Shown here: piece by piece, positions 1-42,474 of the stretch
Layout: every line of letters starts with the position of its first letter
Position numbering within the stretch: the first letter of the stretch is position 1
Virus record (IMG/VR): IMGVR_UViG_3300036851_000152
Coordinates: 1-42,474 of that record
Source: a virus
Length of the DNA: 42,474 bases
Strand: one strand, 5' to 3'
The notes under the pieces: model-generated
Told to the model about the DNA's origin: nothing
The model's database searches: none
What the model saw: the letters and a program-made list of their open reading frames with translations, nothing else
Position numbers and translations under genes: made by a program

Positions 1-127
1 TCCCTGGTCGCTTCGCGCAACGGCTCGTCCAGCTGGTCGGCTGCGAGGTCCACCAGTGTGTCGGAGAGTTCTTTGGCGGCGAGGTTCCATTGCAGCGCGT
101 AGGTGCCGAGCCGGAGGGCTTCCAGTG
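1..127. repeat. Terminal direct repeat, left copy
   Basis: Bases 1-127 are identical to bases 42348-42474. Exactly 127 bases is a common largest k-mer in short-read assembly, so the repeat most likely marks a circular contig rather than a physical phage terminus. A coding frame runs across the join without interruption, which supports circularity. Confidence 0.97.
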
Positions 128-230
128 ATTTGTTGTCCCGGTCGAGTTCTTGGGCTTTCTGCACGTATGAGGCTGCTCGTTCCTGCCAGCTGTCGACTAG
201 GGCGCCGAGACGATCAGGCCGCTCGCTCAA
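1..230 (-). CDS. Origin-spanning small protein, N-terminal part
   Basis: The TTG start at 230-228 overlaps the upstream TGA as TTGA, the coupling style used throughout this genome. The frame stays open to base 1 and continues at 42347 down to a TGA at 42308, giving an 89-residue protein across the seam. It is a charged, helix-rich protein (DSWQERAASYVQKAQELDRD near the N-terminus) without a recognised domain. It follows the zinc-ribbon gene at 227-418 and precedes the one at 42099-42311. Function unknown. Confidence 0.7.
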   Translation of the reverse strand, partial: MSERPDRLGALVDSWQERAASYVQKAQELDRDNKSLEALRLGTYALQWNLAAKELSDTLVDLAADQLDEPLREATR

Positions 231-418
231 ACCAGCGTTCCTTGCTCGGCTGGCTGCTCCGTGTACCCGCCGCACGAACACTGACTACAGCCACCCGTCG
301 CCTGTTCTCCATAGCCGCCGGGCACATGCTCGCGCTCATAATGGCCGCACCAGCAGAGCAGCTCCTGCGCGGACGGCTCCACGACTGCGCGGCGACAGTT
401 GGCGCAGACGTTGTTCAT
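227..418 (-). CDS. Cysteine-rich zinc-ribbon mini-protein
   Basis: A 63-residue protein with a CANC pair, then a CWCGH motif, further His residues and a CSQCSCGG motif: enough Cys/His for one or two zinc sites. ATG at 418 is the first in-frame start; the open frame extends further upstream without a start codon. Its stop overlaps the next gene's TTG. The CxCGH...H...CxC layout recurs in the protein at 38073-38243. Probably an early regulatory or nucleic-acid-binding protein; that role is inference. Confidence 0.6.
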   Translation of the reverse strand: MNNVCANCRRAVVEPSAQELLCWCGHYEREHVPGGYGEQATGGCSQCSCGGYTEQPAEQGTLV

Positions 419-477
419 GTAGACGCCATCCGCACAGACAAAGCAAGGGTCAGGTACTGCGCATTCGCAGCGCTCAT

Positions 478-1167
478 CTAGCTGCCATCCTTCTGCTCGG
501 CTCGCTCGAGACGGTCGATCAGATGCGACGCCTGGCTCCGGGTCAGCCCCGAAACCGTTGCCCCGTAGTCGTCGGCGAGTTGCCGGTCGAATGTCTCCTC
601 GTCGATCCTGCCAGCCTTGGTCAGCTTGCCGCGCAGCACGTAGATCTTCTTCCTCTGCGCTTCGGATAAAGGGTCGCTGTCCTCTTTGAGGCTCGGCGGG
701 GCGAATGGCGAGTCGATGGGCATTTCTTCGGCCGGGGTTGGGTCGAAGCCGGCGAGGCTGATAACGAAGCCCAGTGGCTGGCGGAGAGCTTTCGACTGGG
801 CGCGTGTCTGCGCCATCGACCGGATGGCGTAGTCGTCGCGGTTTCGCCAGTTCGCTTCGCTTCGCAGGCACTGGGCTTCGGCGGCGCCGACTGTGCGGCC
901 ATCAAGTGTGCGGGCTTCGTAGCGGGCTTCCCATCCATCCTCGACACGGCGCGACCAGACGCAGTGCGCGTAGACGCCTAGGAGCGACCCGAGGAGTGTC
1001 CAGCCTTCGACGCGAACGTGGTCGGATTGGCCGATGCGGACGACGTGGCGTTGCCGTACGGGTTCGGCGAGGACTTGGGCGGTTTCTTGCATTTGTTGCA
1101 TTCGTTCGGCTGGTGTGCCGGTGAAGAGAACGATCTCAGCATTGGGTTCGATGGTGGCTAGTTCCAT
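478..1167 (-). CDS. Putative recombination protein (ERF/Rad52-like candidate)
   Basis: A 229-residue protein starting at ATG 1167 behind a good GGAGGA ribosome site. The central region carries ARYEARTLDG followed by RDDYAIRSMAQTRAQSKALR and a Gly-Phe/LAG turn. This 'SMAQTRAxSKALR' helix resembles phage single-strand-annealing proteins of the ERF/Rad52 type and uncharacterised actinophage early proteins. A charged linker leads to a C-terminal helical segment with an RSQASHLIDRL core. It sits in the early operon. The family assignment is tentative; it could be an uncharacterised early protein. Confidence 0.55.
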   Translation of the reverse strand: MELATIEPNAEIVLFTGTPAERMQQMQETAQVLAEPVRQRHVVRIGQSDHVRVEGWTLLGSLLGVYAHCVWSRRVEDGWEARYEARTLDGRTVGAAEAQCLRSEANWRNRDDYAIRSMAQTRAQSKALRQPLGFVISLAGFDPTPAEEMPIDSPFAPPSLKEDSDPLSEAQRKKIYVLRGKLTKAGRIDEETFDRQLADDYGATVSGLTRSQASHLIDRLERAEQKDGS

Positions 1168-1187
1168 AGTTCCTCCAAAATCTGGGG

Positions 1188-1227
1188 GGCGGCGGCCGCG
1201 GTTGCCGAGACCGTGTCGGCCGCCGCC
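1188..1227 (-). terminator. GC-rich hairpin before the ERF-like gene
   Basis: GGCGGCGGCC (1188-1197) pairs perfectly with GGCCGCCGCC (1218-1227) around a 20-base loop. Read on the minus strand it is followed by CCCCCAGATTTT and then the GGAGGA site of the next gene. It looks like a weak or leaky terminator, or an RNA-processing hairpin, inside the early operon. Confidence 0.45.
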
Positions 1228-1255
1228 TTTGGGAGGGAGGTGGTCGCGGAATCCT

Positions 1256-1525
1256 TCATTCGCTCTCCGGTTCAAAGGCGATCTCGAAGTATGCAGCGCC
1301 ATTAGTGGTCCAGAATGCCCCGATGAACGTGCCCGAATGGTTGTCGGTAAGTGCGCCGTCGTCGTCGTAGAGACCCCACCGGCCGAGTTGGCCGATGAGC
1401 CATTCCAGATCGCGGACAGGAAAGAACCCCAGAGTGACTCCCGCCTCTGCTTGCACATGACGGAGTCGGACTTCGACGGTTCCCTCAGCAGTTGATCGGA
1501 TGGGTCTGGTTAGAAGTTCGGTCAC
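1256..1525 (-). CDS. Early hypothetical protein, 89 aa
   Basis: Compact globular composition with central GFFPVRDLEWLIGQLGRWGL and a C-terminal AFWTTNGAAYFEIAF strand pattern. The start at 1525 overlaps the preceding stop at 1522 (4-base coupling). No family recognised. Confidence 0.65.
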   Translation of the reverse strand: MTELLTRPIRSTAEGTVEVRLRHVQAEAGVTLGFFPVRDLEWLIGQLGRWGLYDDDGALTDNHSGTFIGAFWTTNGAAYFEIAFEPESE

Positions 1526-1710
1526 GATGCCTCCTGTTCCTCGACGACAACCTCGCTAGCCGCCGCCTGATCCCACTGGTCGACCAGCTCGCGGATTTCC
1601 CAGCGGATCTCCGAGCCGATCCCGTACCCGAGCGCGGTTCGTTTCTCGACCTGGGCCAATAAGTCGCGGGTGCGGCGGCTGACCGGGATCGTGCGGTAAG
1701 CCTCGGTCAT
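1522..1710 (-). CDS. Small early protein, possible RHH-like DNA binder
   Basis: A 62-residue protein. The N-terminal segment AYRTIPVSRRTRDLLAQVEK resembles the beta-strand/helix start of ribbon-helix-helix proteins, followed by an acidic tail. The start overlaps the upstream stop. RHH identity is a guess from the pattern. Confidence 0.6.
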   Translation of the reverse strand: MTEAYRTIPVSRRTRDLLAQVEKRTALGYGIGSEIRWEIRELVDQWDQAAASEVVVEEQEAS

Positions 1711-1934
1711 AGTCCTACCGGAATCCCGTGCTTGGTCCGAAACTCAGCGAGCGCCTGTGTGCCGTCGGGCGTGATCGTGAACATGCTGCTCGCTCGGTCG
1801 TGCCCTGATCCGGGGACGATGCGGAGGTAGCCCTTCCGAGTAAGCGACGTGGCGGGAGGCCGATATCTCCAACGTGGCTTCCCGTCCTCATAGCTGCGCA
1901 GCTCCTCGTACTGTTGTTCGGTCAATTGCCTCAT
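1707..1934 (-). CDS. Early hypothetical protein, 75 aa
   Basis: Starts at ATG 1934, overlapping the stop of the 23-residue membrane peptide. The sequence LTRKGYLRIVPGSGHDR...FTITPDGTQALAEFRTKHG resembles the wing of a winged-helix protein (TxxG..aL). No catalytic motif is seen. A longer frame upstream overlaps real neighbours and was not used. Confidence 0.6.
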   Translation of the reverse strand: MRQLTEQQYEELRSYEDGKPRWRYRPPATSLTRKGYLRIVPGSGHDRASSMFTITPDGTQALAEFRTKHGIPVGL

Positions 1935-2002
1935 CGCGGTGTCGCTGCCAAAACGACCCCCGCAGCCAACCCAACAAACAGCAGCCACAACAACACGATC
2001 AT
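1931..2002 (-). CDS. 23-residue membrane peptide
   Basis: ATG at 2002 overlaps the previous TGA (ATGA), and its own TGA overlaps the next ATG. Apart from the last few residues the peptide is one hydrophobic helix (MIVLLWLLFVGLAAGVVLAA). Tight coupling at both ends supports a real gene. Role unknown; small early membrane proteins are common in actinophages. Confidence 0.55.
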   Translation of the reverse strand: MIVLLWLLFVGLAAGVVLAATPR

Positions 2003-2229
2003 TCGCCCGCCTCCTTGTCCGACCCGGTGACCTCCAGCTTGATCTGCCGACGGGTTTCCACACTCGCCGTGTATGCCGTCCACGAACGCTCAGGTACGGC
2101 CACGTAAACCCCTCCCCGATCGCCCGCGTAACTGCGGACTGCGGCTTCAGCCGAGTGAGCATCAATAGCGGCAAGGTCCTTCCAAAGACCGCCTTCGCTT
2201 CGTTCAAGGACGACATATCTCGTAGTCAC
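1999..2229 (-). CDS. Early hypothetical protein, 76 aa
   Basis: GTG at 2229 overlaps the previous stop (GTGA). The protein opens with TTRYVVLERSEGGLWKDL and is followed by an AHSAEAAVRSYAG segment, a layout seen in small phage proteins that pack a beta-hairpin on a helix. A longer N-terminus would overlap the upstream gene and is unlikely. Confidence 0.6.
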   Translation of the reverse strand: MTTRYVVLERSEGGLWKDLAAIDAHSAEAAVRSYAGDRGGVYVAVPERSWTAYTASVETRRQIKLEVTGSDKEAGE

Positions 2230-2510
2230 GCCGCTTGCTCCTTCCGTCGCCGAACCGACCGCATCCAACGTCCCTCGATCTCCTCAAGATCCGCATGGAG
2301 CACACATGCCGTCTGCTGCGTCAGCCGTCCGCAGTACGGACAGGGGTGCCATGCCGACGCAGCGGCCTCCTCATAGAGGCCCTCCCAGAAGTCACGTTCG
2401 ATCTCCATCTCGCGTAGCCGGCCGCGCAAATGGCGGACCTGGCGTTGCAGCCGGCGAACCTCGAGCGCGGCTGTTGAGGCGCGGAATTCGGCCAAGGCAG
2501 TGACGCTCAC
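2226..2510 (-). CDS. Coiled-coil protein with CPYC zinc motif
   Basis: A 94-residue protein with an N-terminal coiled coil (LEVRRLQRQVRHLRGRLREM) followed by HPCPYCGRLTQQTACVLH, a Cys2-Cys/His site that can hold one zinc. GTG start overlaps the previous stop. Probably a small early regulator or assembly factor; function unknown. Confidence 0.65.
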   Translation of the reverse strand: MSVTALAEFRASTAALEVRRLQRQVRHLRGRLREMEIERDFWEGLYEEAAASAWHPCPYCGRLTQQTACVLHADLEEIEGRWMRSVRRRKEQAA

Positions 2511-2941
2511 GCGACCTCCAGCATCAACTGGTCTTCGCTGGCTGAGGCCGCCGAGGCGACCGCTCCCGGTCCTTGATCCCTGCGATGCGCCAACGGCGCC
2601 GTTCCTACGGGATGTGAAGCTGCGGCCGGATACTCAGCGGCCTCAGCCAACGAAGACTCGCTCTCGGAGGGGGAGCGGGACGCCCCTTTACCCGCCGCTC
2701 CGGCGACGGAACCAACCAGTCCAGGTGCGACCCGGACGGCTGGCAGCATTGACTCCCCCTCCGGCAACGAGACGAGGCGATACAAGTACAGGTCACCGTC
2801 GCGCCACTGGTCGATCCGATAGCCCTTCCGGCGCAGATCCGACACGCGTGAATGGGCGATCACATGGAGCGCGTAGAGCTCACTGTGGCTGTGGGGCTGG
2901 CCATCGGAGAGCAGCGCGAGAACACGGGCGCAGTGCGTCAT
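2507..2941 (-). CDS. Winged-helix DNA-binding protein
   Basis: The N-terminal ~55 residues contain RVLALLSDGQPHSHSELY then VIAHSRVSDLRRKGYRIDQW, a classic winged helix: helix, short linker, recognition helix with SRVSDLRR, then a wing. The C-terminal ~80 residues are Ala/Pro/Ser-rich and probably disordered. The start overlaps the stop of the ParB-like gene at 2938. Likely an early transcription factor. Confidence 0.75.
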   Translation of the reverse strand: MTHCARVLALLSDGQPHSHSELYALHVIAHSRVSDLRRKGYRIDQWRDGDLYLYRLVSLPEGESMLPAVRVAPGLVGSVAGAAGKGASRSPSESESSLAEAAEYPAAASHPVGTAPLAHRRDQGPGAVASAASASEDQLMLEVA

Positions 2942-3681
2942 TTGAGCTTCGTCAGCTCCCTGATCGCGCGAACAAGGTTCTGTTCAGCGGAGCCGCCGAG
3001 ATCGTATTTAAGTTGCTTGCTGCGCTGACGGATCTGCGCTGCCGTTGTACGCGCAAGCGCATTCCGCGCCGCTGATCGTGAGATCGATCCGTTTGATCCA
3101 GCGAGAACGATGTTCAGCGCGTCAAGAACATCCCCACGAATCGCTGCGGGATCATCCGGCCACGCTTCGCGCACGGCCATGAGCGTGAATTGCAAGCCTT
3201 CCTGGCCGGAGCGGTTGTAGATCCGCTCGATCTTGCCAAATGCTGAGATCGTTTTGCCGTCGAGCTGGTTGCCGAGCGTGAATCCAATGCTTTCTACCGT
3301 GTCGGTGATGAGGCGGACGATAGGATCGCCAGCGAAGAGCTTTCCTTCCCACTTCGCGTAGGCGGTGACTCCTTTGCGATCGACATTGACGGCGACAAAG
3401 AGGTTCGCCTCCTCTTGCGGCGTCTTCACGGCGAACCAAACCACGGGGACTTCAAGCGGCGGTTTCTCGCTTGCCATCAGGCCCGCCAAGCGCTGTTGCC
3501 CGTCGAAACAGTAGAGCATCTTGTTCTCTCTTCGAGCGCACACGAGAACGCCAAATTTCTCCCAATTCGGGGCCTTGGCGATTTTGTCGATCAAGCCCGG
3601 TACTTCGTCGCGCTGATAGCGATGATCGATCACAATCGCGCGAGGATTCACGAGCTCAAAGGTGCCACTCCACTTGTTCAT
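2938..3681 (-). CDS. ParB-like N-terminal domain protein (DGQQR type)
   Basis: A 247-residue protein. Residues ~13-75 contain AIVIDHRYQRDEVPGLIDKI and YCFDGQQRLAGLMA, the substrate-loop signature of ParB/sulfiredoxin-fold proteins often found in phages (DUF6551-like). The middle contains NVDRKGVTAYAKWEGKLFAG, a helical region following the nuclease-like fold. It lies directly downstream of a second ParB-like gene with a 4-base overlap, so the two are co-translated. Possible roles are partition, DNA binding or nicking; the sequence does not decide between them. Confidence 0.75.
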   Translation of the reverse strand: MNKWSGTFELVNPRAIVIDHRYQRDEVPGLIDKIAKAPNWEKFGVLVCARRENKMLYCFDGQQRLAGLMASEKPPLEVPVVWFAVKTPQEEANLFVAVNVDRKGVTAYAKWEGKLFAGDPIVRLITDTVESIGFTLGNQLDGKTISAFGKIERIYNRSGQEGLQFTLMAVREAWPDDPAAIRGDVLDALNIVLAGSNGSISRSAARNALARTTAAQIRQRSKQLKYDLGGSAEQNLVRAIRELTKLK

Positions 3682-4481
3682 CCTGACCTCCTTGCCTGAA
3701 TAACCCCTGTGTTGCGAGTAATTTCTGAGCGTTGAGCGCGAAACGCCAACTCTTCTCTGATCGGCTCACTATCGGCCCAAAAACGATCCAGCGCTTTCAA
3801 TCGCTTCTCAGCTTCGGCGGGATTCAGGACGGCGAACTTCTGGGAATTCCAGGAGCCGATGTAGCGCTGAAGTCCCTTGATTACTTCCCAGAACTTGTCG
3901 CCTTTGCCGAAATGCGGGCCATGTTTCGTAGCCCCCAAACCGCCGCCGCGCGATAAGCCGGCTTTGGTCAAGGCTGCGTTTACTGTCAGCTTTCCCTGCT
4001 TGATCTCCTCAAAGAGTTCGGGCGATTTTTCCTTGACAGCCTTGGCTCGACTCACCGTCGCTCCGCCAACCCCGAATTGCGTTCCCGCCACATCGACTGC
4101 GCGACCCTGGCGACCCTGGTATCCATTGATCTTAGGGTCGGGGGTCTTTCCGGCGACCATTCGCTCTTTTGCCTCGGCTTTTAGCATCGGCAAAGCATCC
4201 ACGGCGATCGCAGCCTTCTGCGCCGGTGTCAGATTCCGGCGGTAGAGGTTGTGCGAGATCACGAAGGTGATCGGCGAACTACCGTTGCCGTCCCATTCAA
4301 CAAACCTCGGTGCAACATCGGCTTGCTCGCAGGCGGCAAGACGATTGCGCCCGTCAAGAACTTGGCCTTCGTAAAGCGTGATCGGTTCCAAAAGGCCGTG
4401 CTCGCGAATATCCTCAACAAGCTCGTCCAGCTCTTCGGTGGTCATCATCGGGAAGAGTTCGGTAGCGGGATGAGCGTTCAC
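3678..4481 (-). CDS. ParB/KorB-family DNA-binding protein
   Basis: A 267-residue protein. Residues ~14-60 carry EELDELVEDIREHGLLEPI and VLDGRNRLAACEQA, the ParB N-terminal box. The next segment has HNLYRRNLTPAQKAAIA and later VGGATVSRAKAVKEKSPELF, matching the central HTH of ParB/KorB proteins. GTG start overlaps the stop of the XRE gene (GTGA), placing it in the early operon. No ParA partner is seen, so a partition role is unproven; a transcription role like KorB is equally possible. Confidence 0.8.
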   Translation of the reverse strand: MNAHPATELFPMMTTEELDELVEDIREHGLLEPITLYEGQVLDGRNRLAACEQADVAPRFVEWDGNGSSPITFVISHNLYRRNLTPAQKAAIAVDALPMLKAEAKERMVAGKTPDPKINGYQGRQGRAVDVAGTQFGVGGATVSRAKAVKEKSPELFEEIKQGKLTVNAALTKAGLSRGGGLGATKHGPHFGKGDKFWEVIKGLQRYIGSWNSQKFAVLNPAEAEKRLKALDRFWADSEPIREELAFRAQRSEITRNTGVIQARRSG

Positions 4482-4825
4482 GCCCGCTCCCCATTCGCGA
4501 CGCCCTTGCGGATACGCCGCCGCTCGGCTTCCAAGATTCGACGCACTGACTCGAAGAGGGCCGCTGCCAATTCGGCGTCCTCCTCGTCGTCGTCGCCAGA
4601 ACCGTTGAGGCGCTCGCGCGAGTCCTCGCCGATCGCTTCGACCAGATGCTCAAACGATTCAGGCGAAGGATCGTTATAACCACCGATCCAGCGGGCGAGC
4701 GCCCGCCGGGCCATCTCCGGGTCTTTCGGGTTCATTCGGCGAGCGACCTCGCGGCGGCTTAGCTGCTTCCGTTGGAGTTCGGCGTCTAGTCGTGCGCCGA
4801 ACTTTGAGCGAGGCGTCGTTGCCAA
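4478..4825 (-). CDS. XRE-type HTH regulator at head of early operon (Cro-like candidate)
   Basis: A 115-residue protein starting at TTG 4825. HTH core: LDAELQRKQLSRREVARRM then RRALARWIGGYNDPSPESFE. The C-terminus is a charged helix. It is the first gene of the long minus-strand early operon and is divergent from the HTH gene at 4913. A TTGACA-N17-TACAAG promoter lies just upstream on this strand (4869-4841) and runs through operator-like repeats. By position it resembles Cro or an early regulator, with the opposite gene as repressor. Which one maintains lysogeny is inference. Confidence 0.7.
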   Translation of the reverse strand: MATTPRSKFGARLDAELQRKQLSRREVARRMNPKDPEMARRALARWIGGYNDPSPESFEHLVEAIGEDSRERLNGSGDDDEEDAELAAALFESVRRILEAERRRIRKGVANGERA

Positions 4826-4915
4826 GGTGACACGTCTTGTATCACCGTGCTATCACCGTGTCAAGAGCGGTCGCACCTTTCCGCGGCAGGGGGTGTCACG
4901 AAAGATGTCACCGTG
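4826..4915. promoter_or_regulatory. Lysogeny-switch operator region with five TRTCAC(C)G sites
   Basis: The 90 bases between the divergent HTH genes hold GGTGACAC (4826-4833, inverted), TATCACCGTG (4840-4849), TATCACCGTG (4851-4860), TGTCACG (4894-4900) and TGTCACCGTG (4906-4915). The last includes the GTG start of the plus-strand gene. On the minus strand TTGACA and TACAAG boxes separated by 17 bases overlap the two TATCACCGTG copies. This is the layout of a phage genetic switch. Confidence 0.75.
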
Positions 4916-5239
4916 GCAGAGGGTGAATCTCAGGCCGAGCGGCTACGGCAGGCCATTGGAGCAAGAAAGATCCGCGCGACCGCCCGCAAGCTCTCTGAGA
5001 GGACTGGGCGGGATGTGGAGAGTCACCGCCGGCAACTTCATCGCTGGCTAGACGATGAGCCGTTTAACGATGATAGCGCCGAGCTTCTCGCCGAGGTCCT
5101 CGGGAAGCCAAAGGACCATTTCAAGGCGACCAGCCTGCTCGACGACGACGAGATGGAGTTGTTCGCGTCCGGCCTTGCCCAGATCCGCTCCGGTCTCGCT
5201 CAACTATCACGTCTACAGCAGCGGCTAGCTCGTCGATGA
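4913..5239 (+). CDS. HTH regulator, candidate prophage repressor
   Basis: A 108-residue protein starting at GTG 4913. It has ERLRQAIGARKIRATARKLS, then SHRRQLHRWLDDEPFNDDSA and LLAEVLGKPKDHF, an XRE-like fold whose second half parallels the divergent minus-strand regulator. The C-terminus is a leucine-rich helix that could dimerise. It stands alone on the plus strand opposite the early operon, the usual position of a CI-type repressor. No S24 peptidase domain is present, so any induction mechanism would not be RecA autocleavage. Confidence 0.7.
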   Translation: MAEGESQAERLRQAIGARKIRATARKLSERTGRDVESHRRQLHRWLDDEPFNDDSAELLAEVLGKPKDHFKATSLLDDDEMELFASGLAQIRSGLAQLSRLQQRLARR

Positions 5240-5339
5240 GACGCTCGGTTGGCTCAATGAAATCTCGCAGGGCTTGGGCGAGGGCGAGCCGCGCGTCTGC
5301 CGCGTTCCCGGTGCCGCTTGTGCCGCGTGGCTCGCTCAT
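5121..5339 (-). CDS. Doubtful antisense small protein
   Basis: From ATG 5339 a 72-residue frame begins with SEPRGTSGTG then an amphipathic helix (ARLALAQALRDFIEPTERLI). The last ~40 residues are Arg/Ser-rich and lie antisense to the repressor gene's 3' end, so they may be fortuitous. The helical part (5240-5339) lies in otherwise empty DNA. Kept with low confidence. Confidence 0.3.
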   Translation of the reverse strand: MSEPRGTSGTGNAADARLALAQALRDFIEPTERLIDELAAAVDVIVERDRSGSGQGRTRTTPSRRRRAGWSP

Positions 5340-5453
5340 CGCCCATGGTTGCCGCAGGCCGCAGCGGTGAGTCGCTCGTGCTTCCATGGGTCATAGCACG
5401 ATGACTACCAGCCCGCTAGGGATGTTGATGAATCTGTGGATAAAGGAGAATCG

Positions 5454-5630
5454 ATGACAGCCGCACGTAAGACTCTGGCGATCCTGTTCGCCGCCTTCGC
5501 CGCCCTCATGCTCTGGATGACGCTGACAGTGCCGATCATTGCGGCAGCCGCCCCAGCCATCCTCCTGATCGGCTCAGCAGCAGGAGCATGGCTCGCGTGG
5601 CCGAAACACCGAGAACCACGCAGCAGCTAG
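5454..5630 (+). CDS. Small two-helix membrane protein
   Basis: ATG 5454 follows a good AAGGAGAA site. The 58-residue product has two hydrophobic segments (TLAILFAAFAALMLWMTLTV and IIAAAAPAILLIGSAAGAWL) and a basic tail. It is one of few plus-strand genes and lies downstream of the repressor, so it may be expressed from the prophage. Its stop overlaps the convergent 22-residue peptide gene. Possible superinfection or membrane factor; inference only. Confidence 0.6.
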   Translation: MTAARKTLAILFAAFAALMLWMTLTVPIIAAAAPAILLIGSAAGAWLAWPKHREPRSS

Positions 5631-5695
5631 AAGAAGATGACGCCGATGATCAGGCCGAGCGCGAACCCGATTGCCACAAGCGTGACGTCGCTCAT
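5627..5695 (-). CDS. 22-residue membrane peptide at end of lysis operon
   Basis: ATG overlaps the previous TGA (ATGA). After six polar residues the peptide is hydrophobic and ends in GLIIGVIFF. It is the last gene of the late operon and convergent with the plus-strand membrane gene. Probably part of the lysis set. Confidence 0.5.
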   Translation of the reverse strand: MSDVTLVAIGFALGLIIGVIFF

Positions 5696-5886
5696 GACCT
5701 AAGCCCGATCAGCCAGGTGATCGCCGCTGGCACGAATGCGATCACGATCGCCAACGGCGCCACCACGGACAGGTCGTCGACGCCGAGCATCGACACGATC
5801 AACATTGCGACCGCCATCGCCACCGGGCTCGCGGCTTCCGCGGGCCTCCGTTGAACAACATTTCCTTCCGGGTCGTGGGCTCTCAT
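5692..5886 (-). CDS. Small membrane protein of lysis module
   Basis: ATG 5886 follows AAGGAGGAG at suitable spacing; a GTG three bases upstream is closer than usual to that site. The 64-residue product has a polar N-terminus and two hydrophobic segments (VAMAVAMLIVSMLGV and VVAPLAIVIAFVPAAITWLI). It is in a string of four membrane proteins after the amidase. Candidate holin or antiholin. Confidence 0.65.
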   Translation of the reverse strand: MRAHDPEGNVVQRRPAEAASPVAMAVAMLIVSMLGVDDLSVVAPLAIVIAFVPAAITWLIGLRS

Positions 5887-6227
5887 CACTCCTCCTTCAA
5901 GTTGTTCACCTGTTCGTCGCAGCGGCCCTTCAATCGTTCGACGGTTCCGGTCAGCTTGCCCCAGTTCTTTCGCTGCTCAGGTGCCCAGCGCTTGTTCTGC
6001 TTGGTAGGACGGCCAGATGGGAAGAAGGGGCGGAAGACTTCGATGTAGCTCTCGTAGGTCTGTCGACAGGACGCAACGCGGTTGGTCTGAATTTCCGCGA
6101 CCAAGTCCTTGTTTTCCTTGATTCGACTGGAGCCGGTGAAAACGATCCCGATCAGCAGCGCCCCGGCAGCGAAAGAAAGAAAGATCAGAACGAAGCCGTA
6201 CCAGGGTGTGTCGTGAATCACTCTCAT
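5886..6227 (-). CDS. Membrane-anchored protein with charged C-terminal domain
   Basis: ATG 6227 overlaps the previous TGA. A transmembrane helix near residues 12-32 (VLIFLSFAAGALLIGIVF) is followed by a helical outer or inner domain with two Cys (ASCRQTYESYI and GRCDEQVNNL) that could form a disulphide. It may be a spanin-like or holin-accessory factor; the family is not recognised. Confidence 0.65.
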   Translation of the reverse strand: MRVIHDTPWYGFVLIFLSFAAGALLIGIVFTGSSRIKENKDLVAEIQTNRVASCRQTYESYIEVFRPFFPSGRPTKQNKRWAPEQRKNWGKLTGTVERLKGRCDEQVNNLKEE

Positions 6228-6442
6228 GGTGTGCTCTGCGTGACGAGGAAGACGATGATGCCGCCGAGGATGGTCAGGATCAGCCCGGCGAAGGAGGCGA
6301 TCATCCATGTCACCTGACCAGAAAGCCGGTTGAGCCGGTCAGCGAGAACGGCCACGTTCGTGGCCTCAAGTGACGTGATCCGCTTCTCATGGTTCGTCAC
6401 TTGCCAAATCAGCCCATTTCTGCCCCGTTCTTCATTCGCCAT
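6224..6442 (-). CDS. Holin-like coiled-coil/membrane protein
   Basis: 72 residues: an N-terminal coiled coil (NHEKRITSLEATNVAVLADR) and one C-terminal transmembrane helix (TWMIASFAGLILTILGGIIV). This is the layout of XhlA/hemolysin-type phage lysis accessories. It is directly downstream of the amidase gene, which supports a lysis role. Confidence 0.75.
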   Translation of the reverse strand: MANEERGRNGLIWQVTNHEKRITSLEATNVAVLADRLNRLSGQVTWMIASFAGLILTILGGIIVFLVTQSTP

Positions 6443-6477
6443 AAATCACCCGGGCCGCAGAGGGCCGCATCCTCTCC

Positions 6478-7149
6478 TCACGGGTCGATCCTGTCGATCG
6501 TCACGCGCTTCGGCTTGTTCTTCGAGACCCCGAACTTGACGAGCTGGTTACCTGGCTCGAGGCTTCTTGGCCAGCGTTTGATCATCTCGCCCTTGTCGTT
6601 AAAGACCCTGACGTCGTAGGAGATCCGCTTCGGTTTCGGTGTCGCCACCGTGGTGGCTTTCTTATTGAAGTCCGCTGAGGTCACGTAGCGATAGATTTCG
6701 TCGCCGGGGCACTTGGTCGACATGTGGTCGCGGTGGCCGCTGAATTTCTTGATGCCCTCGGTCGCGAATGCTGCTTTGGCGATGTCGAGGAGTGCGGTGC
6801 GGCCGGCGTCGGTGAGGTCGTCGCGGTTGGCGGTGTCGTCGCCGAGGAAGCAGCAGGCGAGCGTATGGCTGTTCGCGTTGCCAGTAGCGGCGGTGCGGAC
6901 GTTCCAGCCGCGGCCGACGAACACATACCCGTGCTTGCAGACGAGGAAGCTATAAGCGATGTCCTGCCAACCCTGCGTCGACATGTGATAGTTCTGAATC
7001 CCGCGGACGCGGGCGGCGCAATTAGCGTGAGCGGCCTGCTCGTCCGCGTTCGCGGCGCTGTAGTGGAAGACGAGCTCGTCCGGCGCAGGGAGCGGCGTCA
7101 CCGATTTGGGGGCGCGGGCGCCCCAGGCTTGTCTACTGACTAGCTTGAT
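6478..7149 (-). CDS. N-acetylmuramoyl-L-alanine amidase (endolysin), apparent ATC start
   Basis: Cleaves the amide bond between muramic acid and the peptide stem. The protein has the PGRP/Amidase_2 layout: N-terminal SRQAWGARAP, zinc His in LVFHYSAAN, a core with TACCF-like strands, and GHRDHMSTKCPGDEI supplying the second His and the Cys ligand. A C-terminal ~50-residue basic beta domain probably binds wall. The first NTG start (GTG 7101) would delete the conserved SRQAWGARAP segment. The frame upstream has no ATG, GTG or TTG before the stop. ATC at 7149 lies exactly 5 bases after the late start element and yields KLVSRQAWGARAP, so it is proposed as the start. Confidence 0.85.
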   Translation of the reverse strand: MKLVSRQAWGARAPKSVTPLPAPDELVFHYSAANADEQAAHANCAARVRGIQNYHMSTQGWQDIAYSFLVCKHGYVFVGRGWNVRTAATGNANSHTLACCFLGDDTANRDDLTDAGRTALLDIAKAAFATEGIKKFSGHRDHMSTKCPGDEIYRYVTSADFNKKATTVATPKPKRISYDVRVFNDKGEMIKRWPRSLEPGNQLVKFGVSKNKPKRVTIDRIDP

Positions 7150-7154
7150 ACAGG

Positions 7155-7166
7155 GGTTTTCGGCTA
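7155..7166 (-). promoter_or_regulatory. Late start-associated element, copy 1 (amidase)
   Basis: TAGCCGAAAACC on the minus strand, five bases before ATC at 7149. Here it lies 19 bases after the upstream gene's TAA, so it is not part of that stop codon. Confidence 0.8.
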
Positions 7167-7185
7167 GCTCAGCCGCACCCGTGAC

Positions 7186-7704
7186 TTAGATTTTGAAGAC
7201 TCCCGCTTCAAACTTGCCGTCAGAACCCGTACTCCCAGGAATGACCAAGCTTCCACCGGAGTTCTGTTGCACACCGATACGAACAATGTCTCCCGCCGAC
7301 AACGGAAAAGCCATCGAGACGTTCATGTAATGCTCCGTAGCTATGGCAGCTTCCGTGTGGCGTGCATGGATGTTTCCGTTGAGCGTGACATAGATTTCCC
7401 GGAACCCGGTCGCGTTCGAGGGCCAGGCGACACTTGCCCAGATGTAGTAGTTCCCGGTGAGCCCAGTAGGAATGGTTAAGCGATCCGGGTTCCCGGCAAC
7501 ATGAAAACCGTCGGCATCGTAGATTTCTTGTTCGAAGAGCAGATTCGTCGGTGTGCTGTCGCCGATTACCTGGCCGTCTGCGTCGTAGACGACGGCATGG
7601 GGGCCTTGGAAGAGAAAGTTGAGGTTGTCGCGCCACTGTGCATTCGCGGTCGCGACAGGGATAAACGTCGGGGTGTAGGTGGGTGGGGTCGTCCAGACAG
7701 CCAT
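7186..7704 (-). CDS. Tail fibre/receptor protein with C1q-like jelly-roll pattern
   Basis: 172 residues. An N-terminal TTPPTYTPTFIPVATANAQW segment is typical of phage tail appendages that dock to the baseplate. The C-terminal ~110 residues alternate beta strands (GNYYIWASVAWPS, REIYVTLNGN, GDIVRIGVQQ, FEAGVFKI) like C1q/TNF-type trimeric heads. It lies between the minor tail protein and lysin, the usual place for a receptor-binding tip. Confidence 0.7.
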   Translation of the reverse strand: MAVWTTPPTYTPTFIPVATANAQWRDNLNFLFQGPHAVVYDADGQVIGDSTPTNLLFEQEIYDADGFHVAGNPDRLTIPTGLTGNYYIWASVAWPSNATGFREIYVTLNGNIHARHTEAAIATEHYMNVSMAFPLSAGDIVRIGVQQNSGGSLVIPGSTGSDGKFEAGVFKI

Positions 7705-7705
7705 G

Positions 7706-9013
7706 TCACCAGATCAGCATCACGTCGGTTCCGAGAACGGCGGTGCCGAGCGGTTTGAAGTTGGCCGCGGTCTCAAGCGTTGACACGGGAGAGAGCCGAA
7801 ACGTCGTTGTCCACCGCAGCGGCGCTGCCGTGTACTCATGGCGAATCCCCTCGATGCGACAATCCAGTGTCTGCACCGATCCCTTGCCCCAGTAGCATGA
7901 CTTGAAGGTGATCTTCTCGCCGATCACCCGTCCCAAAGCATGAGGCCACAGGTTGTCGTCCATCTGCGGCTGAAGCGTGATTGACTTGATCCGGTCCAAA
8001 GGCTGCTTGTAGCGGTCGACGAGGTACATGGTTCTCGCCTCGATCTCCGTCGCAGCTGCCGCCCACAGCTCTACGGTCGCAGCGGCCGGCCCATAGTCAA
8101 TCCTTGAGGTCGCATCGGAAGTTTCGTAGATCGGTGACTGCTGATCGTTCGCCCGTCTCCCCGTCGCATGATTTACGAGATGCTCAACATCTTGTTCCGG
8201 ATCGGACAAAACGAACGGAAGCTCTGCTCCCTGCGGCGAATCACTGAACGTCGCCTGCGAGGTTGCATAGTTGTTGAGCCGGAAATACTTGTCTTGAAAC
8301 ACCACGTTCCCCGATGGAGACATGAACAGAAATCCGCCCTCGGTGTCTTCGATCTCTCGAGCATGATTGAGCACATTCGACGGCGCGAACCCATAAGCCA
8401 TCTGATCGACAACCCCAGGCGAGAGTTCTCTCCATCCGATCGGCCACCCTGCTTGGTCTAATAACCACGCCAGTCGTTGATCGGCCCGTTCCCTACCGCG
8501 CTCCTGATGGATGAACTGGCCAGGGTTGTTCGGATCAGAGATCAGCGCAGTTGCGAACGTTTCCTTGCCGAAGACCGCGAACGCGTCGGTGAGAGGGAGT
8601 TCGACAGTGCCCATCATCGCTTCCCACTTTTGCGGCCACGAGTTAACGAACCCGTCGAACAGGTCATAGACGATTGCGTTCCAGGTTGCTTGGAGAGAAG
8701 AGCGTTTACGGGGTTTTAGGTTGCCGTAGTTCGGCCCTGACGTATTCGTCGGGTCATAGGCACGATCACGGTTGTCCAAAGTGAGAGTTGCAGTTCCAGG
8801 CTGAAAATCATCGAGCTCCGATCCACGGCCACGCTCGACCACAAACCCCAGAAGATTGTTGGGCTCCTGCACCTGCCATGTCGGTGTGGCTAGCGGCGCG
8901 GTCGTGAACGCGATTCGGCTAGTAAGCGCAGGCAGATGAGGATTGATGGCTTCTAGAAGTTCAACGCCTCCGTAGAGGTCATCGCCATAGACGCCAGTCC
9001 CGTAGGTGGTCAT
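7706..9013 (-). CDS. Minor tail / baseplate protein
   Basis: 435 residues starting TTYGTGVYGDDLYGG, a signature of siphophage minor tail proteins. The middle carries GTATLTLDNRDRAYDPTNTS, the 'nNrdr.fdp' motif of baseplate hub or distal tail proteins, and an SDPEQDVEHLVN segment. It follows the tailspike and precedes the fibre gene. Probably forms the tail tip and anchors appendages. Confidence 0.8.
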   Translation of the reverse strand: MTTYGTGVYGDDLYGGVELLEAINPHLPALTSRIAFTTAPLATPTWQVQEPNNLLGFVVERGRGSELDDFQPGTATLTLDNRDRAYDPTNTSGPNYGNLKPRKRSSLQATWNAIVYDLFDGFVNSWPQKWEAMMGTVELPLTDAFAVFGKETFATALISDPNNPGQFIHQERGRERADQRLAWLLDQAGWPIGWRELSPGVVDQMAYGFAPSNVLNHAREIEDTEGGFLFMSPSGNVVFQDKYFRLNNYATSQATFSDSPQGAELPFVLSDPEQDVEHLVNHATGRRANDQQSPIYETSDATSRIDYGPAAATVELWAAAATEIEARTMYLVDRYKQPLDRIKSITLQPQMDDNLWPHALGRVIGEKITFKSCYWGKGSVQTLDCRIEGIRHEYTAAPLRWTTTFRLSPVSTLETAANFKPLGTAVLGTDVMLIW

Positions 9014-10660
9014 TTAGTTGACGCTCCGGGCGAGTTCAAGCCAGTTCGTCCCATCCGAGACAAGCGAGATCGTGTCGTCGGCGGTCGTAACGAAGTTGCC
9101 GGCGAGCTTGAGGTTGGAGCCGTCAGTAAAGGTGAGAGCGCCGGAGAAGGCCAATGTAACTTGGCGTCCTGCGTAGGACGCGGTAACGGACGTGATCGTC
9201 GTCGTGCCCGTCACTGTCACAAAATCATGCGCGGTCGGCAATGTTATGGTCGCTGCTGATGCGACAGATGAGGAGGCGTCCGTTGTGATGTTGCGGACCT
9301 TGAATCCGGTCTGGTTCTGTCCGCCGCCGCCGAAGTCAGCGGTGTTGTTGCGAAGCTTGACGCCCTGCACAACGACGCTGGTGATCGTTGTTAGCGCATC
9401 ACCGTTCCAGGCATTGACGGCCATGTTCGTGCAGTCGGTGATCGACCCGCCGCTGTAAAGAATGTTATTGGACTTCCAAAACAGAACACCGCCGCGATCT
9501 CCAGCCCCGCTGTTGCCGCATGAACTGACGTTGTTGCCCTCAGCGACGTGGTCACCCGATGTGCCACGGAAGGCAATCCCGCCACCAGTTCCGGTTCCGG
9601 TATTGCCACAGTTGACGATCGTATTCCCGGCCAACGTCACCTTTTGAACGTCCTGGGTTCCGCTTTCGTACTGGACATCGATCCCATATACAAGGCAATC
9701 GGAAATCACTTGGCCAGTAACAGAGATGTATCGGCAGGAGACGCTATTAGCGCTGTTGATACGAATACCGGCATTGACGGTGTCACGGACCGAGCCCGCT
9801 CCGATCGCGACATAGTCAGAGTTCTCGACGCGGATCCCGTTTCCGGCCGTAACACCGTCGATGACATGGCCCGAGACAGTGACCCAACGGGATTTGACCG
9901 TCGACGTGTGCAGGAAGTCGTAGTCGATGTCGATCGCATCGTCGCGGACGTTGTCGACGATAGGCGCTTCGAGTGTGACATGGTCGCAGCCATTGACCTG
10001 GACACCGTTGCCATTCGAGTCGTGGACGGTCGGAGCCTTGATATGCACGAAGTCGCAGTGTTCAAACCACAGCGACTGGCGGATCAGCCCCGTGATTCCG
10101 TACCCCTCAACTTCAACGTTGTCGATGATGAGATATGACGTATTACGAAGATGGCAACCATGGCTGCCGCTTGCATCCGCGTGGATCTTGAAATCCTTGA
10201 GGACGACACGCGTGTTCAGCGTTTTTGAGGTTGAGTAGACGCCCGGTGTCCCCATCGTGATCAAGCCGTGGCCAGTGTCGATTGAGCCCTTAATCACCGA
10301 CGAGTGGCCGACGCCGATCACGGAGACATTCGACTTCAAGATCAAAGGCGTCGTCGTGACCTTGTAAGTGCCCTTCGGTAAAAACACGATGCCGCCGGCT
10401 GCCGAGTTCGCCGCATCGATCGCCGCTTGGATCGCCGCACGATCATCAGCCACCCCGTCACCGACTGCGTTGTACGTTTTCCCTTTGACGTTGAAGACAG
10501 GAAGGGTTTTGCCGGAAAAGTTGATTCCGATCTCGGCCTCAAGCTTGTTGATCGCGTCCGCATAGTTGTTGTGGTCTGCGGCGTGGGTGGCGAGCATGAC
10601 GGTTGCGTCTGCCCGTGATGTGGAAAAGCTGTCGAGGCCACCCGGGTAGGAACTTGGCAT
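9014..10660 (-). CDS. Tailspike with right-handed beta-helix (pectate-lyase-3-like)
   Basis: 548 residues. The N-terminus (SYPGGLDSFSTSRADATVML) with an adjacent helix is a common actinophage tail-attachment module. From residue ~58, FNVKGKTYNAVGDGVADDRA then AIQAAIDAAN and IVFLPKGTYKV form the entry to a pectate-lyase-3 beta-helix; many short repeats follow (IIDNVEVEGYGI, VTVSGHVIDG, VTLAGNTIVNCGN). The C-terminus is a beta domain (TISLVSDGTNWLEL). A depolymerase acting on host surface glycan is likely. Catalytic acids cannot be named. Confidence 0.85.
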   Translation of the reverse strand: MPSSYPGGLDSFSTSRADATVMLATHAADHNNYADAINKLEAEIGINFSGKTLPVFNVKGKTYNAVGDGVADDRAAIQAAIDAANSAAGGIVFLPKGTYKVTTTPLILKSNVSVIGVGHSSVIKGSIDTGHGLITMGTPGVYSTSKTLNTRVVLKDFKIHADASGSHGCHLRNTSYLIIDNVEVEGYGITGLIRQSLWFEHCDFVHIKAPTVHDSNGNGVQVNGCDHVTLEAPIVDNVRDDAIDIDYDFLHTSTVKSRWVTVSGHVIDGVTAGNGIRVENSDYVAIGAGSVRDTVNAGIRINSANSVSCRYISVTGQVISDCLVYGIDVQYESGTQDVQKVTLAGNTIVNCGNTGTGTGGGIAFRGTSGDHVAEGNNVSSCGNSGAGDRGGVLFWKSNNILYSGGSITDCTNMAVNAWNGDALTTITSVVVQGVKLRNNTADFGGGGQNQTGFKVRNITTDASSSVASAATITLPTAHDFVTVTGTTTITSVTASYAGRQVTLAFSGALTFTDGSNLKLAGNFVTTADDTISLVSDGTNWLELARSVN

Positions 10661-12997
10661 TTAGCTGAATCCCGGCTGCGGCTGGTCGATGATGATCCCG
10701 TTGAAGCCGGCGACCCGAAGGACCTCACGGAGTCTGCGGGCAATCTCCCGAGGATCGCCGACGCCAACGTTCATGGTGATGTATGCGTTTCCGGCTGCTG
10801 CTCTACCGACAGGCTCGGGGCTACCCGTGAAGTTTCCGGCCAGCGTCCAGCCTGGCTTCAACCAGCGGAGCTTCCGCATCGCGTTGTCGAACAACTCGAC
10901 GTGAACGTGGTCGCGATGGCCGCCGATGCGGAACCGCCCGCCGAGCGGATCATAGAACACGTCTTCAATGCCGGGACGCTGGATCGCGGCCAGTGCAAAA
11001 CGGGCCATATTCGCGGCAGAGCCAGCGACGTCGATGGCCTTCGACGGATACACACCATGCTTCGACGGTCTCCCGCTTGAAGTAATCGCGCCCGGTCGGT
11101 ATCCACTGGTGAGAACAAGCTCCATGTTCTGGGCAAGCGCGAGCTCGTCCCAGAGTCCAGGGTTGATGTCCATGCGCCCTCGCCCGACAGGACCTTGGCT
11201 CGGGATTGGAGTCGGCGGAGCCTTCGCCCAAGCATCCCCGACCTTGTCGCCAATCGCGCCGGGAATACCTTTAAGAATGTCCCAAATCGCACCCGGAAGC
11301 CCTTTGATTGCATCGACGATCGCGTCTTTTAGCCAAATGCCAATTTGCTTGCCCCACTCCTTGATCGCGTCCGCCCTGTCCTTGATGAACTCCCAGATGT
11401 TGTTTACGACACCCCAAACGGCAGCGCCGATCCCGACGATCGCGGCGGGTATCGCGTTCTTGATCCAGCCTCCGAGCGCTGCACCCCAGCCCTTGACAAT
11501 GTCGATTCCCTCAAGAAAACGAGCCCAGATGTTGTTGACGATCTCCCAGACGAAGCCGGCTAGACCTTTCACACCATTGACAACGGCATCTTTCAGCCAT
11601 CCGCCGAGGCTCAGCCCCCAGCCGACGATTGTCTGCACATTCTCTTGCCAGTTCAGCCAGATCGCTTTGACGAAATCCCAGATCCGCCCAGCGATACCCG
11701 TAATACCGGAGACAGCACCAGCTTTGATCTTGCCGCCGAGTTCTGCTGCCTTATTAAAGATGTCGATAAAGAACCCGACGATCACACCGGGGATCGCACC
11801 GATGAAGTCTCCGACCGCCTTCTTGACTTCGCCGAAGTGGGTGATCAGCCAGACGAGCGGATGCTTCTGAACGAGATCAACCATGAAGTCGATCGCTCCA
11901 CCGACGATGTCTTTTATGAAGTTCCAGACCGCGTCAGCGGCGCCTTTGATCGCTTCCCAGGTGCCGATCACGATGTCACGGAACGTCTCCGACTTCTTCC
12001 ACAGAACGACGAAAGCAGCGCCAAGGGCAAGCAAAGCAATAAGGATGAGACCGATCGGATTCGCTAACAACGCAGCGTTCAATAGCCACTGAACAGCAGT
12101 CCATGCGAGGACCGCGCCACGGATGATCGCCATTCCAGCCGCATACACCTTCATGGCTGCACCAGCAATGAGCAATGTCGCTATCAAACCGCCGATCACT
12201 CCTGCCAAAATCTTTGTGATAGTCGTGTGTTCGCGGAAGAACCCGACCACAGCGACCAATTTCGGGACGAGGTTGCCGACAATATCGCCAGCAAGATTGT
12301 TGAACGTCTCGCGGAGGATTCGCAACTGGCCAGGCAAGGTTTTCCCTGCCGCTTCTGCTGATCCGCCGAACTCGGTGCGGAGCTCGCCGAGGATCATCTT
12401 CTGCGCTTGCATCGTCTTCCCGCTCTCAACCAGTGACTTGATCTGATCTTGCTGCGCTTTCGTAAACGACACGCCCACCCGCCTCAACGCCGTTAAACCA
12501 CGCACGGGATCGTTTAGCGCCTTCCCGACGAGGACCGCGCTGGATTGCATGTCTTTACCCATCGCCACCGACAAATCCAAGGTGGCTTTTGTCGCCTGAT
12601 TGAAAATATCTCGGCCACGACCTGTTTCATTGCGGATCTTGGTAAACGTCAGAAGCATGTTCGCCCCCGACTGGATCGCCTCGTCATCTACGCCTGACTT
12701 CTTCATCAGCGACGCAGCGAGCGAATCCACCTGCTTGGCGGTCACGTTCGCGATCCCACCCGTCGACTTCAACACTGCATTCGTTTGTGCAGCGACGAGT
12801 TGACCTTGCCGGAATTCGTCCCAGCCAATCTTCGCCGCCACCGCCAAACCTCCAGCAATGGCAGCACCAGCGATCTTTGCCGCCGTCGAGATGCCCCTAC
12901 CTGCTTTCTGCATTCCTGTCTCGGAGTCACGCATGGCACGATCGAACTGGCGCGTGTTCGCAGTGAGGATCGCCTCAAGGCGGGCAACAGTTGCCAT
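10661..12997 (-). CDS. Tape measure protein with C-terminal M15-like peptidase domain
   Basis: 778 residues. The N-terminal ATVARLEAILTANTRQFDRA and ~200 following helical residues match phage tape measure proteins. Two hydrophobic segments follow (KILAGVIGGLIATLLIAGAA and LANPIGLILIALLALGAAFV), then three or four repeats of a WGxxLGGWxKxA...NNIW unit. Residues ~620-710 hold SGRPSKHGVYPSKAIDV and IGGHRDHVHVEL, which look like the His/Asp/His zinc site of D-Ala-D-Ala carboxypeptidase-type (M15/LAS) enzymes. The tape measure may therefore open peptidoglycan during entry. Confidence 0.88.
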   Translation of the reverse strand: MATVARLEAILTANTRQFDRAMRDSETGMQKAGRGISTAAKIAGAAIAGGLAVAAKIGWDEFRQGQLVAAQTNAVLKSTGGIANVTAKQVDSLAASLMKKSGVDDEAIQSGANMLLTFTKIRNETGRGRDIFNQATKATLDLSVAMGKDMQSSAVLVGKALNDPVRGLTALRRVGVSFTKAQQDQIKSLVESGKTMQAQKMILGELRTEFGGSAEAAGKTLPGQLRILRETFNNLAGDIVGNLVPKLVAVVGFFREHTTITKILAGVIGGLIATLLIAGAAMKVYAAGMAIIRGAVLAWTAVQWLLNAALLANPIGLILIALLALGAAFVVLWKKSETFRDIVIGTWEAIKGAADAVWNFIKDIVGGAIDFMVDLVQKHPLVWLITHFGEVKKAVGDFIGAIPGVIVGFFIDIFNKAAELGGKIKAGAVSGITGIAGRIWDFVKAIWLNWQENVQTIVGWGLSLGGWLKDAVVNGVKGLAGFVWEIVNNIWARFLEGIDIVKGWGAALGGWIKNAIPAAIVGIGAAVWGVVNNIWEFIKDRADAIKEWGKQIGIWLKDAIVDAIKGLPGAIWDILKGIPGAIGDKVGDAWAKAPPTPIPSQGPVGRGRMDINPGLWDELALAQNMELVLTSGYRPGAITSSGRPSKHGVYPSKAIDVAGSAANMARFALAAIQRPGIEDVFYDPLGGRFRIGGHRDHVHVELFDNAMRKLRWLKPGWTLAGNFTGSPEPVGRAAAGNAYITMNVGVGDPREIARRLREVLRVAGFNGIIIDQPQPGFS

Positions 12998-13020
12998 CAG
13001 CCGACCAACCTCTTTACACT
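12991..13020 (+). promoter_or_regulatory. Promoter for plus-strand DUF4177-like gene, predicted leaderless
   Basis: TTGCCA (12991-12996), an 18-base spacer and TACACT (13015-13020). The ATG begins 7 bases after the -10 box, so transcription should start at the start codon. The promoter overlaps the tape-measure start on the other strand. Confidence 0.6.
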
Positions 13021-13026
13021 CCGCCG

Positions 13027-13173
13027 ATGGAAATCTGGGAATACAAAGCGCGAAATCTCAAAAAGGTTGCCGGGCCGCTCCTCGAGAGCGATTTCAACAA
13101 GCTCGGTCAGGAAGGCTGGGAGTTCGTCGCGATGGCTGACGGTTACGCGATCTTCAAGCGTCGCGTCCACTAG
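13027..13173 (+). CDS. DUF4177-like mini-protein (plus-strand insert)
   Basis: 48 residues: EIWEYKARNLKKVAGPLLES, then a LGQEGWEFVAM motif and IFKRRVH end. This W-E-Y...LN-x-LG-x-EGWE pattern is DUF4177-like. It sits on the plus strand between tape measure and chaperone genes, with its own promoter and no ribosome site, and its stop overlaps the end of the frameshifted chaperone frame. A moron-like gene perhaps expressed from the prophage. Function unknown. Confidence 0.7.
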   Translation: MEIWEYKARNLKKVAGPLLESDFNKLGQEGWEFVAMADGYAIFKRRVH

Positions 13174-13705
13174 TTACGCCTCGCTTCAGCGGCCTTCTGC
13201 GCGGCGGCTTCTGCTTCATTCCACATGCCTGCTGCCGCCACCCAGAACAGCGGTAGGTGTTCTACGTCGGGGACGGGGACGTTGAGCGTTCGGGCAACGG
13301 CGAAGGCGCCGGCCCATTCTGGAGGCTCCCCGGCCTCACCGAAGAGTCGGTGTCCGGAGTAGACGACGTATCTGCGGAGACTTCCCCCTCAGCCCTCGAA
13401 GGGACCGCCGCCTCCATCATCCGCTCAAACAACGCAGACATCGCGCTGAACGACAACACGGCAATGTTGTCGGCAGTCGGCGGGAACTCTTGTCCGTCCT
13501 GCGTCACATCCCAGCCGACGATCACCTCAGCCAAGGCTTTCGGCAGCGAGAGGGTGTCGCGGTCCTCAACTCTGCGCTCGGTCTCACGCACCCACGCAGG
13601 CGTTACCTTGTTTGAGTCAAACGAGATGCGAACCGAGTCGCCGTCGCCTAGGTCGATGTCGGCGTTGACGAGCTTTTGCCGGGTGAGAGTTCCGATCTCA
13701 GGCAC
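13170..13705 (-). CDS. Tail assembly chaperone, frameshifted long form (GT-like)
   Basis: The -1 frame is open from before 13388 to TAG at 13170 and encodes RRYVVYSGHRLFGEAGEPPE, WAGAFAVARTLNVP and LPLFWVAAAGMWNEAE, a typical T-domain. Joining it to the short form by a -1 shift, for example at GGGGGAA (13388-13382), gives the expected GT fusion. The shift is the conserved rule for this gene pair; the exact slip site is inferred. Confidence 0.75.
13262..13705 (-). CDS. Tail assembly chaperone, short form (G-like)
   Basis: 147 residues, GTG start at 13705. The N-terminus (PEIGTLTRQKLVNADIDLGD) and following VRISFDSNKVTPAWVRE and SLPKALAEVIVGWDV match siphophage tail-assembly chaperones, which escort the tape measure. 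The last ~45 residues are Ser/Pro-rich. It lies directly before the tape-measure module. A longer product is made by frameshifting (see 13170-13705). Confidence 0.8.
   Translation of the reverse strand: MPEIGTLTRQKLVNADIDLGDGDSVRISFDSNKVTPAWVRETERRVEDRDTLSLPKALAEVIVGWDVTQDGQEFPPTADNIAVLSFSAMSALFERMMEAAVPSRAEGEVSADTSSTPDTDSSVRPGSLQNGPAPSPLPERSTSPSPT
13382..13388 (-). other. Candidate -1 slippery site, GGGGGAA
   Basis: Zero-frame reading is GAG GGG GAA GTC; slipping back one base gives the open T frame. It is the most G-rich homopolymeric run in the overlap of the two frames. Other slip positions are possible. Confidence 0.5.
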
Positions 13706-13847
13706 GATTGTCGATGTCTTCCTTGCTCAACACCACATGCCCATCCGCCGCCACAATCGGCTTGCTCGCCGACTTCCTCTCCGCAATCTTCACCTCAACC
13801 GGAGCCTCAACCTTCACAGGCTCTTTGCTCTCATCCTTATCAGCCAT
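13698..13847 (-). CDS. Small charged protein before tail chaperone
   Basis: 49 residues. ATG 13847 follows AGGAGGAC. It is Lys/Glu/Val-rich (KVEAPVEVKIAERKSASKP) and ends in a SKEDIDNRA helix. Its stop overlaps the chaperone start by 8 bases. Such small proteins are common between tail-tube and chaperone genes; function unknown. Confidence 0.65.
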   Translation of the reverse strand: MADKDESKEPVKVEAPVEVKIAERKSASKPIVAADGHVVLSKEDIDNRA

Positions 13848-13914
13848 ACGTCCTCCTGATCGAGAAGATGCAGCGACGCCGCAACGTGTTCACACCAGGC
13901 GCAAGCCAGATCAC
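13840..13914 (-). CDS. Possible 24-residue peptide after tail tube
   Basis: GTG 13914 overlaps the tail-tube TGA as GTGA, and the stop falls within the next gene's first codons. The product is basic (IWLAPGVNTLRRRCIFSIRR). The coupling matches this genome's habit, but it is very short. Confidence 0.3.
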   Translation of the reverse strand: MIWLAPGVNTLRRRCIFSIRRTYG

Positions 13915-14903
13915 AGCGCCGAGATTTGGTTAGTCACTTGGATGTTCAGGTAACGGCCCGCACCCCAGGCACTGTCGTAAACCGAGTCGAATGTGTACGT
14001 CAGAACCTTCAGGCCTTCTTGATCATCGAACGCATTGATCGCGCTGATCTTGCCTGCGAAGTCGACGAGACAGTCATATTTGGCCGTACCTGCCCCCGCG
14101 TTCTCCGTTGATACAGCAGCAAGCCGGATGTAGCGCGTATCCCCAGCGCGAGCGTTGGTCAGATAGCCCATCCCCGTCGAATCTGCCGCAACGGTGAGTT
14201 CAATTTGAACCGTTGGCTCGAGATTCACATGCGAAGCGAATGACGCATTGGCGCTATTAATCGGCCAGACAGCGCCCCAACGGTCATTACACCTGAGCAC
14301 GGCATTGAAGTCGCGAAGCAATTTCGTCCCGCCCAGACCTCCAGACGTCGCGTCTACATACACGTCAAGATGGGTAGGCAGCATCGGCTTCTCCTGGATC
14401 GATGTCGGAGAAGCAGTAAGCGTGATGTTGTCCTGGATCTGCTGCCCAATTGCCGAACCCGAAATCGCCACCCCGTCCGTCCGATTCCACGTCATCTCAA
14501 ACCCGTTGAATAGAACGTAGGTCGCCTTCTGCGCTCTCGTCGCCGACCCGGACTCAACCGTGTAGGTCTTAATCGTGTCCTCGCTTCGTCCGGCCGGCGT
14601 GAACGTCCACCTACGACCTGTCGTTTCCACCGTCGCCGGGGTCGTATTCACGAGCAACGAGCAGAACGCATAGACGATCTCGCTGTAGTTACCGACCCCG
14701 GACACACCCCATTCGGTGAAGTCTTGACCCGGCGTGATCTGCGATGCGACCAACTGCCCCTGCGGCCGGAACCTATTGAAGTTAATCGTGATCCCAGGTT
14801 CCAACGTCATCGAATTCAAGAGCTTGGACGCGGAAACCGCAGTCCCCGCCGTTGTTTCAGGGCCGATCTGGGCGCCTGTAAAAATGCTCGCGACCTCAGG
14901 AAT
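13911..14903 (-). CDS. Major tail tube protein, non-NTG or recoded start
   Basis: 330 residues if started at ATT 14903. ETTAGTAVSASKLLNSM followed by EPGITINFNRF and WGVSGVGNYSEIVYAF is a typical tail tube N-terminus. The first NTG codons in frame (TTG 14828, ATG 14819) would delete the conserved GTAV/ASK segment. A GGGAGGTGA site lies 9 bases before ATT. Alternatively a leader ATG at 14937, 5 bases after the late start element, reads 13 codons to TCC TGA, where a +1 shift enters this frame. Either route would be unusual; a one-base sequence error is the third option. Confidence 0.8.
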   Translation of the reverse strand: MPEVASIFTGAQIGPETTAGTAVSASKLLNSMTLEPGITINFNRFRPQGQLVASQITPGQDFTEWGVSGVGNYSEIVYAFCSLLVNTTPATVETTGRRWTFTPAGRSEDTIKTYTVESGSATRAQKATYVLFNGFEMTWNRTDGVAISGSAIGQQIQDNITLTASPTSIQEKPMLPTHLDVYVDATSGGLGGTKLLRDFNAVLRCNDRWGAVWPINSANASFASHVNLEPTVQIELTVAADSTGMGYLTNARAGDTRYIRLAAVSTENAGAGTAKYDCLVDFAGKISAINAFDDQEGLKVLTYTFDSVYDSAWGAGRYLNIQVTNQISAL

Positions 14904-14937
14904 TGAGGCTCACCTCCCGTGCTTGCAACGCCTGCAT
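14896..14937 (-). other. 13-codon leader overlapping tail-tube start
   Basis: ATG 14937 to TGA 14896 encodes MQALQAREVSLNS. It lies 5 bases after a late start element, like the other late genes, and ends inside the tail-tube frame. It contains the GGGAGGTGA site that would serve the ATT start. Confidence 0.5.
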
Positions 14938-14942
14938 GTAGA

Positions 14943-14954
14943 GGTTTTCGGCTA
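14943..14954 (-). promoter_or_regulatory. Late start-associated element, copy 2 (tail tube leader)
   Basis: TAGCCGAAAACC five bases before ATG 14937. This copy lies in the divergent gap between the plus-strand Arc-like gene and the tail tube gene, with no upstream stop codon to overlap, so the element is more than a stop-codon remnant. Confidence 0.8.
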
Positions 14955-14983
14955 GCTACTCAGGAAATGGCCGATGCAGGCCC

Positions 14984-14989
14984 TAGGAT
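14984..14989 (+). promoter_or_regulatory. -10 box for Arc-like gene, predicted leaderless
   Basis: TAGGAT fits TANNNT and ends 7 bases before the A of ATG 14996, so the transcript should begin at the start codon. No clear -35 is visible. Confidence 0.45.
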
Positions 14990-14995
14990 GGGGCC

Positions 14996-15160
14996 ATGAG
15001 TCGTAATCCGATGGCTGAAACCAAGATTCCGGCATTCAACTTGCGGATGCCAGCGTCGCTTCGAATACGGCTTCAGGAGGCTGCTGCGAAGAATGAGCGG
15101 AGTGTGAACGGCGAGATCGTCGTCAGGCTGCTACGGAGCTTCGAGGGCTGGAAGCAATGA
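14996..15160 (+). CDS. Arc-family ribbon-helix-helix DNA-binding protein
   Basis: 54 residues: a short tail, a beta strand FNLRMPASLRIRLQEAAAKN and a second helix ERSVNGEIVVRLLRSFE, the Arc/Mnt fold. The MP-x-SL-RIRL pattern matches Arc-like phage repressors that bind DNA as dimers through the strand. It lies on the plus strand inside the tail operon with its own likely promoter, a moron-like placement. Confidence 0.85.
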   Translation: MSRNPMAETKIPAFNLRMPASLRIRLQEAAAKNERSVNGEIVVRLLRSFEGWKQ

Positions 15161-15315
15161 GCCAACGGCAGACAGTGCCGCTGACTCCGTGCTGCGGTAA
15201 GCCGCTGGTCGAGCAGTATCTCATTACGGCGCTCTGCTCAGGTTGCACCAAGGTCTATGACCTGCGGCAATGGGAAGCGCACCGCATGACGGGGGAAATG
15301 CGGTTGAAAAGCTAA
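15157..15315 (+). CDS. Zinc-ribbon mini-protein coupled to Arc-like gene
   Basis: 52 residues; ATG overlaps the Arc-like TGA (ATGA). Cys pairs PCCG and LCSGC are spaced to bind one zinc. Its stop overlaps the convergent tail-terminator stop. Probably a partner of the Arc-like protein; function unknown. Confidence 0.7.
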   Translation: MSQRQTVPLTPCCGKPLVEQYLITALCSGCTKVYDLRQWEAHRMTGEMRLKS

Positions 15316-15746
15316 ACCGCTCGCGCTCTGACTCTGTAGATTCCGCCGCAATGTAGGAACAAGTCGCCGCCTTCGATCGTCTCGTCAGTGAAAGGTTCTT
15401 CTCTGAACGAGTGAACTTCAAGGGCGGCGGTTGTTTCTTCGTGGTCGTGCAGCAGCGTGTCGAGCCTGTCGCCAATCGCCCTTACGTCGGTCCAGTCGGG
15501 CTGTCCTGAGCCTGTCCAGTGGATGATCCCGCGGACGAGGAATGTCAGGTCGGCCCAGACTCTGTGCAGATTGATGACGACAAGATCAGCAGCGTCCTGC
15601 CGGTCGATCTTGACGACCGGGAACTTGGCTGATTGCGGGGTGGAGCGGAGGAACACGCCAGAGCCGAGTAGCCCAGTAAGCGTCGCGTCTGCCTCGAGGT
15701 AGTCGACGAGATAGTCCTGCGCTGCTGCTTCCTCGTTGACGCTCAT
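15312..15746 (-). CDS. Tail terminator / tail completion protein
   Basis: 144 residues from ATG 15746, which overlaps the nuclease gene's TGA. AAQDYLVDYLEADATLTGLL, a central FPVVKIDRQDAADLVVINLH and LDTLLHDHEETTAALEVHSF match tail-terminator proteins that cap the tail tube at the head end. Its place before the tail tube gene fits. Confidence 0.75.
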   Translation of the reverse strand: MSVNEEAAAQDYLVDYLEADATLTGLLGSGVFLRSTPQSAKFPVVKIDRQDAADLVVINLHRVWADLTFLVRGIIHWTGSGQPDWTDVRAIGDRLDTLLHDHEETTAALEVHSFREEPFTDETIEGGDLFLHCGGIYRVRARAV

Positions 15747-16144
15747 GGCACCGTCACCGCGTTCAGCCAAGCCTTCAGTTCCGGCTCGGTGCGGAACCCG
15801 AAACCGTCCGAGATCATCCGCGAGGCGAAGTCAGATCCGTCAAGCAAACGGATGTCGCCGACGGTCCGTTCGAGCGACATTTGCGCTGATCCCCATTGCG
15901 CTCCCTTTGTCAGCGCTTTCGAGTGGAGGACGACTACCGTGCCGGCCGGGGCGAGTTCTTCCGCGTGGGCTTTCGCTTCCGGCCCACCGCGTTCGTTCAT
16001 CTCGGCGCACCAGAGGTTGATGATCCGGATGCCTTCGCGGTCGGTGAAGTCGCGCCAGCCTTTGTCGATGTAGCCTTCGCAGGTGTCGCCGTCCTTCCAG
16101 CGGATGATCCGCATGGGGACGGCCCAGACATAACCGGGGATCAT
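15743..16144 (-). CDS. Staphylococcal-nuclease-like (TNase homologue) protein
   Basis: 133 residues. RIIRWKDGDTCEGYID is the first beta-hairpin of the SNase fold; GIRIINLWCAEMNERGGPEA and SLERTVGDIRLLDGSDFA supply the residues around the active site (E and R of the R-E-R triad positions). A nuclease inside the tail module is unusual. ATG 16144 is used; M11 is an alternative start. Confidence 0.75.
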   Translation of the reverse strand: MIPGYVWAVPMRIIRWKDGDTCEGYIDKGWRDFTDREGIRIINLWCAEMNERGGPEAKAHAEELAPAGTVVVLHSKALTKGAQWGSAQMSLERTVGDIRLLDGSDFASRMISDGFGFRTEPELKAWLNAVTVP

Positions 16145-16209
16145 TAGAAATGGTCGCCCTTCCCCTTAGCCTGGCGCCTTCCGGCCTTGGGATCATCGGG
16201 CGATAGAGG

Positions 16210-16280
16210 TAGCGGGCCCGGGAGTCGAACCCGGTTCTGAGGCTTATGAGGCCGCCGACTTACCGTCTGTCTCGCCCGCG
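16210..16280 (-). tRNA. tRNA-Met-like gene (anticodon CAT)
   Basis: On the minus strand the RNA has acceptor bases CGCGGGC/GCCCGCT, a D arm GAC...GTC with GG in the loop, an anticodon loop CTCATAA and a T arm CCGGG-TTCGACT-CCCGG. Oddities: C1-U72 mismatch, G instead of U at position 8, one C-U mismatch in the anticodon stem, and a tail ACCT rather than CCA. It may be a degenerate elongator tRNA-Met or a tRNA-Ile(CAT). It lies alone between a membrane gene and the nuclease homologue. Confidence 0.7.
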
Positions 16281-16289
16281 CCGGCAACG

Positions 16290-16526
16290 TTACCACGCCT
16301 CGAAGACAAGGTCGCCCATCAGGAACACGTAGAGGACGGTCAGGATGCCTCCCAGGGCCGCCAGGAGCCCAATTCTGCCTTTGTGGAGCCTCGTCCAGTA
16401 GGTGGAGATGGTGAATACGTCGTCGGCTTTGTCGCGTAGGGCGGCGAGTTCGTAGAAGACGATGAGGGCGATGCCGCCGAAGAGGATGCTGAGGATGATC
16501 GCGAGGGCGAGGATGGCGCCGGTCAT
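16290..16526 (-). CDS. Two-helix membrane protein in tail module
   Basis: 78 residues with N-terminal helix ILALAIILSILFGGIALIVF and C-terminal helix GLLAALGGILTVLYVFLMGD separated by a basic loop. ATG overlaps the previous stop. A membrane protein between tail-completion genes is unusual; it could act at infection or lysogeny. Confidence 0.65.
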   Translation of the reverse strand: MTGAILALAIILSILFGGIALIVFYELAALRDKADDVFTISTYWTRLHKGRIGLLAALGGILTVLYVFLMGDLVFEAW

Positions 16527-16891
16527 CGGATCCTGACCCGCCGACGCACGAACTTCTCAAACTGCTCGCCCATCTCGTCCTTGAATGTCTTTCGCATCTT
16601 GCGGTGAGCGGGGCGCATGAACGGAGTCGCGGCGATGTAGACGGTCCCGTACTCGAGGTAGCGGTAATACCACTTCTCCGAGGGGATAAACACCGCCCCC
16701 GACTGGAACCCGCGTTTCTCCTGTTGCACCACGCCAGGATCGAGATCGTGTTGTGAGCGTTCCATCCGCCGTTTCGCCTCTTGCTCGCCGTCGTCAAGGG
16801 CTTTGTCTCTGGCATGGCGAACGGTGTCCCAGGCTGCTTCCTTGACGGCCGGGAAACGGGACTCCAGCTTGATCCGGGGTTTGGGTGGCAT
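16523..16891 (-). CDS. HK97 gp10-like tail completion protein
   Basis: 122 residues from ATG 16891 (TGATG junction with the previous gene). Pattern: SQHDLDPGVVQQEKRGF, SEKWYYRYLEYGT and TPFMRPAHRKMRKTFKDEM. The YR-x-LE-YGT...PFMRPA motif is characteristic of gp10-like head-tail joining proteins. It lies between connector and tail terminator, as expected. Confidence 0.8.
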   Translation of the reverse strand: MPPKPRIKLESRFPAVKEAAWDTVRHARDKALDDGEQEAKRRMERSQHDLDPGVVQQEKRGFQSGAVFIPSEKWYYRYLEYGTVYIAATPFMRPAHRKMRKTFKDEMGEQFEKFVRRRVRIR

Positions 16892-17055
16892 CAGGCTGCT
16901 TTCTTGCCGAGCTGTTTCTGGAGCCGCCACCAGGCCAGCGGTTCGACTCGTTCGTAGCGTCGCTGGCTGTGTTCGCGTGCTCTCATGCAGACTTCGAGGT
17001 ATTGGAACCAGGCTTCGCGTTGTTGTTCACGCGACGAGGGGGTCTTGGTAGGCAC
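16891..17055 (-). CDS. Small 54-residue helical protein
   Basis: GTG 17055, 15 bases after the connector's stop, to a TGA overlapping the next ATG. The product is helix-rich (REQQREAWFQYLEVCMRARE and PLAWWRLQKQLGKKAA). Probably a minor head or tail assembly protein. Unrecognised family. Confidence 0.6.
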   Translation of the reverse strand: MPTKTPSSREQQREAWFQYLEVCMRAREHSQRRYERVEPLAWWRLQKQLGKKAA

Positions 17056-17070
17056 GGGCGCTGATAAGCA

Positions 17071-18051
17071 TCAGGCGATCAATGAGTCCTGGAGTTTCCG
17101 GGCGACAGCTAATGCAGTCGGCGGAAGGGAAAGTAGTTGAGGACGGCCCGCGAACACGATTACATTCTGTCCTTCTCCTGATGGGACCGGGGATAGGTCT
17201 TGGCGGTAATGTTCAACATCGCGATCGATTACTTGGGCCACCGCATCTAGAACCGCCTTCCTCACACGCCCTGGAATCGAGGGGAATCCCCAGGTGCCCG
17301 CCACCGATACAACGTAATCGCTCCTGATCTTCATTACGTCGCGGGTGAATCTCAGCCGTCGGATCGGCTCCCAGCTTCGGCGGTTCCTGGGTAGAGAAAT
17401 GATGTCCCCGGAGGCGACGGTCTCTTGGACATTCAGGTCATGATCAAGGATCTGGACCTGCGTGAATGACGTGAGGTCACCGACGTGGATGGTTCGGCCG
17501 CGGACGGCTGAGGCGTCAGCGTCGAAATAGCGGGTTTGCGGGTTTGTCCCGACGACTTTGATCTCCCGTTCAGACTCCTCCTGGAAAAGATCCGAGACAT
17601 CATTGATCGTCCGCACGAGCTCAAGTTCGTCGCCGACCTCAATGTTCTGTTGTTGCAGCCAATCTTTGGTTTCTTGGAGGCCGACTAAGGCCCAGGCTTC
17701 GAGTCCGGCGTTGGCTTGGAATTCGGAGGGGAGGACTTTGTAGACGAAGTCGGGTGGGGCGGCTTCGGCGGTGCCTGTTCCTTCGGCGCGAAAGATCCAG
17801 TAGCCGGATTTGGTGAGGGAGACGCCAGGGTTGAGTTTGAAGACGCCGGCTGAGACGCGTGCGAGCGGCTGTGAGCTTGTGGTGAGTGATGCGGGACTAG
17901 ACGCGGTTGTGATCGTCGACTCGACGCCGTCTGTGTCTTGTTGTTTGACGACGATCTGGGTTGGGTCCGTGGCGACTGGCGGGGTGCCGACCGTCCATGT
18001 CCATTGCGGGACGGCGCGGTCGCCGACGTTGACGGTCTCTACGTTCGCCAC
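17071..18051 (-). CDS. Head-tail connector protein with N-terminal beta domain
   Basis: 326 residues. The first ~110 residues are beta-rich (TQIVVKQQDTDGVEST, GVFKLNPGVSLTKSGYWIF) and resemble an added Ig-like or adhesin-like domain. From ~115, AWALVGLQETKDWLQQQNI, VRTINDVSDLFQEESEREI and a long C-terminal helical part match gp6/Ad1-type connectors. The GTG at 18051 follows a late start element by 5 bases. Confidence 0.75.
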   Translation of the reverse strand: MANVETVNVGDRAVPQWTWTVGTPPVATDPTQIVVKQQDTDGVESTITTASSPASLTTSSQPLARVSAGVFKLNPGVSLTKSGYWIFRAEGTGTAEAAPPDFVYKVLPSEFQANAGLEAWALVGLQETKDWLQQQNIEVGDELELVRTINDVSDLFQEESEREIKVVGTNPQTRYFDADASAVRGRTIHVGDLTSFTQVQILDHDLNVQETVASGDIISLPRNRRSWEPIRRLRFTRDVMKIRSDYVVSVAGTWGFPSIPGRVRKAVLDAVAQVIDRDVEHYRQDLSPVPSGEGQNVIVFAGRPQLLSLPPTALAVARKLQDSLIA

Positions 18052-18056
18052 ACGGT

Positions 18057-18068
18057 GGTTTTCGGCTA
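18057..18068 (-). promoter_or_regulatory. Late start-associated element, copy 3 (connector)
   Basis: TAGCCGAAAACC five bases before GTG 18051. Its TAG is the stop codon of the repeat-protein gene. Confidence 0.85.
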
Positions 18069-20174
18069 GTTGACCGTGTCGGAGACGGCCACGAAAGCCT
18101 CTGAGAGGCTTTCGACGGCGACGGTGGCGCCTGATGCGTCTGCTGCCTCGGCGGTGGCTGTGGAGGCGTCAGAGACGCTGAGAGAGGCTGGTACGACGAG
18201 GACGCCGGCGATCACGAGCGGCGCTGGCGCTGAGCCTGTTGCGAGAGCGGCCGATGGGAAGATGACGAACGCGAGTTGCGGCGCCTGGGTTGCTCCGGTA
18301 GCTGTGGCAGGGGCGGGAAGAATGCCGACAATCGCGATTGCTTGTGCTGCTCCTGTTGCCGTTGCTGGCGTTGTCGTTGATTGAACCTGGATCTGGGGAT
18401 TCGCGGTCAGCCCGAGCGCGGTCGAGATAGGGGCGGTTATTCCGACGAGCGATGTGGGGGCTGGTGCTATCCCAAGCGCGGTGGCGGCGGAGGCTTGGAC
18501 GGTTGAGCCTGAGCCGCTGATGACGGTAGGTGCGGGCGTGATTCCTTGTGCGATGGCTGGGCTGATGGGGACGACGGCGGCGAGGGTGGGTCCTGGAATG
18601 ATGCCGAGTGCCGACGCGATCGAGACGGGAACGGTAACGTCGGCGGTGACGGCGGGGGCTTGACCGAATGCGGCGGCGACGCTCGCGGGTGAGGCGATGG
18701 CTGGAGTTGGGGCTGGGGCGATCCCGAGCGCAACGGCGGCCGCGGGTGTGACCGTGACCGGGCCGGCGATGACGGTGGGCGCCGGGGTGATCCCTAGGGC
18801 AGTCGCTACTCCAGTCGCGACGGTGATTGCTGGCGTCGACGCAGGGACGAGTCCGAGCGCCGCCGCCGTCGAACTCGCAACGGCCACCTGTTTCACAGGC
18901 GCTGGGCTCGAGCCGAGCCCGATCGCAGCGCTGGCAGGGACAGTCACGTCGCCTGCCGCGGGGGGGCCGATTACGACCCAGACGTATTCGCGGGCGACTG
19001 TGTCCGCATCGGTGGTTGAGACGCGAAGGTTGTTGCCGCTGAACGACAGGTCGGCTTCGGACACCAAGGTCGGCGTAACCGGCGTGTAGTAGCGGAGCCC
19101 TTTCGTGCTGTGGAACAGCGTGTGCGTGTTCATGTCGGCTGCGGAGTCATCGTCGAGGACGCCGACCATGCAATCGATTGTCCCGTCAGTCATCCCGATC
19201 AGGAACTGGTAGCCATCCGCGTCCGCAGCGCCAAGCGTGGTGCTGGCGGCAATGTTGCTGCCGAACACAAGCGCGCCCGCAGGCGCGAACCCAGCCGCAT
19301 GGTCGGTATCGCCGATGGTCGTGCGGATCGTCCCGACCCCCATCGCGACTTGCAGGTCGGGGTCTTGAATGAACAGGTAGACGCCGCCCATACCGTTCGG
19401 GTTCAGGTCGGGCTTAACGATTTGGATGCCGTCGGCGGGCCAGTTCGCCTGGATGTCCAGATCGGCCTCATAGGTGGCCGCATTGTTTGATGAGCCGAGC
19501 ATGAACCGCTGCTTCTGCCAACGGGCAGACGCCGCCTGGACCTGCGCGTCACGCATCGCGAAGAGCGAGCATTGCCTGATCGTGTCCGAAACGGCGACGC
19601 CCAATGGCATGTGTGCGTTCGTCAGCGACGAGTCCGAGAACCCGTTCAGCTGCGCGCCACCGTGGGTTCCGAGCACGAGGTCCGGTTGGCCCCAGCCGGC
19701 CGGGGCGGTGATCGTCTCCGGCGAGGTTGTCGTGTGCGTCTGCGAGACGACACGCGCCTTGGCGACCGAGAACGCCATGTAGATGATCTTGATTGCCGAC
19801 GCCGGAGCAACCGTGAACGTGAGCGTGAACTGCTCGTTCTGCATGTCGGTCACGTCCACTTCCATCTCTGAAGTGGTGGTCGTGCCGTCTACGTTCTGTC
19901 TCAGCGTCGCGGTCGTGAAGACTCCGTTAGCGGTTTGCGAGGCGGCGGTGGCGTCGTCCTGGTGGATCAGCTGGCCGCCCTGCTGAATCGCGGCGGCGTC
20001 GCGAGAGGCGAAGCCGAACGAGAAGCGGGCATGGCCTGCCACGAAGCCATCAGCGGTGTTGTATGAGGCTGCGAGCATTAGCGCGCGTAGCGTGAACCCT
20101 GCGGGCAGCGTTTCGGTGACGGTGGCACCATCGGTGGTTGGGGCGGTGATGATCCCGACCTTGCAGCCGGGCAT
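18066..20174 (-). CDS. Large virion-associated protein with C-terminal Ala/Pro/Thr repeats
   Basis: 702 residues. The first ~410 form a mixed beta domain with two similar halves (ARFSFGFASRDAAAIQ and VYLFIQDPDLQVAMGVG regions), consistent with a phage structural or adhesin domain. From ~411 to the end there are about twelve degenerate ~20-24 residue units built around VPASAAxALGIxPAPT. The repeats are rich in Ala, Pro, Thr and Ser. A glycosyltransferase gene lies about 3 kb upstream in the same operon. It is likely a virion surface or decoration protein; glycosylation is hypothesis. Confidence 0.65.
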   Translation of the reverse strand: MPGCKVGIITAPTTDGATVTETLPAGFTLRALMLAASYNTADGFVAGHARFSFGFASRDAAAIQQGGQLIHQDDATAASQTANGVFTTATLRQNVDGTTTTSEMEVDVTDMQNEQFTLTFTVAPASAIKIIYMAFSVAKARVVSQTHTTTSPETITAPAGWGQPDLVLGTHGGAQLNGFSDSSLTNAHMPLGVAVSDTIRQCSLFAMRDAQVQAASARWQKQRFMLGSSNNAATYEADLDIQANWPADGIQIVKPDLNPNGMGGVYLFIQDPDLQVAMGVGTIRTTIGDTDHAAGFAPAGALVFGSNIAASTTLGAADADGYQFLIGMTDGTIDCMVGVLDDDSAADMNTHTLFHSTKGLRYYTPVTPTLVSEADLSFSGNNLRVSTTDADTVAREYVWVVIGPPAAGDVTVPASAAIGLGSSPAPVKQVAVASSTAAALGLVPASTPAITVATGVATALGITPAPTVIAGPVTVTPAAAVALGIAPAPTPAIASPASVAAAFGQAPAVTADVTVPVSIASALGIIPGPTLAAVVPISPAIAQGITPAPTVISGSGSTVQASAATALGIAPAPTSLVGITAPISTALGLTANPQIQVQSTTTPATATGAAQAIAIVGILPAPATATGATQAPQLAFVIFPSAALATGSAPAPLVIAGVLVVPASLSVSDASTATAEAADASGATVAVESLSEAFVAVSDTVN
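18069..18944 (-). repeat. DNA encoding degenerate ALG-PAP repeats
   Basis: About twelve imperfect units in the 3' part of the 702-residue protein, with recurring A-L-G-I-x-P-A-P-T and V-P-A-S-A-A words. Codon use differs between units, so the repeat is old and kept at protein level. Confidence 0.7.
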
Positions 20175-20177
20175 GGG

Positions 20178-20462
20178 TTAGACCCCGAAGCGTGTCTTTA
20201 TTTCAGCGACCGTGTCGTAAGGGGCAGCACCCGCCTCGGCGGCTATCAAGACCTCGTGGATTTCCGGGGCGGTCACAAGGTTCTTGCTCATCCGCGTAAC
20301 CAGCGTCTCCAGCTCGCCCTGCGCCGTGACATCAAGCGCAAAATGGTCGATGATCTGTTGGCTCGTGACCTTGTTCCGGCGCCGATCGGCCATCATCCCG
20401 TAGAACTCATGCACCGGAATCTTCGGTTCTTCAGTGCCGAGCAGGCGTTCGTACAGGCCCAT
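20178..20462 (-). CDS. Small helical structural-module protein
   Basis: 94 residues with IPVHEFYGMMADRRRNKVTS and a second helix AQGELETLVTRMSKNLVTAP. ATG 20462 lies just after the preceding stop. The family is not recognised; similar short proteins accompany phage decoration genes. Confidence 0.6.
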   Translation of the reverse strand: MGLYERLLGTEEPKIPVHEFYGMMADRRRNKVTSQQIIDHFALDVTAQGELETLVTRMSKNLVTAPEIHEVLIAAEAGAAPYDTVAEIKTRFGV

Positions 20463-20466
20463 TAGC

Positions 20467-20952
20467 TCAGACGGGCTGCGGGTAGAGGGTGCCGAACGCG
20501 CCTTCCATGATCGTTGCCGAATCTGCTCCTGTTATCTCTGTGGCAAAACGCAGCCTGAGCTGACCAGAGGTCGACCCGTTCTTCAATACTCCGAACACGC
20601 GCGCCACATAAACAGTGTTCGCCGCCACAACACCGGAACTCAGATGGGCATCGTCACTTGCAGTACCGGCACCGACGGAGACTGAGCCAGTGCCATCGGC
20701 ACTCTGCGGTATCTCTACCCGATAGGCGATATAGGCTGGAGCAACCAGCGTCGGGCAGGACACGGCAAGCGCGATTCCCCTAATGGCATTTGAGGACTTA
20801 CAGGGGACAACGAAATCGAAGCTGTATTCCATGTTCGCCTCGACGTCGAACCAGAGATCGTCCACGTCGCTGAGCGTCGCCGATGTTGTGGACTGGTCGG
20901 CGGTCTTGTGCTTCGTCTGTGCCGTCCCACCCTCGAGAGTCTCAGGCGACAT
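20467..20952 (-). CDS. Beta-rich virion protein
   Basis: 161 residues. ATG 20952 follows AGGAGGAGGAG, the strongest ribosome site of the late region. Strands such as ANMEYSFDFVVPCKSS, IAYRVEIPQSADGTG and TVYVARVFGVLKNGS suggest a jelly-roll of the kind seen in phage head or tail appendages. Confidence 0.65.
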   Translation of the reverse strand: MSPETLEGGTAQTKHKTADQSTTSATLSDVDDLWFDVEANMEYSFDFVVPCKSSNAIRGIALAVSCPTLVAPAYIAYRVEIPQSADGTGSVSVGAGTASDDAHLSSGVVAANTVYVARVFGVLKNGSTSGQLRLRFATEITGADSATIMEGAFGTLYPQPV

Positions 20953-21032
20953 CAGATGCTCCTCCTCCTGCTAGTTGCCATTAGGCAATCCACTGTACCC
21001 GGAGGCCCAGAAACTCGACTAAACTCCCCGCC

Positions 21033-21084
21033 GGCCCGCTTCTTTGAAGAGACACACTCTCTCTTCTCCCGACGGAAGCGGGCC
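21033..21084 (-). terminator. Two-stem hairpin in late operon
   Basis: GGCCCGCTTC (21033-21042) pairs with GAAGCGGGCC (21075-21084); inside, GAAGAGA pairs with TCTCTTC. It lies between the decoration-like gene and the beta-rich gene, in the only sizeable non-coding gap of the late operon. No long T run follows, so it may be a partial terminator or RNA-processing site. Confidence 0.5.
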
Positions 21085-21088
21085 ATCC

Positions 21089-21517
21089 TTACGTCACGTC
21101 GATTTTCGCCAAACCGGTCGCGTCCCACTGGACCGTGAAGTTCGCCGCCGTCACCGACTGCGCCCCCAGGTCGTAATAGGTCATCAGCGGATCAGTCGTC
21201 GACGCCCCGGCGGTGTTCTCCCACACGACCGCATACCTGATCCCGGAAATCGTCGCGGTCGTCCAGACCGCGTCTGCCGCGTCGAACCGCCACTCGTCCG
21301 TGCCGGCATCGTAGGTGGAGGTTTTCGTGCCGAGCGTGACCCCGTTCGCGGTGTAGTTCGTGCCGGTGACTTCGTTGGTGGCGTCGTTGAAGAAATCGTC
21401 GGTGTCCTGCGCTGGCACGTAGGTCACGGTGTGCAGCGAGCACTGCATCGTCCCGGTCAACACATCCGTCTTCGTTGCGTCGAATTGGCGGTCGATGAAG
21501 AGGCCGTACCAGGGCAT
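21089..21517 (-). CDS. Phage head/tail decoration-type protein
   Basis: 142 residues. YVPAQDTDDFFNDATNEVTG then TNYTANGVTL, WRFDAADAVWTTATISG and FTVQWDATGLAKI are the conserved words of a widespread phage structural protein usually encoded near capsid genes. Start overlaps the previous stop (TAATG). Probably a capsid decoration or minor head protein. Confidence 0.75.
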   Translation of the reverse strand: MPWYGLFIDRQFDATKTDVLTGTMQCSLHTVTYVPAQDTDDFFNDATNEVTGTNYTANGVTLGTKTSTYDAGTDEWRFDAADAVWTTATISGIRYAVVWENTAGASTTDPLMTYYDLGAQSVTAANFTVQWDATGLAKIDVT

Positions 21518-21849
21518 TAGTCTTTCGCCTCCTCGATCTTGTCGATCTTCAACTCGGCGTCGTCATAGCGGCCCTGGTCGCGCTTCCGCCGCTCAATCTC
21601 CGCTTTCACCCACGCTTCGGTCAGGGCTTTGCCGCCGAAGCGAGGATCGATGGCGAGCAACCCTGGCCGGCCGGTTTCCTTGGCTTCCTCGAGCCGGGCG
21701 AACGTCAACGGGAAGCGTTCATGGCGGCGATAGTGGGCGCGTTCAGCAAGCAGCCTTGCCTGTTCGCGGTCCTTCGCATAGAGGGACATGCGGACGCGTC
21801 CCTCTTTGCCTTTGAACCAGACGTGGAATCGCTTCTCGCCCTGCGCCAT
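21517..21849 (-). CDS. Basic helical protein of structural module
   Basis: 110 residues: FHVWFKGKEGRVRMSLYAKD then AKDREQARLLAERAHYRRHE and a C-terminal charged helix. ATG 21849 lies 6 bases after a late start element. Function unknown. Confidence 0.6.
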   Translation of the reverse strand: MAQGEKRFHVWFKGKEGRVRMSLYAKDREQARLLAERAHYRRHERFPLTFARLEEAKETGRPGLLAIDPRFGGKALTEAWVKAEIERRKRDQGRYDDAELKIDKIEEAKD

Positions 21850-21855
21850 CAGAGG

Positions 21856-21867
21856 GGTTTTCGGCTA
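21856..21867 (-). promoter_or_regulatory. Late start-associated element, copy 4
   Basis: TAGCCGAAAACC six bases before ATG 21849; the upstream gene's stop is a few bases away. Confidence 0.85.
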
Positions 21868-21871
21868 GCTA

Positions 21872-22912
21872 CTACTCGACCGCCGCCGCGCAATTTGCGT
21901 CGTCGCGGTCACTGAGCCCGTCTTCGTCGTTGTCGATACCGTCGTAACACTGCGGCTCCGGCGGTGGCGGCGGTGGCGGAGGCGGCGGAGGTGGTGGTGG
22001 TGGTGTTCCATTAGCGACTGTGAACGGGATCACCAGCGAACCCCACAATTGCCCCGTGAACTGCCCTGACGAATACGCCCTCAACATCAAGACGTGCGGC
22101 CCATCCGCGAGCCTGGTTGTGTCGATCGCGAGACGCCCGGTAAACGCCCCGGCCTGATCCAGCACGATCATGCCTGGACTCTCCGGGACAGCATGAAAGT
22201 GTGGATCAACCGAGGCGAACGACCGATCAACCCTCTCGTCGCCGGCACCCTGGAGAACCCTCACAGGCGGCGTCCAAAGCCCCGAGACGGCCTGGAACGG
22301 GAACTCCGACTGAGAGGTAAAGCGCCCGTTGATGTAGCCCTTAACGCTTCCTGAAGCCGTCTCATACCAGCCTCGCCCCTCGGGTGTACTTGTGGCCTGT
22401 GTCAGGTTCGTCGAGCAGGAACGAACACAGACCTGCCAGCCGTTCGTCGCCAGGCTCTTCGGCCGCGACACGATCCCAGGACGGATCTCCGAATGAATAC
22501 GGAGTTCATGCATCCCGGTCGCAAGGTCAGGGACCGTGATCGAGTTGACGAATGTGCAATCAGCCGTATCGCAGACCTGTCTCGGCTCCCTTGTAACGAG
22601 CGTGTTCGATGCATCCTGAACACGCACGAACCTGAGCATCCGATTCCCGTCCTGCGCGTTGTGGAGCTTCGAGACGACGTCCAGCTGAAACGATCCCTGG
22701 ACGATCTGGTAAAGCGGGAAGCACGCCCCGGAATGCACATGCTCAGCCTGTCCGTAGCTGTCGGTTTCGTTGTCGGACCAGCCTGACTGCGACTCGAGAA
22801 AGACGCGTGCTTCCGGGTAGCCGGTACAGCTGAACGGGTCAGGGTTTCCGAGAGCCTGCCCCGCAATCAGAAACGGAAACAGCACAGCGACCAGGACTAG
22901 CGCCGGTCTCAT
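21872..22912 (-). CDS. Secreted protein with polyproline spacer and calcium-repeat-like tail
   Basis: 346 residues. N-terminal signal peptide (RPALVLVAVLFPFLIAGQAL, cleavage likely after Gly-22). A ~280-residue beta-rich ectodomain with several Cys pairs (CSCTG-like, CDTADCTF, CVRSCS) follows. A run of about 15 Pro leads to CYDGIDNDEDGLSDRDDANC, a thrombospondin-type-3-like DxDxDG calcium motif. No such protein is expected in a capsid/tail operon; it may be exported and alter the host surface, or be virion-associated. Confidence 0.7.
   Translation of the reverse strand: MRPALVLVAVLFPFLIAGQALGNPDPFSCTGYPEARVFLESQSGWSDNETDSYGQAEHVHSGACFPLYQIVQGSFQLDVVSKLHNAQDGNRMLRFVRVQDASNTLVTREPRQVCDTADCTFVNSITVPDLATGMHELRIHSEIRPGIVSRPKSLATNGWQVCVRSCSTNLTQATSTPEGRGWYETASGSVKGYINGRFTSQSEFPFQAVSGLWTPPVRVLQGAGDERVDRSFASVDPHFHAVPESPGMIVLDQAGAFTGRLAIDTTRLADGPHVLMLRAYSSGQFTGQLWGSLVIPFTVANGTPPPPPPPPPPPPPPPEPQCYDGIDNDEDGLSDRDDANCAAAVE
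21957..22011 (-). repeat. Proline-codon microsatellite
   Basis: A run of CCN codons encoding about 15 consecutive Pro in the secreted protein. On the plus strand it appears as GGN repeats. Such runs are prone to length change. Confidence 0.75.
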
Positions 22913-22918
22913 CCATGT

Positions 22919-22930
22919 GCTTTTCGGCTA
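22919..22930 (-). promoter_or_regulatory. Late start-associated element, copy 5 (variant)
   Basis: TAGCCGAAAAGC, one base different from the other copies, six bases before ATG 22912. Its TAG is the stop codon of the glycosyltransferase gene. Confidence 0.75.
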
Positions 22931-23626
22931 GCTGGGCGTCAAGCTATTCCCCAGCCGGCGCATCAACACCCGCTGGTCACCGTTCTCGCCGCCCAGGTCC
23001 ATGTCGACGCCCCAGCCCTCCCCTTCGATCCAGCAGGGGTACACGCAGGTAAGCGCGATATGGCCGAGCAGCACCGAGGGGTCACACCAGATCGTGAACC
23101 CATGCTCGCGCAGCTTGCGGCAAAACATCAGATCCTCGTTCTGCTTCCCATACGTCTCGAACCACGGGTCGCCGATCTCGTCCAGAACGTGTTTGCGGAT
23201 CAGCATTCCGGCGGTACCGGCGGCATGAACCTCGAACAAGCCCTGCTCGGGGATCTGCGCCAGCTGGTGGACATCGCCGTTCGAACTCCCATAGAGAACA
23301 GGCTCGAAACCGGGCGTTCGTTTCAGACAGTGAGGCACGACCACGTCGACCTTGTGCGCCTCCAATCTCCGGATGATGTCCGGTTCCCAGATGTGGTCGT
23401 CGGCGGTCTGCCAAAGCCAGTCGCCTTTCGTGCGGCGGCAGGCCTCGTTGAGGTTACCGGTGACGTCGACACCGCCGAACCAGCCCAACCGAATCTCATC
23501 GTTGCGCATATAAGCGAGCATCTGTTGCATCGACTTGACCGACTCGCCAAACCTGGGCGCCGGGTCGCCAGTGAAGAACGCGACCGTCCCGAAGAGTTTC
23601 TGGCGCGGAACCTGCTTCGTCGTCAC
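22928..23626 (-). CDS. Glycosyltransferase (GT-A fold, family 2-like)
   Basis: 232 residues from GTG 23626, which overlaps the previous stop. KLFGTVAFFTGDPAPRFGES, WLWQTADDHIWEPDII (acidic DDH in place of DxD) and an EDLMFCRKLREHGFTIWCDP segment are the landmarks of a GT-A glycosyltransferase: nucleotide-sugar loop, metal-binding acid pair and base region. It lies between capsid-proximal genes and the secreted and repeat proteins, so a virion protein is a plausible acceptor. Sugar donor unknown. Confidence 0.8.
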   Translation of the reverse strand: MTTKQVPRQKLFGTVAFFTGDPAPRFGESVKSMQQMLAYMRNDEIRLGWFGGVDVTGNLNEACRRTKGDWLWQTADDHIWEPDIIRRLEAHKVDVVVPHCLKRTPGFEPVLYGSSNGDVHQLAQIPEQGLFEVHAAGTAGMLIRKHVLDEIGDPWFETYGKQNEDLMFCRKLREHGFTIWCDPSVLLGHIALTCVYPCWIEGEGWGVDMDLGGENGDQRVLMRRLGNSLTPS

Positions 23627-23841
23627 CGCGGATCGATCGCCCGCAGGCGGACCGTCGTCTCTGTCTCCTCGATTCCCACGCGCGCGCCGCAACATGGGCA
23701 AGCATCGTTCCTAATCCCGTCAAAGACATGGAAGCGATCGAACATCCGCTGGGCCTCCACCACCGTCAAAGCACGGCGCAAGCTCTCGTTCTCAAACCTC
23801 AGCGCTTCCTCTTCGGAAGCCCAGACTGGGACGCTGCTCAC
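23623..23841 (-). CDS. Coiled-coil zinc-ribbon protein
   Basis: 72 residues. Helical N-terminus (ASEEEALRFENESLRRALTV) then CPCCGARVGIEE. GTG overlaps the previous stop. Co-translated with the glycosyltransferase. Function unknown. Confidence 0.6.
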   Translation of the reverse strand: MSSVPVWASEEEALRFENESLRRALTVVEAQRMFDRFHVFDGIRNDACPCCGARVGIEETETTVRLRAIDPR

Positions 23842-24176
23842 CTTCCCACGGCCGCGTCAAAAGCGACCACGGTGCTATGCGCCGTAAACGGAAGGGTGGC
23901 ATGAGTGTTACGGACACGCAAACGACACCAACGCGCCACGGACGTTATCGACGTATACGAACCAGCAGTCGTGGTGATCGTGTCGGTCTGAAGAGTGGAG
24001 GTGCCGCCGTCTCTCGACCAGTCGACCTCGAAAACGTAGGTGCCTCCTGTATTCGTTCGCAGCACATCAAGCGGCGGCGCCTTCTTCTTGATATCGATCC
24101 ACCCTGACTGATCTTGACCGAGTGCAGCCACAAGCGCCGTGCTGCTCCAGATGTCAACCATTCTCCGGCGCGGCAT
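23838..24176 (-). CDS. Structural-module beta protein
   Basis: 112 residues; RRRMVDIWSSTALVAALGQD then FEVDWSRDGGTSTLQTD and WCRLRVRNTHATLPFTAHST. Strand-rich, like small head-completion or decoration proteins. The start follows the previous TAA directly (TAAATG). Confidence 0.6.
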   Translation of the reverse strand: MPRRRMVDIWSSTALVAALGQDQSGWIDIKKKAPPLDVLRTNTGGTYVFEVDWSRDGGTSTLQTDTITTTAGSYTSITSVARWCRLRVRNTHATLPFTAHSTVVAFDAAVGR

Positions 24177-24398
24177 TTAGCTGCGCTCACGCTCAAGCGG
24201 CGGTGCCGGGATCTCTTCGATGTCGTAATGCGCGTCGATCGGCCGGAAATAGGCCGGCACCGCTTCGAGCAGCGGATGGCCTTTCCGTACTCGTGTTTTA
24301 CCTCGGTAGTAGGGATGATTTTTGCCGTCGATCAACGAGACGCCTGTTTCGATGGCGACGTACATCTCCGGTTCTGGCTTCTTGCGTGGTCTGCCCAT
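24177..24398 (-). CDS. Small head-module protein
   Basis: 73 residues starting GRPRKKPEPEMYVAIETGVS with YYRGKTRVRKGHPLLEAVPA. This 'Y.A...G.....G..Y.+GkTRVr.gHPLl...P.yF.p' pattern is common in actinophage head modules after the capsid gene. Function unknown. Confidence 0.7.
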   Translation of the reverse strand: MGRPRKKPEPEMYVAIETGVSLIDGKNHPYYRGKTRVRKGHPLLEAVPAYFRPIDAHYDIEEIPAPPLERERS

Positions 24399-24474
24399 AA
24401 TGCCCTTTCCTAGCTAAGGGTGGGCGAGGGCGCTAGGAACCCTCGCCCGGCTTCGTGGCTCATGTACCCAGCGC

Positions 24475-24741
24475 CTAGCTGAGCCACCTTTTCTTCGCCT
24501 TCTCCTCCCGGTACTTGGCCCCACGCTCACGGGCCTTCTCCGGGTCATCACCGGACAGCTCGGCCTTGGTCGGCTTGCCGACCGCGCGCAGAGCATGCCC
24601 GGATGGAGTATCAGCCGCGTCCGAGTCCGCCGGCGGTGGAGTCTTCGCAACGACATCTGCCTCAAGGAGACTCGGCGCAGGATCAGGTTCAGAAGGCGGG
24701 AGCACGCTGGCTCCTGGACTGTCGCTTTTGCTCAACGGCAT
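24475..24741 (-). CDS. Small Pro/Ala-rich protein after capsid
   Basis: 88 residues, ATG 24741 behind GGAGG. The first half is Pro/Asp/Ser-rich and disordered; the second half is a Lys/Glu-rich helix (KARERGAKYREEKAKKRW). May be a minor head or assembly protein. Confidence 0.6.
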   Translation of the reverse strand: MPLSKSDSPGASVLPPSEPDPAPSLLEADVVAKTPPPADSDAADTPSGHALRAVGKPTKAELSGDDPEKARERGAKYREEKAKKRWLS

Positions 24742-24763
24742 GTGCCTCCTTTCTCCTTTCCTG

Positions 24764-26272
24764 TTATCCGGTCCTGAGAACCCGGAACGCCGCCGCCGAA
24801 GTCACGCCAGCGCCGTTGCGGAACCAGGCGTACAAACCGCGTTGCCCGGTTGGGCGGTTGTTGGTGACATCGAAGAGATGCGGGATCACTTCGATGTTGA
24901 GTCCGATCCGGTCGACGATCACGTAGTAACGGAAGTCACCCATGATCACGATCTCCGACCCGGTCGTCAGCACCGCGTCCATCGCCGACGATTCATAGGC
25001 CGGGTAACCGAGCACCGTCACCCCATAGCTGCCTGGGGTGGGAACCTGGTTTTGCAGCCCCTGTTGCAGCTGCACACCTTGGTTCCAGACCGCCGCCCCG
25101 CCAGCGGTGTCGAAGTGCCGGACCTTCTGCGCGATCGCCCGGTTCATGACCATGCTTGCCATCGGCCTGAACCTCGGCGGCAGCGCCGCCTCGAGCGTGT
25201 CCAGGTCGGCGTAAGCAAACGAGGCTGTCCCTGAGGCGGTCGTGATGTTCGTCGCCCCGGTGATGACGCCCTGCGGCTCATTCGTGCCCGAACCCAACGC
25301 GAACTTCGTCGCTTCGAGTTCGTCCTTGCCGTCCTGCAACAGCCGCCCCATCTCCGCCTGAAGGCTTGGCCAGTCCATCCCGATCTCAATCGAGAAAGGA
25401 ATGAACGCCTGCGCCTTCTCGGTCGAGATCGTCGGCTGCGCCAACGTCGGCGCGTTATCCGAAGCCGCCGTCGCCTCAGCCGCATACGCGACCGTGACGC
25501 CACCGGAGGAAACGCCACGCCATTCATCGACGGTGATCTGCTCGACCCTGGCGATCGCCCGGAATGGATTCACAGCCAGGTTCGAGGTCGGGATGATCGT
25601 CGGATCGAGTTCGAACGGGACAGCGAACCCGCCTGCCGAGCCGGTCAGCGACAACGCTCGCTCCAGCATCTGTGACTGCGAGAGCAAACGCGACTCGTCG
25701 GTCGAGAGGGAATTGCCGAACACGTACTTGCCGACCGCCCGCTTGTACGCTGGCGAGCCGGTTAGGACGATCCGCCGCGAAAGCAGACCGTCCTCGGTGT
25801 CCTTCTCCTCGACAAGCGCGGATACGTACTCCTGCGATGCCTCGCGAGTTGTCCGCATCGCCCGGCTCGAGGGGAACTTGGCATCATCGATCACCCGTCG
25901 TGCCCGCTCACGCAGTTCGTTGCCTTCAACTGAGGGATCACCGAAGTCACGGCGGATGTTGGACAGGTCGTAGATGTTCTCGACCGGCTTGGTGAACTGC
26001 ACGTCGATCCGTTCGACGTTCTCGGGCTGGTCGGCGATCGCCTTCAGCCGCTCGGTGCGGACGTGCAGCTCGCGGATCGACTCGTCAATGTCATCGATCT
26101 CGGTGTTGAGCCGATTCCATTCCTCTTTGGTTTCAGCCGAGAACCGTTTGCCGGCATGTTCTGCGTCGATCTCGTTCAGGCGTTCCTTGCGCTTGGCGCG
26201 TTCGTCCTGAAGCTCCTCGAGACCGTGCCTGCTGAACTCGTCGCCCTCGGCCGCTGTGTTCACAGTTGCCAC
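24764..26272 (-). CDS. Major capsid protein, HK97 fold with N-terminal delta domain
   Basis: 502 residues. Residues 1-115 are a charged coiled-coil delta domain (LEELQDERAKRKERLNEIDA) that acts as internal scaffold and is normally removed by the protease. The rest carries HK97-fold landmarks: GSAGGFAVPFELDPTI, AAEATAASDNAPTLAQPTIS, IPFSIEIGMDWPSLQAEMGR, FALGSGTNEPQGVITG and IVIMGDFRYYVIVDRIG. GTG start with AAGGAGGAC; it overlaps the protease gene's end by 13 bases. Confidence 0.92.
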   Translation of the reverse strand: MATVNTAAEGDEFSRHGLEELQDERAKRKERLNEIDAEHAGKRFSAETKEEWNRLNTEIDDIDESIRELHVRTERLKAIADQPENVERIDVQFTKPVENIYDLSNIRRDFGDPSVEGNELRERARRVIDDAKFPSSRAMRTTREASQEYVSALVEEKDTEDGLLSRRIVLTGSPAYKRAVGKYVFGNSLSTDESRLLSQSQMLERALSLTGSAGGFAVPFELDPTIIPTSNLAVNPFRAIARVEQITVDEWRGVSSGGVTVAYAAEATAASDNAPTLAQPTISTEKAQAFIPFSIEIGMDWPSLQAEMGRLLQDGKDELEATKFALGSGTNEPQGVITGATNITTASGTASFAYADLDTLEAALPPRFRPMASMVMNRAIAQKVRHFDTAGGAAVWNQGVQLQQGLQNQVPTPGSYGVTVLGYPAYESSAMDAVLTTGSEIVIMGDFRYYVIVDRIGLNIEVIPHLFDVTNNRPTGQRGLYAWFRNGAGVTSAAAFRVLRTG

Positions 26273-27237
26273 GATGGTTTGTCCTCCTTTCCTTCTAGGT
26301 AGTCGTGGCTCGGCTGAGTGCGGCGGCTCTCCGTGCTGGGAGTGGTCGCGGCAGAAGTTTCGGCTTCTGTGTCGTCCGGCTCCTCGGAGAGTGCGGCGGC
26401 TCGGTCGAAAAGTTGTCGTAGTCCTTCAGGGGCAGTGATCAGCTGCTCGCCGACGAGCGCAGCGAGCGCGACCTCATCGGTCAATGAGCGCACGCCAGCT
26501 GACGCGCCAGCATAGGCCGGGAACGGCGTCGGCCCAAATTCGCGCAACCGCAGTTCCATCACCGTCGATTCCGGCAAACCGCTCGGGTTATGGTCGGACC
26601 GCGTCGGCCGCGGATCGAATTCCTCTTTGACGACCCCGAATTTGAATGAGGCGCCATAGAGGCCGGCGCGCAGCCCGGGCAGCAGATCGTGGTTATAGGT
26701 CGTGTCCAACAGCGGCACTTCGTAATAGGTGTCACCGCGCAGTTCTTGGATCGGCCCAAGCACTTTGTTGCCGATCGATGGGTCGAGTCCGTGATGGAAC
26801 AGCACCCTGATGTTGTCGCGGTTCTCCTGGATCGTCTTCTCGAATGCAGTCGGGGAGATCCGCTCCATGAAATGCCCCTCAAGTTTGTTGTTGATCTCGG
26901 CCCATTCGCCGAATGAGCCGAAGCGCCCGGTCAGAGTCGGCATTCCGTCGTCGCTGTCACGGAGCGAGGAGGTCCCTGGCCCGATCGCGCGCACAAGATC
27001 AGCCTTGCGTTGCCGCGCCTCCATTTCCCCGGAGCGATCTTGTTCCTCGCGCTCGTTCATATCCGGGTTTTCGGCTAGGCGCGCGTCGGGAACATGCACG
27101 TACAAGGCAGCCTGCTGTTTCTTCGCTGCTTCCTTCGTTGGATGGCAGCCGTGGAGCTTCCCGGTCTGCTGGTTTTTGACCGCCCACGGCCGACTAGCGG
27201 GACATGCCTCGGCGTCCTTGCTCACCGAATACGGCAT
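26260..27237 (-). CDS. Prohead protease with N-terminal domain and a possible internal start
   Basis: 325 residues from ATG 27237. Residues 1-58 contain CPASRPWAVKNQQTGKLHG and HPTKEAAKKQQAALYV, a domain often fused to phage maturation proteases. After LAENPD a second ATG (27060) begins the protease proper; FGEWAEINNKLEGHFMERIS, VLFHHGLDPSIGNKVLG and FRRLREFG-like segments match HK97 proteases (His and Ser catalytic sites). Both ATGs lie exactly 5 bases after a late start element, so a full and a short form (266 residues) may both be made. Confidence 0.85.
   Translation of the reverse strand: MPYSVSKDAEACPASRPWAVKNQQTGKLHGCHPTKEAAKKQQAALYVHVPDARLAENPDMNEREEQDRSGEMEARQRKADLVRAIGPGTSSLRDSDDGMPTLTGRFGSFGEWAEINNKLEGHFMERISPTAFEKTIQENRDNIRVLFHHGLDPSIGNKVLGPIQELRGDTYYEVPLLDTTYNHDLLPGLRAGLYGASFKFGVVKEEFDPRPTRSDHNPSGLPESTVMELRLREFGPTPFPAYAGASAGVRSLTDEVALAALVGEQLITAPEGLRQLFDRAAALSEEPDDTEAETSAATTPSTESRRTQPSHDYLEGKEDKPSWQL
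27066..27077 (-). promoter_or_regulatory. Late start-associated element, copy 6 (internal to protease gene)
   Basis: TAGCCGAAAACC in the coding frame CTA GCC GAA AAC (LAEN), five bases before ATG 27060. It is translated through, so it cannot rely on a stop codon. Confidence 0.85.
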
Positions 27238-27242
27238 GTGCA

Positions 27243-27254
27243 GGTTTTCGGCTA
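27243..27254 (-). promoter_or_regulatory. Late start-associated element, copy 7 (protease)
   Basis: TAGCCGAAAACC five bases before ATG 27237; its TAG is the portal gene's stop codon. Confidence 0.85.
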
Positions 27255-28598
27255 GGCAGGAACTTCGATCTCGGTCGGCTTGCCGTTCTGCGAGCCCGGC
27301 TCCTGCAACTGCACACTGAGAAGCCCTGTGTGCTTCAGCCGCTTCAAATCCCCGCTGGTAATCGCGTCCACAACGCTGTCGGTTGAGAACCCAGCCTCAG
27401 CCAACGACTTGATCGCCCGCGCTTGCCGTTCCTGCACATCAGCGGCGTCCTTCAGGTCCTCCTGCAACGCCGGAATATCACGGTCGTCATACCAGAGCTC
27501 TGATCCGGGCGGAATGTCGATGATCGTCGACAACGAACCAGCCACGTTTCGCCACAGCGGCCGCATCGTCAAGTCGGCGAAGTTCCGCATCGCCTCCGCA
27601 AAGTTGCCGGCATTCAATGACGAGCCCTGCAAGCCTTCGGAAAGCCCGACGACCGTGGGTGGAACCCCGGCGGCCGCCGCGATTCGCGTCTCGCCAGCGC
27701 CCTGCACGACCTTGAAATCCATCTGCTGGATATTCGCGCCGATCGGGATCGGATCGACAGCGGCACGCATGAACACAGACTTGTATGCGTTCCCCGCACC
27801 CTCAGCAGCAGCCCGATATTTGGCCACGAACGAGTCGAACTGATCCTGCGTCATCGACTGCGGATCGATCTTGTAGAACACCGGCGGCACTCCACCCTGC
27901 TCAAGAAACTTGATCTTGTGGTCACGCCAGCCGGAATCCGCCATCACCTCACGAACGACCGGGGTCAGCCATGACATGCCGCGGTATTGGGCGAGCGGGT
28001 CAGGGATCGGCGCGTAATGCGCCACCTCCTCACGCAGAAAATTCTGCGGCTCCTCGCCAGAGTGCGGTCCACCCGGCCAGTATCGGTAGCCGATCACCTC
28101 GGCATCCGGGTCGCTCTCCCCGTCGCCGCCCAAAACGATCCCAACCCAATCCGGCCGCAGCCTCTTCAGCCTATTGCCGCGTCTGACGATCAGCGAGTTG
28201 CCGGCGAATGAGACATCCACCTCCATGCGTGCCAGCAGATCCCCGGTTGTCTTTCCTGGCTCGGGCTGCTCGAGCGGCAGCAGCGATTCCCGCCCGAACA
28301 ACTCACCCGGCCGACCGGAACGCAGCTGCCGAAACTGGAACCTAGCCTCTGAGAACAGCAACAGGCGCTTCAGCACACATGCGAACACAACCCCGTTCGC
28401 CTGGTATGCGCCACGCACCAATCCAGGGAAGCCATTGCCGATCTCCTCCAGCTTCTCGGTCGGATAGCTGACGCCGCCCAGCAGCGGATATTGATGCGAC
28501 AGGTACGTGAAATACTCGACATATTCGTCAAGCGACAGCGACGAACGCTCCAAGCGTTTCGAGTTGACGATGTTCAGCGGGCCGAGCCGCATAACCAC
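27252..28598 (-). CDS. Portal protein (HK97-type)
   Basis: 448 residues. Forms the dodecameric portal through which DNA enters the head. Family landmarks: FACVLKRLLLFSEARFQF, RLRPDWVGIVLGG, EVAHYAPIPDP, KFLEQGGVPPVFYKI, AGETRIAAAAGVPPTVVGLS and NFADLTMRPLWRNVAGSLST. GTG 28598 or ATG 28592 may be the start. It lies between terminase and protease, as expected. Confidence 0.92.
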   Translation of the reverse strand: MVMRLGPLNIVNSKRLERSSLSLDEYVEYFTYLSHQYPLLGGVSYPTEKLEEIGNGFPGLVRGAYQANGVVFACVLKRLLLFSEARFQFRQLRSGRPGELFGRESLLPLEQPEPGKTTGDLLARMEVDVSFAGNSLIVRRGNRLKRLRPDWVGIVLGGDGESDPDAEVIGYRYWPGGPHSGEEPQNFLREEVAHYAPIPDPLAQYRGMSWLTPVVREVMADSGWRDHKIKFLEQGGVPPVFYKIDPQSMTQDQFDSFVAKYRAAAEGAGNAYKSVFMRAAVDPIPIGANIQQMDFKVVQGAGETRIAAAAGVPPTVVGLSEGLQGSSLNAGNFAEAMRNFADLTMRPLWRNVAGSLSTIIDIPPGSELWYDDRDIPALQEDLKDAADVQERQARAIKSLAEAGFSTDSVVDAITSGDLKRLKHTGLLSVQLQEPGSQNGKPTEIEVPA

Positions 28599-28601
28599 AA
28601 G

Positions 28602-28613
28602 GGTTTTCGGCTA
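28602..28613 (-). promoter_or_regulatory. Late start-associated element, copy 8 (portal)
   Basis: TAGCCGAAAACC, three bases before GTG 28598 and nine before ATG 28592. The terminase stop is immediately upstream. Confidence 0.85.
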
Positions 28614-28614
28614 G

Positions 28615-30054
28615 CTAGACGAACGTAAACGACGCCTCGCCCTGCTTCAAGTCAACCGCGGCCGACGTATGCACCATCGCCGCCGCCGTCAACCGGTCGA
28701 TCACCCGCTGCTTCTGCTTCACAGCATCCTGACGCGACAGCGACGGCCGGTCGAACCGCAAGTCCCCATACGTCGCTGGCCGCGCCACAGCGTTTAGCAC
28801 ATGCCGGGTAAGCAACTGATCGCCCGTATGGTGCAGCCAACCCTGCCTGAGAGCCTCCATGAACCGCTCGTAATCCTCACAGTGGAACTTATTCGACTGA
28901 CCGCGATCAATAAGTTCCGCTGAGCTGAATTCATCTTCGATCCAAGCAGCAATGTCATACGCATTCGAGATATCAATGACGAACCTGCGGATTGGATTGC
29001 GAGCGTGGATCTTCACAACCGCGTGCTTGATCTGATCGGGATGCAAGCTATTGCCGTTCTGGGGCGGTACCAGCGTCACACCCTGGTCAAACAACCGATA
29101 GTCAGCATCCCTGCACCACAACGGTTGAATCGCGGTCGTATCGGCCTTCCAGCCGAAATCGATCCCAACATCGACTGGCTCCCCCTCGGGGATCTCGTCA
29201 TCGACCTGCGCAGAGAACCACTCGTCCTCGGTGATCGCCGCCAACTCGCTCCGGGTAGGAAGGTTGCAGGTCAGCCGGCGCCAATGCTGAAGATTCCAAT
29301 CGGGCGATTCCCGCTCCTCCCGCAAAACAGACACCGTGACCGCGCTGAGCGGATTCGCCTTCGCGACAAGCTCCAGATCGTCCGCGTCACCATCCTCAGG
29401 GACAGACCAATCATGCAAAACGAAACTCGCCCCTCGAGCCCTCGTAAACGTCTCCTCCCGCTCCAACTCGTCCGCCATCTGCCGCATCCGCTCACGCTGT
29501 TCCTCAAACTCGCCTCCCGGCTCCCCCGCCGTCGAAATCACGATCAACTGGCCCCGCCGCTTCTTCAACTTCCCACGCCACGTCCGGTAGAGCTCCAAAT
29601 CCTTATGGCGATGCAACTCGTCGACAATGCAGCCCGTCGGAATGATCCCATCACCAGTATTCGCATCAGCCGAGAACACCTGCATCGTCGAATTCATCTC
29701 CTTGCAAAGAATCCGCCGATATCCGCTCAAACAACGAAACGTCCCCTCAAGCCCCGAACGAACCACAAAACCAACCGCCTGCCCATACAACACCATCGCC
29801 TGATCCCGCGTCGCCGCCGCCACCGCCAACGACGCAAACCGCGTATAGGCAATGTGATAGAGCGCCAACCCTCCAACCAGCGTCGTCTTCCCGTTCCCCT
29901 GCGGGATCACCAGCCACGAAACCGGCTTCCCCGTGAACAAGTCTTCAACGAACGCCTCCTGAAACGGCTCCAGCCGCCACGGTTCACCATTGTCAAGCTC
30001 CAGCCTCAGCACCCACTCACGAAAATGCTGGAGCGTAAACGGCTCAGCCGACAC
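28615..30054 (-). CDS. Terminase large subunit
   Basis: 479 residues. ATPase and nuclease of the packaging motor. Walker A is PQGNGKTT (residues 51-58), Walker B is CIVDELHR with the catalytic acid pair near 145-146, and a motif III-like IVISTAG follows. The nuclease domain opens with VGIDFGWKADTTAI (Asp-295 and Asp-299 region) and continues to an IDISNAYD segment and a C-terminal AVARPATYGDL helix. GTG start behind GGAGGAG. No small terminase is obvious; the 30044-30376 gene is a candidate. Confidence 0.95.
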   Translation of the reverse strand: MSAEPFTLQHFREWVLRLELDNGEPWRLEPFQEAFVEDLFTGKPVSWLVIPQGNGKTTLVGGLALYHIAYTRFASLAVAAATRDQAMVLYGQAVGFVVRSGLEGTFRCLSGYRRILCKEMNSTMQVFSADANTGDGIIPTGCIVDELHRHKDLELYRTWRGKLKKRRGQLIVISTAGEPGGEFEEQRERMRQMADELEREETFTRARGASFVLHDWSVPEDGDADDLELVAKANPLSAVTVSVLREERESPDWNLQHWRRLTCNLPTRSELAAITEDEWFSAQVDDEIPEGEPVDVGIDFGWKADTTAIQPLWCRDADYRLFDQGVTLVPPQNGNSLHPDQIKHAVVKIHARNPIRRFVIDISNAYDIAAWIEDEFSSAELIDRGQSNKFHCEDYERFMEALRQGWLHHTGDQLLTRHVLNAVARPATYGDLRFDRPSLSRQDAVKQKQRVIDRLTAAAMVHTSAAVDLKQGEASFTFV

Positions 30055-30376
30055 GCTCCTCCCTCAGCTCGATCGGCGGCCCCCACGTATATTCCGCGCT
30101 CGGCCGCACCGCAGCCTCAACCCGCCCGTCCCCATAAACACGCACCAGCAGAGACCTCCGCGCATCCACATACAATCGGTATGAATATTCATCCACATGC
30201 ATATCCGGTGCATAGGCTCTGGCGGTAGGTTGACCCGACTTCAAACGCATAAACCGCCACACCTGTCCAGGCGTCTCCAACCGCCTGAAACCCGCATGGT
30301 TAAGCCATAAACCGGCGATACTGCGGGTGATACTACCGGCCGGTATTTCTCCCGAATCTTTGGCGTCGTGGGTCAT
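30044..30376 (-). CDS. Hypothetical protein before terminase
   Basis: 110 residues. GSITRSIAGLWLNHAGFRRL then VDEYSYRLYVDARRSLLVRV and a WGPPIELREE end. ATG 30376 follows GGGGGGAGGG at a longer than usual distance. It overlaps the terminase start by 11 bases. Its position suits a terminase small subunit, but the sequence is not recognisable. Confidence 0.55.
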   Translation of the reverse strand: MTHDAKDSGEIPAGSITRSIAGLWLNHAGFRRLETPGQVWRFMRLKSGQPTARAYAPDMHVDEYSYRLYVDARRSLLVRVYGDGRVEAAVRPSAEYTWGPPIELREERVG

Positions 30377-30396
30377 AGTGATACCGCCCGTGATAC
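30327..30396. promoter_or_regulatory. GTATCAC repeats upstream of late packaging genes
   Basis: GTATCAC occurs on the minus strand at 30327-30333, 30378-30384 and 30390-30396, around the start of the gene before terminase. The lysogeny-switch operators contain the same core (TATCACCGTG). It may link the switch regulators to the late operon, but the match is short. Confidence 0.4.
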
Positions 30397-30458
30397 TGCC
30401 CTCCCCCCATTGATAGTTGAATAGTTATGCAGACTGGTGTATAGAGCCGTGTGGATAT

Positions 30459-30773
30459 TCATTGTGGCTGCATAGTCGGTTTGGCTCCTCGGCTGCTGTT
30501 GCAGCGTCGGCAGAGGACTTGGTAGTTCGAGTGCATGTTCTGTCCTCCTTGGCTTCGGGGTGTGATGTGATCAGCGGTCAGGTCTTCCGTTGCTCCACAT
30601 TCTGAGCACCATGGCTGGGTTTTGGTCGCTTGCGTGGCTAGTCGTTGGTGGTCTGCGCCTAGTCCTCGAGCGGTTGTTTTGGATCGTTGGCGGTGTCGTT
30701 CTTTGTCTCGTTTGCATTCGGGGCAAGCTGCGCCTTGGTAGTGACCATGCCGGGTGCATAGGTGCAGCCTCAT
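30459..30773 (-). CDS. HNH endonuclease next to terminase
   Basis: 104 residues. CSECGATEDLTADHITPRSQ then VLCRRCNSSRGAK is the HNH signature: zinc Cys pairs and His of the DH motif. HNH proteins next to terminases are often needed for cos-type packaging cleavage. No cos site was found by eye. Confidence 0.85.
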   Translation of the reverse strand: MRLHLCTRHGHYQGAACPECKRDKERHRQRSKTTARGLGADHQRLATQATKTQPWCSECGATEDLTADHITPRSQGGQNMHSNYQVLCRRCNSSRGAKPTMQPQ

Positions 30774-30779
30774 TTAAAC

Positions 30780-30962
30780 TTACTCATGCTGCTGTTCGAT
30801 TTCATGCCGCAGCTTTGTCATCCACGTGTCGACCGTTGCGGCGGTAACTTCGAAGTGCCGGGCGATCTCCCGGCGTGAGAATCCGTAGGAGATCCGCATC
30901 GCTATCTCTCTCGCTGTCCAGATCGATTGTGGGCTGAGGGATTCCCAGTTGATCGTTGTCAA
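30780..30962 (-). CDS. Sigma-like C-terminal HTH segment (second frame)
   Basis: From TTG 30962 a 60-residue frame reads NWESLSPQSIWTAREIAMR, SYGFSRREIARHFEVT and WMTKLRHEI, a sigma region-4-like HTH. It overlaps, in another frame, the 3' part of the gene at 30802-31272, whose own C-terminus there looks unnatural. Either it continues that protein by a +1 shift, or it is a separate small gene. Confidence 0.5.
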   Translation of the reverse strand: MTTINWESLSPQSIWTAREIAMRISYGFSRREIARHFEVTAATVDTWMTKLRHEIEQQHE

Positions 30963-31272
30963 GGCTGAGTAGTTGTGGTTGTGGCCGTTCGTATTTGCGG
31001 TCTGCGAAGCTGTAGCGGGTGCGTCCGTATTCTTGTCTGAACCAGTCGGTGATGCGGAGTCTGAGGTTGGTGGTTGCCCAGCCGGTGAACGAGGTTGTTG
31101 AGCCGCGGCCTGGTTCATAGCGGAGTGAGAGTTCCCAGGCTGTGGCGATCAGGAAGGCGAGGAGGTCGTCGCGTTGGTGGGGTCGGAGGTCGAGGCCGGC
31201 TTTGGCGATGATCGCTTGGCACATTGCTTCGATGTCGCCGCAGTCGTGGAGAGCCAGCTTGCCTTGCAGCAT
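30802..31272 (-). CDS. Sigma-factor-like protein, apparently frameshifted
   Basis: 156 residues as read. CQAIIAKAGLDLRPHQRDDL, LAFLIATAWELSLRYEPGRG and TTNLRLRITDWFRQEYGRTR resemble region 2-like domains of phage sigma-like proteins. After SLDNDQLG the frame looks unlike protein, while the +1 frame encodes a good HTH (30780-30962). A +1 recoding event, a TTG restart or a sequence error are the options. Position just upstream of the late genes would suit a late regulator. Confidence 0.6.
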   Translation of the reverse strand: MLQGKLALHDCGDIEAMCQAIIAKAGLDLRPHQRDDLLAFLIATAWELSLRYEPGRGSTTSFTGWATTNLRLRITDWFRQEYGRTRYSFADRKYERPQPQLLSLDNDQLGIPQPTIDLDSERDSDADLLRILTPGDRPALRSYRRNGRHVDDKAAA

Positions 31273-31422
31273 TGGCTTGGAGGGTAACGAGGCGGTCGGC
31301 TAATTCGCTCATTGGTTGGTGATTATCCCTTTGAGGTAAGTACGAAAACGGCTTGGTTGAGCGCCAAACGCGTCCGCCTCGCGCCGCGGTTTGGGTTCCG
31401 CCGCTGTCACTAGGCAGCGATT

Positions 31423-31590
31423 CTAGTTTTCGGGCTCTTCCTCGTTGTCTCTCGGGACGAACTTGCGCAGGTCGCGCATGAAGTCCTCGCGGGTGAAGTC
31501 CTCGTCCGGCTGAACCTCAGGCTCCACCGGTTCCGGCTCGTCGTCCGTCGGTTCCGGCTTACGGCCAGTGACCAGCCGCCAGAGCGTCAT
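31423..31590 (-). CDS. Small acidic protein
   Basis: 55 residues from ATG 31590: LWRLVTGRKPEPTDDEPEPV then acidic FTREDFMRDLRKFVPRD. Pro/Glu/Asp-rich, coherent composition. It faces away from the plus-strand membrane gene. Function unknown. Confidence 0.6.
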   Translation of the reverse strand: MTLWRLVTGRKPEPTDDEPEPVEPEVQPDEDFTREDFMRDLRKFVPRDNEEEPEN

Positions 31591-31676
31591 TCCGTCCACG
31601 CCGTAGAGGGTAGCGGTTCGTCTCGATTCTGCTGCTGGTCCTGACGCTCCCTGCGCTGGTCTGGGCGGGGTGGCAC

Positions 31677-32060
31677 ATGTTTCCGCCCGAACCGATCAAC
31701 CCTCAGCCTGACGCGGGCTACCTCGACACGATTCTTCGCAACCGATATGTCGTGTTCGCGATACGGCTCGTCCTCGCGTCGTTCGCTGCGATCCTTCTCT
31801 TCGCAGGGCTTTACCTCATCGGCTCTATCGCTCACCGGATCGTGAGCGGACACTGGTTGCGTCGGGTTGGTTGGTTCGAAGCTGAGACAGAGGACGTGGA
31901 GGCTCAGCTGGAACGTGCCCTTGCGCCACGAGACGAAGCCCTACAGCAAGCAGCAGAGACGATCGGGGAGCTGGCGGGGCACCTGGAGTCATCGAATGAA
32001 GAAATCGAGGCACTTCGACGCGAAAACGAGGAGCTTCGCGCCAAGGTTCAGGATCGCTAG
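31677..32060 (+). CDS. Membrane protein with C-terminal coiled coil (plus strand)
   Basis: 127 residues from ATG 31677. One transmembrane helix (RLVLASFAAILLFAGLYLIG) and a coiled coil (TIGELAGHLESSNEEIEALR). The same frame extends upstream through a second hydrophobic stretch (SILLLVLTLPALVWAGW) with no NTG start until a TAG, so the true start may be a non-standard ATT or CTG near 31630. It lies in the accessory patch on the plus strand. Confidence 0.55.
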   Translation: MFPPEPINPQPDAGYLDTILRNRYVVFAIRLVLASFAAILLFAGLYLIGSIAHRIVSGHWLRRVGWFEAETEDVEAQLERALAPRDEALQQAAETIGELAGHLESSNEEIEALRRENEELRAKVQDR

Positions 32061-32078
32061 GGCGAGGGAACCCTGGAC

Positions 32079-32107
32079 TTGATATGGCCTCCGGCTCCGC
32101 CGATACT
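32079..32107 (+). promoter_or_regulatory. Candidate promoter for plus-strand coiled-coil gene
   Basis: TTGATA (32079-32084), 17-base spacer, GATACT (32102-32107). Upstream of the ATG at 32134. Confidence 0.4.
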
Positions 32108-32111
32108 GTCT

Positions 32112-32132
32112 CTGCCGGTACTCTCCCGGCAG
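32112..32132 (+). promoter_or_regulatory. Hairpin ending just before coiled-coil gene start
   Basis: CTGCCGG (32112-32118) pairs with CCGGCAG (32126-32132). The 3' arm includes the only AGG near the ATG at 32134, so folding could limit translation. Confidence 0.4.
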
Positions 32133-32133
32133 G

Positions 32134-32319
32134 ATGACTGTCACCGCAGCAGAAAGGGATCGCGTGGACGAGAATCGGACTCGTCTAGATCGGCTGGTGG
32201 AGGAAAACCGCCGCGCGATTGAGGCTGCTCGTGAAGCCCAGGAGCGTCAGGAGCGCTCGATTCGTGAGGCTGAGCGTGCGGAGCAAGAGCTTCGCCGCAC
32301 TCTGCGTCGTTCCGCTTAG
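32134..32319 (+). CDS. Coiled-coil protein (plus strand)
   Basis: 61 residues almost entirely a charged coiled coil (ENRTRLDRLVEENRRAIEAA and QERSIREAERAEQELRRTLR). Its stop overlaps the convergent transposase stop by three bases. Function unknown; may be an accessory or remnant gene. Confidence 0.5.
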   Translation: MTVTAAERDRVDENRTRLDRLVEENRRAIEAAREAQERQERSIREAERAEQELRRTLRRSA

Positions 32320-33263
32320 TCGGCGGCCCGCTCGATCAGCGAGCGAAACATCGGCTGTTCGTCCAGCCGGTGATTCATGCGGAAGCTGAACTCGTCAAGG
32401 TAGCTCTGCAAGTGTTTGCGGCTGACGCCCTTGTAGACGCCGCGCAGCGAACCCTTCACGAGCGAGAAGTAGTTTTCGATGGTGTTGGTGTGTACGTCGC
32501 CCTCGACGTAGACCGGGGTGCCGTATCGCTGCTTGCCGTGCTTGATCATGCGGTGGTCGTAGCCGTACCTGCCCAGCGCACGGTAGGGCGCGAACTCGTC
32601 GGTGTAGACGATGCTGCCGGGAAGCACCTGTAGCCGAATCTCGTCCACGGCCAACTTGCCGACCGGCCCTTCGAGGACGCGAGCGTGGACGCGACCGCCG
32701 CGCTGCCTGATCGCGAACACAGGCACCTTCTTGCTCTGTGTCGGCGATGGCCGGCCTCTTGTGGCCTTGCCCTTGTAGCGGTGCTTGCCGCCCACATATG
32801 TCTCATCGGCCTCCACAGGGCCGCTAAGCGGTTCCGGGGCTTCGTCCATCAGGAAGTACCGGATCTTCTGGAACATGCGGAACGCGGTCTTATAGTGGAC
32901 GCCAAGCTCGCGCTCTAGCTGCTTCGCGCTGACGCAGCAGCGGGTCTGGCTCATGAGGAAGATCGCGTAGAACCACAGGTGCAGTGACGTGGACGAGCGT
33001 TCGAAGATCGTTCCCTTCATCGGGTGGACGTGCAGGCCGCAGTGGTCGCAGGTGTACGACGCCCTGGTCTTACAGCGGTGGAACTTCCGTTCCTGATCGC
33101 ACTTGGCGCAGTGGGCATGGCTGCCGTTAGAGCTGTGACGTTCGCGCCAGAGCCAGTCCAGGCAGGCTGCGTCGTCGGGGAACTCCCGTAGGAACTCCAT
33201 GAGCGTGTAGTTGGAGTCCGACGAGGCGGATAGCTTGGGTTCGTTGCGGTTTGATGCGCTCAT
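32316..33263 (-). mobile_element. IS1595-family (ISXO2-like) transposase
   Basis: 315 residues from ATG 33263 (an AGG of a weak site lies upstream). Zinc ribbon CAKCDQERKFHRCKTRASYT and CDHCGLHVHP, then a DDE-like core: EADETYVGGKHRYKG, IVYTDEFAPYRAL and H-T-N-TIENYFSLVKGSLRG, ending with SYLDEFSFRMNHR. These are the ISXO2 signature residues. No clear terminal inverted repeats or target duplication could be seen, so the element boundaries are not defined. It lies between two convergent or unrelated genes in the accessory patch. Confidence 0.85.
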
Positions 33264-33303
33264 TTGGACCTGTCGTCTACGATTAGAGGAAGATGCGCAG
33301 GGA

Positions 33304-33329
33304 GGGGACCGCTGGGCATAACGGTCCCC
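33304..33329. other. Perfect 8-bp inverted repeat upstream of transposase
   Basis: GGGGACCG (33304-33311) and CGGTCCCC (33322-33329). May be a terminator-like hairpin, a transposase operator or part of an element end. Confidence 0.45.
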
Positions 33330-33384
33330 ATCCCCGGTACTACGCTTGCCGTGCCCCAAGCACGGTGCCCCGCGTAGTTCTCAG

Positions 33385-33798
33385 TCATTGTTTCTGCGCT
33401 GCGGTAACGAGCGAGTACGTGTTGTCCTCGTGCTTGACGACCTTGCCGGTCTTGACTAGCTCGCGGAGCCGGTTGGTCATTTGGGTGCGAGCGTGGGGGC
33501 CGGTCGGAGCCTGGCCAAGCTCAACGAGAAGCGCGAACAGATCGCCGGTAGTCCAGCGGTCGTCTTCTTTCCCAGCCATGTGGAAAAGGATGCGCTCCGC
33601 GAGAGGCAGCTTCCGGCCGTCGGCGGCGACCGACCCCTCGTCGTCGCCTACGTCGCCCTGCGCGTAGGGGAGAACAGCGCGGAGGGTCGCTTCGCGTGTT
33701 CCTAGTTCGGCCCGCTCTCGTTCGATCTCGCGTAGCGCCGCCAGAATGTCGCGCTTCGACAAGCGGCTTAGGTGTTGGAACACGGCGTGATCTTCCAT
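33385..33798 (-). CDS. Winged-helix-like early protein
   Basis: 137 residues from ATG 33798. N-terminal helices (RLSKRDILAALREIERERAE) and a C-terminal LAERILFHMAGKEDDRWTTG, then TQMTNRLRELVKTGKVVKHE and a YSLV strand, consistent with a winged-helix domain. A dyad lies just upstream. Regulatory protein likely. Confidence 0.6.
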   Translation of the reverse strand: MEDHAVFQHLSRLSKRDILAALREIERERAELGTREATLRAVLPYAQGDVGDDEGSVAADGRKLPLAERILFHMAGKEDDRWTTGDLFALLVELGQAPTGPHARTQMTNRLRELVKTGKVVKHEDNTYSLVTAAQKQ

Positions 33799-33822
33799 GC
33801 CAGGAACCCTAGCAGGTTCAAA

Positions 33823-33855
33823 CAGAGTTGGCAAACAAAAGTTTGTCGCACTCTG
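33823..33855 (-). promoter_or_regulatory. 33-bp dyad upstream of winged-helix gene
   Basis: Two nested inverted repeats: outer CAGAGT/ACTCTG and inner CAAAC/GTTTG around AAAA. It lies about 25 bases before the ATG at 33798 and could be an autoregulatory operator. Confidence 0.45.
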
Positions 33856-33927
33856 CTCCGCGAGATCAGCCGCCCACTCTGTCAGACGCATGCTTTACCT
33901 ACCTCGATGGGATAGCCCCGCATTGGT

Positions 33928-34152
33928 TTAGCTTCCGCGCTTCCTGCTCGCTGATCGTTTCAGGTGGCGGGTCGATGTCCAAACGTCGCCAATGCTGAAA
34001 CCGATGACTGTGCCTGTGAGTTCGTTGCCTTGCGTGTCTTTGACCGTGACGACTGAACCAACTCGTAGCTGCCCTTGTTGTGTGACATCGCGAAGATTGA
34101 GCATGGCCGCATATTCGATGTTGTCGTGGCTTTGTTTGCTCGGTTCGGTCAT
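33928..34152 (-). CDS. Hypothetical protein, 74 aa
   Basis: ATG 34152 overlaps the previous stop. VGSVVTVKDTQGNELTGTVI with a following IGDVWTSTRHLKR suggests a small SH3-like barrel. Function unknown. Confidence 0.65.
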   Translation of the reverse strand: MTEPSKQSHDNIEYAAMLNLRDVTQQGQLRVGSVVTVKDTQGNELTGTVIGFSIGDVWTSTRHLKRSASRKRGS

Positions 34153-34352
34153 CGGCTCAGTCCTTCCATGGGCTGCTTAGCGATCTGGACTTCCTTCGAG
34201 TGCTTCAGTTGAAGCCTTGCTCCTTCAAGTGGCCCGCTGACGACTCGGGCGAATGTCGTGCGGCGGGCTTGCCGTTCGACCTCGAGTTCGTATCCGAGCC
34301 AGATGCAGCGATGTCGTGGTTGAACATGGCGGATCGGGATCATTTCGCTCAT
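34149..34352 (-). CDS. Hypothetical protein, 67 aa
   Basis: ATG 34352 lies inside a short repeat shared with the next upstream gene's start. The product is basic: LEVERQARRTTFARVVSGPL, EGARLQLKHSKEV. A start at 34370 is also possible. Function unknown. Confidence 0.6.
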   Translation of the reverse strand: MSEMIPIRHVQPRHRCIWLGYELEVERQARRTTFARVVSGPLEGARLQLKHSKEVQIAKQPMEGLSR

Positions 34353-34366
34353 CGACTGCTCATTCC
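34342..34366 (-). repeat. Imperfect repeat at gene start, copy 1
   Basis: GAATGAGCAGTCGATGAGCG on the minus strand. It is nearly identical to the sequence around the start at 34572 (one T/C difference). Both copies cover the end of one gene and the ATG of the next, suggesting duplication of a translation-start cassette. Confidence 0.5.
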
Positions 34367-34572
34367 TCATCTGCCTTCTTTCCGGGCTTCCTGCTCGCTA
34401 GCCCGTGGGCTTCGTCGTACAAGTCGCGGAGTGTTTTGCCTTCCCGCAGTGTCTTCAGCACCCGTTCTGGCACTGGCCCAGGCTTGTCGTAGAGGTGCCC
34501 GTTTTCAGCGGCCCATTCAAGGAGTTCGTCGGTGGAGATGCTATCGCTTGGTCGTTTCATCGCTTCGCTCAT
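34360..34572 (-). CDS. Hypothetical protein, 70 aa
   Basis: ATG 34572, or ATG 34560 (KRPSDS). DELLEWAAENGHLYDKPGPV and RVLKTLREGKTLRDLYDEAH form two helices typical of small early phage proteins. Function unknown. Confidence 0.6.
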   Translation of the reverse strand: MSEAMKRPSDSISTDELLEWAAENGHLYDKPGPVPERVLKTLREGKTLRDLYDEAHGLASRKPGKKADEE

Positions 34573-34586
34573 CGGCTGCTCATTCT
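34561..34586 (-). repeat. Imperfect repeat at gene start, copy 2
   Basis: GAATGAGCAGCCGATGAGCG on the minus strand, one base different from the copy at 34342-34366. Confidence 0.5.
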
Positions 34587-34924
34587 GACACCGCCTGGGC
34601 GAGCTCGTCGGCTGGCTCGGGTTCGGGCATGGGGAGGTCGCGTTCGTTCGGCGGGGAGAGCGGTGGGCTGGTGGGTTGGCCGGCGGATTGTCTGAGTAGT
34701 CGGTGGCGGTGGCAGAGCTCGAGCTTGGCGAGTGTCCAGCGGTGCGGATGGATGCGAGGATCGGAGTGGAAGTTGGGGTCGGTGCAGTCGCCGCATGGTC
34801 CGGGGCCAAGATCAGCAGCTCCGAGTTCGTCTTCGCCTGTGTGCTGGTCGATCCATCTGGCGAGTTCAGTAAGGCCGAGAGTGCGGAGTTCTGGGGTGAA
34901 GTTGTCGAGCGGGTCGTCATGCAT
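34580..34924 (-). CDS. Cysteine/histidine-containing early protein
   Basis: 114 residues. TELARWIDQHTGEDELGAAD, then GPCGDCTDPNFHSD and LAKLELCHRHRLLRQ. CxxC and CxH pairs could bind zinc. Overlaps the initiator-like gene by 8 bases. Function unknown. Confidence 0.6.
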   Translation of the reverse strand: MHDDPLDNFTPELRTLGLTELARWIDQHTGEDELGAADLGPGPCGDCTDPNFHSDPRIHPHRWTLAKLELCHRHRLLRQSAGQPTSPPLSPPNERDLPMPEPEPADELAQAVSE

Positions 34925-35786
34925 GTTGCCGCTCGCGTTCGGCGACGATCTGATCGTGGATCGCTTCGAGGCCGCTTAGTTCCGCGTCGTCGGTGACGCC
35001 GAAGTCGTGTTCGATGCGGTAGCGCCAGTCGTCTTGTTGCCAGCCGGCGTCGCGTAGCCAGCGGGCGGCGGCGTCGTATTGCTCGAGGCCGAGACGTTCG
35101 GGGGTTGGGGCTGAGAGGTTCGTGCCCTTTTCGCGTTTCGGGGTTTCTGGCTCACGGTCACTCGGCGGCGGCGTAGCCCTCAAGGCGGAGTCGTCCGCCG
35201 GGTCCCCTTCCCCTACGCTTGACGCTTCGGGGGAAGGGGTAGGGGTGGTGCGCGTGCCCGCGCGCGCGTACGGAGAGCGTCCTGATTCCTGTTCGGACGT
35301 AGGTTCGGACGCTAGTGGCAACGTTCGTTCTGACGTGCGTTGGGACGCTCGTGTTTTCTCGTATTCCTTCACCTTCTCGGGCTCGGTTCCGTCAAGCAAC
35401 CACTCGTGTCGATCGGCTAGGTAAGAGCGGATCGTGCCGGAGTCGATTTCGCGGAACTGTCGGCGCGCGGCAATGATGAGATTCGGCATATTCCAGGGCT
35501 GGTCGTGTTTAACAAATGTACGAACGAGAAGTTCATCTGTCTCGCGGTCGACGATCACGTACCAGGCCTGCTCGAGTTCATGGATCGCTTGTTCGGCGCG
35601 TTCAATGGTGAGGTCGGAGGCGAGTTTCGCCCACTTCTTCGGTGTGTATGGAACGGTGCCGCACATGCTGATCTGCGGCTGAGAGACGAGCATTTCGTAG
35701 GTCCATTGGGCGTCGAGGGAAAGCCGTCGCCAGTCCGAGCCGGCTTCCCAAACTTCGACCTTGATGCGTCCATGCGTCCGCGCCAT
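34917..35786 (-). CDS. Replication-initiator/DnaD-like protein
   Basis: 289 residues. WRRLSLDAQWTYEMLVSQPQ, YTPKKWAKLASDLTIERAEQ, ELLVRTFVKHDQPWNMPN form a winged-helix N-domain common in actinophage replication proteins. The middle (residues ~150-230) is disordered and charged; the C-terminal ~60 residues (LEQYDAAARWLRDAGWQQDD) are helical. This is the likely replisome organiser. No separate helicase or polymerase is encoded, so the phage would use host enzymes. Confidence 0.7.
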   Translation of the reverse strand: MARTHGRIKVEVWEAGSDWRRLSLDAQWTYEMLVSQPQISMCGTVPYTPKKWAKLASDLTIERAEQAIHELEQAWYVIVDRETDELLVRTFVKHDQPWNMPNLIIAARRQFREIDSGTIRSYLADRHEWLLDGTEPEKVKEYEKTRASQRTSERTLPLASEPTSEQESGRSPYARAGTRTTPTPSPEASSVGEGDPADDSALRATPPPSDREPETPKREKGTNLSAPTPERLGLEQYDAAARWLRDAGWQQDDWRYRIEHDFGVTDDAELSGLEAIHDQIVAERERQHA

Positions 35787-36005
35787 CTAGGCCAACTCCT
35801 CGCCATGCTCGAGAAGCGCTGTGACCTTGTCGTGGATCGCGTCATCAGCGGGAAGGGTGTTGACTGCAGCAACACCACGGAAGCGCGCAATCGCCTCGGC
35901 GAGATCGAGCGCGTCCCCGCGAGTGATCGACCGTTCCAGATCAACGATGAGGACGCCGACGTCTACGACCTTCGATCCCGATACGGGATGCGGTTCATTC
36001 GGCAT
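35787..36005 (-). CDS. Hypothetical protein, 72 aa
   Basis: ATG 36005 behind GGGAGG. A beta-strand/helix mix (KVVDVGVLIVDLERSITRGD, ALDLAEAIARFRGVAAVNTL). Directly before the initiator-like gene. Function unknown. Confidence 0.6.
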   Translation of the reverse strand: MPNEPHPVSGSKVVDVGVLIVDLERSITRGDALDLAEAIARFRGVAAVNTLPADDAIHDKVTALLEHGEELA

Positions 36006-36210
36006 GAGAATGCCTCCCTCGATTGTCGGTTCCTAAGCCGACAACAACTCTAGCGGAACACCGGGGAGGAGATACGGCGGCCGGACGCTCACGCGGCTTA
36101 GGAACCACGGGAGGCGCGACCCGGCCGCCGCGGGTGGGCATGTTGACAGATTCGCCGGCTACGCGGTAGAGGTCGCAGCCGTCGGGTCCTCCGGGGATCC
36201 AGCCGGTCAC
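35995..36210 (-). CDS. Hypothetical protein, 71 aa
   Basis: GTG 36210 overlaps the cytosine methyltransferase stop. Gly/Pro/Arg-rich (PTRGGRVAPPVVPKPRERPA) with few predicted structures. Low complexity makes function unclear. Confidence 0.5.
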   Translation of the reverse strand: MTGWIPGGPDGCDLYRVAGESVNMPTRGGRVAPPVVPKPRERPAAVSPPRCSARVVVGLGTDNRGRHSHAE

Positions 36211-36854
36211 GCGGTCGCCTGCGCTTTCAGGTGCTGGATCAGCTGGTGGCCGATCAGTTCGGTGAAATCAGGATGGACTGCCTGGGTCGCCGATTTGCGG
36301 TCGGCCCAGGGCATCCCCATCGCCTCAAGAACTTGTGCTTCGTTGTCGGCCTTGCGGCCTCGTACCTGGCCCTTGCTCGAGCCTTCACCGTAGACACCGA
36401 CTGGTTGGCCTTGCTGTCCGTGGGCGCACGGGGGGACGATCAACGGCCAGTTCGTCTCGAAGAGCCTATGCCGGCGGATCTTCAATCCGAGGCTCGAACC
36501 GCAGATCGTGACCGGAGCGCGTAGTGGGGCTCCGGGAACGTTCTCGATTACATAGGGGAGTCCGGTTGCTTCAAGGAGCCGGCGCGTGTGCCCGATCAAG
36601 TCACGATGCCGCGTCTTGTCGCGGGTGGCGACGCTGTACGCCTGGCAAGGCGGACTCGCGTGGATAGCATCGAAACCTGCTGCCCAGCCTGATTCCCAGC
36701 GTTCCGGGAGCGAGAAGACGTCGGCTTGGACGAAGTCGAAGGGGTATAGCGGTTGTATGGTGCAGTCGACTCCGACGATGGTGAACCCGGCGCGTGCGTA
36801 GCCGACCGCACTCCCGCCCGCGCCAGCAAAGAGGTCAAGCATTCGAGGTTTCAC
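36207..36854 (-). CDS. DNA (cytosine-5) methyltransferase
   Basis: 215 residues from GTG 36854 (GTGA overlap). Motif I LDLFAGAGGSA near residues 6-16, motif IV SPPCQ with catalytic Cys-70, motif VI ENVPG near 104-108, motif VIII-like KIRRHRLFET, and C-terminal ELIGHQLIQHL. It is short with a compact target-recognition region, as in phage Dcm-like enzymes. No partner restriction enzyme is evident, so protection of phage DNA is likely. Confidence 0.92.
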   Translation of the reverse strand: MKPRMLDLFAGAGGSAVGYARAGFTIVGVDCTIQPLYPFDFVQADVFSLPERWESGWAAGFDAIHASPPCQAYSVATRDKTRHRDLIGHTRRLLEATGLPYVIENVPGAPLRAPVTICGSSLGLKIRRHRLFETNWPLIVPPCAHGQQGQPVGVYGEGSSKGQVRGRKADNEAQVLEAMGMPWADRKSATQAVHPDFTELIGHQLIQHLKAQATA

Positions 36855-37189
36855 GCTGCTCCTTCGTCGTCTAGCTCGAGCGTGGCCGGGAAGATCACGC
36901 CGGCTCGTTTGGCGATCCGCACGAATTCGGCGAAGTCGAGTGTGGCGGTGGGCCTCCTGTCGTTGTGGCCGGCGACGACGACGAGCCAGGGGAGCCCTTC
37001 TTGTTTTGATTGTTGTCTTGCTTGGAGCACCCATTTGGCGAGCACGGGTGGGCCTGGGCGGGATGATCTCTTCACTTGCACCGCGAACCGGACATCGATG
37101 CAGTCGCTCATGGATCGTCCGGTTGGGCCTCTGCGTTCTCCGCCGAGTGCTCGGCAGACGCGGGATTCAAGGCGCTTCCAGGCGGTCAT
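36851..37189 (-). CDS. PD-(D/E)xK-like nuclease
   Basis: 112 residues. SRVCRALGGERRGPTGRSMS, DCIDVRFAVQVKRSSRPGPP and LPWLVVVAGHNDRRPTATLD follow the order of small resolvase-type nucleases: a Glu, an Asp and the Q/E-V-K motif. Here QVK replaces the common EVK. It could be a Holliday-junction resolvase or nicking enzyme. Start overlaps the previous stop. Confidence 0.65.
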   Translation of the reverse strand: MTAWKRLESRVCRALGGERRGPTGRSMSDCIDVRFAVQVKRSSRPGPPVLAKWVLQARQQSKQEGLPWLVVVAGHNDRRPTATLDFAEFVRIAKRAGVIFPATLELDDEGAA

Positions 37190-37326
37190 CCGACGTTCCA
37201 GTTCCCTTCATCGACTGGCCACACCAAAGCGATTGGCCCAAGCAATAACTCTGCGAATGGTCCCCAGTGTGAACGGCGCACGTAGTAGAACCGCCGCTGC
37301 CATGGCCAGCCGCCCCACCAGATCAT
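37186..37326 (-). CDS. Small Trp-rich protein, 46 aa
   Basis: ATG 37326 overlaps the previous stop (ATGA). WWGGWPWQRRFYYVRRSHWG with a hydrophobic GPFAELLLGPIALVWP. Perhaps membrane-associated. Function unknown. Confidence 0.55.
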   Translation of the reverse strand: MIWWGGWPWQRRFYYVRRSHWGPFAELLLGPIALVWPVDEGNWNVG

Positions 37327-37487
37327 TCGCATTGCTGCTGCACCTTCTTTGGAATCCATATGGCGAACAGATTGCAGTTCGGACACCGAGTCTGCATATG
37401 CGTCTTTGCCTTCTTCTCCGCCCATTCGTGCCAGGTCACGTATCCCTTGGGGGCAGCCGTATGTTTGCATTCGTTCTTTTTGGTCAC
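37323..37487 (-). CDS. Zinc-binding mini-protein, 54 aa
   Basis: GTG 37487 behind GGAG. CKH, VTWHEWAEKKAKTHMQTRC and PNC form a Cys2-His/Cys2 zinc site. This C-x-H...WHEWAExKAKTHxQxRCPxC pattern is common in actinophage early genes. Function unknown. Confidence 0.65.
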   Translation of the reverse strand: MTKKNECKHTAAPKGYVTWHEWAEKKAKTHMQTRCPNCNLFAIWIPKKVQQQCE

Positions 37488-37564
37488 AGCAGTGTTCTCC
37501 AGCGTCCGCCGACCCTGACCCAGCAGCGCACCCACAGCCGGAATGTAGGTAGACGGAACCTCAC
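37484..37564 (-). CDS. Possible 26-residue basic peptide
   Basis: GTG 37564 overlaps the previous TGA as GTGA, and its own TGA overlaps the next GTG. Product: RFRLPTFRLWVRCWVRVGGR. Coupling at both ends supports it, but length and composition are weak evidence. Confidence 0.3.
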   Translation of the reverse strand: MRFRLPTFRLWVRCWVRVGGRWRTLL

Positions 37565-38076
37565 GCAGTCACCTTCTTCCGGCGGCGCGCCGCATTTTCG
37601 GTGAATCCGCCGGCTCGTCTTGGTGTGAATCCGGCGGCCTCAAGCGCCTTATTCCAGCTGTTGAATCTTCGGAATACCGACCAAAATGGTGGCCAGTATG
37701 CGGCCGCCTGTTCATACCGTCGGGCGCGGGCCTCATCGTGATATTCGTGGCGAGCCTGCCAAGGATTCCAGTCAGTCACTGCGGGTGGTTCGCCATGAAT
37801 ATGCACCCATTCTTGAATGCGCGAAATGATCAGGGCATCAGTCCATTTCTGCAGCGCCATTCCCTGGACGAAATGCCCGCACGGCTCGCAGCGCTTCCCT
37901 TCCCGGTCGATTGGTGCCCCGCAGTCGATGCAGTCGTTGCCTCTCCAGTGATTCCGCACCGTCGATGGATTCAGCCCGAGCAGGTAGCCGATCTGGTCGG
38001 CGGTTTTTCTTTCGGCGCGGAGCCTGCGGATTCGTTTGCGGACTCCGGGGGTGACGCGGGGGCCGTGGTAGCTCAT
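37561..38076 (-). CDS. HTH protein with homing-endonuclease-associated repeat
   Basis: 171 residues from ATG 38076. N-terminal HTH (KRIRRLRAERKTADQIGYLL then LNPSTVRNHW), a zinc ribbon CIDCGAPIDREGKRCEPCGH, then QEWVHIHGEPPAVTDWNPW and WSVFRRFNSWNKALEAAGF, matching the HNR repeat found with homing endonucleases. No HNH or LAGLIDADG core is visible, so it may be a DNA-binding relative. Confidence 0.7.
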   Translation of the reverse strand: MSYHGPRVTPGVRKRIRRLRAERKTADQIGYLLGLNPSTVRNHWRGNDCIDCGAPIDREGKRCEPCGHFVQGMALQKWTDALIISRIQEWVHIHGEPPAVTDWNPWQARHEYHDEARARRYEQAAAYWPPFWSVFRRFNSWNKALEAAGFTPRRAGGFTENAARRRKKVTA

Positions 38077-38243
38077 GTGCGGCCTTTGCGGTTCCGATGC
38101 TGGGCGCGCGGGATGCTCATCGGGGTGGAGGACCTGGGTGCTTCTAGCCGTTGGAATTGGTTGCAGGGGCATTTGGGGATCAGGCAGCAGCCGGAGTGGG
38201 ATTCGCGTAGGTGCCCGCAGCGGCAACGATGGAGGCGGCTCAA
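38073..38243 (-). CDS. Cysteine-rich zinc mini-protein, 56 aa
   Basis: TTG 38243 overlaps the previous stop (TTGA); its own stop overlaps the next ATG. CRCGHLRESHSGCCLIPKC then CNQFQRLEAPRSS. The CxCGH...H...C...CxC plan matches the protein at 227-418. Basic, so nucleic-acid binding is plausible. Confidence 0.6.
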   Translation of the reverse strand: MSRLHRCRCGHLRESHSGCCLIPKCPCNQFQRLEAPRSSTPMSIPRAQHRNRKGRT

Positions 38244-38542
38244 TAGGGCACCTCGTTCGTTTGTGAGCTTTCGCGTGGGTCTCTGAGCACGTAGCGGCCG
38301 TCCTTGCGCCGACGTTTGACCAGCTGCCCGAGCGCTTTACTCCGGAGCACAGCGGCCCCGTCTTGTTTACACCAATTGCATCGTTCCCCAGCCGGATGCC
38401 CGGCGGCCGTCCTTTGGGCGTGCAGATACGCTCCGATCTCGGCTGGGTCGACGCCGTCTGGGCCGGAATCCCGCACGCAATCCAGTACGAGCCTTTGCCG
38501 ACTGGTCAGGCGGGGCTCTAGCCGGAAAAGCCGATCAGCCAT
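38240..38542 (-). CDS. Winged-helix-like protein, 100 aa
   Basis: ATG 38542 overlaps the previous gene's end. RLTSRQRLVLDCVRDSGPDG, DPAEIGAYLHAQRTAAGHP and ALGQLVKRRRKDGRYVLRD give helices and a beta wing; two Cys (CNWC) could bind zinc. Likely a DNA-binding early protein. Confidence 0.65.
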   Translation of the reverse strand: MADRLFRLEPRLTSRQRLVLDCVRDSGPDGVDPAEIGAYLHAQRTAAGHPAGERCNWCKQDGAAVLRSKALGQLVKRRRKDGRYVLRDPRESSQTNEVPY

Positions 38543-38840
38543 TTGCCGCCTCGCTGTCTTGGGAAGCAAGAGCAACATCAACGCGGGCAAGGACGCTCTC
38601 GGCTGTTTCGGCTCGCCAATCGCGTGCAGGATGCCCTGGCGGGTAGATTCGGCCGAAGACATAGGGCCGCGCTTCCCGCAGCGCTTCTTCGAGTTCCACC
38701 CGGCGACGCTCCAAGGCTTGAAGGCTCCGCAGGAATTCTGTTCGCCCTCCCAGGACGGGAGCGCCGCACTGTTCACACCACGGGCCGTGGCGATTCCATG
38801 AGTCGCTGATTAGCCGCGCTTCTCGTTCACGGTCTGTCAT
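38535..38840 (-). CDS. Zinc-motif coiled-coil protein, 101 aa
   Basis: ATG 38840 behind GGAGGTG. WCEQCGAPV forms one CxxC, a coiled coil EFLRSLQALERRRVELEEAL follows. The start overlaps the stop of a methyltransferase-like remnant in another frame (see 38837-38890). Function unknown. Confidence 0.65.
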   Translation of the reverse strand: MTDREREARLISDSWNRHGPWCEQCGAPVLGGRTEFLRSLQALERRRVELEEALREARPYVFGRIYPPGHPARDWRAETAESVLARVDVALASQDSEAANG

Positions 38841-38890
38841 GCCGACACCTCCACATGATTTAGGGCCTCATCGCCCCAGGTGTCCCAGCC
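38837..38890 (-). pseudogene. Remnant C-terminus of a second MT-A70 methyltransferase
   Basis: In one frame this reads GWDTWGDEALNHVEVSA and stops in ATGA at the next gene's start. The intact MT-A70 gene ends GWDTWGDEAFQHVDL. The shared block is 23 nearly identical bases (38868-38890 and 39657-39679), and several codon differences are synonymous. The upstream part of this frame is not a good methyltransferase, so it looks like the tail of a lost copy fused to the HNH-like gene at 38860-39105. Confidence 0.5.
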
Positions 38891-39105
38891 GCTCGCCAAT
38901 TTCGCCAAAACGTTTCGTCGTCGCAGTAGCCATGTCCGCCATCCTGGGCAAAGCGAATATCACCTTTGCCTACTCCGAAACGGCCGTAGCCGTTAGGTTG
39001 TCGATAGCCGAGCCACTCCCAGCAGCCGCTCTCAGTTGCCAACACCTTCTCAGCAAAGCGTTCCTCAGTAGGACGCGAGACGCGTTCGTAAACGCCGCGC
39101 GGCAT
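38860..39105 (-). CDS. Truncated HNH-endonuclease-like protein
   Basis: 81 residues from ATG 39105 (TGATG). PRGVYERVSRPTEERFAEKV, CWEWLGYRQPNGYGRFGVG is the start of phage HNH-type proteins, but the expected AHR, H-C and N-P-C-V-N motifs are missing after residue ~50. It is probably a broken or chimeric gene. Confidence 0.6.
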   Translation of the reverse strand: MPRGVYERVSRPTEERFAEKVLATESGCWEWLGYRQPNGYGRFGVGKGDIRFAQDGGHGYCDDETFWRNWRAAGTPGAMRP

Positions 39106-39623
39106 CAGCGACACACCCATTCATTGCCGCGAAGGTGAGCGTGCATATAGCTGGCGGCAAGCGCTTGAGCGAACGGGTCCCAAATCGAGTGTCTCCCGAA
39201 TGGTGTCGATCGCCAAGTGCTCGGTAGAAACTGGAACAACCCTGACGCGCCGCTCGAACGATTCCGCGCGAATGGCCACAAATGGCTCTCACATTCGGCC
39301 TTCCGCAGCAGCGTCGAATACGACTGCCCATAGGCAGTCGCGGCGACAGCGATGATCCGATGAACGGATGGATGATGCGCGACGGCTCTCTGGAGTTCCA
39401 GCTTCTTCGCTCGCAACCTGCGCTCGTTCCGCTCCGCCCGGTTCACCTGCCGCCTCACCACCCGCTCGAGTCGGTCGGCGTACAAGCGGGCGCGACGCAG
39501 GTCATGCTCTACAACCGCCAGCTGCCGCACCTGAACGGCCGGCTGGTCGTCGCCTGGGGTGGCTGCAATAGCAGTCACCGCAGAGGCTGTGAGCGCGGCG
39601 GCGAGAGCAAACACGCGGATCAC
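39105..39623 (-). CDS. Secreted lytic-transglycosylase-like protein
   Basis: 172 residues, GTG 39623. A signal peptide (RVFALAAALTASAVTAIAA) leads to a basic coiled coil (ERVVRRQVNRAERNERRLRA) and an SLT-like domain: ATAYGQSYSTLLRKAECESH with the catalytic Glu in AECESH, then SSGASGLFQFLPSTWRST. It is encoded with early genes, not the lysis genes, so it may be exported by the lysogen or early in infection. Overlaps the methyltransferase stop. Confidence 0.8.
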   Translation of the reverse strand: MIRVFALAAALTASAVTAIAATPGDDQPAVQVRQLAVVEHDLRRARLYADRLERVVRRQVNRAERNERRLRAKKLELQRAVAHHPSVHRIIAVAATAYGQSYSTLLRKAECESHLWPFARNRSSGASGLFQFLPSTWRSTPFGRHSIWDPFAQALAASYMHAHLRGNEWVCR

Positions 39624-40198
39624 GAAACAAGTCCAAGGTCGACGTGCTGGAATGCTTCATCGCCCCAGGTATCCCAGCCAAGGCGTTGCGTCCGGGCGAA
39701 TAGCTCAAGACGCGGCCCATCCGTGATCTGCTCGATTAGTTCATAGAACCCAGGTGGCTTCGCGCTGTGGACCTTCTGTGGTACTCCAGCGGGGCCATAT
39801 TCATAGACCTGCTTCCAGAACCAAACACCGAGATAGTCCTCATGCTCGATCCTCGGATTACCGCGCTTGGCGACAAGGACCGGTTCGTGGTCATTCCCGA
39901 ACGGCGGCGCTCCTGTGCCTGCATTCGGCAGACCCCAGATGATCTCGCCGCAAGGTGAAAAGTCCCAGGCTCGCGCCACCTTGTAGGCCGCGCCGTTGCG
40001 GAAGCTACGCCGCGTCGACCACAGGAACAGCGCACAGTCGGCATCCATGACTGACGGGACATGGACGGACATGATCTGCCAGTAACTCATTGGCTCGTAG
40101 GGAAGCTCAGTTACGTTCTTGCGGCGGCCTCCCTTGCCGATACTCGTGGAGACATCCGGCCACGGCGGATCGGCGATGATCGTCCGGTACTTCTTCAT
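39620..40198 (-). CDS. MT-A70-family N6-adenine DNA methyltransferase
   Basis: 192 residues. The DPPW catalytic motif is at residues 10-13 (YRTIIADPPWPD); LFLWSTRRSFRNGAAYKVA and EPVLVAKRGNPRI follow, and the C-terminus is LELFARTQRLGWDTWGDEA. Such phage enzymes methylate GATC-like or other adenine sites. No restriction partner is seen. Confidence 0.92.
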   Translation of the reverse strand: MKKYRTIIADPPWPDVSTSIGKGGRRKNVTELPYEPMSYWQIMSVHVPSVMDADCALFLWSTRRSFRNGAAYKVARAWDFSPCGEIIWGLPNAGTGAPPFGNDHEPVLVAKRGNPRIEHEDYLGVWFWKQVYEYGPAGVPQKVHSAKPPGFYELIEQITDGPRLELFARTQRLGWDTWGDEAFQHVDLGLVS

Positions 40199-40327
40199 AG
40201 AAGACCACCGCTCCGGTCGGATCTAGAGAAAAGGGCGCTCCGGCCGCATACACCGGTTCCAGGCCGCTGCGCTGTTACAAGCTCTACGCTGTCGTTGCCA
40301 CAAGCTTGAGATTGTGGATTTAGATGG

Positions 40328-40351
40328 CCTGGAAACGCGTCGTGTTCCAGG
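40328..40351 (+). other. Hairpin next to attP core
   Basis: CCTGGAA (40328-40334) pairs with TTCCAGG (40345-40351), followed by GTTTTATGTT on the plus strand. It may be a terminator or an integrase/excisionase arm-site structure. Confidence 0.4.
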
Positions 40352-40367
40352 GTTTTATGTTCTGTAA

Positions 40368-40409
40368 CTTGTAAAGGCAGGTTCCCCGGTTCGAGTCCGG
40401 GCGTCGGCT
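40368..40409 (+). other. attP core: 3' half of tRNA-Thr(UGU)
   Basis: The bases read as anticodon loop CTTGTAA, 3' stem AGGCA, variable arm GGTTC, T arm CCCGG-TTCGAGT-CCGGG, acceptor strand CGTCGGC and discriminator T. No matching 5' half exists upstream, so it is not a tRNA gene. Anticodon TGT and the GCCGACG acceptor match bacterial tRNA-Thr(UGU). It lies two genes from the integrase start and is the expected crossover site. Confidence 0.8.
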
Positions 40410-40417
40410 TCCCTCGC

Positions 40418-40771
40418 TCAACCAAGCCGCTCAGCCACCTTCTTGTAAAGGCGTTCCCCACCACCAGCGAACGTCCACGCAGGCCACTGGCCCATGTCCA
40501 CTGCCGGCATCGCGATGTCTTCTCGGAGCCAGTCGATGAAGTCACGCAAGCCAGCAGTCGCCGGGTCGAACCATTCTCCACGCAGTCGTCCACCCGCGAA
40601 GTGCTTATGCAACAGGCGCTCCAGCTTCGGCGCACCGGGGACATAGGTCAGAAGCCAAAGCACCTCAGCATTCGCGTGCTGCATCAGCGTGAGGCGACGA
40701 GGCACGTCCTGGGCGATACCGATCTTGATAGGTCCATCGTTCCCGGCTTGAATGAAGTAGACGAACTTCAT
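40418..40771 (-). CDS. GIY-YIG nuclease-like protein (T5orf172/MUG113 type)
   Basis: 117 residues. FVYFIQAGNDGPIKIGIAQD, VPRRLTLMQHANAEVLWLL, ERLLHKHFAGGRLRGEWFDP follow the MUG113/T5orf172 subgroup of GIY-YIG domains (VYFI..G..KIGIA...RL..LQ...P...E..LH..F...R..GEWF). Sits between integrase and attP with a 4-base overlap. May act on DNA; role in integration unknown. Confidence 0.8.
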   Translation of the reverse strand: MKFVYFIQAGNDGPIKIGIAQDVPRRLTLMQHANAEVLWLLTYVPGAPKLERLLHKHFAGGRLRGEWFDPATAGLRDFIDWLREDIAMPAVDMGQWPAWTFAGGGERLYKKVAERLG

Positions 40772-41787
40772 GCCGACTCGCGATCTCGCTCCATCTTCTC
40801 AATCGCCTCACGCGCGTCATCGACTTGAAGCCATCCATACTCATCGACGGTCGTGCGGATCGACGTGTGCCCCATGATCTTTTGAGCCCGCTCCGCCCCT
40901 GACCGGCGGGTGACTTCGTTGCCAAGCGTGTGCCGCGCTGTATGCCCGGAGCGGTAGGAGACTCGCGCCCGCTTCAGACAGCCTCTCCACCAGTACCAAT
41001 AGGCCGAGTGCGATAGCTCACGTTCGGGCTTGACCCAAGTGATCCCGTAGGGGCCGACGCCGAATGGGTAGAGCAGATGGTCGGTCGGCTCCGGGGTGCG
41101 CTCGAGCCGCGGCAGTGGCGTCTGCATGAAGAACCGGAACGCCTTGACGAGGCGGCCGTCGGCGGCGATCGGGACGACGCGCGAACGGTCGCCTTTGCCG
41201 TGGCGGACGATCAGCCAGTTCTGTACCGGGTCGATGTCTTCGACGCAGAGTGCGAGGAGCTCGGCGCGGCGGATGCCGGCGTCGAGGAGGATCGTGATGC
41301 AGAGCCGGTCGCGATATTCGATTGCCTTGCCGCGGATCGCCTCGGGGCCATTCGAGATCAGCCGCGCCTGCTCGGCATCGCTGAACAGGTGGCGGACCTT
41401 GCGCGGCTGCTTCTTCGGGTAGGGGATCAGGTCGGCGACGTTGCGGTCGATTCGTTCCTCGCGGTAGAGCCATTTGAAGAACGAGCGGATTGCGCCCATC
41501 ACTTTGCGCCTTGAGGCGGGCGGGTAGGTGTCGCGGATCTGCCGCAGGTCGTCTTTCTCGAGGTCGCCGGCTGTCTTGTGCGGGAAGGTGACGGCGATCC
41601 GGGCGAGGATGCGTTCATAGGCGTCGGCGGTCTCGGGGGAGCCGCCGCGTTCGTTGAGGAGCGCCCGGAGGTAATCGGCGATGTCTGGGCCGAGCGGGGT
41701 GCTGAGGTAGCGCCTGTCGAGCATGGGCTCGGCGAGAATCTCACTCCACTCGCGGGCGGTCAAAAGCTGCTGGGCGAATCCACTCAC
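40768..41787 (-). CDS. int: Tyrosine integrase
   Basis: 339 residues from GTG 41787 (GTGA overlap). N-terminal core-binding domain (SPETADAYERILARIAVTF), then the catalytic set: Arg-174 in GIRRAELLAL, Lys-198 in HGKGD, HxxR (282-285) in SGHTARH, His-307 in GHTSIR, and nucleophile Tyr-317 in TVDEYGWL. All are present, so the enzyme should be active. Works on attP at 40368-40409; no excisionase was recognised. Confidence 0.93.
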   Translation of the reverse strand: MSGFAQQLLTAREWSEILAEPMLDRRYLSTPLGPDIADYLRALLNERGGSPETADAYERILARIAVTFPHKTAGDLEKDDLRQIRDTYPPASRRKVMGAIRSFFKWLYREERIDRNVADLIPYPKKQPRKVRHLFSDAEQARLISNGPEAIRGKAIEYRDRLCITILLDAGIRRAELLALCVEDIDPVQNWLIVRHGKGDRSRVVPIAADGRLVKAFRFFMQTPLPRLERTPEPTDHLLYPFGVGPYGITWVKPERELSHSAYWYWWRGCLKRARVSYRSGHTARHTLGNEVTRRSGAERAQKIMGHTSIRTTVDEYGWLQVDDAREAIEKMERDRESA

Positions 41788-41975
41788 GGCTCGATCCTTC
41801 GCATGACGAGATCCCACTGGCCGTCCTCGCGCTGCTCGAACCGAAACTGGACGGTAGGCGACCATTCGTCGGGTGGCTTGTAGCCCCATTCTTCGAGGAA
41901 GATGTCGGAGACCTTGAACGTGAGCTCCCACACGTCTACGGGGCCGACGCTGGAAGCGAACTGACGCTCACCCAT
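41784..41975 (-). CDS. Small protein coupled to integrase
   Basis: 63 residues: a beta-rich FASSVGPVDVWELTFKVSD and VQFRFEQREDGQWDLVMRR. Start overlaps the previous stop by 8 bases. Could be a recombination directionality factor by position, but the sequence is not a known Xis. Confidence 0.55.
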   Translation of the reverse strand: MGERQFASSVGPVDVWELTFKVSDIFLEEWGYKPPDEWSPTVQFRFEQREDGQWDLVMRRIEP

Positions 41976-42102
41976 AGATCACTCGTCCGCGTTGTCTGCG
42001 TTCTCTTCTGGCGATGAGTGCGCCGATGCGGAGTCCGATGGCGAAGGAGAACAGCCCATAGGCGAGAATGGCGGCAGCGATGAGAAGCGCGTAGCCAATC
42101 AT
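41968..42102 (-). CDS. Small membrane protein, 44 aa
   Basis: ATG 42102 overlaps the preceding stop. One transmembrane helix (YALLIAAAILAYGLFSFAIG) and a basic tail with RRERRQRGR. Function unknown. Confidence 0.6.
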   Translation of the reverse strand: MIGYALLIAAAILAYGLFSFAIGLRIGALIARRERRQRGRVIYG

Positions 42103-42311
42103 GGGAGCGCCTGCCAATCCCGCCAAAGATCGATGATTGGCGTATGGTCACGGTCGCACCAGGGACACCAGGCGATGGGTCGCTCGATAGCCAGATAGAT
42201 CACATGTCCACATGCAAGGGTGGCTCGTAGTGAGCGGGTCGCAGATGGACCTCCACGCGTGCGCTGCTCTTGCTCCAAGACGCGCCTGCGATTCGGAGTC
42301 ACCGAGCTCAT
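42099..42311 (-). CDS. Zinc-motif mini-protein, 70 aa
   Basis: ATG 42311 overlaps the stop of the origin-spanning gene. ATLACGHVIYLAIERPIAWC then PWCDRDH gives C-x-H and CxxC ligands. One of several small zinc proteins in the early operon. Function unknown. Confidence 0.65.
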   Translation of the reverse strand: MSSVTPNRRRVLEQEQRTRGGPSATRSLRATLACGHVIYLAIERPIAWCPWCDRDHTPIIDLWRDWQALP

Positions 42312-42474
42312 TCCGGCACTGCTTTCAGGTGCCGTGGCCGCAGCATCTCCCTGGTCGCTTCGCGCAACGGCTCGTCCAGCTGGTCGGCTGCGAGGTCCAC
42401 CAGTGTGTCGGAGAGTTCTTTGGCGGCGAGGTTCCATTGCAGCGCGTAGGTGCCGAGCCGGAGGGCTTCCAGTG
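42308..42474 (-). CDS. Origin-spanning small protein, C-terminal part
   Basis: Same gene as the minus-strand CDS at 1-230. The copy here runs from inside the terminal repeat to the TGA at 42308-42310. Its stop overlaps the next ATG (ATGA) at 42311, so the unit is translationally coupled to the following gene. Confidence 0.7.
   Translation of the reverse strand, partial: LEALRLGTYALQWNLAAKELSDTLVDLAADQLDEPLREATREMLRPRHLKAVPE
42348..42474. repeat. Terminal direct repeat, right copy
   Basis: Exact second copy of bases 1-127. Removing it gives a closed molecule of 42,347 bp. Confidence 0.97.

Follow-up and report, generated by a model that had tools for sequence, protein, structure and literature searches.

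Short repeated elements placed at the heads of phage genes have been described in several systems, and they serve different functions. The late promoters of phage T4 consist of a short single box (TATAAATA, positions -13 to -6) that works with the small sigma factor gp55, and in phage Aeh1 the late consensus has drifted along with a diverged sigma factor (PMC1524935). The start-associated sequences (SAS) of cluster K mycobacteriophages are 13-bp asymmetric repeats found in one orientation 3-7 bp before start codons, and they sometimes include the upstream stop codon (PMC3203893). The stoperators of cluster A mycobacteriophages are 13-bp asymmetric sites of one orientation that are mostly intergenic and whose consensus co-varies with the protein (PMC6550527, PMC3029335). 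Sigma factors can also be divided, as in a split system in which regions 2 and 4 are encoded by two separate genes (PMC8103513). Mycobacteria are reported to have many leaderless mRNAs (PMC4633059).

The DNA analysed here (the window, also labelled G0) comprises positions 1 to 42,474 of IMG/VR virus record IMGVR_UViG_3300036851_000152. It carries a repeated 12-mer, TAGCCGAAAACC, which is probably a late promoter with a single -10-like box, read by a phage sigma factor that would be made via +1 frameshifting. In its proposed working the element is closest to the T4 late promoters and gp55, since both combine a short single-box promoter upstream of late genes with a small phage sigma factor. The sequence and its position relative to start codons differ from T4, and the putative sigma factor of the window has its region 4 in another reading frame. 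As in the split sigma system, regions 2 and 4 are encoded apart, but they lie in overlapping frames rather than in two separate genes.

Genomes compared

Relatives of the window phage were G1 (IMGVR 3300045283_000109), G2 (3300043610_000028) and G3 (3300036851_000104), found by a terminase search at 65-72% identity, G4 (locus L192; 3300015371_000212), added by a capsid search, and L252, added by a tail-protein search; L250 and L253 belong to 3300049564_000023. These relatives are metagenomic, some of them only fragments, and the genomes were oriented with the late genes forward for comparison. Genes were called by a simple script, and their starts are predictions unless a conserved N-terminus fixes them. 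No prophage turned up when bacterial genomes were scanned for TerL. Relatives of the portal protein come for the most part from Actinomycetota such as Streptomyces, Nocardioides and Micromonospora and also from phages of Gordonia, Mycobacterium and Rhodococcus, so the host is probably actinobacterial. No named phage with the sigma-like protein or the tail protein was found, and the sigma-like protein had no homologue in 50,697 phage records.

The element and its copies in the window

A sequence-only reading had listed eight copies of the 12-mer on the minus strand, and all eight coordinates are exact, as is the single C-to-G deviant at 22919. About 0.0014 exact copies per strand are expected from dinucleotide composition, against the eight observed, one of them the deviant. 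The 12 matches at two or fewer mismatches were reached in 0/100 shuffles. A C precedes the 12-mer in 8/8 copies, which extends the unit conserved in the window to CTAGCCGAAAACC.

The first copy (28602..28613, exact) precedes the portal gene, with a GTG at 3 nt or an ATG at 9 nt, and G3 has a copy at the same position. The second (27243..27254) supplies, with its TAG, the stop codon of the portal gene and stands 5 nt before the ATG of a small ORF that is fused with the frame of the protease. The third (27066..27077, exact) belongs to the head protease; as had been reported, it is translated through in frame as LAEN from an upstream ATG, and the second ATG (27060) also follows the copy by 5 nt. 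Copies at the protease start are found in G1, G2, G4, L250 and L252 as well. The fourth copy, which is the deviant TAGCCGAAAAGC (22919..22930), and the fifth (21856..21867, exact) each lie 6 nt before an ATG, of ORFs 21872-22912 and 21517-21849, respectively, and the orthologous site of the former in G3 has the same AGC variant. The sixth (18057..18068) lies 5 nt before the GTG of ORF 17071-18051 and has orthologous elements in G1, G3, G4, L252 and L253, each in its own lineage version. The seventh (14943..14954) and eighth (7155..7166), both exact, belong to the major tail protein gene and the endolysin gene. The TAG of the element serves as a stop codon in some copies and not in all, which bears out the earlier view that the element is more than a stop-codon remnant; a plain remnant was rejected on this ground.

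The confinement of the copies to the late region also holds, with 8/8 window copies inside the late block and none in the early arm. The same is true of 9/9 copies in G3, and 3/5 copies in G1 lie in the late block by the limits of the script, a fourth (15189) being exactly on its boundary and the last one close to where the contig ends. This distribution bears on whether the copies are operators or stoperators, at which a repressor bound to scattered asymmetric sites would silence prophage transcription as in cluster A mycobacteriophages. Asymmetric 12-13 bp sites of a single orientation at gene junctions, a consensus that drifts between lineages and the presence of an integrase all agree with such a role. 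However, no copy occurs in the early arm, although an early-promoter operator would have to lie there, and the 8-9 copies compare with the 20-30 stoperators described per genome, early-promoter operators included. The cited stoperator passages describe no fixed spacing to start codons, unlike that of the element, and a repressor would leave both this fixed relation and the missing Shine-Dalgarno sequences unexplained. A repressor role is accordingly considered improbable.

Versions of the element in related phages

The sequence TAGCCGAAAACC is the version of the window and of one relative, G3, which has nine copies, all on the same strand and mostly at the genes that carry them in the window. 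The window 12-mer is absent from G1, which has five copies of TAGCCGAAGAAC on one strand only, and L250/L253 likewise has five TAGCCGAAGAAC copies. The version of G4 is TAGCCGTACAAC/TAGCCGTAGAAC, L252 has four copies of TAGCCGACCAAC, the G2 copies are TAGCCGAATTAC and TAGCCGAATTCC, and a further lineage version is TAGCCGAATT[AC]C. The versions are thus uniform inside one phage and different between lineages, at the same genes. This suggests that the element copies are sites for a trans-acting recognition factor that co-evolves with them.

When 29 copies are aligned, TAGCCG is nearly invariant, later positions depend on the lineage and the upstream flank is not conserved. The copies had been selected with patterns that already specify the 12-mer, so the alignment is a test of conservation in the flanks alone, where there is none. 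A search for a -35 box found no conserved column upstream, and the best 6-mer occurred in 11/25 copies against 8-14 in the null. The element therefore differs from two-box sigma-70/ECF promoters, which have a -35 box at a fixed distance. The absence of a -35-like box, although the sigma-like protein has a region 4, counts against a promoter. A sigma-28-like -10 sequence (GCCGATAA) resembles the element; it was rejected as its identity since no TAAA -35 was seen and the other lineages diverge. Scanning IMG/VR for the 12-mer with an ATG gave 119 hits, mostly single, and the single hits are presumably due to chance.

Start codons and Shine-Dalgarno sequences

As first noted, the likeliest start codon follows the element after 5 nt in five window copies, 6 nt in two and 3 or 9 nt at the portal gene. 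Across the phages, the copies mostly stand 3-10 nt ahead of a start codon that has no Shine-Dalgarno sequence. Such a range is wider than would be expected of strict leaderless initiation from one transcription start site, which also counts against a promoter. The reported lack of Shine-Dalgarno sequences at element genes was confirmed: a match of at least 5 bases was found at 0/14 element genes, machine-called and pooled from five phages, and at 81/190 other genes (Fisher p = 0.001). At least seven non-redundant contigs of more distant, element-less relatives show an AGGAGG-type site at the start of the protease gene; the element phages have no Shine-Dalgarno sequence at this start. The genes that now have the element thus probably once used a Shine-Dalgarno sequence that they have since lost.

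These observations raise the possibility of a start-associated translation signal, in which the mRNA element would replace the Shine-Dalgarno sequence and recruit the ribosome directly or via a phage factor, as with the cluster K SAS. The 3-10 nt spacing in nearly all non-tail copies, the lack of Shine-Dalgarno sequences at these genes and, at the start of the protease gene, the replacement of AGGAGG by the element speak for such a signal. The SAS likewise are asymmetric, of single orientation and close to starts, sometimes with a stop codon inside, and most element copies match their 3-7 bp placement. The SAS analogy drawn in the sequence-only reading holds for the position of most copies and fails in other respects. 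The SAS (GGGATAGGAGCCC) has an AGGAG core that pairs with 16S rRNA, whereas TAGCCGAAAACC has no such core and its duplex energies with the 16S 3' end are weak, with no strong pairing, which argues against ribosome recruitment of this kind. A Shine-Dalgarno variant was rejected as the identity of the element, and so was a fixed pairing partner in 16S rRNA, since element positions 7-11 differ by lineage. The SAS are found in the non-structural arm and mostly downstream of gaps longer than 50 bp; the window copies all lie in the structural and lysis block and do not share this preference for gaps.

The copy at 7155 had been placed in a divergent gap. This is incorrect, as an endolysin (amidase, Amidase_2) gene follows on the same strand (6478..7149, minus strand). 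Its start was assigned to an ATC (7149) 5 nt after the element, where the amidase N-terminus LVSRQAWGARAPKS begins. This N-terminus is covered by the Amidase_2 and endolysin profiles, whose matches begin at residue 2 when the protein is read from this ATC (PF01510, 2.2e-10; phrog_1493, 1.1e-31), and there is no ATG, GTG or TTG in frame ahead of the conserved part. The ortholog in G3 starts with GTG, and the ATC may be a sequencing error from ATG. An ATC would be expected to initiate leaderless translation poorly and counts against the leaderless reading, while an ATC at the conserved distance would suit a translation signal.

The major tail protein gene

At the copy at 14943 the ATG 5 nt downstream opens a 13-codon leader ORF (MQALQAREVSLNS; 14896..14937, minus strand) and not the tail protein gene. 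The leader ORF, which is presumably translated, overlaps the start of the major tail protein (13911..14903, minus strand). The latter is predicted to begin at an ATT (14903) behind the Shine-Dalgarno sequence GGGAGG (14913-14918), as its frame has no ATG, GTG or TTG usable for the conserved N-terminus, PEVASIF... The element lies 39 nt from this ATT in the window, 27 nt from the tail protein start in G1 and L253, 28 nt in G4 and 36 nt in L252, with a Shine-Dalgarno sequence in between in all four lineages (G0, G1/L253, G4 and L252). G3 is the only genome whose tail-gene element is directly at the start. The tail-gene elements keep the version of their own genome, the G4 copy having one extra change, TGG for TAG.

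An element 27-39 nt upstream with a Shine-Dalgarno sequence in between fits a promoter and not a ribosome-binding site, and this placement also sets the tail-gene copies apart from the SAS. It counts against a translation signal, together with the retention of lineage versions (bar the one G4 change) at these genes. Both this placement and the AGGAGG-type sites of the element-less relatives would suit a promoter whose mRNAs are usually leaderless and now and then leadered. The distant phage L026/L312 argues in the same direction. There the sigma-like gene is separated by 66 bp from a divergent operon leading to terminase, and the single element sits in this gap, 4 nt from an ATG downstream of it. 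The copy thus heads an operon beside the sigma-like gene, a placement that is promoter-like. A translation signal is therefore regarded as unlikely, if less so than a repressor site.

An RNA-processing or antitermination site that sets late mRNA 5' ends after transcription would also yield leaderless ends and a leadered tail mRNA, and it fits the tail-gene placement and the exchange of element and AGGAGG as well. It ranks below the promoter and is considered very improbable, given that no cognate nuclease or antiterminator was seen among the proteins tested and that the factor shared by the element phages is the sigma-like gene.

The sigma factor-like gene

All window genes were compared with G1-G4 and 32 outgroup contigs, and the sigma-like protein is the only non-structural one that G0, G1, G3 and G4 share and that all outgroup contigs lack. 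Its gene lies directly ahead of the HNH and terminase genes, before the late block. A frame-0 part (30802..31272, minus strand) encodes a region-2-like domain (YEPGRGSTTSFTGWATTNLRLRITDWFRQEYGRTR; Sigma70_r2 over residues 31-81), and a region-4-like helix-turn-helix (Sigma70_r4_2, best 1e-05 among homologues) is encoded in the +1 frame (30780..30953, minus strand). The Pfam E-values of the window protein (r2 0.0058, r4_2 0.00076, ECF 0.0012; joined protein) all fall below the curated cut-offs in strength. The two domains occur in sigma order, with Sigma70_r2 found in 3/6 members and Sigma70_r4_2 in 4/6. Profile matches in the PDB include FliA, SigE, SigW and SigH amid response regulators, with sigma E-values from 0.08 upward. 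The halves were folded apart with AlphaFold2, their sequences unchanged, giving a pLDDT of 94.5 for the region-4 half and 73.6 for the region-2 half, whose model is helical. Foldseek placed SigI1, SigE, SigH, SigA and WhiG among the first hits for region 2, but with E about 1, and for region 4 LuxR/NarL-type and sigma region 4 domains matched alike. The product of 30780-31272 is a probable sigma factor with regions 2 and 4, although the weakness of the match in both sequence and fold counts against the promoter reading. A phage single-subunit RNA polymerase was rejected, as none was recognised in the large ORFs that were tested.

The sigma-like gene and the element occur together. Both phages found by the sigma search, L247 and L250, have the element, and L026, which was retrieved by the 12-mer alone, also holds a sigma-like gene. 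Since these phages form one clade, the co-occurrence is partly phylogenetic and not fully independent.

Region 4 lies in the +1 frame relative to region 2 in 7/7 homologues (G0, G3, G1, L250, G4, L247 and L026), and the predicted +1 frameshift junction is a GATC (30951..30954, minus strand) within the consensus NAT CRA CYS of the seven. In the close pairs G0-G3 and G1-L250, 33/48 and 17/32 substitutions before the junction fall in third positions of frame 0; after it, third positions of the +1 frame take 11/17 and 15/26, respectively. The change point that fits best lies no more than 3 nt from the junction, with a wide likelihood range. The gene thus has the appearance of one protein across two frames with selection switching at the junction. 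In G3, G1, L250 and L247 the 150 nt ahead of region 4 contain no ATG, GTG or TTG in its frame, so separate translation is unlikely in these four of the seven phages. The sigma-like gene therefore probably uses programmed +1 frameshifting, and pausing at the CRA codon may be the trigger. To our knowledge, a sigma factor that requires frameshifting has not been described, and a literature search returned nothing relevant.

Proposed control of late genes

A regulator-binding site, a promoter element and an unusual translation signal had been the options offered at the outset. Three observations favour a promoter over the others: the tail-gene copies are followed by a leader, each lineage has a coherent version of the element, and the sigma-like gene co-occurs with it. 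The probable actinobacterial host also speaks for a promoter, given the frequency of leaderless mRNAs in mycobacteria. In the proposed mechanism, +1 frameshifting would join region 2 to region 4 to yield the sigma factor, and host RNA polymerase carrying this phage-encoded factor would recognise the single-box element. Transcription would begin about 5-7 nt downstream of it. Where a start codon lies at that point, the mRNA would be leaderless or nearly so, and the major tail protein transcript would have a leader carrying a Shine-Dalgarno sequence. That the protein acts as a sigma factor and recognises the element, that transcription begins at these points, that the ribosome shifts frame in this way and that translation is leaderless are inferences.

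More tentatively, this family of actinobacteriophage-like viruses may have a form of late control in which a single 12-bp box at start codons sets the start of both transcription and leaderless translation, the sigma factor is made by frameshifting and an unshifted, region-2-only sigma provides a second layer of control. Late regulation is poorly defined in most actinobacteriophages, and what start-associated repeats do has been an open question since 2011. The comparison across phages separates a promoter from a ribosome-binding site and supplies a candidate factor, and the five versions of the box, several with a sigma sequence of their own, provide a ready test of specificity.

Other genes in the phage

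The endolysin gene (6478-7149, minus strand) has the apparent start codon ATC and the major tail protein gene (13911-14903, minus strand) has the apparent start codon ATT, so that two different non-standard start codons appear to be used within the same phage. A tRNA gene with a CAT anticodon is flanked by tail genes on the minus strand (16208-16280); no tRNA gene was found in the relatives that were scanned. An open reading frame for an IS1595-family (ISXO2-like) transposase (32316-33359, minus strand) lies a short distance upstream of the late block. The early arm contains, also on the minus strand, genes for a C5 cytosine methylase-like protein (36207-37034), an MT-A70 adenine methylase (39620-40198) and a tyrosine integrase (40768-41931).

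Observations in related contigs

In L312, the contig of a distant phage, the terminase large subunit is matched at either end (1-1272 and 15170-16324). The identity of the two matches differs (64% versus 56%), and the double match could reflect either two genes or an effect of assembly. The short phage contig L247 carries a further repeat, GGCTAGCCCCGACAAGAC, in three copies on a single strand (at 3120, 3409 and 4124). The relative G3 (L130) has five copies of TTCACAGAGAG, which is found with GAGGAG upstream of two early genes and is possibly a second start-linked repeat.

Follow-up and report, generated by a model that had tools for sequence, protein, structure and literature searches.

A GT-A glycosyltransferase family encoded behind phage capsid genes and its probable role in virion glycosylation

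In the phage genome considered here (the window, meaning the whole analysed stretch of 42,474 nucleotides), genes for a glycosyltransferase (P0003), a signal-peptide protein (P0002) and a 702-residue repeat protein (P0001) are present downstream of the major capsid gene as had been claimed in the original prediction, all on the minus strand, and the question is what the enzyme glycosylates. The original prediction took the three as one phage coat-glycosylation system. Its enzyme side is supported by linkage to capsid genes of several families, while the mucin-like acceptor and the signal-peptide protein drop out as parts of it. We propose, with a probability of roughly 0.6, that P0003 adds sugar to the virion, the probable target being the capsid or its decoration. 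The features of the region are as follows.

24764..26272, minus strand: major capsid protein P0010, 502 aa, HK97-type, matching PHROG_10 (major head protein) at 1.5e-43
23838..24176, minus strand: P0009, small protein in the interval between the capsid and glycosyltransferase genes, ORF of 112 aa with a 65% identical counterpart in locus L072
22928..23626, minus strand: GT-A glycosyltransferase P0003, from Pfam, PHROG_1574, alignment and structure model
21872..22912, minus strand: P0002, predicted to be exported, with a polyproline linker and a DxDxDG tail, found only in a sister contig
21517..21849, minus strand: P0008, ORF of 110 aa, start 8 nt after a TAGCCGAAAA site
21089..21517, minus strand: P0007, 142 aa, matching PHROG_644 (function unknown) at 7.8e-20, relatives in loci L051 and L064
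20467..20952, minus strand: P0006, ORF of 161 aa, sister counterpart 70% identical
20178..20462, minus strand: P0005, ORF of 94 aa, sister counterpart 84% identical
18066..20174, minus strand: P0001, 702 aa, conserved N-domain (residues 1-403) and repeat tail, the tail being replaced in the sister
18210..18887, minus strand: repeats of P0001 (residues 430-655), with ten clear units of 20 residues each
17071..18051, minus strand: P0004, ORF of 326 aa, provisionally a head-tail connector from where its gene lies

The capsid protein P0010 has relatives in 150 phage records (tblastn). P0004 has relatives of 36-86% identity in loci L002, L043, L045, L048, L071 and L074; it has no strong family match in the profile search, and "connector" is a positional label.

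The glycosyltransferase

That P0003 is a GT-A glycosyltransferase is borne out by both sequence and predicted structure. The sequence matches the Pfam family Glyco_tranf_2_3 at 1.1e-07, better than the family cut-off, and the AlphaFold2 model, with a pLDDT of 87, has the GT-A fold and matches GT-A structures of the PDB at E of about 5e-09. The solved folds nearest to the model are those of LH3, STIV A197, COLGALT1 and GalNAc-T2, mostly protein-modifying enzymes, with A197 also being the best PDB match by sequence (E 0.0023). In the 44 sequences of the P0003 family, Asp102, Gly162, Asp190 and His214 are invariant and Glu189 is kept in at least 90%, and the metal-binding DxD/DxH and acidic ED motifs of GT-A, family-2-like glycosyltransferases are present in P0003; 42 of the 44 match PHROG_1574. 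The reading frame of P0003 stays open upstream to a TTG at 23701, and its relatives begin at the position of the GTG at 23626, in agreement with the gene end given earlier.

Linkage to capsid genes

The capsid-related loci compared were the best 80 of 97. Among those of the 80 with at least 4 kb of sequence downstream of the capsid gene, near-duplicates being retained, a P0003-type enzyme is present no more than 4 kb from the major capsid gene in 35 of 44; it is missing there in the other 9, of which 3 carry it about 8 kb downstream. In the most distant capsid class it is present in 26 of the 27 loci having at least 2 kb downstream. With six near-duplicate loci left out and at least 6 kb of downstream sequence required, the enzyme is found behind the capsid gene in 28 of 35 loci of the same best 80.

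The enzyme is also found behind capsid genes of other families. A scan with the enzyme alone as the query took in 79 loci, from 261 relatives, with the capsid type of the window upstream in 19 of 71 loci. Sixty of the 79 are without that capsid type, of which 45 were examined further and the remaining 15 were excluded by eye as near-duplicates or as having no upstream ORF. The nearest upstream ORFs of these 45 loci (82 proteins) include Phage_capsid_4 (13), Phage_capsid (9), Mu gpT (8) and SU10 MCP (1), and by our reading of the BLAST clusters a capsid protein is among them in at least 22 of the 45 loci, namely 12 of L006 type (including L006 itself, which had been found earlier), 8 of gpT type and L138 and L175. 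Loci L078, L052 and L006 are common to the capsid-based and the enzyme-first sets. Phage MW202711 has the same arrangement of capsid gene and enzyme, as do contigs of Streptomyces and Microbacterium. Of five genome contigs carrying the enzyme, the capsid gene adjoins it in three (L126-L128, with L127 and L128 being prophage-like elements of Streptomyces speibonae and S. chumphonensis), and L124 and L125 give no match to that gene. In Brujita, Eyre and REQ1, the three cultivated phages of the same capsid type that were examined, the enzyme is absent behind the capsid gene. Gene calls were made by a longest-ORF heuristic.

The enzyme distances correlate with the capsid distances (r 0.95, n 42, 0 of 2000 permutations) and also with the portal distances (r 0.76), so that the relationship extends beyond the capsid. 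Between the window and the sister the identity is 54% for the capsid protein, 76% for the enzyme and 93% for the portal. From these values it seems that the capsid gene of the window was swapped and that its own enzyme was not exchanged along with it, and within the window lineage a fixed pairing of capsid type with enzyme type finds no support.

The slot behind the capsid gene holds further sugar genes. Its 179 proteins include epimerase (7), Glyco_trans_1_2 (5), CmcI (5), NTP_transf_3 (4) and GT2 (3) families, and none of these is among the families listed (25 of 28) for 129 proteins encoded on the upstream side of the capsid gene. Five near-duplicate loci were left out of the set for the family counts, as were ORFs with more than 24% Arg plus Pro (20% in the enzyme-first scan) or outside the set lengths. 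By labels assigned by eye, the sister has a second glycosyltransferase-like gene, and locus L005 has an epimerase and an acetyltransferase.

These additional sugar genes of the relatives, together with the integrase gene with which the window phage is probably temperate, would also fit an enzyme that changes the host envelope, giving lysogenic conversion or exclusion of other phages, as in serotype-converting phages. We regard this as unlikely. Conversion genes are not known to be fixed behind a capsid gene, whereas the position of the enzyme here is so fixed across capsid families. Moreover, serotype-converting glycosyltransferases are membrane-bound and have a flippase neighbour, whereas P0003 has no membrane segment by hydropathy (KD19 maximum 1.40) and no flippase family was seen among the slot families listed (25 of 29 and 21 of 21).

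The repeat protein and the exported protein

The description of P0001 as having about twelve repeats is fair, since ten clear 20-residue units are joined by two degenerate ones (residues about 404-429 and 597-615). The self-match at period 20 is 0.272, whereas 500 shuffled sequences reach no more than 0.235, and a second periodicity test gives z of 13.6. The N-domain is 92% identical in the sister and has a weak match in one further contig, and the AlphaFold2 model of P0001, made from two sequences, has a pLDDT of 29, too low to be of use. Annotated phages gave no match to P0001, its repeats, P0019 or P0020 in BLAST with the low-complexity filter on, which makes this a weak negative. From its gene position, it is plausible that P0001 is a surface fibre or decoration. 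T4 Hoc and SPP1 gp12 are repeat-built capsid decoration proteins on the head surface; the repeats of P0001 are of another kind, of about 20 residues, and are swapped between close relatives.

It had been suggested that these repeats are mucin-like and that the enzyme and the repeat protein form a pair, with P0003 glycosylating P0001 as a mucin-like fibre. The two are indeed encoded in one block in the window, the sister and L006, the repeats contain some Thr and Ser, and a repeat protein is present in the slot region of 18 of 35 deduplicated loci. However, Ser plus Thr makes up 17-20% of the repeats versus 18% of the N-domain (repeat Pro 0.13-0.14), and in the repeats across phages it ranges over 13-37%, with Pro at 0-14%; the repeat sequences differ completely between phages. 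Repeats are present in 15 of 28 enzyme-positive versus 3 of 7 enzyme-negative loci, which in this small sample is not a significant association (Fisher p 0.69), and 13 of the 28 enzyme loci are without them. The mucin reading is rejected because there is no enrichment of Ser and Thr and the sequence turns over completely. The composition and the turnover do not support P0001 as a mucin-like acceptor, and we consider it quite improbable that P0001 is the acceptor of P0003.

In P0002, the hydrophobic, signal-like N-terminus (KD19 2.26 at residue 4), the proline run and the DxDxDG tail (CYDGIDNDEDGLSDRDDANC) are as claimed. Its placing in a virion-surface set is not upheld, since among the compared loci it has no relatives beyond one sister contig and a signal peptide would direct export, so that the protein would leave the cytoplasm, where virions are assembled. 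A crude signal-peptide pattern picks out 3 of the 179 slot proteins, one a relative of P0002 and two doubtful. From its sequence, P0002 is probably exported and unrelated to the particle.

Virion glycosylation and its biological meaning

It may also be asked whether the slot is simply a tolerant insertion site for cargo, with the enzyme as a frequent passenger, as the remaining slot genes differ widely between loci and the cultivated relatives that were examined are without them. This is very unlikely, as the enzyme is the one slot gene that most loci share, diverges jointly with capsid and portal and recurs behind other capsid families. Genomes with DNA-hypermodifying glycosyltransferases typically encode modified-pyrimidine synthesis as well. 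It is the least probable reading that P0003 glycosylates hypermodified phage DNA, since, although the window encodes two DNA methyltransferases and DNA-acting phage glycosyltransferases are known (Pyle et al. 2024, as cited in the part available of PMC12619734), the linkage of the enzyme is to the capsid gene and a Pfam scan of 20 window proteins, which are part of the genes of the window, shows no hydroxymethyl-pyrimidine synthesis gene.

What makes virion glycosylation the preferred reading is the linkage between enzyme and capsid gene, seen in many phages and in several capsid families. Against it speak the loci and cultivated phages of this capsid type that are without the enzyme behind the capsid gene, the apparent swap of the window's capsid gene, the parallel correlation with the portal, and the differences from the mycobacteriophage system in enzyme family and capsid C-termini given below. 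In the proposed mechanism, P0003 would stand at the centre of a glycosylation cassette linked to the capsid, as a soluble GT-A enzyme that depends on metal and is produced alongside the head proteins, and would move a sugar from a host nucleotide sugar, in relatives sometimes modified by the phage, to a virion protein. The likeliest acceptor would be the major capsid protein itself or a protein decorating the head, with a sugar-coated particle as the outcome; this activity, the acceptor, the sugar and their presence in the virion we infer. The extra glycosyltransferases, epimerases, nucleotidyltransferase, methyltransferases and acetyltransferase of the relatives would extend or modify the sugar, and P0001 would be a separate part of the particle surface, its N-domain conserved and its shaft made of repeats that change quickly.

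Among tailed phages, virion glycosylation has been demonstrated in a few mycobacteriophages (Che8 gp110, Corndog gp38, Myrna; Freeman et al. 2023), where, in the parts available of PMC12619734 and PMC12363180, phage-encoded glycosyltransferases place glycans on capsid and tail-tube subunits, located at the C-termini according to PMC12619734. A Ser/Thr-rich tail is absent from the capsid C-termini of the 13 loci looked at here. As in the mycobacteriophage system, the glycosyltransferase is phage-encoded and actinobacterial phages are involved. The enzyme family is a different one. The Che8 glycosyltransferases gp108-110 are encoded near the right genome end, whereas the P0003 family is encoded behind the capsid gene, and gp108, gp109 and gp110 score 12.1, -2.1 and 10.6 bits against the P0003-family profile, with an hhalign probability of at most 20%, so that by sequence the Che8 enzymes are not members of the P0003 family (best about 12 bits). 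STIV is an archaeal virus with a capsid fold unlike that of the window phage. Its A197, a top fold match, is like P0003 a viral, minimal GT-A enzyme, with 18% identity over the aligned part, and the STIV capsid protein B345 is glycosylated. A197 has been proposed to glycosylate the capsid protein, according to the available part of PMC10551542. The accessible text of the open-licence PMC literature gave no account of uncultivated phages with a family of glycosyltransferases encoded next to the capsid gene.

PHROGs lists no function for PHROG_1574, and the capsid linkage of the P0003 family suggests one. Judged from genes, the placement of P0003-type enzymes across many uncultivated phages suggests that their particles are sugar-coated; if this is true, sugar-coated heads would be common in uncultivated phages, as the enzyme family spans several capsid families. 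We further suggest, tentatively and at less than even odds, that many uncultivated tailed phages keep a glyco-island around a PHROG_1574-like enzyme behind capsid genes of different families, where variable add-on enzymes would furnish the particles of each phage with a glycan of their own, perhaps methylated. Such a sugar serotype of phage capsids would be passed on along with the head genes, and it is not seen in the cultivated relatives that were looked at. A P0003-type enzyme just behind the capsid gene offers a sequence rule for picking phages to test. Such particle sugars could influence stability, particle-particle contacts, surface attachment and antibody recognition.

Layout of the block and its counterpart in a sister contig

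The 42474 bases of the window make up the complete IMG/VR record, in which the structural genes lie on the minus strand in the order terminase, portal, protease (labels by inspection), capsid, the block considered here, putative connector and tail genes. The glycosyltransferase, exported protein and repeat protein that the original prediction combined into a virion-surface cassette are real ORFs:

24764-26272, minus strand: capsid gene (PHROG_10)
22928-23626, minus strand: GT-A glycosyltransferase P0003 (the enzyme)
21872-22912, minus strand: exported protein P0002
18066-20174, minus strand: repeat protein P0001
40768-41931: integrase

The likely start of P0003 is placed at GTG 23626 because its relatives begin there. 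P0002 begins with a signal-like segment, contains a proline run and ends in a DxDxDG tail; in P0001 the 20-residue unit is clear in ten copies and degenerate in two more. The integrase suggests that the phage is temperate. The closest capsid relatives in annotated phages have mainly streptococcal and actinobacterial hosts, and pairs of capsid and enzyme are also present in Streptomyces and Microbacterium contigs. Note also that the window contains an IS1595-type transposase gene (32316-33359, minus strand), two DNA methyltransferases of C5-cytosine and MT-A70 types (36207-37034 and 39620-40198, minus strand) and, between tail and head genes, a predicted tRNA-Met gene (16208-16276, minus strand) that overlaps the ORF 16144-16815, which means that either the tRNA gene or the ORF may be spurious.

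All three genes occur together in one sister contig, IMGVR_UViG_3300036851_000104, where P0002 is 90% identical and the P0001 N-domain 92% identical. The sister repeat tail, by contrast, is of another, ETDxAQ type, with N-domain and repeat part in two ORFs overlapping by ATGA (L002:10001-12354) rather than in one ORF as in the window. Repeat families have been swapped between close relatives, and since the tail was replaced while the N-domain was kept, the shaft is an exchangeable unit. Beyond the sister, no relatives of P0002 were found, and the P0001 N-domain gave a single weak match (locus L056, 25%, E 5e-04).

A motif, CTAGCCGAAAACC, occurs eight times in the window in a single orientation (seven exact copies, one ending GC):

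28614, 27255, 27078, 22931, 21868, 18069, 14955, 7167, minus strand: site starts of CTAGCCGAAAACC

Seven of the eight copies lie 3-8 nt ahead of ATG, GTG or TTG; the stretch of the sister examined (L003) has eight copies of the core, and one site keeps motif and spacing despite flanks that have diverged between the two contigs. The motif is similar to the start-associated sequences described for cluster K mycobacteriophages in PMC3203893, but it has no Shine-Dalgarno core. Another option is that it is a stoperator-like repressor site.

A glycosyltransferase family behind the capsid gene

A profile seeded with P0003 and the L006 enzyme converged, with strong scores, on 61 ORFs in the loci collected. 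Among 80 loci picked solely for a related capsid protein (the best 80 of 97), 35 of the 44 with at least 4 kb of downstream sequence, and 45 of the 59 with at least 2 kb, carry the enzyme no more than 4 kb from the capsid gene; by capsid identity class the 59 divide into 7/7, 7/10, 5/15 and 26/27, with the enzyme frequently absent in the class of 40-47% identity. Three of the nine negative loci with at least 4 kb have the enzyme about 8 kb downstream instead, and another negative locus, L084, has several other sugar-type genes (labels by inspection). The enzyme is absent behind the capsid gene in all three cultivated phages with the window capsid type examined, that is, Brujita and Eyre, where the annotated connector follows directly, and REQ1, where short hypothetical genes follow. 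In tblastn against 50,697 phage records, P0003 matches only one and the L103 enzyme only two.

When the enzyme alignment was the only query, 261 relatives were recovered; 79 loci were kept, and the profile confirmed 74 of these. Of the 71 loci whose upstream sequence spans 2 kb or more, 19 have the window capsid type upstream. Among the 60 kept loci without this capsid type, 45 were analysed further through the closest large ORFs ahead of the enzyme gene, one or two per locus; with the capsid proteins of L007 and L041 added, the set comprised 82 proteins. Many of them are capsid proteins of other types, with matches to Phage_capsid_4 (13), Phage_capsid (9), Mu gpT (8), SU10 (1) and Phage_cap_E (1), some proteins possibly counting for two families. 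The enzyme gene of phage MW202711 is located one gene behind an annotated capsid gene. Therefore, the enzyme tracks the capsid gene position across capsid families.

Directly upstream of the glycosyltransferase in these loci we also observed 16 related proteins, mostly slightly longer than 300 aa (e.g., L163:5094-6032, L192:5000-5962, L206:695-1696), and several of these loci have the protein placed between the glycosyltransferase and a capsid gene of Mu gpT type.

Enzyme distances correlate with those of the capsid at r 0.95 (n 42; 0.52 in 19 near loci, 0.91 in 23 distant loci), and with the portal included (n 21) the values are 0.79 for capsid-enzyme, 0.63 for capsid-portal and 0.76 for enzyme-portal. 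Judged by these distances, the enzyme and the head genes are inherited as one set. Between window and sister, identity is 54% for the capsid, 93% for the portal and 76% for the enzyme; the window capsid gene seems to have been exchanged while the enzyme stayed, which speaks against an enzyme specialised for a single capsid sequence.

The slot downstream of the capsid gene can be regarded as a glyco-island: with the enzyme family and repeat proteins excluded (179 proteins, 39 loci), Pfam matches there comprise NAD epimerases (7), Glyco_trans_1_2 (5), CmcI (5), NTP_transf_3 (4), GT2 (3), one each of TylF, GT group 1 and Hexapep, and several methyltransferases. Upstream (129 proteins, 22 loci), sugar-transfer and sugar-nucleotide families are absent from the 25 of 28 families listed, which include portal, protease and terminase.

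Repeat proteins and the proposed acceptor

A repeat protein is present in the capsid-downstream region of 18 of 35 deduplicated loci, with periods of mostly 18-23 residues or double and often an N-terminal domain. Across loci these proteins have small residues and the period in common and not Ser/Thr/Pro content, so a fibre shaft or spacer fits them better than the mucin-like, O-glycosylated fibre proposed originally. The gene position suggests, without proof, that they are head or neck surface proteins.

In 44 enzyme sequences, Asp102, Gly162, Asp190 and His214 are invariant and Glu189 nearly so. The predicted P0003 model (pLDDT 87) matches LH3, STIV A197, COLGALT1 and GalNAc-T enzymes as well as viral glycosyltransferases in BFVD, and A197 is the top PDB sequence match (E 0.0023). 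A197 is described in the cited part of PMC10551542 as essential, with the capsid protein of its virus glycosylated; likeness of a predicted fold to these enzymes is no proof of the acceptor. The most likely reading, to which we give a probability of about 0.6, is that a head or decoration protein is the substrate of the enzyme, with sugar transfer taking place in the cytoplasm while the particle assembles. Since the capsid C-termini have no Ser/Thr-rich acceptor appearance (13 loci), a capsid loop or a small neighbour (P0006, P0007 or P0009, of 161, 142 and 112 aa) is equally possible as the acceptor.

In mycobacteriophage virions, according to the sections cited from PMC12619734 and PMC12363180, phage enzymes glycosylate capsid and tail-tube subunits at their C-termini. 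By a sequence test, Che8 gp108-110 are not members of the window enzyme family, and their genes lie near the right genome end, whereas the window enzyme gene lies behind the capsid gene. By analogy, the window system may work like mycobacteriophage virion glycosylation, but with another enzyme family and another gene arrangement.
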